Assembly: GCF_025061645.1 (NCBI RefSeq)
Contig: NZ_JANYMP010000001.1
Coordinates: forward strand, 800,213 to 839,076
Length of the DNA stretch: 38,864 nt
Direction: 5' to 3'
Source: Umezawaea endophytica
GTDB taxonomy: Bacteria > Actinomycetota > Actinomycetes > Mycobacteriales > Pseudonocardiaceae
Under the pieces are notes generated by a model, which had not been told where the DNA came from, searched no databases, and was given only the letters and a program-made list of their open reading frames with translations. Below are positions 1 through 38,864 of this stretch, piece by piece. The position numbers were made by a program, and so were the translations under genes. Position 1 is the first letter of the stretch, and each line of letters opens with the position of its first letter.

Positions 1-933
1 GTCGGTCGCCCGGAAGTGCACCATGTGCGACCCCACCTCGGTCACGTCGAACGGTCCCGTGTAGACGGTCCACGCACCCGAATGCACCTGGTACTCACGG
101 GACTCCACACCGGAACCCGCGTCCGTCGCCGTGATCGTCACCGTCGCCTTGCCGACGTAGGCACCACTCGGGTCCTTCGTCCCGGCCACGTCCGCCGACA
201 CCGAGGGCGGCGTGACGTCGGAAGGTGGCGCGACGACGCGGAACGACACCGATCCGGCCTCGGAGGTGTTGCCCGCCACGTCGGTCGCCCGGTACCGCAC
301 GGTGTGGTCGCCGAGCGCGGTGACGTTCACCGGCTGGGTGTAGGGGGTGAAGCCGCCGCCGTCGACCTCGTGCTCGACGAGTCGCACGCCGGAGCCCGCG
401 TCCGAGGCGTTCACGGTGACCGTCGCGCTGCCGAGGAAATCGCCCGCGGAGTTCTTCTGGCCCGTGACGGTCGCGGACACCGTCGGCGGGGTGACGTCCT
501 CGCCCGCGGGGGCGACGGTGAACTCCCCGGTCATCGACCCGTGACCGGGGATCGAGCAGAAGTAGCGGTACTTGCCGGGGGTGAGCGTGATGGTGGCCTC
601 GTGCCTGCCGTTCTGGGTGTCGAACGGGTTCGCGAGGATGTTCAGGTCGACGTCGTGGTTGTAGCCCTCGGCCGAGGTGTCGAAGGTGAGCGTGTGCGGC
701 ATGCCCGTCGTGTTGCCGGTGGCTTCGCTGTTCTCCCAGACGATCTTCGTCACACCTGCCACGGCCGTGGTCGGGGCGGTCTTGTAGCGGGTCACGTCGT
801 TGTCGGCCGTCCAGGTCAGCACCTGCTCCTGGACCTGGACGGGTGCGGCGGACACCGCGGAGGCCGGGACGACCGCGGTCAGCGACACCGAGAGCAGGGC
901 ACTGGCCACACCGGCGATCACGCGTCGAAACAT
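1..933 (-). CDS. Exported cupredoxin (plastocyanin-like) with Ig-like repeats, C-terminus cut by window edge
   Basis: The frame stays open to base 1, giving 311 residues of an incomplete protein. Residues 1-30 form a signal peptide (RR, hydrophobic stretch, ASA-V-SAAP cleavage region). Residues 35-141 are a type-1 copper domain with ligands His80 (MPHT), Cys126 (YFC), His131 (GHG) and Met134 (SMTG), so it should bind one copper and carry single electrons outside the membrane. From about residue 147 there are two copies of a roughly 90-residue beta-sandwich repeat. Each begins DVTPP and contains SDAGSGV or TDAGSGV and YRATD or HFRATD; they resemble the Ig-like/OmpL47 repeats of surface proteins, and the second runs off the window. 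A GAGGGAAGG sequence precedes the ATG. It is the third gene after the laccase and the sugar dehydrogenase and may be the electron acceptor of the latter, which is inference. Confidence 0.85.
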   Translation of the reverse strand, partial: MFRRVIAGVASALLSVSLTAVVPASAVSAAPVQVQEQVLTWTADNDVTRYKTAPTTAVAGVTKIVWENSEATGNTTGMPHTLTFDTSAEGYNHDVDLNILANPFDTQNGRHEATITLTPGKYRYFCSIPGHGSMTGEFTVAPAGEDVTPPTVSATVTGQKNSAGDFLGSATVTVNASDAGSGVRLVEHEVDGGGFTPYTQPVNVTALGDHTVRYRATDVAGNTSEAGSVSFRVVAPPSDVTPPSVSADVAGTKDPSGAYVGKATVTITATDAGSGVESREYQVHSGAWTVYTGPFDVTEVGSHMVHFRATD

Positions 934-957
934 GCTGCACCTTCCCTCAGGGGCGGT

Positions 958-983
958 GGCGGGCCGGTGTGGACCGGCCCGCC
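958..983. terminator. Intercistronic GC hairpin between sugar dehydrogenase and cupredoxin genes
   Basis: A perfect 11-bp inverted repeat (arm GGCGGGCCGGT) with a 4-nt loop lies in the 58-bp gap between the two minus-strand genes. It has no T-run. It could attenuate read-through into the cupredoxin gene or protect the upstream mRNA, so it is not proof of a transcript end. Confidence 0.5.
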
Positions 984-991
984 GGAGACGA

Positions 992-3900
992 CTACAGCGA
1001 CCGCACCCGGATGTTGCGGAAGTCGATCACGTCGTTGGTGCCGTGGTTCTGCAACCCCAGGAAGCCCGAGGCGAACTGGCGCAGGTCCGTCGGCGGGTCC
1101 CCCGCGCGGGAGGACTGCTTGCCCGGCGTGTTGTCGAACTCGTTGATCACCACGCCGTTGCGGATCATCGTGTAGTGCTGGCCGACCACCCGGATCTCGT
1201 AGTCGTTCCACACGCCCTTCGGGGTCGCGCCCGCGTCCGGCAGGGTCCTCGGGTCGAAGTTGTAGACCGAGCCCGTCTTCTGCGGCTCGCCGGTGTCGCC
1301 GTCGTAGATCTGGATCTCGTGCCCGCAGAAGATCGCGACCCAGGCGGGCGAGGTCCGCGCCGAGCCCACGGTCCCGCAACTGCCCGGCGGACGTTCCGCC
1401 AGCGGGGTGCGCGGATCCGGGAACCTGGTGAAGACGCCGCTGTTGGCGCGGGTGCCCTCCGGTGACATGTCGCGGAACTGGAGCCGCACCGAGAAGTCGC
1501 CGAACTGCTTGCCCGTGTAGTACAGCATCCCCAGCCCACCGGAGGAGCGCAGCGAGCCGTCCTGCTGGATCGAGAACGACCCGCTCGGGGCCTGCGCCCA
1601 GTCCTGCAACGACTTCGCCGTGCCGTCGAAGATCGACTCGTACCCGGTGTTGCCCGGCTTGCCGATGTCCGACCCCGCGGCCGTGCGGACCACCGCGCCG
1701 TTCTCGCGGGCGGTGATCACCCCGTCCTTCTGCAACTGGTCGGCGACCGCGGTGACGTGGCGGACGAAGGCGCCGTGGTCGGGCCACGGGCTCTCGTCGT
1801 CGATCAGGTCGTTGACCGTGCACCCGCCGCCGACGGGCTTGTTGGCGACACCGGAGTCCGAATCGCCCAGCCACACCGTGCCGCGGCCGTCCGACACCGC
1901 GCAGCCGACGTTCACGGCGACCGGGACCACCTGCGTCTCCCCGTCCGCGTAGGTCACGGTGAGCTTGGCCTGGTAGGTCCCGACCCTCGCGTAGGTGTGC
2001 CGCGGGTCGGCCTCGGTCGACGAGCCGCCGTCGCCGAAGTCCCAGCGGTAGGACGCGCCGCCGGACCGGGAGCCGGTGAAGCCGACGGTGAGCGGCTTGT
2101 CCTGCACCGCCACGGAGGTCGCGGCGGGCACGGGCGTCTTGGCGCCGCCCTGGTAGGTGACCCGGATCAGCTTCTGGTTGGCGTGCAGGGTGAAGAACCC
2201 GCCGCCGTAGTCGAGCAGGTAGAGCGCGCCGTCGTTGCCGAACTTCGCGTCCATCCAGCTCTGGAGCCGGTCGTTCCCGCTGCCGCCGGGGATGATGGCG
2301 CGCAGCGACTCGGCGAAGACCGGTGGGGCGGCGGTCGGGACACCGGCCGGGTCGACGGTCACCGCGATCCGGTTGGCGGCGTTGGACTGGTCGCCGATGA
2401 ACCACCTGTCGTCCCAGTACTCCGGCCACGCGACACCGCTGGCGGTGTTCACCAGCTCCCGGTGGTAGGTGGGCCCGGTCATCACGGCCTGGCCGCCACC
2501 GCGCAGGTACGGCTGCGTGTAGGTGGCCTCGGCCGCCTTGTAGCTGGGGATGCCGCTGCCGTCGGGGCGGTCCGGGAAGACCGGGCCGCCGCCGTCCGGC
2601 GCGTACCAGATCATGTTGTTCTTGACCGGCGGCAGGTCTACCAGACCGGTGTTGCGCGGCGAGTCGTTCTTCGGCGCGTCGCAGTCGTACCAGCCGGTCA
2701 GCTTCGTCGCGTCGGTGGTGCTCCGGTCCCGGTAGGGCTGCTTGTTGCCCATGCAGTACGGCCACCCGTGGTTGCCCGCCTCGGTGATGATCGTCGCGGT
2801 CTCGTACTTGGCGGGCCCGAGGTCCGGGCTCGGCGAGGTCGCGTCCGGACCGACCCACGCGGCGGTCAGCCACTGGGTGGTCGGGTCGATCTGGAGGCGG
2901 GAGATGTTGCGCACGCCCATCACGTAGATCTCCGCGCGCGTCTTGTCCGTGCCGGGCGGGAACAGGTTGCCCTGCGGGATCGTGTACGTGCCGTCCGGCT
3001 CGGGGTGGATCCGGATGATCTTGCCGTTCAGGTCGTTCGTGTTGCCCGCCGTGCGCCGGGCGTCCTGGAAGGACAGTCCCTGCCAGTCGGCCGTCCAGTT
3101 GTTGCCGGAGTAGCCGGAGGAACCCTGCGAGGAGTTGCTGTCGCCGGAGCCGACGTACAGGTTCCCCTTGGCGTCGAAGGCCATGCCGCCGCCCGCGTGG
3201 CAGCAGCTGTGTTGCTGGACCTCCCACTGGAGCAGGTCCTTGCGGGTGGCGAGGTCGATCGTCTGCGCGGCCCGGTCGTAGGTGAGCCGCGAGACGGTCC
3301 GCTTGCCGGTCCGCTTCTCCCGGTCGACGGTGTCGTGCGGCATCCAGTAGACGTAGAGCCAGCCGTTCTCGGCGAAGGCCGGGTCGGGCACGATGCCCAG
3401 CAGGCCCTCCTCGTTCTTCACCAGCTCGGACCCGCTGCCCCGGTTGCCCATCACGGGCAGCGTGGCCAGCAGCGAGACCTGTTTGGTGGCGGGCTTGAAC
3501 TGGTGGATCGTGCCGCAGCCGAGGCCGACCTTCGGGTCGGTCCACTCGACGACCGGGCCGCTCGGGCAGGCCCCCTTGCCGACGTAGAAGATCGTGCCGT
3601 CCGAGGCGACGGTCAGGCCGTGCGGTTCACCGATCTGGTCGAGCTGACCGGTCTGGTTGGCCGCGGTCAGCCGCTCGATCTTGTAGTTCGCGGCGATGGT
3701 GGCCTGGCAGTCGCCGCGCACCAGGCCGGTCGTCCACTTCAGGGCCCCGGTCAGGTGGGTGCGGAACGCCTCTTCGCCGAAGCTGGCCTCGGTGTGGCCC
3801 ATGCCGGTGTAGAAGGACCGCCCGCCCTCGTAGTCGCGGCACCAGGACACCGGGTGGAACGGGCCGTTGGCGCCCTGACCGGCGTCATACCGCCACTCCT

Positions 3901-4954
3901 CCACCTGGGCGACGGTGTGCACGAGCCCGACCGGGCTCGGGTCCCAGTTGTACCAGCGGTCGGAGCGCGTGATGTTCATCGGCAGGCTCGCGGTCGCCGG
4001 GTGCTGCCGGTCGAGGACGTTCACCACGGACTCGTGCACGTCCGGCGTCGGCGGCTGGTCGCCGGAGACCAGCCGCAGGTCGGCGAGCTGGAGCAGCGGC
4101 TCACCCGAGTTGGCCGTGATGTTCAGGCGGTAGTGCAGGAACGGCTTCGGGTCCGCGATGGTGAACGTCCGGGTCTGGAGGCGCTCCGGGAACGCCTGAC
4201 CGGTCTGGCGGTCGATGTCGGTCCAGGCCGTGCCGTCCGCCGAGCCCTGCAACGTCCAGTCCTTCGGGTCGCGGCCCTGGCTGTCGTTCGCCGACGTCAG
4301 CGTGTAGCGCTTCGCCGCGACGGCCGCGCGCAGCCGGTAGGCGACCCACCCCGTCGGGGTGCGGGCGAGCCACTTGGTGGCCGCGTTGCCGTCGGTCAGC
4401 TTCTCCTTGGTCTCGTTCGGCGGGTTCTCCCCGCTCGCCGTCACCGCCTCCACCACGGGCTCGCTGCCGACCGGCCGGGTGCCGATCAGGCCGGTGAACC
4501 AGGTCGACTGCTCCTGCGCCTTGGCCGCGTCGGCCACGCCGAGGAACCCGCCGCCCGCCTTCACGTAGCTCTGGAGCACCGCTTCCTGCTCCGTGCTGAG
4601 GGTCGTGCCCTTCGCCGACAGGAACACGACACCGCGGTAGCGGGCGAGGTTGTCCGCCGTGAACGCGGCGGGATCCGACGACGACTGCACCGCGATGCCG
4701 TTGGCCGCGCCGATCTCCCGGATCGCCTCGACCGCGCGCTCGACGGGGTCCTGCTGCTCGGCGGCGGCGCCGTGGAAGACCAGGACGGACACCGCCGCGG
4801 CGGCGGTGGCCGCGGGGGCCGGTGACGGTTGAGCCGCGTCCGCGGACGCGGAAGTCAGCGAACCACCGATCACCGCCACCACGGCGGTGATCGTCAACAA
4901 GACGTTCGTGCCCGTCCTCCCGCGGCGTCCGCGTGGAGAGGTCCTTGGCCCCAT
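992..4954 (-). CDS. Giant exported sugar-oxidation protein: ThuA (split by discoidin) + PQQ-type sugar dehydrogenase + PKD + DUF1080
   Basis: The protein has 1320 aa and a clear AAGGAG six bases before the ATG. Residues 1-40 are a signal peptide. Residues 54-165 are the first half of a ThuA domain (SVLVFHG, GGGFLGVADA). Residues 170-298 look like an F5/8-type C (discoidin) carbohydrate-binding domain (KLTDGNAATKW, DWTLQGSADGTAW). Residues 305-412 resume ThuA (RSDRWYNW, FYTGMGH). Residues 430-935 are a beta-propeller of the glucose/sorbosone dehydrogenase family (EPHGLTV, GLLGIVPDP, CCHAGGGMAFD, GNLYVGSGD, AGNHGWPYC). A PKD domain follows (YRWDFGDG). After a linker at 1018-1104 comes DUF1080 (1105-1320), a family that includes 3-keto-disaccharide hydrolases. 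ThuA proteins are known from 3-keto-sugar metabolism. The combination suggests oxidation and cleavage of a glycoside outside the cell. Substrate and cofactor use are inferred. Confidence 0.88.
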   Translation of the reverse strand: MGPRTSPRGRRGRTGTNVLLTITAVVAVIGGSLTSASADAAQPSPAPAATAAAAVSVLVFHGAAAEQQDPVERAVEAIREIGAANGIAVQSSSDPAAFTADNLARYRGVVFLSAKGTTLSTEQEAVLQSYVKAGGGFLGVADAAKAQEQSTWFTGLIGTRPVGSEPVVEAVTASGENPPNETKEKLTDGNAATKWLARTPTGWVAYRLRAAVAAKRYTLTSANDSQGRDPKDWTLQGSADGTAWTDIDRQTGQAFPERLQTRTFTIADPKPFLHYRLNITANSGEPLLQLADLRLVSGDQPPTPDVHESVVNVLDRQHPATASLPMNITRSDRWYNWDPSPVGLVHTVAQVEEWRYDAGQGANGPFHPVSWCRDYEGGRSFYTGMGHTEASFGEEAFRTHLTGALKWTTGLVRGDCQATIAANYKIERLTAANQTGQLDQIGEPHGLTVASDGTIFYVGKGACPSGPVVEWTDPKVGLGCGTIHQFKPATKQVSLLATLPVMGNRGSGSELVKNEEGLLGIVPDPAFAENGWLYVYWMPHDTVDREKRTGKRTVSRLTYDRAAQTIDLATRKDLLQWEVQQHSCCHAGGGMAFDAKGNLYVGSGDSNSSQGSSGYSGNNWTADWQGLSFQDARRTAGNTNDLNGKIIRIHPEPDGTYTIPQGNLFPPGTDKTRAEIYVMGVRNISRLQIDPTTQWLTAAWVGPDATSPSPDLGPAKYETATIITEAGNHGWPYCMGNKQPYRDRSTTDATKLTGWYDCDAPKNDSPRNTGLVDLPPVKNNMIWYAPDGGGPVFPDRPDGSGIPSYKAAEATYTQPYLRGGGQAVMTGPTYHRELVNTASGVAWPEYWDDRWFIGDQSNAANRIAVTVDPAGVPTAAPPVFAESLRAIIPGGSGNDRLQSWMDAKFGNDGALYLLDYGGGFFTLHANQKLIRVTYQGGAKTPVPAATSVAVQDKPLTVGFTGSRSGGASYRWDFGDGGSSTEADPRHTYARVGTYQAKLTVTYADGETQVVPVAVNVGCAVSDGRGTVWLGDSDSGVANKPVGGGCTVNDLIDDESPWPDHGAFVRHVTAVADQLQKDGVITARENGAVVRTAAGSDIGKPGNTGYESIFDGTAKSLQDWAQAPSGSFSIQQDGSLRSSGGLGMLYYTGKQFGDFSVRLQFRDMSPEGTRANSGVFTRFPDPRTPLAERPPGSCGTVGSARTSPAWVAIFCGHEIQIYDGDTGEPQKTGSVYNFDPRTLPDAGATPKGVWNDYEIRVVGQHYTMIRNGVVINEFDNTPGKQSSRAGDPPTDLRQFASGFLGLQNHGTNDVIDFRNIRVRSL

Positions 4955-4987
4955 CCCTCACTCCTTAGCCGTGGCAAGGCCACGAGG

Positions 4988-6064
4988 TCATCGTGATGAC
5001 GAGTGTTGGTGCTGTGCCTGTCCGTCGGCCGGGCTCGGCGCGGGCTCGGGAGCCTGCGCGGCGGCCGTGCCGTGGGCGTGCCCGTGGAAGCGGTCGATCG
5101 CCTCCTGGGCGCCGGGCGGCATGCCGCCGTCGGCCGTGCGCACCAGGAAGATCCCGGACATCCCGGTCTCCGAGTGGTTCTGCACGTGGCAGTGGTACAT
5201 CCACGCGCCGGGTCCGACGCCCTCCCCCGCCAGCACCTGGAACCCGAAGGAGCTGCCGGGGTTCAGGTCCTTGTTGTCGACCACCTGGCTGGGGTCGGTC
5301 GGGCCCTCGAGCATGCCCGTGCGGTTGTCGGCCCACCGGTGCGCGTGCAGGTGGAAGGTGTGGAACTGGTTGCCGTGGCCGATCGCGATCCACTCGACCC
5401 GCTGGCCGAGGTTGGCCTCGAACATCGGCGTGTTCGGCGCGACCTGGTTGTTGATGGACATCTCGTTGAACACGACGGTGAACTGCTTGTCCGGCAGGAT
5501 GTCACCGCGGCGGCGCACCACCAGCGCGCCGTACAGGCCGCGGGCGATGCCCAACGTGCCGTGGTCGGTGCCCATGGCGTGGTCGTGATAATGCCAGTAT
5601 CCCGCGCTGCCCGGCATCCAACGCCTTCCGGAGGCGAGGAACATCTCCCGCGAACGCCAAATGTAGGTGCGGGTTTCGCCCGGATTGTTGAATGACGCGT
5701 TGAGTGGACTTCCGTCGGACTCGACGCTGTAGTCCACGCCGTGCGGGTGGATGGACATTCGGCGGTCGGTGTTGTTGACGAGGGTGATTTCCAGCGTGTC
5801 ACCCTCGTAGATCTCCAGCACCGGTCCGGGGATCGTCGCCCGACCGGGTTCGAGGCCGTAGCCGTACAGGTTTCCGGGCAACGCCTCCGCGTACACGGTG
5901 ACCTTCCGGACCGTTCCCGCCCGAGCACTGGCGGAGTCGTGGGACCCCGCCGCTCCCAGCGTCATGGCCGCCGGTGCGACCAGCCCCGCCGTGCCGGTGG
6001 CCAGCACCGCTCGTCGGGACACCAGTGTCGTGAACCAGCCGGGCCGGGCGCGCTCGTCCATCAT
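4988..6064 (-). CDS. Two-domain multicopper oxidase (small laccase type), Tat-exported
   Basis: The protein has 358 aa, the size of two-domain bacterial laccases that work as trimers. The N-terminus has a twin-arginine motif (SRRAVLATG, residues 16-24) and a hydrophobic stretch, so it is probably exported folded with copper by the Tat system. All four copper signatures are present: HPHG (106-109), HYHDH (158-162), FHTFHLHAH (234-242), and YHCHVQNHSETGM (290-302), which supplies type-1 ligands Cys292 and His297. The C-terminal 35 residues are His-, Pro- and Ala-rich, perhaps for copper loading. It oxidises phenols or metals with reduction of O2 to water. It is 33 bp ahead of the sugar dehydrogenase gene and probably co-transcribed. 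Two adjacent ATGs (6064 and 6061) sit just after GGAG, so the exact start may be either. Confidence 0.88.
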   Translation of the reverse strand: MMDERARPGWFTTLVSRRAVLATGTAGLVAPAAMTLGAAGSHDSASARAGTVRKVTVYAEALPGNLYGYGLEPGRATIPGPVLEIYEGDTLEITLVNNTDRRMSIHPHGVDYSVESDGSPLNASFNNPGETRTYIWRSREMFLASGRRWMPGSAGYWHYHDHAMGTDHGTLGIARGLYGALVVRRRGDILPDKQFTVVFNEMSINNQVAPNTPMFEANLGQRVEWIAIGHGNQFHTFHLHAHRWADNRTGMLEGPTDPSQVVDNKDLNPGSSFGFQVLAGEGVGPGAWMYHCHVQNHSETGMSGIFLVRTADGGMPPGAQEAIDRFHGHAHGTAAAQAPEPAPSPADGQAQHQHSSSR

Positions 6065-6407
6065 TCTCCATCCGGGTTGACTGGAATCGGTTCAGAACGG
6101 GACCGGCGGTCCCGGAACCGGAACGACAGCATGAGGGCACGGTGGTACGCGAATATCGGTATACGCATTTCCACTCTCGAAGGCACCATCCGCAAAGTGG
6201 TTCCACGGGTGGTTGCCGACGTTGTTCGCCTGGCGCTTCAGTGCGGACCTTTCGCTTGTTCTGCGTCAACTAATGGCAAACTTATGCACGTGTTCGACGA
6301 AAGTGAAGGGCCAAGTGGCCCAATGGACCGGACATCCTTTGTCATATCGTCCGGACATCCGGTCCCTCGGGCCTCGAACGGCTTCGCCTTTCGCCGGGAC
6401 GCCGCGA
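6065..6407. other. 343-bp non-coding region upstream of the laccase operon
   Basis: This stretch has clearly lower GC than the surrounding genes, and I see no gene in it. It must hold the end of the upstream monooxygenase transcript and the promoter of the laccase operon. It contains an imperfect palindrome at 6149-6166 (14 of 18 positions symmetric, around ATATCGGTAT) about 85 bp before the laccase start, and the repeat pair at 6325-6365. No convincing -35/-10 pair could be picked. Confidence 0.5.
6325..6365. repeat. Overlapping direct and inverted repeats between monooxygenase and laccase genes
   Basis: CCGGACATCC occurs twice in direct orientation (6328-6337 and 6351-6360, 23 bp apart). 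The same stretch is bounded by an inverted repeat GGACCGGA (6325-6332) / TCCGGTCC (6358-6365). It lies just downstream of the monooxygenase gene and 260 bp upstream of the laccase. It could be a weak hairpin or a regulator site. Confidence 0.4.
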
Positions 6408-7466
6408 TCAGGGGCGGTCGGCCAGCGCCGCGCCGAGGGTCTCGACCGCGAGGTACGGGTTCAGGTGGGGGTGGCGGCTGCCGACGGCGACGTCCCGCCA
6501 GAACCGCTGGAGCGCGTTCGCCGTGCTGAAGCCGCCCGAGCCGTGCAGGTCCAGCATCCGCTCGATCGCGGCCCGGCAGTCGGAGCCGGCGTCCGCGAGG
6601 TCCATCCGCAGGCGGGGCAGGTCGGCGTCGGACACCTCCGTCGTGTCCGCCACCCGCGCGACCGCCAGCATGGTGTTCTCCGCGCGGGTCACCAGGTGGG
6701 TCGCCTCCGCCAGCCAGTGCCGGGCGCCTGCGGACTCCCCCATCCGGGAGTACGCGGTCATGAACGGCTTGCGGTCCGAGGCGAACATCGCCTCGACGAC
6801 GTCGAGCGCGCCCCGCGCGGCCCCGACCACCGGGCCGAGCACCGTCATCGAGTAGAGCAGCAGGTCACCCGCGGCGAACCGGTCCGCCGCCACGACCCGC
6901 TCGACGGGCACCAGCAGGTCCTCGGCGACCAGGGTGTGGCTGCCCGTGCCGCGCATGCCCGCCACCTGCCAGGTCCGCTCCACGGCCAGGTCGGCCACCG
7001 GCACGACGGCGATGGAGAACCGCCCGTCCACCACCACGGCCAGCGAGGCCCACGCCGCGTCCTCGCACCCGGAGACGCTCGGCCACCGGCCGGTGACCCG
7101 CACACCTCCGGCCACGTGCTCGCCCTTGGCCGCGGGGACACCCGACCCGCAGAACAGCGCGTCCGGGTCGGCGAAGTACTCGCGCGCATCCGGGAAGCAC
7201 CTGACGGCGATGTTCTTCGCGGTCACGCACGTGCCCGCGACCCAGGCCGTGGACGGACAGGCCCGGCCCAGGCCCGCGAGGTGCCGGGCGACGGTCTCCG
7301 AGCCCGCCCAGGCGCCCCCGTGCTCCTTCGGCACCCGCAGGGCGAAGGTCCCGTCCGCGCGCAGCGCGTCCAGGCTTTCCGCGGCGGGCCGATCGCCCTG
7401 TTCGGTCTTCTCGGCGTGGGCGCGCAGGATCGCGCCGGTCTCGTCCCAGGAGGTGTAGTCGATCAT
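6408..7466 (-). CDS. Flavin-dependent monooxygenase of the acyl-CoA dehydrogenase fold
   Basis: The protein has 352 aa with the overall acyl-CoA dehydrogenase architecture. The N-terminal helices carry LRVPKEHGG, a middle beta domain carries GRWPSVSG and MRGTGSHT, and the C-terminal four-helix bundle carries GSGGFSTANALQRFWRD followed by HPHLNPY. The RD..H..N ending and the replacement of the catalytic base region resemble group D two-component flavin monooxygenases (the HsaA/DszC-like branch) more than true acyl-CoA dehydrogenases. The likely role is hydroxylation of an aromatic or heteroaromatic substrate using reduced flavin from a separate reductase; no reductase gene is next to it. I chose the ATG of MIDYTSWDE rather than the in-frame codon 17 residues upstream because the latter runs into the divergent promoter. 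It diverges from an AraC-type regulator, its probable activator. Confidence 0.75.
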   Translation of the reverse strand: MIDYTSWDETGAILRAHAEKTEQGDRPAAESLDALRADGTFALRVPKEHGGAWAGSETVARHLAGLGRACPSTAWVAGTCVTAKNIAVRCFPDAREYFADPDALFCGSGVPAAKGEHVAGGVRVTGRWPSVSGCEDAAWASLAVVVDGRFSIAVVPVADLAVERTWQVAGMRGTGSHTLVAEDLLVPVERVVAADRFAAGDLLLYSMTVLGPVVGAARGALDVVEAMFASDRKPFMTAYSRMGESAGARHWLAEATHLVTRAENTMLAVARVADTTEVSDADLPRLRMDLADAGSDCRAAIERMLDLHGSGGFSTANALQRFWRDVAVGSRHPHLNPYLAVETLGAALADRP

Positions 7467-7500
7467 GGTGTCGATCCGATCACCGACGCCGGGCGCGCGG

Positions 7501-7528
7501 CCATGCGCGAGCCGCACCGGTCCATGCG
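7501..7528. promoter_or_regulatory. Possible AraC-type direct-repeat operator
   Basis: CCATGCG is repeated at 7501-7507 and 7522-7528, exactly 21 bp apart, inside the 92-bp divergent intergenic region between the flavin monooxygenase and the AraC regulator. AraC-family dimers typically bind two direct half-sites two helical turns apart. The half-site is short, so chance cannot be excluded. Confidence 0.4.
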
Positions 7529-7558
7529 GGGTTGTGCCGCGTGGCTAGCATCGGCCGC

Positions 7559-8452
7559 ATGGACCTGCTGAGCGAGGTGATCCGCTCCATCCGGGTCGGC
7601 GGCGTCGGCAGCCGGCTGATCCGGCAGTCACGGGGGGTCCGGTTCTCCGCCTTCTCCGGCAGCGGGTTCCACGTCGTCCTGCGCGGCTCCTGCTGGCTGA
7701 TCACCGAGGACGAGGACCCGCTCGCGCTGGCGCCGGGCGACGTCGTGCTCACCTCCTCGGGCGCCGAGCACGGCCTCAGCCACGTCCCGTGCGCGCTGGA
7801 AGACCTGCCCCTGGCGGTCATGGGCCCGATCCCGCCCGCGCCGGGGGCCTTCGACTTCGAGTTCCTCTGCGGCGCCTACCGGCTCGACCACGGCCTCGCC
7901 CCGCAGTACCTGCGCGCGCTGCCCGACCTCATCTCGGTGTCGCCGGACCCCGAGCGCGACCCCGAGATGCGGGCGCTGGTCGAACTGCTGCGCGCGGACG
8001 TGTCCGGGCCGCGGATGGGCACCGGGGCCACGCTGCCCGCGATCCTGGACCTGATCCTGGTCACCGTGCTCCGCCTGTGGCACGAGCGGCACGGCACGGC
8101 CGGGTGGCCGGACACCGACGACCCGGCCATCGCCGCCGTGCTCCGGCAGATCCACGACGACCCGCGGCGACCGTGGACCGTCGCCCGGCTGAGCGAGGTG
8201 GCGGGCCTGCCGAGAACGGCGTTCACGAGGCGCTTCACCGCGGTGGTGGGGAGGCCGCCCATGAGCTACCTGATCGGCTGGCGGCTGAGCAGCGGCGCCC
8301 GGCTCCTGCGGGAGACCGACGCCACCCTCGCCACGATCGCCCGCCAGGTCGGCTACTCGACCGAGTTCGCCTTCTCGGCCGCGTTCCGCCGCGAGTACGG
8401 CGTGTCCCCCAGCCGCTTCCGCCTGAGCCCGGCGGTCGCCGCCCTGCCGTGA
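7559..8452 (+). CDS. AraC-family transcriptional regulator with N-terminal cupin
   Basis: The protein has 297 aa. Residues 1-150 form an AraC-type cupin sensor of the Cupin_6 kind (GFHVVLRGSCWL, LAPGDVVLTSSGAEH). The last 100 residues hold two helix-turn-helix motifs (WTVARLSEVAGLPRTAFTRRF and ATIARQVGYSTEFAFSAAFRREYG), ending with the family signature GVSPSRFR. This sensor type is common in regulators beside small oxidoreductase genes. It diverges from the flavin monooxygenase 92 bp away and probably activates it in response to a small ligand. No Shine-Dalgarno sequence is visible before the chosen ATG, so the mRNA may be leaderless. Its stop lies 9 bp from the stop of the convergent antiporter gene, with no hairpin between. 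Confidence 0.88.
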   Translation: MDLLSEVIRSIRVGGVGSRLIRQSRGVRFSAFSGSGFHVVLRGSCWLITEDEDPLALAPGDVVLTSSGAEHGLSHVPCALEDLPLAVMGPIPPAPGAFDFEFLCGAYRLDHGLAPQYLRALPDLISVSPDPERDPEMRALVELLRADVSGPRMGTGATLPAILDLILVTVLRLWHERHGTAGWPDTDDPAIAAVLRQIHDDPRRPWTVARLSEVAGLPRTAFTRRFTAVVGRPPMSYLIGWRLSSGARLLRETDATLATIARQVGYSTEFAFSAAFRREYGVSPSRFRLSPAVAALP

Positions 8453-8461
8453 CGGCTCGCG

Positions 8462-10126
8462 TCAGCCGCCCAGCTTCCCGCGCATCTCGATGGCGATCTG
8501 CGCCGCGTCGAGGTTGGCCAGCGCGTTCGCCAGGACGTCCGCGTCGAACGTGCCGTTGTCGCGCGCGTCCAGCAGCGCCGACCGCTGCGCCGCGATGACC
8601 GCGAGCCGGTGGGTCTTCGCCGTGGTGAACCCCTCCGGCGTGCGCTCGACCTCGGGGAGCGGCGGGACCGTCTCGGCGCTCGACTTCAGCAGCTCCACGA
8701 TCCCGGCCCACTCGGCGGCGGTCTGCTCGTCGGCCGCGGCGGGGTCGGCGGCGGGCGTGATCCGGCGGAGCAGGGGGCCGATGGTGCCGCCCTGGACCAC
8801 GAGGGACATCAGCGCGACCGCGAACGCGATGAGCACGAGCACCGAGCGCTGCGGGGTGTCCTCGGGGAGCGTCTGCGCCGCGGCCACGGTCACCGCGCCG
8901 CGCATGCCCGCCCACACGACCGCCGTGCCGTCGCGCCACCCGAGCGGCTGGCGGAGGAAGTAGTCGATGTCGGCGAGCAGGCGGGTGACCCGGAGCGCGA
9001 ACCGGTCCAGTTCCCGTTCCGACGGCCGCCGCCCGCGGGTGTTCACCTCCCCGAACGTCTCCTGCACGCCCTCCGGCGTCCCCATGCGGTCCCGCATGCC
9101 CTGGACCCTGGGCTGCATCCTCTCGCGCCGCCTGGCGCGCCTGGCGAGGGTGCGGAGCAGCGGGGCGATGTACGCGGCGCGCACCAGGACCGTCAGCGCG
9201 AGCGCCCCGGCCGCGACGAGCACGGACGCGCCGACCCCGGCGTGGTCGCGCTCGACGTTCTCCACGACCGACTTGATCTGCACGCCCATCGACAGGAACA
9301 CCGCGCCTTCCAGGACCAGTTCCACCGTGCGCCAGTTCTGCCAGTCCGACAGGCGGTTCTGCGGCGAGAGGTCGCGCGGCGCGCGGATGCCGGTGGCGAG
9401 ACCCGCGACGACGGCCGCGACGAGACCGGACGCCCCGAGGTGCTCGGCGGGCACGGACGCCAGGAACGGCACCGTGAACGACAGGACCGTGTTGACCGTC
9501 GGGTCCGTCACCCGCTTGCGGACCACCAGGTTGAGCCACCCGACCAGCCCGCCGATCACCAGCGCGACGGCGACCGAGTAGGAGAACGTGCCGACCGAGC
9601 CCCAGAACGAGAACGTCGCGGCCGTCGCGACGATCGCGGTGCGCAACAGCACCAGCGCGGTCGCGTCGTTGAGCAGGCTCTCCCCGTCGAGCATCGCCAC
9701 GACCCGCTTGGACACCGACGTCCGCTTGACGATCGACGTCGCCACGGCGTCGGTCGGGCTGATGATCGCCCCGAGCGCGACCCCCCACGCGAACCCGAGG
9801 CCGGGGACGACGAGCGTGAAGAACCACCCGAGCAGCAGCGCGGTGCCCACGACGAGGACGACGGACAGTCCGCTGATCGCCCCGAACTCGCGGCGGAAGT
9901 TCATCGACGGCATCGACACCGCCGACGAGTACAGCAGCGGCGGCAGGACTCCTTCCAGGATCCACTCGGGTTCGACGTGCACCGACTCGAACACCGGCAG
10001 GAAGCTCGCCGCGACCCCGATCGCGACGAGCACCAGCGGCGCCGCGACCCCCAGGCGCGGGCCGAAGACGGTCGCGGCGGCGATCACCACGAACCCGGTC
10101 ACGATCACCACGAGCAGTTCGGTCAC
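8462..10126 (-). CDS. CPA1-family Na+/H+ antiporter
   Basis: The protein has 554 aa, with about 12 hydrophobic segments in the first 420 residues and a charged cytoplasmic tail. Family signatures are visible: SPTDAVATSIV (residues 123-133) in the unwound helix and the ion-binding ND pair in GESLLND (148-154). A late helix carries WAGMRGAVTVAAAQTLP, typical of bacterial NhaP/CPA1 proteins. It exchanges protons for Na+ (or K+) across the plasma membrane for pH and salt homeostasis. A charged loop after helix 8 (RRARRRERM and following, about residues 330-380) is longer than in minimal members. The start is GTG with a weak GGGTGG before it. It appears monocistronic and is not functionally tied to its neighbours. 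Confidence 0.9.
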   Translation of the reverse strand: MTELLVVIVTGFVVIAAATVFGPRLGVAAPLVLVAIGVAASFLPVFESVHVEPEWILEGVLPPLLYSSAVSMPSMNFRREFGAISGLSVVLVVGTALLLGWFFTLVVPGLGFAWGVALGAIISPTDAVATSIVKRTSVSKRVVAMLDGESLLNDATALVLLRTAIVATAATFSFWGSVGTFSYSVAVALVIGGLVGWLNLVVRKRVTDPTVNTVLSFTVPFLASVPAEHLGASGLVAAVVAGLATGIRAPRDLSPQNRLSDWQNWRTVELVLEGAVFLSMGVQIKSVVENVERDHAGVGASVLVAAGALALTVLVRAAYIAPLLRTLARRARRRERMQPRVQGMRDRMGTPEGVQETFGEVNTRGRRPSERELDRFALRVTRLLADIDYFLRQPLGWRDGTAVVWAGMRGAVTVAAAQTLPEDTPQRSVLVLIAFAVALMSLVVQGGTIGPLLRRITPAADPAAADEQTAAEWAGIVELLKSSAETVPPLPEVERTPEGFTTAKTHRLAVIAAQRSALLDARDNGTFDADVLANALANLDAAQIAIEMRGKLGG

Positions 10127-10288
10127 GCGCCCACCCTGACACCACTCCGGCCCGCCCCCGTGGATTTCCCGGCGACCGTGTCGGGTGGACGGTCCACAAG
10201 GGAGTCACGACCCATCCGACCCGGCCCCCACCCGGCTGAACCACCGCCGAGAACCCGCACGACCACCGGGCCACTCCCCGACCGGCCC

Positions 10289-11860
10289 CTACTCACCGAA
10301 CCACCGCCGAACGGCCCGCTCGAACCCCTCACGACCGGGCTCGCGGTCGCCAGTCCAGGCGACGACGCCGTCGGGGCGGACGAGCACGGCGCCGCGTCCC
10401 AGGTCGTCCACCGCTCGCCCGGCCGCGTACCGCACGCGGTCCTCCCAGCCCGCGGCCGGAGCGCGCAGGCGCTCGTCGGCGCTGAAGTCGAGCAGCACGC
10501 CCCGCCCGTCCCGCACCAGGTCGCCGAGGCGGGTCCCGTCCTCCAGGCGGAACTCCGGGGCGTTGCGGCCGATCAGCGGGTCCTCGTCGCCGAGGTCGTA
10601 GCGGATCGAGGTCCCCGACGTCCGGTCGAACACGTAGGTCGTCCCGCCGCGGGTCCCGAGCAGGTCGCGGACCACGCCCTGGAGCGCTTCGGCGTGCGAG
10701 CCCGGCCGCATGGTCGCCACCTGGGCGCGCGACCAGTCGAGCACCCGCGCACCGATCGGGTGCCGCTCGCGGGTGTAGGTGTCGAGGAGCCCGTCCGGCG
10801 CGTGCCCCCGCACGGTCGCCGCGAGCTTCCACCCCAGGTTCACGGCGTCGCCGATGCCGAGGTTGAGCCCCTGCCCGCCCAGCGGGGAGTGGATGTGGGC
10901 GGCGTCGCCCGCGAGCAGGACGCGGCCCCGCCGGTAGGTCGTCGTCTGCATCGCCCGGTCGGTGAAGGTCGAGGCGAGGTGGACCTCGCTCAGCGTCACG
11001 TCGGTGCCGGACACCCGGCGCAGGACCGCCTGGAGGTGCTCGGCGGTCGGCGGTCGGGAGCGGTCGAACGCGCCGCCGTCGAAGTCCTGGATGCCGAGGT
11101 GTCCGGGGAAGGGCGACTGGAGGTACATGCCGGTCGGCGTCAGCGTGAAGCCGGGGCGCAGCTTCTCGGGATCGGCGATGGTGGCGTGCACGGCGTAGCC
11201 GGTGAACATCGGCTCGGTGCCGACGAAGTCGAAGCCCGCGAGCCCGCGCACGGCGCTGCGGCCACCGTCGCAGCCGACCAGCCAGCGCGCCGGGTGCTCG
11301 TGCCCACCGGCGTGCGCGACCACGCCGCCCTCGTCCTGCGTGACGGCCGAGACCGCGACACCGCGCCGAACCTCCACGCCGAGCTTCTCCGCCCGCTCGG
11401 ACAGCACCGCCTCGACCGCTTCGAGGCTCGTCATCACGCCGTCCACCACCGGGCTGGGCAGCCGGAACGGCAGCGCGGTCACGTCGACGTCGGCCGGGTC
11501 GAGCATCATCCCGGCGAAGTGGCTCACACCGCGAGGTGCTCGCGGCTCGTCCCCGCCCGGAGCGTCGCGGACGCCCGACGCCGTCAGCAGCGCGTCCAGC
11601 ATCCCGCGCCGGTAGAACGCCTCGACCGACCCGGCGGACAGCCCCCGCATCCCGAGCGGGTTCGCCTTCCACGGGGTGCGGGGCTCCGGTTCCCGTTCGA
11701 GCACCAGGACGGAGCAGCCCGCGAGGCCGAGTTCGCAGGCCAGGAACAGGCCCACCGGACCCGCCCCGACGATCACCACGTCGTGCGCGGGAGAGCCGAG
11801 GGGTGGGTCGAGCGCTTCCAGGGGAGCGCGCCCGCTGGTCCGATCCGAGCCGTGCGTCAT
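10289..11860 (-). CDS. FAD-dependent aromatic-ring-type monooxygenase (rifampicin monooxygenase/PheA-like)
   Basis: The protein has 523 aa. A Rossmann FAD motif VIVGAGPVG lies at residues 29-37. The DG motif is in VGCDGGRSAVR and the GD motif in LLAGDAAHIHSPLGGQGLN, giving all three signatures of class A flavoprotein hydroxylases. A C-terminal thioredoxin-like extension (ending in DDLGRGAVLVRPDGVVAWTG) matches the phenol hydroxylase / rifampicin monooxygenase / polyketide oxygenase branch. It hydroxylates an aromatic compound with NAD(P)H and O2. In actinomycetes such enzymes serve antibiotic tailoring, antibiotic inactivation or aromatic breakdown, and the sequence does not decide between them. 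The ATG of MTHGSDRTSG has a strong GGAGG six bases upstream, so the 33-residue arginine-rich extension ahead of it was dropped. It diverges from the SARP regulator with tandem repeats between them. Confidence 0.88.
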   Translation of the reverse strand: MTHGSDRTSGRAPLEALDPPLGSPAHDVVIVGAGPVGLFLACELGLAGCSVLVLEREPEPRTPWKANPLGMRGLSAGSVEAFYRRGMLDALLTASGVRDAPGGDEPRAPRGVSHFAGMMLDPADVDVTALPFRLPSPVVDGVMTSLEAVEAVLSERAEKLGVEVRRGVAVSAVTQDEGGVVAHAGGHEHPARWLVGCDGGRSAVRGLAGFDFVGTEPMFTGYAVHATIADPEKLRPGFTLTPTGMYLQSPFPGHLGIQDFDGGAFDRSRPPTAEHLQAVLRRVSGTDVTLSEVHLASTFTDRAMQTTTYRRGRVLLAGDAAHIHSPLGGQGLNLGIGDAVNLGWKLAATVRGHAPDGLLDTYTRERHPIGARVLDWSRAQVATMRPGSHAEALQGVVRDLLGTRGGTTYVFDRTSGTSIRYDLGDEDPLIGRNAPEFRLEDGTRLGDLVRDGRGVLLDFSADERLRAPAAGWEDRVRYAAGRAVDDLGRGAVLVRPDGVVAWTGDREPGREGFERAVRRWFGE

Positions 11861-11903
11861 CGTTTTCCTCCGTCGTCCGTGGTGCCCGCACAGTCGCGCG
11901 GGC

Positions 11904-11936
11904 CGCTCACACGGGGCGCACGCGGCGCTCACACGT
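11904..11936. promoter_or_regulatory. Three tandem 11-bp repeats, predicted SARP binding site
   Basis: In the 113-bp region between the divergent monooxygenase and SARP genes lie CGCTCACACGG, GGCGCACGCGG and CGCTCACACGT, head to tail with an 11-bp period. Copies 1 and 3 are identical over 10 bases and copy 2 matches at 7 of 10. SARP proteins are known to bind heptamer direct repeats spaced 11 or 22 bp. The site is 38 bp before the SARP start and 44 bp before the monooxygenase start, so it could serve either or both. Confidence 0.6.
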
Positions 11937-11973
11937 TTTGGCGGCACGGGGCCGCGCACGCGAAGATCGGGAG

Positions 11974-14900
11974 ATGAACCGGCTGCGCGTCACGCTGCTC
12001 GGCGCGTTCCAGGCGTCGCGCGGTGACGTCGTCCTGCCCGTTCCGGGCGCTCGGCTGCGCGGCCTGGTCGTGCGGCTGGCGCTGGCGGGTGGACGGCCGG
12101 TCGAGCCGGGTGTCCTCGTCGACGCGATCTGGGCCGAGGCCCCGCCCGCGGGCGCCGCCCACGCCTTGCAGGCCCTCGTCTCCCGGCTGCGCCGGGCGCT
12201 GGGCTCCCCCGACGCCGTCACGCAGGTCGCGGGCGGCTACCGGCTCGCCGTGGACGAGGCCGACGTGGACGCGCCGCGGTTCGAACGGCTCGCCGCCGAC
12301 GGCCGGCAGCGCCTGCGCGCGGGTGACCCGAACGCCGCGGCGGCCGTGCTCGGCGAAGCCGTGGCGCTGTGGGGCAACCGCGCGGGCACTGAGCCCACGG
12401 CCGTCGCCGCGGTGGCGCCCGCCGCCGCGACCCGGCTGGCCCACACCTCCGTCGAGGCCGTCGCCGACCTCGCCGACGCCGAACTGTCCCTCGGCCGTGC
12501 CGACGCGGCGGCCACCCGCCTGACCGCCCTGCTCGCCGAGCACCCCGTCCACGAGCGCGCCGCCGCGCTGCTCATGGACGCGCTCGCCGCGGGCGGGCGC
12601 CAGGCCGACGCCCTCGCCCTGTACGAGCGGGTCCGCGAGGCACTGGCGGACGTCCTCGGCACCGATCCCGGCACCGCTCTGCGGGAACGCCACCTGGGCC
12701 TGCTGCGCGCCGAACGGCCCACCGTCGAGCGGACCAGGCCGAGCACCCTGCCCGTTCCACTGACCAGCTTCGTCGGCCGTGACGCCGACCTGGCCCGGAT
12801 CGACGCGCTGCTCGCCGCCGGACGCCTGGTCACCGTGCTGGGTCCCGGCGGCGCGGGCAAGACGCGCCTCGCCGTCGAAGCCGTCCGCCGCCGCGAGCAC
12901 CACGACGGCGCCTGGATGATCGACCTGGCCTCGGTCACCGAACCGGCCAAGGTGGGCGCCGCCGTGCTCGCCGGGACCGGGTCGCGCGGCGGCGCGCTGT
13001 TCGAGGCCCGGCCGCGGGCCGACGGCGACGAGGTCGACCTGCTCGTCGACCGGTTCGGCGGCCGGGAGGTCCTGCTGCTGGTCGACAACTGCGAGCACCT
13101 GGTCGACGCCGTCGCCCACCTGGTCACGGCGCTGCTGTCCCGGTGCGCCGGGCTGCGCGTGCTCGCCACCAGCCGGGAACCCCTCTCCGTCGACGGCGAG
13201 GCGCTGGTGCCGCTCGGCCCGCTCGCGCTGCCGGAGCCGGACGACGGCGTCGACCAGGCCCGGCGAGCGGCGGCGGTGCGGCTGTTCGCCGAGCGGGCCG
13301 TCGCCGTGCGCCCCGGCTTCGCCGTCGACGACACCACGCTGCCCGACGTCGTGCGCGTCGTTCGCGGCCTGGACGGGATGCCGCTGGCGCTCGAACTGGC
13401 CGCGGCCCGGCTGCGGACGCTGTCGCTGCCCGAACTCGCCGACGGGCTCTCGGACCGGTTCCGCCTGCTCACCACGGGCAGCCGCACCGCGCTGCCCCGC
13501 CACCGGACGCTGCGCGCGGTCATCGCCTGGAGCTGGGACCTGCTCGGCGAGCACGAGCGCACGGTCGTCGAACGCGTCTCGGTCCTGCCCGGCGGTGTCA
13601 CCCGCGCCTCGGCCACCGCGGTCTGCGCGGGCACGGCGGTCCCGGCCGACGAGATCCCCGAACTGCTCGCGGGCCTCGTCGACCGGTCGCTCCTGCACCT
13701 CGCGCCCGACCCCGGCCGCTACCGGGTGCTGGAGACGATCCGCGAGTACGGCGTCGACCGCCTGGCCTCGACGGACGCCCTCGGCACCGTCCGCGACCTG
13801 GCCGCCGACCACTTCACCCGGCTGGTGGCCCGGTGCGATGCCGAGCTGCGCGGGCCCGACCAGGTGACGGCCATCCGGACCATCGGTGCCGAGTACGACA
13901 ACGCGCTGGCCGCCCTGCGCCGCCGGTGCGACACCGGCGACGCCGCGGGTGCGGTCGCCCTCGCACTGAGCCTGACCTGGTACTGGCGGATGCTCGGCAG
14001 GCTGCCCGACGCGCTGTACTGGCTGGGCGAGGCGCTGGCGGTGCCCGGCGGCGAGCCGACTCCCGACCGGGACTGCGCCCAGGCGATCCTCCTGCTCAAC
14101 CGGCCGGGCCCGACCGCGGACGCGCAGCGGCGGGAGCTGGCCGACCGGCTGCTCGCGTACCCGGAGCTGCCGGGCCCGCACGCCGCGCTCGCCGCGCACC
14201 TGCACGGGGAGAAGACCTGGCTCGCGATCATCGGGCGCCTGGCCGACGGCGACGACGTGTGGCTGTCCGGGCTGGCCCGGCTGTTCCGGGCCCAGTTCGC
14301 CGAGAACGCGGGCGAACTCGACCGGATGCGCGTGGACCTGGAGGCGGCCCTGGTGAGCTTCCGCCAGGTCGGCGACCGCTGGTGCCAGGCCGACGCCCTC
14401 CAGACGCGCTCCCAGTCGCGGCAGTACGACGACCTCGACGGCGCGCTGGCGGACCTGCGCGAGGCCAGGGCGCTGGCGGACGAGTTCGGCCCGCTCAGCC
14501 TCGGCGACGAGGTGTACGGCGACCTGCGCTGGATCGACCTGCACCTGCGGCGCGGCGACACCGACCTGGCGATCACCATGATCGACTCGACCCGTGAGCG
14601 CGCGCGGCGCGCGGCCTCGGAGGAGATGCTGGTCCTGCTCGACGCGCGGGAGGCCGACTTCCGGGTGCGGCTCGGCGACCTGGACCGGGCGCGCGACCTG
14701 CTCGACACCGCCGACCGCGGCCCGCACGGCGGCGCCACGCTCTCCGGCGACCACGTGCGGACGCTGATCGGCAGCGTGCGGACCGCGCTCCGCCTGGAAA
14801 CGGGTGACCTCGAGGGCGCGGAGGAGTCGCTGGCCAGTGCGTACGCGGCGGCGCTGAGTTCTCGGGACCTGCCGATCCTGTCGCTGGTGGCGGTGAACGC

Positions 14901-15165
14901 GGCGGCTCTCGCCGACGCGCGCGGCCGTCACGACGACGCCGCCGTCCTGCTCGGCGCCGCCTCCCGCCTGCGCGGCGCCCACGACCGCACCGACCGGCAG
15001 ATCCGCGAGCTGACCCGTCGAGGGCGGGCGTCCCTCGGCGAGGACGCCTTCGCCTCGGCGTATGAGAAGGGTTGGGGCCTGGACGGGAAGTCGGCCGCAA
15101 CCGAGGTCGACCCGGCCCGACGGCACCGGAAACCAGGTGCGGACCACCGGCCCGGTGGTGTCTGA
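11974..15165 (+). CDS. Large SARP/AfsR-type regulator (DNA-binding, BTAD, NB-ARC, TPR)
   Basis: The protein has 1063 aa. Residues 1-95 are an OmpR-like winged helix (RLRVTLLGAF, LVSRLRRALG, GGYRL). Residues 100-245 are the bacterial transcriptional activation domain (DPGTALRERH). Residues 260-600 are an NB-ARC/STAND ATPase with P-loop GPGGAGKT (290-297), Walker B region LLLVDNCEHL and GMPLALELAAARL. The C-terminal half is helical repeats of TPR type. This is the AfsR-like layout of activators of secondary metabolism. The ATG follows GGGAG closely. It diverges from the FAD monooxygenase, its most likely target, and the GNAT gene follows 7 bp after its stop. No polyketide or peptide synthase is in the window, so it may control only this small unit or genes elsewhere. 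Confidence 0.92.
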   Translation: MNRLRVTLLGAFQASRGDVVLPVPGARLRGLVVRLALAGGRPVEPGVLVDAIWAEAPPAGAAHALQALVSRLRRALGSPDAVTQVAGGYRLAVDEADVDAPRFERLAADGRQRLRAGDPNAAAAVLGEAVALWGNRAGTEPTAVAAVAPAAATRLAHTSVEAVADLADAELSLGRADAAATRLTALLAEHPVHERAAALLMDALAAGGRQADALALYERVREALADVLGTDPGTALRERHLGLLRAERPTVERTRPSTLPVPLTSFVGRDADLARIDALLAAGRLVTVLGPGGAGKTRLAVEAVRRREHHDGAWMIDLASVTEPAKVGAAVLAGTGSRGGALFEARPRADGDEVDLLVDRFGGREVLLLVDNCEHLVDAVAHLVTALLSRCAGLRVLATSREPLSVDGEALVPLGPLALPEPDDGVDQARRAAAVRLFAERAVAVRPGFAVDDTTLPDVVRVVRGLDGMPLALELAAARLRTLSLPELADGLSDRFRLLTTGSRTALPRHRTLRAVIAWSWDLLGEHERTVVERVSVLPGGVTRASATAVCAGTAVPADEIPELLAGLVDRSLLHLAPDPGRYRVLETIREYGVDRLASTDALGTVRDLAADHFTRLVARCDAELRGPDQVTAIRTIGAEYDNALAALRRRCDTGDAAGAVALALSLTWYWRMLGRLPDALYWLGEALAVPGGEPTPDRDCAQAILLLNRPGPTADAQRRELADRLLAYPELPGPHAALAAHLHGEKTWLAIIGRLADGDDVWLSGLARLFRAQFAENAGELDRMRVDLEAALVSFRQVGDRWCQADALQTRSQSRQYDDLDGALADLREARALADEFGPLSLGDEVYGDLRWIDLHLRRGDTDLAITMIDSTRERARRAASEEMLVLLDAREADFRVRLGDLDRARDLLDTADRGPHGGATLSGDHVRTLIGSVRTALRLETGDLEGAEESLASAYAAALSSRDLPILSLVAVNAAALADARGRHDDAAVLLGAASRLRGAHDRTDRQIRELTRRGRASLGEDAFASAYEKGWGLDGKSAATEVDPARRHRKPGADHRPGGV

Positions 15166-15172
15166 TCCGCGC

Positions 15173-16039
15173 ATGGCGATCGAGGTGGACCAGCCGGGGG
15201 TCGACGGGCCGGACAGGGCCGGGGACGCGCTGCGGGCGTGGCAGGCCGAGGGGGCGCCGACGCACCTGCACCCCGGTGACCTGGGCTGGTTCCGGCGGTT
15301 CGGCGCGGAGGCGACGGCCGCGGCGGTCCGGACCTGGAGCCGGGCCGGGCGGGTCCTCGCCGTCGGCCTGCTCGACGGACCCGGCCTGGTGCGGCTGACG
15401 ACCGCGCCGGACGCCCGGCGGGACGAGGAGCTGGCGCGGCGGCTGGTCGTGGACCTGACCGGGCCGGAGCGCGGGGTGCTGCCCGCGGGCAGGGCGAACG
15501 TCGAGGCGCCTGCGGACGCGCTGCTCCAGGAGCTGCTGCCCGAGCACGGCTGGACCACCGACGAGCCGTGGACACCGCTGCGCCGCGACCTCACCGAGCC
15601 GGTGGAGGACCCCGGCGTGCGGGTCGAGGTGGTCGGGCCGGGGTCGGCGGACGTGCGGGCCGCCGTGCAGCGCGCGTCGTTCGACCGGTCGACGTTCACC
15701 GACGGGAGCTGGCGCGCGATGGCGGCCGGTCCGCTCTACGCCGACGCCCGGTGCCTGGTCGCCCACGACGAGCAGGGCACCGCGGTGGCGGCGGTGACGG
15801 TGTGGTCGGCCGGTCCGGGCAGACCGGGGCTCCTCGAACCGATGGGCGTGCACCGGGACCACCGGCGGCGCGGCCACGGCAGGGCGATCAGCGTCGCCGC
15901 CGCGGCCGCTCTCCGCGACCTGGGCTCGTCGAGCGCGATCGTCTGCACCCCCAGCTCCAACACCGGCGCCGTCGCCACCTACGAGTCGGCCGGGTTCCGG
16001 CGGCTCCCGGAGGTCCGGGACCTGTACCGGAGTGCCTAG
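15173..16039 (+). CDS. GNAT-family N-acetyltransferase
   Basis: The protein has 288 aa. The C-terminal half (from about residue 145) is a complete GNAT fold: the acetyl-CoA loop is GVHRDHRRRGHGRAI, followed by SSNTGAVATYESAGFR and a final aromatic-containing strand. The N-terminal half resembles a degenerate second GNAT domain, as in tandem actinobacterial GNATs. The acceptor substrate is unknown. It starts 7 bp after the SARP regulator and is probably translated from the same mRNA, although no Shine-Dalgarno sequence is obvious. It may modify a product or drug linked to the neighbouring monooxygenase, which is inference. A strong hairpin follows its end. Confidence 0.85.
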   Translation: MAIEVDQPGVDGPDRAGDALRAWQAEGAPTHLHPGDLGWFRRFGAEATAAAVRTWSRAGRVLAVGLLDGPGLVRLTTAPDARRDEELARRLVVDLTGPERGVLPAGRANVEAPADALLQELLPEHGWTTDEPWTPLRRDLTEPVEDPGVRVEVVGPGSADVRAAVQRASFDRSTFTDGSWRAMAAGPLYADARCLVAHDEQGTAVAAVTVWSAGPGRPGLLEPMGVHRDHRRRGHGRAISVAAAAALRDLGSSSAIVCTPSSNTGAVATYESAGFRRLPEVRDLYRSA

Positions 16040-16085
16040 CGCGGCGACCGCTCGCCACCCCCGGGACGCGAGCGGTCACCCGGCT

Positions 16086-16125
16086 GATCCACGGGTGGCC
16101 CCGGCTCCGGGGCCACCCGTGGATC
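16086..16125. terminator. Strong bidirectional terminator hairpin
   Basis: A perfect 19-bp inverted repeat (outer arm GATCCACGGGTGGCC) with a 2-nt centre sits between the convergent GNAT (ends 16039) and AhpD-like (ends 16124) genes. Its right arm runs into the stop codon of the minus-strand gene. It can stop transcription from both sides. Confidence 0.85.
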
Positions 16126-16609
16126 ACTCCTTCGCGGCGGCGAACATGCCCGGCTCGTAGGACCCGGCCGGGTTGCGCACGATCACGTTCATCCGGTTGG
16201 CCGCGTTGATCAGGGCGACCACGCAGACCAGTGCGGCGACCTGGTCGTCGTCGTAGTGCTTGCGCACCAAGGCCCAGGTCTCGTCCGACACGCCGTCGTG
16301 GGCGTCGGCGATCCGGGTGCCCTCCTCGGCGAGCGCCAGCGCGGCCCGTTCGGCGTCGGTGAACACGGTGGCCTCGCGCCAGGCGGCGACCAGGTTGAGC
16401 CGGACCGGGGTCTCGCCCGCGGCCGCGGCGTCCTTGCTGTGCATGTCGACGCAGAAGCCGCAGCCGTTGATCTGGCTGGCGCGCAGCAGCACCAGCTCCT
16501 GGGTGGGCTTCGGCAGCGCCGCCTGGTCGAGCACCTGGGCGGCGGCGAAGAAGCGCTTGCCGAACTTCGCGGCGATCTCGTTGCCGAGCAGGTCGAATCG
16601 GGCGTTCAT
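16124..16609 (-). CDS. Carboxymuconolactone decarboxylase/AhpD-like protein, probable ECF41 target
   Basis: The protein has 161 aa, a single CMD/AhpD-fold domain. The redox motif is intact: Cys50 and Cys53 in NGCGFC with His57 four residues on (CVDMH), the arrangement of alkylhydroperoxidase AhpD. It probably acts as a thiol-dependent peroxidase or related oxidoreductase in the cytoplasm; the substrate is unknown. I chose the ATG of MNARFDLL, preceded by GAGG, and rejected a longer arginine-rich extension. It diverges from the SigJ-type sigma factor. CMD-family genes are the best-known neighbours and targets of ECF41 sigma factors, and its promoter region matches that class (see 16651-16677). 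Confidence 0.88.
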   Translation of the reverse strand: MNARFDLLGNEIAAKFGKRFFAAAQVLDQAALPKPTQELVLLRASQINGCGFCVDMHSKDAAAAGETPVRLNLVAAWREATVFTDAERAALALAEEGTRIADAHDGVSDETWALVRKHYDDDQVAALVCVVALINAANRMNVIVRNPAGSYEPGMFAAAKE

Positions 16610-16650
16610 GACGTGGTCCTCACTCGTCGTCGTGCGGTGGACGACCAGAA

Positions 16651-16677
16651 GACGTCGCCTCCGCGAACCCCGTGACA
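16651..16677 (-). promoter_or_regulatory. Predicted ECF41-type promoter of the AhpD-like gene
   Basis: On the minus strand TGTCACG (16677-16671) is followed after exactly 16 bp by CGTC (16654-16651), 42 bp before the ATG. This fits the TGTCAC / CGTC promoter class reported for ECF41 sigma factors and is matched by an equivalent promoter facing the other way. Confidence 0.7.
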
Positions 16678-16711
16678 GCACGGGGATGTGACGAGTGCCA
16701 TGGACGCCCGC

Positions 16712-16738
16712 TGTCACGGAACGGGGGCGTCCGGCGTC
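16712..16738 (+). promoter_or_regulatory. Predicted ECF41-type autoregulated promoter of sigJ
   Basis: TGTCACG (16712-16718), a 16-bp spacer and CGTC (16735-16738) lie 38 bp before the sigma factor ATG. The element and spacing are identical to those of the divergent AhpD-like gene, so the sigma factor probably drives both. Confidence 0.7.
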
Positions 16739-16775
16739 TGCTGGGTGACACGGGCGAAGGCGGACAGGAGTCACC

Positions 16776-17684
16776 ATGACCGACGACGAAGATCGCGGCG
16801 AGACCACGAACCCAGCCACCACGGCGTTCGTCGCGCACCGCAACCTGCTCTTCACCGTCGCCTACGAGATGCTCGGCTCGGCCGCCGACGCGGAGGACGT
16901 GCTCCAGGAGACCTGGCTGCGGTGGGCGGGCGTCGACCTCGACACCGTGCGGGACCAGCGCGCGTACCTGGTCCGGATCACCACGCGCCAGGCGCTCGAC
17001 CGGCTGCGCGCGCTCGGCCGCCGCAAGGAGTCCTACGTCGGCACCTGGCTGCCCGAGCCGCTGCTGACCACTCCCGACGTGGCCGAGGACGTCGAGCTGG
17101 CCGAGAGCGTGTCCATGGCGATGCTGCTGGTGCTGGAGACGCTCGCGCCGACGGAGCGGGCGGTGTTCGTGCTGCGCGAGGTGTTCGACCTCGGGTACGA
17201 CGAGATCGCCGAGGCCGTCGACAAGAGCCCCGCCGCCGTGCGCCAGGTCGCCCACCGGGCGCGGGCCCACGTCGCCGCGCGCCGACCGCGCGGGGTCGTG
17301 TCCTCCGACGAGACCCGAGCCGCGTTCGAGGCGTTCCGGCGGGCGACCGAGACCGGTGATCTCCAGTGCCTGCTGGACGTCCTCGCGCCGGACGTCGTGC
17401 TGATCGGCGACGGCGGCGGGATCAGGCAGGCCATCCTGCGACCGCTGGTGGGGGCGGACCGGGTCGCCCGCCTGCTCGTCACCGGCCTCGGCCGGGTGGC
17501 CGCCACGGCGACCTTCGAACCGGCCCAGGTCAACGGGCACCCGGCGCTGATCCTGCGGCAGGGCGGTGAGGTCGACACGGTCCTGGCGCTGCGCCTCGAC
17601 GACGGTCTGGTCACCGGCCTCTACGCCGTCCGCAACCCCGAGAAGCTGTCACGGGTGGAACGGGAGACCGCTCTCTGCCGCTGA
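16776..17684 (+). CDS. sigJ: ECF41-type RNA polymerase sigma factor with SnoaL-like C-terminal domain
   Basis: The protein has 302 aa. Region 2 (FVAHRNLLFTVAYEMLGSAADAEDVLQETWLRW) and region 4 (LAPTERAVFVLREVFDLGYDEIAEAV) are complete. The linker motif YVGTWLPEPL and the C-terminal SnoaL/NTF2-like extension with DGGG and NPEKL are hallmarks of ECF41/SigJ. In this group the C-terminal domain, not a separate anti-sigma factor, controls activity, and indeed no anti-sigma gene is present. ACAGGAG precedes the ATG. The divergent CMD-family gene is its expected target, and both promoters carry the same element. The inducing signal is unknown for the family. The stop lies inside a terminator hairpin shared with the convergent aldehyde dehydrogenase gene. 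Confidence 0.92.
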   Translation: MTDDEDRGETTNPATTAFVAHRNLLFTVAYEMLGSAADAEDVLQETWLRWAGVDLDTVRDQRAYLVRITTRQALDRLRALGRRKESYVGTWLPEPLLTTPDVAEDVELAESVSMAMLLVLETLAPTERAVFVLREVFDLGYDEIAEAVDKSPAAVRQVAHRARAHVAARRPRGVVSSDETRAAFEAFRRATETGDLQCLLDVLAPDVVLIGDGGGIRQAILRPLVGADRVARLLVTGLGRVAATATFEPAQVNGHPALILRQGGEVDTVLALRLDDGLVTGLYAVRNPEKLSRVERETALCR

Positions 17685-17700
17685 GCCCGGCGGAGAGCGG
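17668..17700. terminator. Bidirectional terminator between sigJ and the aldehyde dehydrogenase gene
   Basis: A 13-bp stem with one G-T pair (CCGCTCTCTGCCG with CGGCGGAGAGCGG) and a 7-nt loop spans the end of sigJ and lies 14 bp past the stop of the convergent dehydrogenase gene. It marks the downstream end of the IclR-controlled island. Confidence 0.75.
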
Positions 17701-17714
17701 TTCCCCCGCCCTGC

Positions 17715-19148
17715 CTAGGAGGTCTCGCTCAGGGCGATGTACTTCTCCTCCAGGAACTCCAGGATGCCGTCGGAGCTGCCCTCCCTGCCGAGCCCGCTCT
17801 GCTTCACCCCGCCGAACGGCGCCGCCGGGTCGCTCACGACCCCGCGGTTGACCGCGACCATGCCCGCCTCCAGCCGCCGGGCGACGGCGACGGCCTCGCG
17901 CTCCTCGCCGAACACGTACGCCATCAGGCCGTAGATGGTGTCGTTCGCCATCCGCACCACCTCGTCGACGTCGTCGTACCGCACGACCGCGACGACGGGA
18001 CCGAAGATCTCGACCGCGTTGATGGACGACCCGTGCCGCACGTCCGTCAGGAGGGTGACGTCGTAGAAGGCCCCCTTCTCAGAGGACTTCCCGCCGTGGA
18101 CGAGCGTCGCGCCCTCCTCGACGGCGGTGTCCACGATCGCCGCGACCTTGTCGCGCTCGGTGGTCGAGACGAGCGCCCCGACCTGGTGCGAGCGGTCGAG
18201 GCCGGGGCCGACCGTCAGCGCGGCCAGTTCGGCGGTCAGCCTCTCGACGAACTCGTCGTGCCGCGAACCGTGCACGTACACGCGGTTGGCGGCCGTGCAG
18301 GCCGCGCCGCCGTTGCGCATCTTCGCCGTCATCGTGCCCTCGATCGTGACGTCCATGTCGGCGCCGGGGAGCACGATCAGCGGCGCGTTCCCGCCCAGTT
18401 CCATCGAGGCGCTCACCACGCTGTCGGCGCAGGCGTGCAACAGGTCGCGGCCGACCTCGGTCGACCCGGTGAACGAGAGCTTGCGCACCTCCGGCCGGTC
18501 GATCATCCCGGCCACGAGGGGTCCGGTCGGCACCGGGGTCACCAGGTTCACCACACCGCTCGGCACCCCGGCCCGCCGCAGCACCTCGACCACGTACGCC
18601 GCCGTCAGCGGGGTTTCCCTGGCGGGCTTGAGGATCGTCGCGCACCCGGCCGCCAGCGCGGGGGCGAGCTTCCTCGTCGCCATGGCGGCGGGGAAGTTCC
18701 ACGGGGTGATCAGCAGCGAGACGCCGATCGGCTGGCGGTCGACGATGATGCGCTTGTCACCCGCGGGCGAGAGCCGGTACTCCCCTGGGATCCGCACGGC
18801 CTCCTCGGCGAACCAGCGGAAGAACTCCTTGGCGTAGTTGGCTTCGCCAACCGCGTCGGCCCAGGACTTGCCGTTCTCGCGGACGATGATCTCGGCGAAC
18901 CGCTCGACCTCGGCGGTGAGCACCTCGTAGGCGGACCGCAGGAGTTCGCCGCGTTCCCGCGGCGGGGTGGCGGCCCAGCTCTCCTGGGCGTTGGCGGCGG
19001 CGTCGACGGCGTCCGAGCAGTCGGCCTCGGTGGCGGCGGCGAAGCGGGCGATCACGCTGGAGTCGGACGGGTCGACCACGTCGAAGCGCTCGCCACCGCC
19101 GCCGGGGCGCCACACGCCGTCGATGAAGAGGTCGGCGAGGTAGGTCAT
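17715..19148 (-). CDS. NAD(P)-dependent aldehyde dehydrogenase (succinate-semialdehyde type)
   Basis: The protein has 477 aa, full family length. The substrate tunnel and cofactor motifs are intact: TPWNFP (148-153), KPARETP (174-180), FTGSTEVG (226-233), general base Glu250 in SMELGG and nucleophile Cys284 in GAACTAANR. The FTGSTEVG and GAACTAANR context is that of GabD-like succinate-semialdehyde dehydrogenases. It should oxidise an aldehyde, plausibly succinic semialdehyde, to the acid in the cytoplasm. It is the last gene of the IclR-cyclase-alcohol dehydrogenase operon and its ATG overlaps the preceding stop (ATGA). The HpcH/HpaI-type aldolase of the same island belongs to a family that releases succinic semialdehyde or related aldehydes, which would link the two. 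Substrate assignment is inference. Confidence 0.88.
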   Translation of the reverse strand: MTYLADLFIDGVWRPGGGGERFDVVDPSDSSVIARFAAATEADCSDAVDAAANAQESWAATPPRERGELLRSAYEVLTAEVERFAEIIVRENGKSWADAVGEANYAKEFFRWFAEEAVRIPGEYRLSPAGDKRIIVDRQPIGVSLLITPWNFPAAMATRKLAPALAAGCATILKPARETPLTAAYVVEVLRRAGVPSGVVNLVTPVPTGPLVAGMIDRPEVRKLSFTGSTEVGRDLLHACADSVVSASMELGGNAPLIVLPGADMDVTIEGTMTAKMRNGGAACTAANRVYVHGSRHDEFVERLTAELAALTVGPGLDRSHQVGALVSTTERDKVAAIVDTAVEEGATLVHGGKSSEKGAFYDVTLLTDVRHGSSINAVEIFGPVVAVVRYDDVDEVVRMANDTIYGLMAYVFGEEREAVAVARRLEAGMVAVNRGVVSDPAAPFGGVKQSGLGREGSSDGILEFLEEKYIALSETS

Positions 19149-20377
19149 CGGTCGCTCCGTTCCGCGAGGGTCCCGGTGTGGGCGTTGTGGAGGATGTCGA
19201 GCAGCACGGCCTGGTCCACCGGGATCGGCGCGATCGCGATCAGCCGAGCGGAGCGGGAGGCCAGCTCGGCGAGCTGCGGCAACTGCTGCCGGGAGATCCC
19301 GATCTCCTGGAGCGACGCGGGAACGCCGATCGCGTGGTTGAGCGCGACGATCGAGGAGATGGCGTCACGGGCCTTGTCGTCCACAGTGGACGACGCGGAC
19401 CCGAGGGCTCCGCCGACCGCCGCGATCCGCTCGACGACCCCGGTGTCGGACAGGCACGCCTGGAGCACGTACGGCAGCAGCAGCCCGGTCCCGAGGCCGT
19501 GCGGCGTCTTGGTGGCCGCGCCGATCGGGTACTGGAGGGCGTGCGAGAGGTGCGTCCCGGTGGCGCCGAACGAGACGCCCGCGACGAGGCTGCCGAAGGC
19601 GACCTCCTCCCGCGCCCGGCGGTTCCCCGGTTCGTCGACCGCCACCGGCAGCGAGGTCCCGAGCAGTTCGACCGCGCGCAGCGCCAGCACGTCGGAGAAC
19701 GCGTTGCGGCCGGTGAAGACGGGGAGCGTCGTGCCCCAGGAGGGGTCGAACTGGACGGCGGTGAACGACTCGACCGCGTGGACGAGCGCGTCGACGCCCG
19801 CGAACGCGGTCACGCTCCTCGGGGCGCCGAGGGTGAACTCCGGGTCGACGATCGCGGTGGTGGGGATCAGGTACGGGCTCGATATCCCCACCTTCATCTC
19901 CCGCTCGGGGTCGGACACCACGGCGACGGGCGTCACCTCCGACCCCGTCCCGGCGGTCGTCGGGACGGCGACCACGGGCAGGGACGGCCCCGGCACCAGG
20001 TTCTCGCCGTAGTACCGGCTCAACGGGCCGCCGTGCACGGCCAGCAGCCCGACCAGCTTCGCGGCGTCCAGCGCGCTGCCACCGCCCACGGCCAGGATGA
20101 CGTCGGGCTGGTGCTCGCGGGCGAACGCAGCCGCGGCCTCCAGCGACGCGGTCGGCAGTTCCGGCAGGACGTCGCTGTGCACGGCGACGTCGAACCCGTC
20201 CTCCCGCAGCCGGGTGAGCACCTCGTCGAAGATCGTGGACCCGATCAGGAACGGGTCGACGACCGCGAGCACCCGGTGGCCGCTGAGGCGGAGCACCTCG
20301 CTCAACTGCTCGCGCGTCCCGTAGCCGAAGTGGACGCGGGTCGGGAGCCGGAGCGTCCCGGTCATGACGTGGTTCAT
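19145..20377 (-). CDS. Iron-containing alcohol dehydrogenase
   Basis: The protein has 410 aa. The N-terminal Rossmann-like domain binds NAD(P) through GGGSALDAAK (98-107) and PTTAGTGSE (139-147). The C-terminal helical domain supplies the metal ligands Asp196 and His200 (DALVH), His279 (SHALQYPIG) and His293 (PHGLGTG). AGGAGG lies three bases from the ATG. Members reduce short hydroxyaldehydes or keto acids, or oxidise alcohols such as 4-hydroxybutyrate; maleylacetate reductases are a sister group. Its partner here is the downstream aldehyde dehydrogenase with a 4-bp overlap. An alcohol to aldehyde to acid sequence is the simplest reading. It belongs to the operon started by the IclR regulator. 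Confidence 0.88.
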   Translation of the reverse strand: MNHVMTGTLRLPTRVHFGYGTREQLSEVLRLSGHRVLAVVDPFLIGSTIFDEVLTRLREDGFDVAVHSDVLPELPTASLEAAAAFAREHQPDVILAVGGGSALDAAKLVGLLAVHGGPLSRYYGENLVPGPSLPVVAVPTTAGTGSEVTPVAVVSDPEREMKVGISSPYLIPTTAIVDPEFTLGAPRSVTAFAGVDALVHAVESFTAVQFDPSWGTTLPVFTGRNAFSDVLALRAVELLGTSLPVAVDEPGNRRAREEVAFGSLVAGVSFGATGTHLSHALQYPIGAATKTPHGLGTGLLLPYVLQACLSDTGVVERIAAVGGALGSASSTVDDKARDAISSIVALNHAIGVPASLQEIGISRQQLPQLAELASRSARLIAIAPIPVDQAVLLDILHNAHTGTLAERSDR

Positions 20378-20406
20378 CGTCCTCCTGCCTCGATGTGCGT
20401 CGGGCC

Positions 20407-21387
20407 CTACTTGAACGCGAGCGCGTTCGGCGGCGACCCCACCCCGCCGACGAGGTTCAGCGGCTTGCACGTCAGGAAGAACTCGTGGACGCCGTCGGCG
20501 GCGCAGTCGGCCGCGAGGTCGTCGAGCTTCCAGAGCTCGCCCATCGCCATGCCCAGCAGCGCGATGAGCGGGCGGTGCAGCATCCCGCTGTGGTCCACTC
20601 CCCGCTCCGGGGGCCGGTCGTCCGCGGAGCGGAAGTCGGACTCGACCACGGGGTCCGCCTCGACCGCCAGGTTGTCGGCCGCGACGAGGGCGATCTCGTG
20701 GTCCCAGAGCCAGCGCAGGACGGATTCCCGCTGCGCCAGCCCTGGTGATCTGTTGCGCTTGGTGAACTCCACGCGCTCCTCGACGGTCTTCGCGGTGTAG
20801 TTCTCGGCCCACCCGGTGCGGAGCAGCAGGATGTCGCCGCCCCGCCAGTCGACGCCCTGCGACCGCGCGACCGCGTCGAGCATCGCGTCGTCGATCGCGA
20901 TCGTCTGCTCGCAGTCGTACGGCAGGCCCTCGGAGGCGAAGTAGCGGGGGACGTCGAGCAGGACACCCCGGCCCGCGATGCCCGACTGCGCCCAGTTGTG
21001 GATGCCCAGCGCCGTCGAGCTTTCGTTGTTGTCAGCGGCGGGGAGCCCCCCGTAGAAGCCGTGCTCCGGGTGCCCGATGTGCCGCAGCGCGTCGAGCTGC
21101 GAGGTGGACTGGAGGTAGAACGAGTCGAGCCAGTCGTCGCGGTGGAACTCGTTGTTGGCGAAGACGTGGTGCTCGGTGCGGGGCCTGGTCCCGGTCGGGT
21201 AGGGCTCGAAGGCGTTGACCGGGTAGTCGAGGTTGAACCGGCGTCCGGTGCGGACCAGCCTGGCGGCGGCGGCAACCCGTTGGGGGGTGAGGAGGTTCAC
21301 CGTGCCGAGCTGGTCGTCCCGCCCGAAGACGTCCCAGCTCGACCCCGCGGTCTCGGCGTTCGACAGCTCGTCATAGGTCGGCAACAC
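20407..21387 (-). CDS. Cyclase-family metal-dependent hydrolase
   Basis: The protein has 326 aa of the Cyclase family (kynurenine formamidase / isatin hydrolase superfamily). It belongs to the longer form in which the metal motif reads STSQLDALRHIG with a following FYGG (residues 94-114), instead of the HxGTHxDxPxH of KynB. Other conserved stretches are NLLTP, GVLLDVPRY, GDILLLRTGW and DNLAVE. Members hydrolyse amide or lactone bonds in small ring or N-acyl compounds. The start is GTG, lying 17 bp inside the end of the IclR gene, so translation is coupled. It precedes the alcohol and aldehyde dehydrogenases in the same operon. The substrate is unknown; a ring-opening or deacylation step is inferred. 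Confidence 0.82.
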   Translation of the reverse strand: MLPTYDELSNAETAGSSWDVFGRDDQLGTVNLLTPQRVAAAARLVRTGRRFNLDYPVNAFEPYPTGTRPRTEHHVFANNEFHRDDWLDSFYLQSTSQLDALRHIGHPEHGFYGGLPAADNNESSTALGIHNWAQSGIAGRGVLLDVPRYFASEGLPYDCEQTIAIDDAMLDAVARSQGVDWRGGDILLLRTGWAENYTAKTVEERVEFTKRNRSPGLAQRESVLRWLWDHEIALVAADNLAVEADPVVESDFRSADDRPPERGVDHSGMLHRPLIALLGMAMGELWKLDDLAADCAADGVHEFFLTCKPLNLVGGVGSPPNALAFK

Positions 21388-22147
21388 GATTCCTCTCTTG
21401 GCCGCCCAGTTCGGCGCTGAGCGCGGCGGCGGTGTTCACCAGCTTGGCGAGGGTGGGCGACCCGGACGAGAGGTCGGCCATCTGGTCGGCTCCGAGCAGC
21501 GCGATGGTGGCGCAGATGCCGTACTCGTCGAACACCGGGGCCGCCGCGGCGAACAGGCCGTCGGAGTGGCTCACGATGCCGTAACCGTTGCGCCGGGCCA
21601 TGAAGACCGCGGCCTCCACCTCCGCCCGCTTGGCGTCCGAGATGCCCTCGGTGGCCCGCTCGAACGCCTGCTCGTCCTGGCAGGACAGGAAGACCCTCAT
21701 CTGCGCGGAGCTGAGGTCGAGCTGGGTTCCGGTGTGGACGGTCACGACGACCGTGCGGCTGAGGTCCTCGTTGACGAGCGCCACGACCGGCCCGTGCGCG
21801 CCCCAGACGGCGAGCACGGTGGTGGTGCGGACGGCGGCGCTGAGCTCCGACAGGTACGGCGGGGCGATCTTGATGACCCGCCGTTGCAGCGCGTGCATCC
21901 CGAGCTGCAACATCATGCCGCCCAGGACGAACGTGCCCCGCCGGTGCCCGCGCTCGAGGATGCCCGCCGTGACGAGCGAGGTGCAGTACCGGTACGCCGT
22001 CGTCCGGTTGAGCCCGAGCCGCTCGGCCACGTCGGCCGCCGTCAACTCGGTCGTGTGCGGGCCGAAGAGCGAGCAGATCTGGCCGACCCGCTGCACGGCC
22101 TGGATGTCGGAGCCGGAGGCGTCACCGGTCGAGTCAACGTTCGTCAT
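21371..22147 (-). CDS. IclR-family transcriptional regulator of the catabolic island
   Basis: The protein has 258 aa. The winged helix-turn-helix (residues 34-75: ELTAADVAERLGLNRTTAYRY, then AGILERG) is followed by an IclR effector domain ending with conserved GICATIALLG-like strands. It probably represses or activates the flanking genes on binding a pathway intermediate. The ATG at 22147 is preferred over an in-frame GTG at 22207. The reason is that a predicted -10 and the 15-bp operator at 22160-22174 fall between the two, which also suggests autoregulation. The same operator type precedes the binding-protein, permease and DUF6282 transcription units. It heads the operon with cyclase, alcohol and aldehyde dehydrogenases. 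Confidence 0.88.
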   Translation of the reverse strand: MTNVDSTGDASGSDIQAVQRVGQICSLFGPHTTELTAADVAERLGLNRTTAYRYCTSLVTAGILERGHRRGTFVLGGMMLQLGMHALQRRVIKIAPPYLSELSAAVRTTTVLAVWGAHGPVVALVNEDLSRTVVVTVHTGTQLDLSSAQMRVFLSCQDEQAFERATEGISDAKRAEVEAAVFMARRNGYGIVSHSDGLFAAAAPVFDEYGICATIALLGADQMADLSSGSPTLAKLVNTAAALSAELGGQERNRVADL

Positions 22148-22159
22148 GGCAGAACTGTA

Positions 22160-22174
22160 GTTCACATCGAGAAC
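22160..22174. promoter_or_regulatory. Predicted IclR operator, own promoter
   Basis: GTTCACATCGAGAAC is an inverted repeat GTTC-N7-GAAC, 13 bp before the IclR ATG. On the minus strand it directly follows GATTCT, a possible -10, so a bound protein would cover the transcription start. Confidence 0.55.
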
Positions 22175-22210
22175 AGAATCGGTGCGAGATGCGGGTTTCC
22201 GCGCCACACC

Positions 22211-23275
22211 TCAGCCCACCAGCCAGTTGCCGAGCTTGGTCGTGACCGCGTCGAAGTTCTGCGAGTACCAGTCGATGTCCTGGATCACCGACTTCCCGGT
22301 GTTCACCGGCCCGTTGACCTCCAGGAGCTTGCCGTTCTCGGAGAGGTTCGGCTTGGCGTTGAGGTTGATCGGCACGACCGCGAGGGCCTCGGCGATCTTC
22401 GCCGCGGGCTCGGGCTGCACCAGCGACTGGAGGAAGTCCTCGGCCGCCGCCTTGTGCTTCGAGCCGAGCGGCACGGCGAGCGCGTTGAGGGTGACCACGG
22501 TGGTGTCCCAGACCATCTTGACGTTCTTCTTGTCGTTGAGCAGGGAGATCATCCGCGAGTCGGGGAGGAGGAACATGTCGACCTGGTCGGCGCTGGCCGC
22601 CTGCTGCAACGCGCCGACGTTCGCGGCGAACAGGGTGTCCTTCCGGATGGTGTCCCACTTCCTCAGCGCGCGGTCGACGTCGAGCGGGTAGATCTTGTCC
22701 GGCGCGACGCCGTCGGCGAGCAGCGGGAACTCCAGGATCCCGTTCTGGAGGTTGGTGATGACGCCGCGCTTGCCGGGGAACTTGCCCGTGTCGAAGAAGT
22801 CCTTCAGCGTCTTGGGGCCCTCCGGGTACTTGGCCGCGTTATAGCCGAAGATCGTGGCGTTCGACCAGTTGCCGACGTAGCACTCCCCGATCGCCTGCGG
22901 CGTGAAGTCCTTGGGGTCCAGCTTGGGCACCGACAGCTTCTCGAAGAGCGTCCCGCAGTTCTGCTTCGCGGCGGCGGGCGCCACCGACATGACGTCCCAC
23001 TGCACGACGCCCGCCTGCACCTGGGCCTTGACCTGGGCGACGTCGGCGGGCGAGGAGTTGGCGAAGGTGATGTTGGGGTGCGCGGCGGTGTAGGGCTCCT
23101 GGAACGCCTTGATCTGCGCGTCCTGCCCGGACCCGCCGTAGGAGACGAACGTGAGCTTCTCCGGGCCACCGGTGCCGCTGGCGCTCCCGTCGTCGGCGCT
23201 TCCGCAGCTCGCCAGCAGCAGCGTCGCCACGGCGAAGGTGGCGCCCGCAAGGGCGGTTCTTGATCGAGACACCAT
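22211..23275 (-). CDS. ABC transporter solute-binding lipoprotein (spermidine/putrescine-binding type)
   Basis: The protein has 354 aa. A lipoprotein signal peptide ends in the lipobox LLASC with Cys24 as the lipidated residue, so it is anchored outside the membrane. The mature part is a class of periplasmic-binding fold related to PotD and iron/thiamine binders (KLTFVSYGGSGQDAQ near the N-terminus, WDVMSVAP, GYNAAKYP, a late WY.QNFD). It should capture the substrate of the island for the two permeases. Unusually it is the last of the four transporter genes and is separated from them by a terminator and its own operator-bearing promoter, allowing it to be made in excess. GAGAGG precedes the ATG. 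The PotD relation does not prove that polyamines are the ligand. Confidence 0.88.
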   Translation of the reverse strand: MVSRSRTALAGATFAVATLLLASCGSADDGSASGTGGPEKLTFVSYGGSGQDAQIKAFQEPYTAAHPNITFANSSPADVAQVKAQVQAGVVQWDVMSVAPAAAKQNCGTLFEKLSVPKLDPKDFTPQAIGECYVGNWSNATIFGYNAAKYPEGPKTLKDFFDTGKFPGKRGVITNLQNGILEFPLLADGVAPDKIYPLDVDRALRKWDTIRKDTLFAANVGALQQAASADQVDMFLLPDSRMISLLNDKKNVKMVWDTTVVTLNALAVPLGSKHKAAAEDFLQSLVQPEPAAKIAEALAVVPINLNAKPNLSENGKLLEVNGPVNTGKSVIQDIDWYSQNFDAVTTKLGNWLVG

Positions 23276-23322
23276 TGTCCAAACCTCTCGTGGGGAGCCT
23301 GCCTGCCAGCCGATCGACACTT

Positions 23323-23337
23323 GTTCACCAGGTGAAC
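23323..23337. promoter_or_regulatory. Predicted IclR operator at the solute-binding protein promoter
   Basis: GTTCACCAGGTGAAC is a perfect 7-1-7 palindrome, 48 bp before the start of the binding protein gene. A further half-site GTGAAC (23353-23358) abuts TATTCT on the minus strand (23364-23359), a plausible -10. It is the most symmetric of the sites in the island. Confidence 0.65.
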
Positions 23338-23464
23338 TTACGACTCCGTGATGTGAACAGAATAGCCGCGAATGCCTGGTAGGTACAGCACTGAAGCCCT
23401 GAACGGCCCTGTTCGTGGCCGAAACGCGTCCTGCGATCCGCGGGTCCGCCAGTACGCGGGCACG

Positions 23465-23507
23465 CGAACGGAACGCGCCGTCGGGGGACGGCGGCGCGTT
23501 CCGTTCG
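23465..23507. terminator. Terminator after the ABC ATPase gene
   Basis: A perfect 15-bp stem (CGAACGGAACGCGCC) with a 13-nt loop starts 31 bp past the ATPase stop. It separates the permease-ATPase transcript from the binding protein gene, which therefore needs its own promoter. Confidence 0.8.
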
Positions 23508-23537
23508 GACGATCGGGCGGGGAGGACCGGGCCCCGG

Positions 23538-24671
23538 TCAGGCCGCGACGATCCGCTGCGCCCTCGGCCGCCACCACACCACGACGTCGTCGCCGATGGC
23601 GTAGTCGCCGCGGAGCGCGCTGACGCGGGCGCGGCCGAACAGCCCGCGGTCCCCGATCGTGAGCAGCAGCGTGCGGTACGAGCCCATGTACTCGACGTCG
23701 CGAACCGCCGCCCGCACGGCGTTGGCGCCGACGGGCACGGCGTCGCGCCCGGCCGCGACCTCGACGTCCTCGGGTCGCACGACGATCGCGCTCCCCTTGC
23801 CGACACCGGGGTGCGCGGCGACGGTGGCGGGGTCGACGCCCCAGCTCTCGCCCTCCCACGCGACGGCCCCGCCGAGGTCGGCCTGCCCGAGCTCGAACAC
23901 GTTCGAGTCGCCGAGGAACCTGGCGGTGAAGAGGGTCTCCGGCTCGGCGTAGAGCTGCTGCGGCGTGCCGACCTGCTCGATGCGCCCGTTGTTGAACAGC
24001 GCGATCCGGTCGGCGAGGTTCATCGCCTCCTCCTGGTCGTGCGTCACGAAGACGAACGTGGACCCGACCTCGCGGTGGATCCGGCGGATCTCCGTCTGCA
24101 ACGCCGACCGCAGGTTGCGGTCGAGCGCGCCGAGCGGTTCGTCCAGCAGGAGGGCCTTGGGTTCGAAGACGATCGCGCGGGCCAGCGCGACCCGCTGCTG
24201 CTGCCCGCCGGAGAGCTTCGACGGGTGGGTGTCGTCGCGGCCGGTCAACTGCACGAGTTCCAGGACCTCGGCGACCTTCCTGGCGATCTCCTGCTTGCCC
24301 ACCTTGCGCTGGCGCAACGGGTACGCGACGTTCTGCGCGATCGTCATGTGCGGGAACAGCGCGTAGTTCTGGAACAGCATGCCGAGGTTGCGGCGGTGCG
24401 GCGGCACGTCGCTCACGTCGGCCCCGTCGAGCGAGATCGTGCCCGCGGTGAGGGTCTCGAACCCGGCGATGAGGTTCAGCGTGGTCGTCTTGCCCGACCC
24501 GCTCGGCCCGAGCAGCGTCATGAACTCGCCGGGCTCGATCGTCAGCGAGATGTCGTCGACCGCGGGGGCCGCGAGCCCGTAGTCCTTGGTGACGCCCTCC
24601 AGGCGGATCTCGGTGCCCCGCTTGGTCTCCCGCGGCGATCCGGTGACCTCCACGGTGGTCTGACGTGTCAT
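23538..24671 (-). CDS. ABC transporter ATP-binding protein (PotA-like, with TOBE domain)
   Basis: The protein has 377 aa. Walker A GPSGSGKT (55-62), Q-loop Gln101 (FQNYALFPH), signature LSGGQQQR (153-160), Walker B ALLLDEP (173-179) and the switch histidine in FVTHDQEEA are all present. The last 90 residues form the TOBE regulatory domain (VRPEDV, YMGSYRTLLL). It powers import through the two upstream permeases; the family fits the polyamine/iron/opine group of CUT1-like ATPases. The ATG overlaps the stop of the preceding permease (ATGA). The 20-residue polar N-terminal extension before the ATPase core is typical of actinobacterial members. Confidence 0.93.
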   Translation of the reverse strand: MTRQTTVEVTGSPRETKRGTEIRLEGVTKDYGLAAPAVDDISLTIEPGEFMTLLGPSGSGKTTTLNLIAGFETLTAGTISLDGADVSDVPPHRRNLGMLFQNYALFPHMTIAQNVAYPLRQRKVGKQEIARKVAEVLELVQLTGRDDTHPSKLSGGQQQRVALARAIVFEPKALLLDEPLGALDRNLRSALQTEIRRIHREVGSTFVFVTHDQEEAMNLADRIALFNNGRIEQVGTPQQLYAEPETLFTARFLGDSNVFELGQADLGGAVAWEGESWGVDPATVAAHPGVGKGSAIVVRPEDVEVAAGRDAVPVGANAVRAAVRDVEYMGSYRTLLLTIGDRGLFGRARVSALRGDYAIGDDVVVWWRPRAQRIVAA

Positions 24672-25507
24672 GGTCGCGGCTCCTGTCGACTGCCTGCCCG
24701 GCCGCGGAGCAGCAGGGGCAGGATGAAGATGATGGTCACGGCCACCACCATCAGGCTCGATGCGGCCGAGATCGTCGGGTCGATCTCGACGGTGACGCTG
24801 TTGTACATCTGGACTGGCATGGTCTGGAACAGCGGGGAGCGCAGGAACAGCGCGATCACGACCTCGTCGAACGAGACGATGAACGCGAAGATCCCGCCCG
24901 TCAGGACGCCGCGGCTGATCAGCGGCAGCGTCACGCGGACGAACGAGGTCAGCGGCGAGGCGCCGAGCGACGCCGAGGCCTTCAGCAGCCGCTGGTCGAA
25001 GCCGCCGAGCGCCCCGGTGACGGAGACGAGCACGTACGGGACGGCGATGGCGGTGTGCGCGAGCACGTACCCGGTCACCGTGCCGGTGAGCCGCCAGCCG
25101 AGGAACGAGATGTACACCGCGACCGCGACGACGATCGCGGGCGAGACGATCGGCACCATCAGCAACGTGCGGACGAACCTGGCCGCCCTGCCGTCCAACC
25201 GGGACAGCGCCACGGCCGCCGCGGTGCCCACCGTCGTGGCCAGCACCGCGGTGAGCGAGGCGACCAGGAACGAGTTGCCGAGCGAGTCGAGCCACACCGG
25301 GTTCGTGAAGAAGTTCTCGTACAGCCGCCACGAGAAGCCCGGTGGCGGGAACTGGAACGTCGTCGCGGAGCTGAAGCTCATCGGGATGACGAACAGCGTC
25401 GGCAGGATGAAGAAGGCGATGACGAGGCCGCCGACGACCTTGAGCCACCACGGGATCGGGTCGACGGTGTCGGGTCGCCGACGGGTGCGCGCTGGGCTGC
25501 TCATCAT
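24668..25507 (-). CDS. ABC transporter permease (PotC-like)
   Basis: The protein has 279 aa with six predicted membrane segments. The EAA-type coupling loop reads ASASLGASPLTSFVRVTLPLI. It forms the import channel together with the upstream PotB-like permease. Two consecutive ATGs lie at 25507 and 25504; the first overlaps the upstream stop as ATGA, so it is taken as the start. The N-terminal 18 residues are positively charged and cytoplasmic. Its stop overlaps the ATPase start in the same way. Confidence 0.92.
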   Translation of the reverse strand: MMSSPARTRRRPDTVDPIPWWLKVVGGLVIAFFILPTLFVIPMSFSSATTFQFPPPGFSWRLYENFFTNPVWLDSLGNSFLVASLTAVLATTVGTAAAVALSRLDGRAARFVRTLLMVPIVSPAIVVAVAVYISFLGWRLTGTVTGYVLAHTAIAVPYVLVSVTGALGGFDQRLLKASASLGASPLTSFVRVTLPLISRGVLTGGIFAFIVSFDEVVIALFLRSPLFQTMPVQMYNSVTVEIDPTISAASSLMVVAVTIIFILPLLLRGRAGSRQEPRP

Positions 25508-26361
25508 CGGTCCTTCGGTTGGCTGGTCGCGACCACACCGATCGCGGACACGGTGCCGCCCACCCGGTTCGCCCACACGACGAGCACGAGCGTGATGACC
25601 AGCACGACCATGCCGAGCGCTCCCGCGGCGGCGAAGTCGAGCAGGAGGGTGGTGCGCTGGGCGAGCAGTTGGGCGACGAGCGACTGCTGCGGCGACCCGA
25701 GCAGGGCGGGTGTCACGTAGAACCCGAGGCTGAGCGTGAACACCAGCATCACGCCCGCCATCACCCCGCCGCGGGACAGCGGCCAGAAGACCTTCCAGAA
25801 CGCGGCCGTCGGGGACGAGCCGAGGCCCCTGGCGGCGAGCAGCAGCTTCCGGTCGATCGCGCCGAGCGTGCTGAACAGCGGCAGCACCATGAACGGGAGC
25901 ATCACCTGGGTCATCGCGATCGTGACCCCGGCGGTGGTGCCGTAGAGGACCACGTCGTCGATGCCGACGGCCTCGAACGCGCTCTGCACCGGCCCGCCGT
26001 CCTGGAGGATGATGATCCAGGCGAAGTTGCGGGCCATCACGGACGTCCAGAACGGGATCAGCACGACCACCAGCAGGATCCCCCGCGTGCGGGCGCTCAC
26101 CCGTGTCATCAGGTACGCGTACGGGTAGCCGAGCAGCAGGGCGGCGATCGTCACCGTGGCGGCGGTCAGCGCAGTGCGCCCCAGCACCGTCATGGTCACG
26201 CCGTCGGTGAAGAGGTGCTCGTAGTTGGCCAGCGTCAGGTCCGGGTTGGACACGCTGCGGACGAAGGTCTTGCCGAGCGGTACCAGCAGGATTCCGGCCA
26301 GCAGGGCGAGCGCGGGCACCAGCGGGAGCCAACTCGACCACCTGATCTTGTTCGAGGACAT
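25504..26361 (-). CDS. ABC transporter permease (PotB-like)
   Basis: The protein has 285 aa with six membrane segments. The coupling loop reads AARGLGSSPTAAFWKVFWPLS. It is the first gene of the permease-permease-ATPase transcript. The ATG of MSSNKIRW has AAGGGGACAAGG just upstream; an in-frame start 14 residues earlier is rejected because it lacks such a site and adds an unconserved tail. A predicted IclR operator lies 69-83 bp upstream, so the transporter can be switched separately from the upstream enzyme genes. Confidence 0.92.
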   Translation of the reverse strand: MSSNKIRWSSWLPLVPALALLAGILLVPLGKTFVRSVSNPDLTLANYEHLFTDGVTMTVLGRTALTAATVTIAALLLGYPYAYLMTRVSARTRGILLVVVLIPFWTSVMARNFAWIIILQDGGPVQSAFEAVGIDDVVLYGTTAGVTIAMTQVMLPFMVLPLFSTLGAIDRKLLLAARGLGSSPTAAFWKVFWPLSRGGVMAGVMLVFTLSLGFYVTPALLGSPQQSLVAQLLAQRTTLLLDFAAAGALGMVVLVITLVLVVWANRVGGTVSAIGVVATSQPKDR

Positions 26362-26429
26362 CCTTGTCCCCTTCCGGCTCGAAGCTGACGGCCAGTAAAG
26401 CAAGCCGTTGTTCAGGTCGCAATCGTGAG

Positions 26430-26444
26430 GTTCAGATCGTGAAC
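26430..26444. promoter_or_regulatory. Predicted IclR operator upstream of the permease genes
   Basis: GTTCAGATCGTGAAC has 5-bp arms GTTCA/TGAAC and the same 15-bp length as the other sites. A second half-site copy GTTCAGGTCG begins exactly 20 bp away at 26410. Both lie between the SDR gene and the first permease. Confidence 0.6.
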
Positions 26445-26517
26445 TCTCTGTGGCCAGAGTGCACGCGAACAGCGGAAACAGGCGAAATTTGACTTCGCAT
26501 CCCGAACACGGACCGTG

Positions 26518-27303
26518 TCAGGCGCTGTACCCGCCGTCGACGGGCAGGACGACGCCGCTGACGTGGCTCGCGCGGTCGCTCAGCAGCCACGCGGCGGCGT
26601 TGGCCGTCTCGGTCGTCGTGCCCGCCTTCCGCAGCGGGACCGCGGCGAGCCTGCGCTCCACGGCCGCCGGGTCCTCCGCCCGCCACTTCGCGAACATCGG
26701 GGTCTCGGTCGGGCCGGGGGCGATGACGTTGACGCGGATGCCGAGCGGCCCGTTGTCGTGGGCCGCCGTGCGGGTGAGGCCGATGACCGCGTGCTTCGTC
26801 GCCTGGTAGGCGCCGAGGCCGGTGTTGCCGCGGAACCCGCCCACGCTGCTCGTGTTGACGATCGACCCACCGGACTCGCGCATCGCCCGGATCTCCTCGC
26901 GCAGGCACAGCCAGACGCCCTTGACGTTCACCGCCATGACCCGGTCGAAGTCCTCCTCCGACACGTCGTCGAGCCTGCCGTACTGGTTGACGCCCGCGTT
27001 GTTGAACGCGCCGTCGAGCCTGCCGAACCTGGCGAGCGTCGCGTCGACGAAGCGCGCGACGTCGGCCCCGACGCTGACGTCACCCGCGGTGTGGGCCACG
27101 TCGTGGCCCGCCGCGGTGAGGTCGTCGGTGAGCGCCGCGAGCGTCTCCTCCGAGCGCGCCGCGATCATCACCGAGGCGCCCTCCTCGGCGAACACCCTCG
27201 CGGCGTCGGCCCCGATGCCGGTGCTCCCGCCGACCACGAGGACGACCTTGCCCGCGAGCAGCCCGGTTCCCGACTGCGTCTGCGCCTGTGCGTTGTCGGA
27301 CAA
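26518..27303 (-). CDS. Short-chain dehydrogenase/reductase
   Basis: The protein has 261 aa of the classical SDR family. The NAD(P) motif GGSTGIG is at 25-31, NNAG at 101-104, the catalytic serine in NTSSVGG (152-153), and Tyr166/Lys170 in YQATK. APGPTETPM and VDGGYSA complete the family pattern. Arg50 after the second strand (AARSEE) favours NADP(H). It oxidises a hydroxyl or reduces a ketone of a pathway intermediate. The start is TTG with GGGAGG eight bases before; no ATG or GTG fits. It is the last gene of the DUF6282-led enzyme operon, 69 bp after the aldolase gene. Confidence 0.88.
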   Translation of the reverse strand: MSDNAQAQTQSGTGLLAGKVVLVVGGSTGIGADAARVFAEEGASVMIAARSEETLAALTDDLTAAGHDVAHTAGDVSVGADVARFVDATLARFGRLDGAFNNAGVNQYGRLDDVSEEDFDRVMAVNVKGVWLCLREEIRAMRESGGSIVNTSSVGGFRGNTGLGAYQATKHAVIGLTRTAAHDNGPLGIRVNVIAPGPTETPMFAKWRAEDPAAVERRLAAVPLRKAGTTTETANAAAWLLSDRASHVSGVVLPVDGGYSA

Positions 27304-27372
27304 GGTGTCCGCCTCCCGGTTCTCGGTGTGATCTTGGTGCCGACCCTGGCACGACGTGCCGGTTCGTGCCCG

Positions 27373-28173
27373 TCAGCGGTGTTCGCCCGCCGGTCGGCCG
27401 ACCGACCGTCCCGCCCGGACGGCGGCGGCAGCGGCGGCGCCGAGCAGGCTGGCGTCGTTGCTGAGCATCGTGAACGTGTACCCGGCCTCGACGGCGGCCC
27501 GCACCGACTGCTCGGTCGCCCCTCCGGCGTTGCCGATCGGCTTGCCCGCGGCGGTGCAGCCCGCGATGGCCAGTGCGATCAGCTCGACGACGCGGGGGTC
27601 GCCCTCGGTGGTCGACTCGGAGGTGCTGAGGTCCGCGGCGCCGACGAGCAGCGCGTCCACACCGTCCACCGAGGCGATCTCCTTCGCCGACCTGGCCGCG
27701 TCCGCGCTCTCGACCTGCGCGATGAACACGACCTCCTCCTGGCCGAAGCGCAGGTACTCGGCCCGGTCCAGCGCGCCCCAGGCACCCGCGCGGCTCGTCG
27801 CGCCGACACCCCTCGTGCCCAGCGGCGGGAAGCGGACGGCCCGCACCGCCGCCTCGGCCTCGGCGACCGTGTCGACGTGCGGCAGCATGATCCCCTCCGC
27901 GCCCGAGTCGAGGACGCGTTGGACGACGCCGGCGTCCAGCGCGGGGATCCGCACGATCGGCGCCACGCCCAGGTGGCTCGCGGTGCCGATCAGCCGGTAG
28001 GCCGTCTCCAGGTCGATCGGCGAGTGCTCGAGGTCGATCACCACGAAGTCGAAGCCCGCCAGCGCGATCAGCTCGACGCTCTCCACCACCGGGAGCTTCA
28101 CCCACGTGCCGAGCGCGGGCCCGTCGGGACGGGCGAGCGCGGCGCGGAACAGGCTCCTGCGCGGCGCCGTCAT
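27373..28173 (-). CDS. HpcH/HpaI-family class II aldolase
   Basis: The protein has 266 aa. Family residues are visible: His50 in DLEHSP, Arg75 in VRIP, metal ligands Glu155 (AQVES) and Asp181 (VGAADLS), and GTRGVG for phosphate or carboxylate binding. Such enzymes cleave 4-hydroxy-2-keto acids, for example into pyruvate plus an aldehyde such as succinic semialdehyde, using a divalent metal. In this island it could supply the aldehyde for the dehydrogenase at 17715-19148. The ATG overlaps the stop of the cupin gene (ATGA). It resembles hydroxy-ketoheptanedioate or 2-keto-3-deoxy acid aldolases equally well; the substrate is not decided. Confidence 0.88.
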   Translation of the reverse strand: MTAPRRSLFRAALARPDGPALGTWVKLPVVESVELIALAGFDFVVIDLEHSPIDLETAYRLIGTASHLGVAPIVRIPALDAGVVQRVLDSGAEGIMLPHVDTVAEAEAAVRAVRFPPLGTRGVGATSRAGAWGALDRAEYLRFGQEEVVFIAQVESADAARSAKEIASVDGVDALLVGAADLSTSESTTEGDPRVVELIALAIAGCTAAGKPIGNAGGATEQSVRAAVEAGYTFTMLSNDASLLGAAAAAAVRAGRSVGRPAGEHR

Positions 28174-29087
28174 CGGGCGGGGTAGTCGGTCGCGTTGAGC
28201 ACCCAGCCGGGACGGGCGGAGAAGTCCTGCCGCGGCGGGGAGAAGATGTCGACGAGCTGCTGGTGCGGTCCGACGCCCTGGGTCGTGTGGACGCTCGGCG
28301 GCGGGATGACGGTCACCGACGGTGAGCCGACCCGGCCGTGGTCCTCGGGCCGCCAGGCGGTCGAGTCCGGCCCCCACGGGTACTGCATGTGGTGGATGAA
28401 CTCGCCCTTGAGCGCCAGCGAGAGCTGTTCGAAGTCGTCGTGGTGGTGCGGGGAGAGCTTGAGCGGGTCGCGCGGCGTGCGCTCCTCGGCGAGGAAGTTC
28501 ACCATCAGGTTCGTGGTCCGGAAGATCCGGCCGAACCTGCCCTCGGCGATCGGCGTCTCCGCGAGCCGGTGGACGCGCAGCCGGAAACCGCCCACCGGGT
28601 CCGGCCACGGCACGAGCGGGGCGCAGCGCGGGTCCGGCTCGGCGTAGGCGTCGGCGTTGGCCGCCGCGGCGCGCAGGTCCTCGGCGACGGAGGAGAACAC
28701 CCGGATGACGGGGCCCGCGGTCCGCGCCTCGACGACGCTGTCGCCCGGCGGGACCACGACGAACGCCTCCTCGGCCACCTCCGCCTTCTCGCCGCCTGCG
28801 ACGACCCGGATCGAGGCGCTGTCGGAGTGCAGCAGGAGGGCGTACTCGTCGGGCTGGTCGTCGCGGATGAAGCAGTCGCCCGCGACCGCGTCGGTGTAGG
28901 CGAGCACCACGTTCTGCCCGCGCACGACCCAGGTCCGGCTGCCCGCGGGGCTGACGGTGGTCGGCGGCTGACCGGTGAACTCCAGGTACTGGGCCGCGGC
29001 GACGGGGGTGGACGGGTCGACCGCCACCCGGTCGGGCGGGACGCTCGCCAACTGCGACCTGATGTCGTCCTTGGCGTACATCGTCAT
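28170..29087 (-). CDS. Cupin-fold protein of unknown function
   Basis: The protein has 305 aa with two cupin-like halves. The second (residues 190-290) carries a metal-binding pattern HHHDDFEQLSLALKGEF and a later histidine in PSVHTTQGVG, so it probably binds a metal. The first half (residues 40-135) keeps the fold (AYTDAVAGDCFI, EEAFVVVPPGDS) but lacks histidines. Candidates are a ring-cleaving or small-molecule dioxygenase, an isomerase, or a sensor; I do not recognise the exact family. Its ATG overlaps the stop of the beta-keto acid cleavage gene, and its end overlaps the aldolase start, which places it firmly in the enzyme operon. Confidence 0.75.
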   Translation of the reverse strand: MTMYAKDDIRSQLASVPPDRVAVDPSTPVAAAQYLEFTGQPPTTVSPAGSRTWVVRGQNVVLAYTDAVAGDCFIRDDQPDEYALLLHSDSASIRVVAGGEKAEVAEEAFVVVPPGDSVVEARTAGPVIRVFSSVAEDLRAAAANADAYAEPDPRCAPLVPWPDPVGGFRLRVHRLAETPIAEGRFGRIFRTTNLMVNFLAEERTPRDPLKLSPHHHDDFEQLSLALKGEFIHHMQYPWGPDSTAWRPEDHGRVGSPSVTVIPPPSVHTTQGVGPHQQLVDIFSPPRQDFSARPGWVLNATDYPAR

Positions 29088-30043
29088 GTCGACACCTCTC
29101 GTGATCGTTGGGTGGTGGTGTTCCGCGCGCCCTTGAGGACCAGCGCCTTGCGGACGTCGGCGGGCGTCGCGATCTCCTTGCCCAGTCCGGTGAGGACCTC
29201 CCGGACCTTGCGCACCTGCTGGGCGTTGCCGGTCGCCTTCTCGCCCTTGCCGATGTACAGGTTGTCCTCCAGGCCGACGCGCACGTGACCGCCCAGCCAC
29301 GCGCTGTGCGTGCAGAACTCCAGTTGGTGGCGGCCCGCGGCGAAGGCGGAGAAGTGGTAGTCGTCGCCGAAGAGCTTGTCCGCGATGGCGACCATGTGCG
29401 TGAGGTTGGCGTGGTCGGCCCCGATGCCGCCGAGGATCCCGAAGACGCCTTGGACGAGGAACGGCGGCTTGGCGAGACCGCGGTCGGCGAAGTGGGCGAG
29501 GGTGTACAGGTGGCCGATGTCGTAGCACTCGTACTCGAACCTGGTCCCGCCCCGCTCCCCCAGCTCCCGCAGCGAGTACTCGATCTGCTCGAAGGAGTTG
29601 ATGAACGGCTTGCGGTAGGTGTTCTCGACGTAGGGCTTCTCCCACGCGTGCTTCCAGTTCGTCACCTTGTCGGCGATGCCGGAGTAGACGAAGTTCATCG
29701 AGCCCATGTTGAGCGAGGCCAGCTCGGGGCTGAACCGGGCCGCCGCGGCGAGCCGCTCCTCGATGGTCATCGACGACGCGCCGCCGGTGGTGATGTTGAC
29801 GACCGCGTCGCACGCCGCCGCGATCGGCGGGATGATCTCCTCGAACACCTCGGGTTCGAACGCGGGCCTGCCGTCCTCCGGGTGCCTGGCGTGCAGGTGG
29901 ATGACGGCCGCTCCGGCCTCCGCCGCGGCCAGCGACTCCTCGACGATCTGCTGGGGCGTGATCGGCAGGTGGTCGCTCTGCGACGGCACGTGGACCGAAC
30001 CCGTCACCGCGACGCTGATGATCACGCGGTCCGCGGCGATCAC
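29084..30043 (-). CDS. Beta-keto acid cleavage enzyme (BKACE, 3-keto-5-aminohexanoate cleavage family)
   Basis: The protein has 319 aa. The TIM barrel has zinc ligands His49 and His51 in VIHLHARHPEDGRP and Glu259 in VGLEDN, as in Kce. NITTGG and GGHVRVGLEDN are family signatures. These enzymes react a beta-keto acid with acetyl-CoA to give acetoacetate and a new acyl-CoA; substrate range is wide and set by the barrel lining. The start is GTG overlapping the DUF6282 stop as GTGA, with GGAGG ten bases upstream; a longer frame extending into the hydrolase gene is rejected. It implies that the pathway runs through a beta-keto acid. Confidence 0.88.
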   Translation of the reverse strand: MIAADRVIISVAVTGSVHVPSQSDHLPITPQQIVEESLAAAEAGAAVIHLHARHPEDGRPAFEPEVFEEIIPPIAAACDAVVNITTGGASSMTIEERLAAAARFSPELASLNMGSMNFVYSGIADKVTNWKHAWEKPYVENTYRKPFINSFEQIEYSLRELGERGGTRFEYECYDIGHLYTLAHFADRGLAKPPFLVQGVFGILGGIGADHANLTHMVAIADKLFGDDYHFSAFAAGRHQLEFCTHSAWLGGHVRVGLEDNLYIGKGEKATGNAQQVRKVREVLTGLGKEIATPADVRKALVLKGARNTTTQRSREVST

Positions 30044-30963
30044 GACGGGTCGTCCTCCAGGCCCAGCAGGAACGCGGGGTTGCCCGCGATCATCCGCCGG
30101 ACGTCCTTCTCGGGCACACCGTGGTCGAGGAGCGCCCCGACGAGGTAGAGGTAGCCGTCGACGGGCAGCGGGTTGCCCTCCTGGCCGAGGTCGGACGAGA
30201 TGACCGTCCTCTCGGGACCGACGCGGTCGATCCAGTCCAGGAGCTGCTTGATCGGCCACCCGATCGCGGTCACCTCGGGGTGGTACATGGCGATCTCGTG
30301 CTCGACGTAGGCGCCGAGCCCCACCAGTTCCTCGATGTCGGACTCCGACGCGCCGACGATGAAGTCGGGGTGCTGGAGGAGCAGCCGCCGGACGCCCTTG
30401 TCCTTGGCGACCCGGAACAGCGCCTTGGCGGGCTCGCCGCCCAGGTGGCCGCCGGTGAGCAGCGCGCCGGTCTCGGCGACGATGTCGACGACGCCGCGCG
30501 TGCCCGCCGAGACCTCCCCGGACTCGTCGAAGATGGACACCTCCGTCTCGGCCAGGTCGATGGCGGCCGCGGGGAAGTCACCGCCGTGGCTGTGGTGGTC
30601 GATGTGCTGGCGCGAGCACGTGGTCGGCGCCCAGACGCACCGCCCGCCCATCCGCAGGCTCATCGCGACGGCCGACGGGTTCATCCCGCCGACCTCGCTG
30701 TTGAGCGCGACCCCGCCGTACACCGGCGTCGGCGCGTCCGCGAGCCAGGTGCTCATGGCGAGCAGGTCCATCACCGTGTTGTGGTGGTGCGACTTGACGA
30801 GGATCGCCCGCATGCCGATGCGCGCCCCGTCGTAGGAGGCCTCGACGTGGTTCAGCCGCCGCGGGAACGGACTGGGCCCCGAGTGGCAGTGCAGGTCCAC
30901 GGCGCCGTTCAGGACCTTCAGCAACGCCGGTGAGACCGGCTGCGCTTCCCCGGCTGAGAGCAT
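30040..30963 (-). CDS. DUF6282-type metal-dependent hydrolase (amidohydrolase-like)
   Basis: The protein has 307 aa. It looks like a TIM-barrel amidohydrolase: a HxH metal motif in VDLHCHSG (23-30), a Lys-His-His stretch KSHHHNT (57-63), HIDHHSHGGDF near 120, a QHPD and a late Asp in ISSDLGQ. I recognise it as the DUF6282 family, whose reaction is not established. GGAGG lies six bases before the ATG. It is the first gene of the enzyme operon and sits under the best promoter-operator pair of the island. By position it may carry out the first hydrolytic step on the imported compound, which is inference. Confidence 0.75.
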   Translation of the reverse strand: MLSAGEAQPVSPALLKVLNGAVDLHCHSGPSPFPRRLNHVEASYDGARIGMRAILVKSHHHNTVMDLLAMSTWLADAPTPVYGGVALNSEVGGMNPSAVAMSLRMGGRCVWAPTTCSRQHIDHHSHGGDFPAAAIDLAETEVSIFDESGEVSAGTRGVVDIVAETGALLTGGHLGGEPAKALFRVAKDKGVRRLLLQHPDFIVGASESDIEELVGLGAYVEHEIAMYHPEVTAIGWPIKQLLDWIDRVGPERTVISSDLGQEGNPLPVDGYLYLVGALLDHGVPEKDVRRMIAGNPAFLLGLEDDPS

Positions 30964-30989
30964 GTGCGACCTCCGTGAGGTACGGACTG

Positions 30990-31032
30990 TGAACAGTTCG
31001 TTCAGCATACGGATCGCACTGGACCCTGTCTA
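30990..31032 (-). promoter_or_regulatory. Promoter and overlapping operator of the DUF6282-led enzyme operon
   Basis: On the minus strand TAGACA (31032-31027), a 17-bp spacer and TATGCT (31009-31004) form a near-consensus housekeeping promoter. Immediately after the -10 lies TGAACAGTTCGTTCA (plus strand 30990-31004), an inverted repeat TGAAC-N5-GTTCA covering the expected start point, 27 bp before the ATG. A protein bound there would block transcription. Confidence 0.6.
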
Positions 31033-31065
31033 CGACAACGACGATGCGCGCCTGCCCGCGACCAG

Positions 31066-31096
31066 GGCCAAGGGGCGCCCAAAAGGGCGCCTGGCC
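31066..31096. terminator. Hairpin upstream of the DUF6282 operon
   Basis: A 7-bp stem GGCGCCC/GGGCGCC with an AAAA loop is flanked by outer arms GGCCA/TGGCC with a 3-nt bulge. It lies in the 328-bp gene-free stretch 30964-31291. It probably ends the transcript of the upstream minus-strand GNAT, insulating the operon promoter downstream of it. Confidence 0.5.
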
Positions 31097-31204
31097 AGCG
31101 CTGATGACCGAAGTGGACTTGTGTCGCAGCAGCCATGAGAGGCAGCGGAATCGGTGGCCAGACCTCAAGACCGGGTGTTCTCACCGGTACAAAGAGGACA
31201 ACAT

Positions 31205-31240
31205 GTTCACTATGCGGATTGCCTGCACGTCACGGTGAAC
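31205..31240. promoter_or_regulatory. Distant pair of GTTCAC/GTGAAC half-sites
   Basis: GTTCAC (31205-31210) and GTGAAC (31235-31240) face each other across 24 bp, about 200 bp upstream of the operon promoter. They match the half-sites of the IclR-type operators and could be an auxiliary site. The rest of 30964-31291 shows no gene. Confidence 0.3.
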
Positions 31241-31291
31241 AACGGTGATGCCGGACCGGACCGACCCGGTCCGCCACCCCGGCAGGTCGGG

Positions 31292-32266
31292 TCAGACCTC
31301 CAGCGCCCAGCGCACGTGCCCCGTCGTGGGCACGAACCCGGCCTTCTCGAAGATCCCGGACGCCCCGAAGGGGCTCGCCGAGTCCACGCTGGCGCTCGCG
31401 CGGTCGTACCCCTGGTCGGCGGCGGCCCGCAGCGCGTGCCCGATCAGCGCGCCGGCGACACCGCGCCGCCGATGGGCCCGCACCGTTCCGACGAGCATGA
31501 GGTGCGCGTCGCGAACGCCCGTGGCGGCCGTGTCGGCGTCCCAGCACATGGTCACGACCAGGCCAACCGGAGCCCCGCTCGCCCCGTCCCGGAGCAGGAA
31601 GCTGACCTCGGGCCGGAACGTCTGGTTGGTGATCTTGTTCCGCCACTGGTCGGCGGGCATCGGCGCCGAGCCCCAGTGGTCCTCGAACGACTCGTTCCGG
31701 ACGAGCCGGAAGTCCTCGTCGTTCTCCTCCGACCACGCCTCGACCCGCAGCCCGTCGGGCATCGCCGCGTCGCCGAGCGCGCCGGCCAGCGGGTGCTCCA
31801 GGTACCGGTAGTACCGGACCGGCGCGAAGCCGCGGGAGCGGACGAGTTCGTCCACCCCGGCGATGTGCTCCGCCTTGTGGACGTCGACCACGAGCTTCAG
31901 CGCCGGGTGGTGCAGCGCGTGCACCACCTCCGCCGCCGCCACCCCGGCGTCCAGCAGCCTGGCGCCGACACCCCGGCGGCGGTGGTCGGGGTGGACCCCG
32001 CCGTCCAGGAAGACCCGGTGGACCTCCTCCGCGACCGGCCGGTAGCGGATCTTCATGTAACCGACCATCACGTCGCCGTCGAACGCGGCGAGGCTCGCGC
32101 GCTCCAGGTCCGCGTAGGGGTCGACCAGCTCCTGGAGCGTGTCCTCCTCGTCGTAGTTCTCGCCGATCCGGTCGACGGTCTCGATGGCGTTGAGGAGGTC
32201 GGCCGACGCCTTGGCGTCCTCGGTGGTGAGGGGCCGCCACGTCAGGGAGGGGGGCTGTTCGCGCAT
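31292..32266 (-). CDS. Tandem two-domain GNAT N-acetyltransferase
   Basis: The protein has 324 aa with two GNAT domains in tandem. The first has its acetyl-CoA loop in HPDHRRRGVGARLL (about residues 93-106). The second has RAHRRRGVAGALIGHAL near the C-terminus, followed by the end VDSASPFGASGIFEKAGF. The architecture resembles mycothiol synthase MshD and other actinobacterial tandem GNATs, but the sequence is not close enough for me to call it MshD. The substrate is unknown. The ATG of MREQPPSL was chosen because the first domain starts soon after; no strong ribosome site is visible. It is monocistronic, between the island promoter and the divergent cholesterol oxidase gene. Confidence 0.82.
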   Translation of the reverse strand: MREQPPSLTWRPLTTEDAKASADLLNAIETVDRIGENYDEEDTLQELVDPYADLERASLAAFDGDVMVGYMKIRYRPVAEEVHRVFLDGGVHPDHRRRGVGARLLDAGVAAAEVVHALHHPALKLVVDVHKAEHIAGVDELVRSRGFAPVRYYRYLEHPLAGALGDAAMPDGLRVEAWSEENDEDFRLVRNESFEDHWGSAPMPADQWRNKITNQTFRPEVSFLLRDGASGAPVGLVVTMCWDADTAATGVRDAHLMLVGTVRAHRRRGVAGALIGHALRAAADQGYDRASASVDSASPFGASGIFEKAGFVPTTGHVRWALEV

Positions 32267-32420
32267 CCGGTCGACGCTAATCCGGCGCGGACCGGTTGTC
32301 GCCCCGTTTCCCCGGCCGCGCACGGCAAGGGCTTCCCACGGCCGCGACCAGGCGATCTTCAGCCGCTCCCGGCACCACCGCCCGCCCCTCACGTCCGAGG
32401 TGAACCGGTACCGGAAGGTA

Positions 32421-32449
32421 GTGACTAACCGCGCAACCCCCGGTATAAC
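32421..32449 (+). promoter_or_regulatory. Likely promoter of the cholesterol oxidase gene
   Basis: GTGACT (32421-32426), a 17-bp spacer and TATAAC (32444-32449) stand 34 bp before the ATG in a locally AT-richer stretch. The -10 is close to consensus and the -35 moderate. Confidence 0.45.
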
Positions 32450-32461
32450 TTGTTCTCATAG

Positions 32462-34120
<1,659 letters not shown>

Positions 34121-34145
34121 CGACGGTCCTCCGCGGGAACCTGGC

Positions 34146-34625
34146 TCAGGGCTTCGGCAGCACGCACGCGGTGTCGAGGCCCAGCACGCGGTTCAACCTG
34201 CCGAACGCGAGCCACGAACCGATGCTCATGCTCAGCTCCACGATCTCCACCTGGCTGTAGTGCGCGGTCATCCGGGACCAGAACTCGTCGTCGATGCCGT
34301 GGTGATCCAGTGCGTACCGCTCGGCGTACTCCGCGGCCAGCCTGGTGCGGTCGTCGAAGGCGTCGGTGGTGCGCCACTGGGTCACCGCGTCGGCGAACTC
34401 CTCCTCGACCTTCTGACCGTCCCGGTCGGTCCGCCAGTCGAGGCAGAACAGGCACCCGTTGATCTGGGCGACCCGCAGCCGCGCGGCCTCGAACTCGCGC
34501 AGCCCCAGGGTGGTGTGGCTGTACACCGACAGCGAGAGGTTCGCGGCGGCGATCCCGATGCCGGGGACCATCTCGCCCCACACGTAGCCGATCGGGTCCT
34601 TGCCCTGCGGGATGTCGATGTTCAT
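34146..34625 (-). CDS. Carboxymuconolactone decarboxylase-family (AhpD-like) protein lacking the relay His
   Basis: The protein has 159 aa of the CMD/AhpD fold. Cys58 and Cys61 are present (NGCLFC), but the residue four positions on, His in AhpD, is Arg65 (CLDWRT), so a classic AhpD peroxidase proton relay is absent. Relatives with CxDWR exist and are generally uncharacterised. AAGGA lies seven bases from the ATG. It is coupled by an ATGA overlap to the upstream DapB-like dehydrogenase, suggesting one operon and a shared role. It converges on the cholesterol oxidase gene with only 25 bp between and no obvious hairpin. Confidence 0.82.
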   Translation of the reverse strand: MNIDIPQGKDPIGYVWGEMVPGIGIAAANLSLSVYSHTTLGLREFEAARLRVAQINGCLFCLDWRTDRDGQKVEEEFADAVTQWRTTDAFDDRTRLAAEYAERYALDHHGIDDEFWSRMTAHYSQVEIVELSMSIGSWLAFGRLNRVLGLDTACVLPKP

Positions 34626-35701
34626 CGTGGTGTCCTTCCGAGCTTGCCGACCGCGGGCCGCAACGGGATGTCGAGCGCGTCGTAGAGTCCGGGCTCCGCC
34701 TCCACGAGCCAGTCGATGGCGTTCACCAGCCGACCGATCGCGGTCGCGTTCCCGCCTGCGGCGCGGTTCTCGCCCTCGTCGGTGGCCTCGACCGAGACCT
34801 CGATGCGCGGGCGCCCTTCGACGATCACCTTGTGAGCGCCCGAACCGGAGGGTGGCACCGGCCAGTCCGGCGCGCACGAGGCGTGGATGCGCGTGACGTG
34901 CTCGACGACGATGAGCGGTTCGCCGCCGACGATCCCCTGCACCTCGAACCGCACCGCACCCTGCGTGCCCGCCTCGAACTCGCCCATGGTGCTGGTCGTC
35001 ACCGTCGTGTCGAGCGCGCGCCGGTCCACGGTCTCGCGGATCTCGTCCAGTTCGACGCCCAGGGCCCTGGCCATCAGCCGGACCTGCCCGCCCCACACCA
35101 TGGTCGGGACCGTCGCCATGAGCATCGGCGCCTGGTAGTCCATCGGCTGGCCGAAGCCGATCAGGAACCGCACCGCGTCCGGCTGGTCGTAGGTGGAGTA
35201 GTCGAAGATCTCCTGGCAGCGGATCCCGTCCACGACGCTGCCCAGCCCGCTGATCAGCAGCGGCAGCACGTCGTTGCCCCAGCCGGGATCGACGCCGGAG
35301 ACGAACAGCGAGCCCCCGCCAGCCGCGATGGCGGCCAGCACCGGCTCCCGCGACTCCGGCGGGGTGCTGAGCTTGTCGTAGAACGCGTACAGGGAGGGGG
35401 TGACGACCACCGCGCCCGCCCTGACCGCCCTGGTGATGTCGGCGAGTGCGTCGTCCGGCCGGATGTCGCCGGACGCCGCGTACACCACGGCACCCGGACT
35501 CGCGGCCAGCACCGCGTCGACGTCGTCGGTCGCCGCCACCCCGAGTTCGGCCCCGATCTCGGCGAGGTCGCCCGCGTCGCGGCCGACCTTCTCCGGGTTG
35601 TGGACGAGCACGGCGGTCAGCTTCAGCGCTGGATTGGCCTCGACCGCGCGGATGGCCGCTCGGCCCATGTTCCCGGTACCCCACACCACTGTGGCGATCA
35701 T
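34622..35701 (-). CDS. DapB-like NAD(P)-dependent dehydrogenase (2,4-diaminopentanoate dehydrogenase-like)
   Basis: The protein has 359 aa. The N-terminal Rossmann domain begins VVWGTGNMG (residues 5-13). The rest matches the dihydrodipicolinate reductase-like family (VYAASGDIRPDD, GVDPGWGNDVLP, SVEATDEGEN) that includes amine dehydrogenases such as 2,4-diaminopentanoate dehydrogenase. Many uncharacterised actinobacterial members pair with steroid, aromatic or lipid genes. The physiological substrate is unknown. The ATG at 35701 puts the glycine motif at the usual distance; an in-frame ATG at 35728 cannot be excluded since neither has a good ribosome site. It is the first gene of a pair with the AhpD-like protein. 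The 237 bp upstream (35702-35938) show no gene or clear signal. Confidence 0.8.
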   Translation of the reverse strand: MIATVVWGTGNMGRAAIRAVEANPALKLTAVLVHNPEKVGRDAGDLAEIGAELGVAATDDVDAVLAASPGAVVYAASGDIRPDDALADITRAVRAGAVVVTPSLYAFYDKLSTPPESREPVLAAIAAGGGSLFVSGVDPGWGNDVLPLLISGLGSVVDGIRCQEIFDYSTYDQPDAVRFLIGFGQPMDYQAPMLMATVPTMVWGGQVRLMARALGVELDEIRETVDRRALDTTVTTSTMGEFEAGTQGAVRFEVQGIVGGEPLIVVEHVTRIHASCAPDWPVPPSGSGAHKVIVEGRPRIEVSVEATDEGENRAAGGNATAIGRLVNAIDWLVEAEPGLYDALDIPLRPAVGKLGRTPR

Positions 35702-35938
35702 GTGTTGCAGGCTAACGAAAGCGCGCATCGGTGCATAGCGCGGCGACGATCCCGGTCCAATGTCCACCCGTGGGGAGCAGCCGCCGTCCACCGGCGAAAA
35801 CCATTGCTGCCTTTGGCGTATCAAGCCGATCGTTGGTGCGCCCCCGCTACTCGCGGTGGTCGTCGGACCGCGTCCGGCACGACGACCCCCGCTTCTCTCC
35901 ACAGTGGATCTACCGCAGGCTGGGTGGACGCCCGCCGA

Positions 35939-38065
35939 TCAAGGCTCGGCGATGTCCAGCGTGACCTTGGACAGCGGACTGCCCACGCACGTCAGGACGA
36001 ACCCGTCGGCCACCTGCGCCGGTGTCAGGCAGTTCGGGCCGCTCATCGCGACCTCCCCGCCGCGCAGCCGCACCACGCAGTCACCGCAGTTGCCGACCGT
36101 GCACGAGTACGGCATCGGCAGCCCCGCCGCGAGCCCGGCGTCGAGGAGCGTCTGACCGGGCTCCACGACCGCGGAGCCGACCTCGTGCTCCCCGTCCTCC
36201 ACCACCATCTCCTGCGGCGCGGTCGTGGTGGCCGCCGTGTCCGCTCCACTCGCGTAGCTCTCCCGGTGCACGTGGTCCCCCGGCACACCGAGTTCGGTCA
36301 GGACACCCCGGACCACGTCCATCAACGCCTCGGGGCCGCACAGGTAGTACCGGGCGTCCTCCGACGGCCGCAGCGCGGTGAGCCACCCCCGCACGCCCGC
36401 GGCGTCGAGCCGTCCGCTCCGCCGCGTCAGGACGTCGGTGACCGACAGCCGCTCCGGGTTCCCCGCCACCAGACCGCGGAGTTCGGCGGCGAAGATGACC
36501 TCCTCCTCGTCGCGGTTGGCGCAGAGCAACGAGGTCCGGCCCGCGGACGGTGCCGCGAGGCGGGTGCGGATCATGCTCATCATCGGCGTGACACCGCTGC
36601 CCGCCGCCACCATCACGACCTCGTGCGCCGCCGCCGGGTCGACGTGGAACGCCCCGGACGGACCGCGCACCGACAGCCGGTCCCCGGCGCGCAGGGTCCG
36701 GTGGACGTGGGTGGAGAACCGACCGCCCTCCACCTGCTTGACCGTGACCTCCAGCCGCGACGACCCCGGCGCGGACGACGCCGAGTAGGCGCGCCGAGCC
36801 GTCCGCCCGTCGATGTCCGTGACCAGCGTGAAGAACTGCCCCGGCCGGAAGTCGAAGGGAGCGGGGCCCTCGGCGTCCTCCAGCACGAGGGTGACCGCGC
36901 TGGGCGTCTCCCGGCGCACCTCGGCGACCCGTACCTCGCGCAGCCGGTTCCCCACCTGCTCGACGGCCGGGCCCGTCGACCGCCCGTCCCGCCGCGGGCC
37001 GACCTGGACGTCGTCGTAGCCCTCCTTGCGCAGCCCGGCCCCGTAGGCGCGGTTCATCACCAGCCGCAGCACCCGGCCGATGCCGGGGATCGCCGCGACG
37101 CCCTTGAGGACGCGGGCCACCAGGCCCTTCTCGGCCCCCGCCAGGTTGGTGGCGAGGTGGTCGCCCGCCAGCACCATCAGGTCCGGCACCGCGCCCCGGT
37201 CGACGTGCGCCGCCGCGGTCCACACCCACGAGCGCGCCACGGCGTCGGAGGCGGTCACCTCGGCGTGGTCGACGTCGATGACCAGCGCCGCGTGCGGTGG
37301 CGTCCCGCGCAACGCCATCGTGGCCAGCAGCGCGGGGTCGTCGGTGATCGAGCCCCGGCCGCTGACGTGCAGCACACCGGACCGGCCGGGGACCAGTGCG
37401 GCGAACGAGAGCCGGTCGTCCCGCAGCAGGTTGTGGAGGCTGTCCGCGCGCTTGTTGCCCTTGCGGTCCGGGATGGCGAGCGTCCGGCCGTCGAGGATCC
37501 GCGCGACGGTCCCCCGGTCCCCGCGCGGACTGGTGTCCCCGCCACCCGAACCGTCCCAGGTGGACAGTGCGAGGAACGGCGCGGCGGCGAGGAACTCCGC
37601 GACGCCGGGTCCGGACAGCGGACCCTCGATCCCGGTCACCGGCTCGGGCCGCGTGGTGGCGGGCGGCTGCCACAGACCCGCGCGGATGACGGCCTGCGCG
37701 CAGTGCACGTACGCCTCCTGGATGTCGACGAACGTCTCGGCACCCTTCCTCTTGGCGACGGAACCGTTGACGCGCAACGTCTCCCCGACGCCCGGCAGGA
37801 GGAAGACGAACGACACCGGGCCGTGCGCCTCGCCGTCGGGCAGGGTGAACGAGATCCGCGTGGGCGAGTGGACGCGCACGAATCCCGGTGCGCCACCGAG
37901 GAACGTCGTGCGGCTCGCACCGCGGGCGTCGCGGTAGCCGAAGCCCGCGAGCGGGGAGTGCGCCAGCACGGCCCGGCAGCCGTCGTCGAGGGCGCCGATC
38001 TGCTTCAGCATGATCATCGATGGCGGCTTCCCCAGCGCCGCCTCGACCTCTTCGACCGTCGTCAT
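35939..38065 (-). CDS. Fusion of PNPOx-like domains, ferredoxin-NADP reductase-type domains and a [2Fe-2S] ferredoxin
   Basis: The protein is about 708 aa. The first 290 residues hold a pyridoxamine-phosphate-oxidase-like split-barrel region (FLALSTWDGSGGGDTSPRGD), probably preceded by a partial repeat (SPLAGFGYRDARG). From about 380 come the FAD domain (RAYSASSAP) and NAD(P) domain (VMVAAGSGVTPMMSMI, YYLCGPEALM). The last 90 residues are a plant-type ferredoxin with cluster ligands Cys655, Cys660, Cys663 and Cys693 (CTVGNCGDC and later TCVG). Electrons can pass NAD(P)H to FAD to [2Fe-2S]; the split barrel may bind flavin or be the terminal catalyst. The start is uncertain: ATG 38065 is used, GTG 38098 is possible. 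It diverges from a TetR regulator with a perfect palindrome between them, so it is probably repressed by it. Confidence 0.85.
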   Translation of the reverse strand: MTTVEEVEAALGKPPSMIMLKQIGALDDGCRAVLAHSPLAGFGYRDARGASRTTFLGGAPGFVRVHSPTRISFTLPDGEAHGPVSFVFLLPGVGETLRVNGSVAKRKGAETFVDIQEAYVHCAQAVIRAGLWQPPATTRPEPVTGIEGPLSGPGVAEFLAAAPFLALSTWDGSGGGDTSPRGDRGTVARILDGRTLAIPDRKGNKRADSLHNLLRDDRLSFAALVPGRSGVLHVSGRGSITDDPALLATMALRGTPPHAALVIDVDHAEVTASDAVARSWVWTAAAHVDRGAVPDLMVLAGDHLATNLAGAEKGLVARVLKGVAAIPGIGRVLRLVMNRAYGAGLRKEGYDDVQVGPRRDGRSTGPAVEQVGNRLREVRVAEVRRETPSAVTLVLEDAEGPAPFDFRPGQFFTLVTDIDGRTARRAYSASSAPGSSRLEVTVKQVEGGRFSTHVHRTLRAGDRLSVRGPSGAFHVDPAAAHEVVMVAAGSGVTPMMSMIRTRLAAPSAGRTSLLCANRDEEEVIFAAELRGLVAGNPERLSVTDVLTRRSGRLDAAGVRGWLTALRPSEDARYYLCGPEALMDVVRGVLTELGVPGDHVHRESYASGADTAATTTAPQEMVVEDGEHEVGSAVVEPGQTLLDAGLAAGLPMPYSCTVGNCGDCVVRLRGGEVAMSGPNCLTPAQVADGFVLTCVGSPLSKVTLDIAEP

Positions 38066-38148
38066 GCGGTGGAGGCCGCTCGACCGAACCGGGATCACGA
38101 GACACCGCCCGGATTCGTGTTTTCGCAGTTCATAGGACTATTGTGAGC

Positions 38149-38163
38149 ATTAGCTCAGCTAAT
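38149..38163. promoter_or_regulatory. TetR operator palindrome
   Basis: ATTAGCTCAGCTAAT is a perfect 7-1-7 palindrome in the divergent region, 37 bp before the TetR ATG and 83 bp from the fusion gene start. An overlapping TGAGC..AGCTCA symmetry extends it. Its position suits control of both genes. Confidence 0.65.
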
Positions 38164-38200
38164 TTCCACTCGCTTTTGCCGTCCATTGAGGAGGACCGGG

Positions 38201-38821
38201 ATGCCCTCGGCCGACCGCCGCTTAGAGCCACGTCGGAAGCCCCGCCAGGTGCGCGCCGAACTCACGCGCGACCGCATCCTCACGGCGGCTGCTCACGTTT
38301 TCGCCGAGAGCGGGTACGCCGCGGGCACCACCAACCGCATCGCCGAACGCGCCCGCGTCTCCATCGGCTCGCTGTACCAGTACTTCCCGAACAAGGACGC
38401 CATCCTCGCCGAACTACTGGTGCGGCACATCGACCGCGGCACCTGGACGGGCGCCGACGAGCTCGACCTCTCGCCGGGGACGCTGGAGGCGACGGTCCGG
38501 GCGCTCGTCCGCGACGCGATCGACAACCACAGCGACGACCCCGCGCTGCTCCGGGTGATGATCGAGGAGGCGCCGGTCTCGCAGGAGCTGCGCGACACGA
38601 TCGACCGGCACGGCAAGCAGCGCACGGCCCAGGTCCTCGACGTCGTCGTCCGGCACCCGGACGTCCACGTGGGCGACCCCGCCGTCGCCGCGGAGATGAT
38701 CCTGCTCACCGTGGAGATCAACACGCACAAGTTCATGGCGGACAGGGGAACCACCCCCGTCGAGACGTTCGAGGACGAGCTGGTCGCCATGGTGACCCGC
38801 TACCTGCGCGGCGACCGGTAG
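38201..38821 (+). CDS. TetR-family transcriptional repressor
   Basis: The protein has 206 aa. The N-terminal helix-turn-helix is clear: DRILTAAAHVFAESGYAAGTT, then IAERARVSIGSLYQYFPNKDAIL (up to about residue 68). The C-terminal helical ligand domain belongs to the group with an EEAPVSQELR-like helix. It probably represses itself and the divergent PNPOx-ferredoxin reductase fusion, releasing DNA when a hydrophobic small molecule binds. GAGGAGG lies six bases before the ATG at 38201; a TTG five codons upstream overlaps that ribosome site and is rejected. The remaining 43 bases to the window end show no feature. Confidence 0.9.
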   Translation: MPSADRRLEPRRKPRQVRAELTRDRILTAAAHVFAESGYAAGTTNRIAERARVSIGSLYQYFPNKDAILAELLVRHIDRGTWTGADELDLSPGTLEATVRALVRDAIDNHSDDPALLRVMIEEAPVSQELRDTIDRHGKQRTAQVLDVVVRHPDVHVGDPAVAAEMILLTVEINTHKFMADRGTTPVETFEDELVAMVTRYLRGDR

Positions 38822-38864
38822 CCACGCGGTGGTGGGGGCGTCCGCGGACGGCCCCACCCACCCC

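Follow-up and report, generated by a model that had tools for sequence, protein, structure and literature searches.

In the phloroglucinol cluster of Clostridium scatologenes (PGR, DPGC, TfD, TAL), a cyclase-family enzyme opens a cyclic 1,3-diketone in a hydrolytic retro-Claisen reaction, a 3-hydroxy-5-oxohexanoate dehydrogenase oxidizes the 3-hydroxy acid, and a lyase of the beta-keto acid cleavage enzyme (BKACE) family splits the 3,5-dioxo acid (PMC10470551); TfD had been annotated as a 3-hydroxyacyl-CoA dehydrogenase. In the oxidative deoxyribonate pathway, a short-chain dehydrogenase (SDR) and a BKACE are clustered, and genetic data from three genera tie deoxyribonate use to both, the BKACE phenotype being milder in one species (PMC6365646). 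An HpaI aldolase and a succinate semialdehyde dehydrogenase (SSADH) occur together in the homoprotocatechuate hpa/hpc set. Among single enzymes, BKACE15 of Paracoccus denitrificans (PDB 8RIO/8RIP/9HNF), a relative of the BKACE analyzed here, has alkyl 3-oxo acids as its reported substrates, and Tyr173 of PdKce is given as catalytic in canonical BKACEs (PMC12871164).

The window (the whole 38,864-nucleotide stretch of Umezawaea endophytica DNA analyzed) carries thirteen genes at 17715-30963, all on the minus strand and in the order given in the preliminary description. Like the C. scatologenes cluster, this block combines a hydrolase of the cyclase family and a lyase of the BKACE family with a 3-hydroxy acid dehydrogenase, but its cyclase is of a divergent subtype, its dehydrogenase is an SDR, and DUF6282, a bicupin, HpcH, an iron-containing alcohol dehydrogenase (Fe-ADH), an aldehyde dehydrogenase (ALDH) and an ABC importer are added. 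The clustering of an HpcH/HpaI-fold aldolase with an SSADH-like ALDH recalls hpa/hpc; however, the best NCBIfam match of HpcH, HpaI, reached 162.4 bits against the cut-off of 368.8 for TIGR02311 (4-hydroxy-2-oxoheptanedioate aldolase), ALDH scored 486.9 bits against the 646.35 of the SSADH model TIGR01780, and the dioxygenase, isomerase/decarboxylase and hydratase of hpa/hpc are absent from the thirteen genes. The SDR and BKACE are clustered as in the deoxyribonate pathway, whose lactonase and deoxyribose dehydrogenase are missing here, whereas an aldolase branch is added.

Gene families were assigned by Pfam and NCBIfam profile cut-offs. In the direction of transcription, the block begins with the DUF6282 gene (30040..30963; PF19799, 214 bits), encoding a predicted amidohydrolase-superfamily metal hydrolase, followed by the BKACE (29084..30043; PF05853, 327.5 bits at a cut-off of 24.8), an unannotated bicupin (28170..29087), the HpcH/HpaI-type pyruvate aldolase (27373..28173; PF03328, HpcH_HpaI, 108 bits), which lies under the cut-offs of all NCBIfam models listed, and the SDR (26518..27303; PF13561/PF00106), which passed the broad subfamily model NF005559 (223 vs. 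215 bits). Then come PotB/PotH-like (25504..26361) and PotC-like (24668..25507) ABC importer permeases, both with Pfam/NCBIfam matches, a PotA-like ATPase (23538..24671) and a solute-binding lipoprotein of the SBP_bac_8 type (22211..23275; PF13416), whose translation contains LLAS-C, a lipobox-like motif. An IclR-family regulator (21371..22147; PF09339, HTH, 42 bits; start at ATG 22147 or GTG 22207), the cyclase-family protein (20407..21387; PF04199, a weak match of 50 bits), Fe-ADH (19145..20377; PF00465, under all 17 NCBIfam cut-offs listed) and the SSADH-like ALDH (17715..19148; PF00171, Aldedh, 505 bits) complete the block. With its ATPase above the cut-off of the potA subfamily model TIGR01187 (362.8 vs. 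355.6 bits), two permeases and one solute-binding protein, the importer is of the PotABCD type; the permeases score under their equivalog cut-offs, and the ATPase score does not imply the importer substrate.

Twelve of the thirteen identities proposed in the preliminary description were thus reproduced by Pfam/NCBIfam, and the thirteenth, the cupin, found no family at cut-off in either collection but is a bicupin by its predicted structure. The statement that ATGA/GTGA overlaps bind most neighbors was too strong: with the chosen starts, overlaps of 4 nt were counted at 6 of the 12 junctions, one further junction overlaps by 17 nt, and five are gaps of 29, 63, 69, 156 and 262 nt. The DUF6282 gene probably starts at ATG 30963 rather than at ATG 31008, since the latter lies inside a shared -10 box and GGAGG is located just upstream of 30963.

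Among the models listed, BKACE is the only enzyme of the cluster above a curated equivalog cut-off, matching NF053538 (3,5-dioxohexanoate) over its full length with 470.7 bits at a cut-off of 430. Its alignment to 8RIO revealed that the canonical catalytic Tyr (Tyr173 of PdKce, residue 174 of the window enzyme, in ECYD) and the HLH metal motif (residues 49-51) are kept. Judged by its sequence, the enzyme would cleave a 3-oxo acid with acetyl-CoA. It resembles the NF053538 BKACEs and BKACE15 in full-length match, Tyr and HLH, whereas its neighborhood is unlike the phloroglucinol and deoxyribonate clusters. The cyclase has STSQLDALRH in place of HxGTHxD, the metal motif of isatin-hydrolase-type cyclases (isatin hydrolase/dihydrophloroglucinol cyclohydrolase type), and the pattern Q-[LI]-D-[AS]-LRH was found in 29 of its 32 orthologues, the other three being unmatched. 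The relative 5IBZ is uncharacterized.

The AlphaFold model of DUF6282 (pLDDT 92.2) has as its top PDB matches mostly amidohydrolases, phosphotriesterases and lactonases, with TM-scores of 0.5-0.6, and residues H25, H27, K57, H59, H173, H198 and D258 are invariant among 52 sequences. The TIM-barrel fold match, together with HxH, later His residues and a late Asp, places the protein in the amidohydrolase superfamily, and these ligands presumably form its predicted metal site. The bicupin model (mean pLDDT 93) gave cupins as best PDB matches at a TM-score of about 0.5, and dioxygenases, decarboxylases and isomerases all occur among bicupins; H214, H216, Q221 and H267 are invariant and E220 nearly so among 53 sequences. 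The double-stranded beta-helix fold and the cupin metal-site motif, H-x-H-x3-E ... H, assign it to the cupin superfamily. From its neighborhood, the bicupin may be a hydratase or tautomerase.

The comparison set comprised 80 named loci retrieved by means of DUF6282, of which the 32 nearest were counted apart, and the controls were 59 stretches of 19.9 kb, taken from seven related genomes and searched at E up to 1e-10, identity of at least 30% and half of the query. Conservation of the gene set, on which the preliminary description made its reading depend, is evident from the closest loci (BKACE and cupin in 30 of 32, SBP in 31, HpcH in 29, cyclase in 27). DUF6282, cupin, HpcH, BKACE, cyclase and IclR were each found in 0 of the 59 control stretches; therefore, the thirteen-gene set is not a chance neighborhood. 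In all nine close loci of the same order, DUF6282-BKACE-cupin-HpcH-SDR-FeADH-ALDH are collinear and the importer is divergent (at least three of these nine share their genomes with L096, L097 and L099). The thirteen genes as a whole are, however, not the conserved unit: cyclase, Fe-ADH, ALDH, SDR, BKACE and importer vary between loci around DUF6282 and cupin, and 6 of 77 loci have a cupin with no HpcH next to it (L075, L080, L110, L114, L132, L148).

What varies least is a core of a DUF6282 subgroup and the metal-site bicupin, usually accompanied by the HpcH aldolase, and this core occurs in actinobacteria as well as on alphaproteobacterial plasmids. Cupin and DUF6282 are both present in 77 of the 80 loci and cupin and HpcH in 71, always within 5 kb of each other; L136 has neither cupin nor HpcH. 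Across the order (397 genomes), near-full-length cupin matches were located at 21 places in 18 genomes, each with a DUF6282 match no more than 3.7 kb away. The DUF6282 family as a whole is not tied to the cupin, as 45 of the 63 DUF6282-bearing genomes hold distant DUF6282 copies only, with no cupin found in them; among seven plasmid stretches picked by cupin, five had no DUF6282 match. In the genomes of the loci without HpcH, the best HpcH copies elsewhere are 42-52% identical, and for L080 and L148 their coordinates place them in another DUF6282-cupin cluster of the respective strain (L102 and L137). A plasmid of Rhodococcus opacus G13 encodes HpcH (68% identity to the window HpcH over 232 residues) and acetoacetate-CoA ligase in a single 923-aa frame, a fusion seen in one plasmid record only, where a base-calling error is possible.

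The end step varies between loci, being represented by BKACE, by 3-oxoacid CoA-transferase, alone or along with thiolase, or by acetoacetate-CoA ligase (one of 80 loci and one plasmid stretch). BKACE, the CoA-transferase pair or the ligase was found in 52 of the 80 loci and 0 of the 59 controls. BKACE occurs in 36 named loci and the L102-type thiolase in 18, both in only two (Fisher p 0.001), a value that overstates independence because the loci share descent and the end-module queries were chosen after the loci had been read and were taken from members of the set. All three modules are lacking in 28 of the 80 loci, 14 of which also have neither the L102 thiolase nor the L108-type CoA-transferase, some of them on cut contigs. 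Since 4 of the 59 controls carry a thiolase, thiolase alone is weak evidence. BKACE and the CoA-transferase pair coexist in six loci, which would fit a transferase whose sole task is the activation of acetoacetate. That BKACE is replaced in other clusters by CoA-transferase, alone or along with thiolase, or by acetoacetate-CoA ligase supports the beta-keto acid intermediate assumed in the preliminary description.

Upstream of DUF6282, a predicted sigma-70-type promoter, TAGACA-N17-TATGCT, is located on the minus strand (31004..31032). Its general form TAGACA-N17-TANNNT, derived from the six closest loci (L071-L076), occurs in all of these and in L088, L090, L098 and L146 (10 of 80), once in the window, and nowhere in 1,174,100 control bases on both strands. 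The palindrome TGAAC-N5-GTTCA (30990..31004, minus strand), present as a single exact copy in the window and as four in the 1,174,100 control bases, stands at -32 to -42 in all nine closest loci L071-L079 (eight exact, one with one mismatch) and, with at most one mismatch, in 13 of 80 loci. Promoter and palindrome before DUF6282 are thus common to near relatives, and the palindrome is likely the operator of the cluster's own IclR, which would bind it.

The gene set supports a dedicated uptake and degradation cluster for an unassigned compound, and no homologous cluster with a known substrate, nor any paper naming DUF6282 or describing this gene set, was found in our searches of an open-access library. 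We consider the chances about even that the block is an IclR-controlled catabolic cluster for a single small molecule supplied from outside and degraded via steps ending in BKACE cleavage. The substrate is probably oxygenated and carboxylate-bearing, either a cyclic compound or a lactone, which the PotABCD-type importer would take up and the cyclase-family protein and metal-dependent, amidohydrolase-fold DUF6282 would open or hydrolyze to an oxo acid. The bicupin would tautomerize or hydrate the latter to a 4-hydroxy-2-oxo acid, which HpcH may split into pyruvate and a fragment, either itself a 3-oxo acid or converted to one by Fe-ADH, ALDH and SDR, so that the aldolase branch would end in pyruvate and a 3-oxo acid. 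BKACE would then convert the 3-oxo acid and acetyl-CoA to acetoacetate and a shortened acyl-CoA, the last step in other genomes apparently proceeding via 3-oxoacid CoA-transferase and thiolase, or acetoacetate-CoA ligase. Release of a semialdehyde and its oxidation to a dicarboxylate, suggested earlier, gained no specific support from the scores, that of ALDH being under the SSADH cut-off and those of HpcH and Fe-ADH under the cut-offs of all NCBIfam models listed. Quite tentatively, one may suppose an undescribed cassette in which HpcH performs a ketone-releasing retro-aldol reaction, from a tertiary 4-hydroxy-2-oxo acid directly to pyruvate and a 3-oxo acid, with the new bicupin as its hydratase or tautomerase, DUF6282 as the feeding hydrolase, and the 3-oxo acid passing to one or another of three systems unrelated to each other (BKACE, CoA-transferase/thiolase, acetoacetate-CoA ligase).

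The score of BKACE above the 3,5-dioxohexanoate cut-off, together with the three C. scatologenes steps, would suit a phloroglucinol-like route of cyclase, SDR and BKACE, with DUF6282, cupin and HpcH handling another part of the molecule. We regard this as rather improbable, given the low score and variant motif of the cyclase, the single SDR and the absence of a candidate phloroglucinol reductase from the window cluster; moreover, the cyclase occurs where BKACE was not detected (L120, L127, L130, L131, L133, L136, L137), and BKACE clusters L096, L097, L099 and L100 lack the cyclase, their genomes holding at best 42% relatives. Equally doubtful is an aromatic meta-cleavage pathway, in which cupin and HpcH would stand in for the customary hydratase and 4-hydroxy-2-oxovalerate aldolase, and the cluster would serve as a lower pathway supplied by ring-cleavage genes at other places in the genome. 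In R. opacus strain 9, cupin and HpcH do lie beside an MhpA-like hydroxylase, flavin reductase, NTF2-like protein, alpha/beta hydrolase and BphC; strain G13 carries an alpha/beta hydrolase and a VOC protein resembling catechol dioxygenase (the fetched stretches of both strains gave no DUF6282 match), and FAD hydroxylase and VOC protein are near DUF6282 in L112, L116 and L118. The thirteen genes, however, include no ring-cleavage dioxygenase and have their own importer and regulator, and at most loci with DUF6282 and cupin the flanks retrieved show no such genes (VOC in 13 of 80 loci; FAD hydroxylase in 4 of 80 vs. 1 of 59 controls).

The Rhodococcus aromatic ring-cleavage-type genes adjoining cupin and HpcH also speak against a deoxyribonate-like pathway, where the SDR would oxidize a 3-hydroxy sugar acid to the 3-keto acid split by BKACE, with HpcH, ALDH and Fe-ADH serving a second sugar-acid fragment. 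Besides the published genetics, the adjacency of BKACE and SDR in L147, L148, L062-L064 and L068 agrees with it, but sugar kinase, lactonase and glycerate kinase are absent from the thirteen genes and the reported activity of the relative BKACE15 is on alkyl 3-oxo acids; we hold it unlikely. That the genes instead make a secondary metabolite, a reading suggested by the biosynthetic role of the BKACE relative BsfD in the flavophos cluster, is highly improbable, as the full importer with solute-binding lipoprotein, the IclR regulator, the aldolase and the replacement of BKACE elsewhere by CoA-transferase/thiolase or acetoacetate-CoA ligase point to breakdown, and the catalytic Tyr kept in the window BKACE is absent from BsfD (PMC12871164).

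A DUF6282 subgroup and a bicupin, two families without an assigned reaction, are tied together, mostly with a pyruvate aldolase. Their function becomes one question, for which the products (a 3-oxo acid along with pyruvate) and the regulator site are predicted and many bearers, Umezawaea tangerina among them, could serve as test organisms. An answer would close a gap in the picture of bacterial carbon catabolism and assign a domain of unknown function its first reaction.

The thirteen minus-strand genes, running from 30963 down to 17715 in the 11.0-Mb genome of Umezawaea endophytica, are arranged in the order DUF6282, beta-keto acid cleavage enzyme (BKACE), unannotated bicupin (cupin), HpcH/HpaI-type aldolase (HpcH), SDR, two permeases, ATPase, solute-binding lipoprotein (SBP), IclR, cyclase, iron alcohol dehydrogenase (Fe-ADH) and aldehyde dehydrogenase (ALDH). 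With the starts chosen here, six of the twelve junctions are overlaps of 4 nt and one is an overlap of 17 nt; at the other five, the genes are separated by 29–262 nt. BKACE, in which the catalytic Tyr of canonical BKACEs is conserved, is the sole cluster member above a curated equivalog cut-off (470.7 bits against 430 for NF053538, 3,5-dioxohexanoate-type BKACE). Among the best 25 models listed, the ATPase exceeded the cut-off of potA, a broad subfamily, and the SDR likewise that of the broad subfamily NF005559 (223 vs 215 bits). HpcH, Fe-ADH and IclR fell under the cut-offs of the models shown, as did ALDH among its best 25 models listed, so that substrates cannot be read from these family names. 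The assignments of HpcH as HpaI and of ALDH as SSADH were rejected as scoring under the cut-off.

Beyond the cluster, the window encodes a 1320-aa protein (992–4954) with ThuA, glucose/sorbosone dehydrogenase-like, PKD, F5/8 type C and 3-keto-disaccharide hydrolase domains, as well as a DAP_DH_C/DapB_N protein (34622–35902) adjoining a 719-aa protein (35939–38098) with PNPOx_N, FAD/NAD reductase and 2Fe-2S domains. None of seven flank proteins was matched in the sequence fetched around seven close loci, and a common insertion site therefore could not be shown.

The gene set itself is conserved. Of the 397 genomes searched in the order, at least 63 have DUF6282, 18 of them with a copy 44% or more identical and 45 with distant copies only; here, as with the cupin, up to five candidates were scored per genome, which makes the counts lower bounds. 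A phylum-wide draw gave 18 of 296 genomes (28–39% identity outside the own genome). The nearest named relative found was Umezawaea tangerina (95% DUF6282 identity). In the closest nine of 20 fetched neighbourhoods, DUF6282 was 64–66% identical; all nine of these share the single order DUF6282-BKACE-cupin-HpcH-SDR-FeADH-ALDH, and the importer genes beyond its opposite end run divergently.

Named genomes, scanned by pattern, yielded 90 relatives, from which the best 80 loci were kept; some strains are represented two or three times, and at least L096, L097 and L099 repeat genomes already among the 20 fetched neighbourhoods. Sixty control stretches were drawn from seven cluster-bearing genomes and one was dropped, leaving 59 of 19.9 kb. 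Cupin was matched in 77 of the 80 loci, HpcH in 71, IclR in 68, BKACE in 36 and cyclase in 34, against none of the controls in each case; SDR (49 vs 4) and ALDH (43 vs 4) also occurred in controls. The corresponding DUF6282 count (80/80 vs 0/59) is circular, DUF6282 being the bait. Where DUF6282 was at least 63% identical (32 loci), SBP and IclR were each present in 31, cupin and BKACE in 30, HpcH and SDR in 29, cyclase in 27, and Fe-ADH and ALDH in 22, the last two genes lying beyond the fetched flank in window-like loci. The remaining 48 loci contained cupin (46), HpcH (41), IclR (37) and BKACE (6). One 9.2-Mb genome (G306) held five DUF6282 and three cupin matches in clusters of differing composition.

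Within the 80 loci, cupin occurred together with DUF6282 in 77 and with HpcH in 71, always within 5 kb. Used as its own query, the cupin yielded at least 21 near-full-length places in at least 18 of the 397 genomes of the order, all 21 at most 3.7 kb away from a DUF6282 match; three further hits, weak and partial (E 2e-4 to 1e-3), fell in genomes without a DUF6282 match. Its alignment against 396 genomes of the phylum, five candidates scored in each, returned the own genome alone, which is no evidence of absence. Among 72,556 plasmid records, cupin was found in 27 and DUF6282 in 45. Ten stretches chosen from the DUF6282 records contained HpcH in eight and cupin in seven cases, and seven chosen from the cupin records contained HpcH in six and DUF6282 in two. 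Taken together, the tightest partner of the cupin is DUF6282 in Actinomycetota and HpcH on the sampled plasmids.

In the seventh cupin stretch (L163), from the Agrobacterium plasmid pAt1D1108b, the cupin stands next to an ALDH and an RraA-family gene (L163:4967-8885), and neither HpcH nor DUF6282 was matched in the stretch. Pyruvate aldolases are known among RraA relatives. An acyl-homoserine-lactone synthase lies about 7 kb from these genes.

Six loci have a cupin with no HpcH next to it, and in L136 both were absent; the best copies elsewhere in the seven genomes lacking HpcH at the locus were 42–52% identical. For L080 and L148 this copy sits, by coordinates, in the second DUF6282-cupin cluster of the strain (L102, L137). 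BKACE is retained in L075, L080 and L148, DUF6282-cupin clusters in which no HpcH was seen. In L110, L114 and L132 a lipocalin-like protein and at least two amidohydrolase-looking proteins come after the cupin; the opposite side carries CoA-transferase-like subunits as well as a probable CoA ligase. An apparent cupin-aldolase fusion in L112 was rejected, since its 568-aa frame, inspected by eye, is out of frame past the cupin.

The predicted DUF6282 structure (AlphaFold mean pLDDT 92.2) best matched an amidohydrolase, phosphotriesterases and lactonases in the PDB (TM-score 0.5–0.6, identity 11–17%). Its invariant residues include H25, H27, K57, H59, H173, H198 and D258, which fit an amidohydrolase-type metal site. 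For the cupin (pLDDT 93.1), Foldseek matched general cupins only, including quercetin dioxygenase, oxalate decarboxylase, ureidoglycine aminohydrolase and BacB (TM-score about 0.5, identity 10–14%); it has a single metal motif (H214, H216, E220, H267) and many invariant Arg, His and Trp. A PDB sequence search gave nothing convincing for either protein and one relative, uncharacterised, for the cyclase. Judged by its motif (STSQLDALRH; Q-[LI]-D-[AS]-LRH in 29 of 32 orthologues), the latter is a divergent subtype.

Upstream of DUF6282, a TAGACA-N17-TATGCT promoter (31032–31004, minus strand) overlaps by its last base the palindrome TGAACGAACTGTTCA (30990–31004, minus strand). The general form of the promoter, TAGACA-N17-TANNNT, derived from L071–L076, recurs in L088, L090, L098 and L146 and is absent from L077–L079; the window has one copy, and the 1.17-Mb controls have none on either strand. 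The palindrome, with one exact copy in the window and four in 1.17 Mb of controls, stands at -32 to -42 in all nine closest loci L071–L079 (eight exact, one with one mismatch) and, with one mismatch, in four more of the 80 loci (230 bases examined); most more distant clusters are without it. It is most simply read as a putative repressor site for the local IclR. An automatic DUF6282 start call at ATG 31008, the longest-frame start, would probably be wrong, because this ATG falls within the shared -10 box; GGAGG lies just upstream of ATG 30963.

The end module varies between clusters. BKACE occurred in 36 of the 80 loci and an L102-type thiolase in 18, both in two (Fisher p 0.001). L102 combines thiolase and CoA-transferase subunits with ALDH, SDR and a sulfonate/taurine-type importer (the importer under its models' cut-offs); L127 carries an acetoacetate-CoA ligase (820 bits vs cut-off 521) together with cyclase, DUF6282, cupin, HpcH and an FAH-like protein that scores below cut-offs. 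With queries chosen post hoc from the same loci, BKACE, the CoA-transferase pair or acetoacetate-CoA ligase was found in 52/80 loci vs 0/59 controls, and thiolase alone in 18/80 vs 4/59. BKACE and the transferase pair coincided in six loci; 28 of the 80 had none of these three, 14 additionally lacking thiolase and the L108-type CoA-transferase. On an R. opacus G13 plasmid (L167), a single 923-aa frame (L167:10897-13668) comes after a cupin (64%). It links an HpcH 68% identical to that of the window (232 residues) with an acetoacetate-CoA ligase half that shares 56% identity with the L127 ligase, both domains being detected by Pfam; no other plasmid record covered 80% of the frame. The apparent fusion adjoins a catechol-dioxygenase-like VOC protein and an alpha/beta hydrolase. 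The swapping of end modules and this fusion suggest that the fragment released by the aldolase branch finally becomes a 3-oxo acid.

We infer an order in which cyclase and DUF6282 would hydrolyse a ring or lactone after import, to be followed by the cupin, HpcH and BKACE; Fe-ADH, ALDH and SDR could work before or after the aldolase. Against this order count the six loci without HpcH beside the cupin, L136 with neither of the two, and the four BKACE clusters without cyclase. As far as the excerpts of these papers go, cyclase-plus-BKACE logic exists in the phloroglucinol pathway (PMC10470551) and SDR-plus-BKACE logic in the deoxyribonate pathway (PMC6365646), but both are described there without the gene set of the window. 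In the open-access literature searched, no paper naming DUF6282 or describing this gene set was found; PMC6449761, in the part seen, deals with other genes, and further matches concerned BKACE, phloroglucinol and unrelated work only. The cluster is not a categorically new kind of system; it is a catabolic orphan that is well conserved and whose two core enzymes are uncharacterised.
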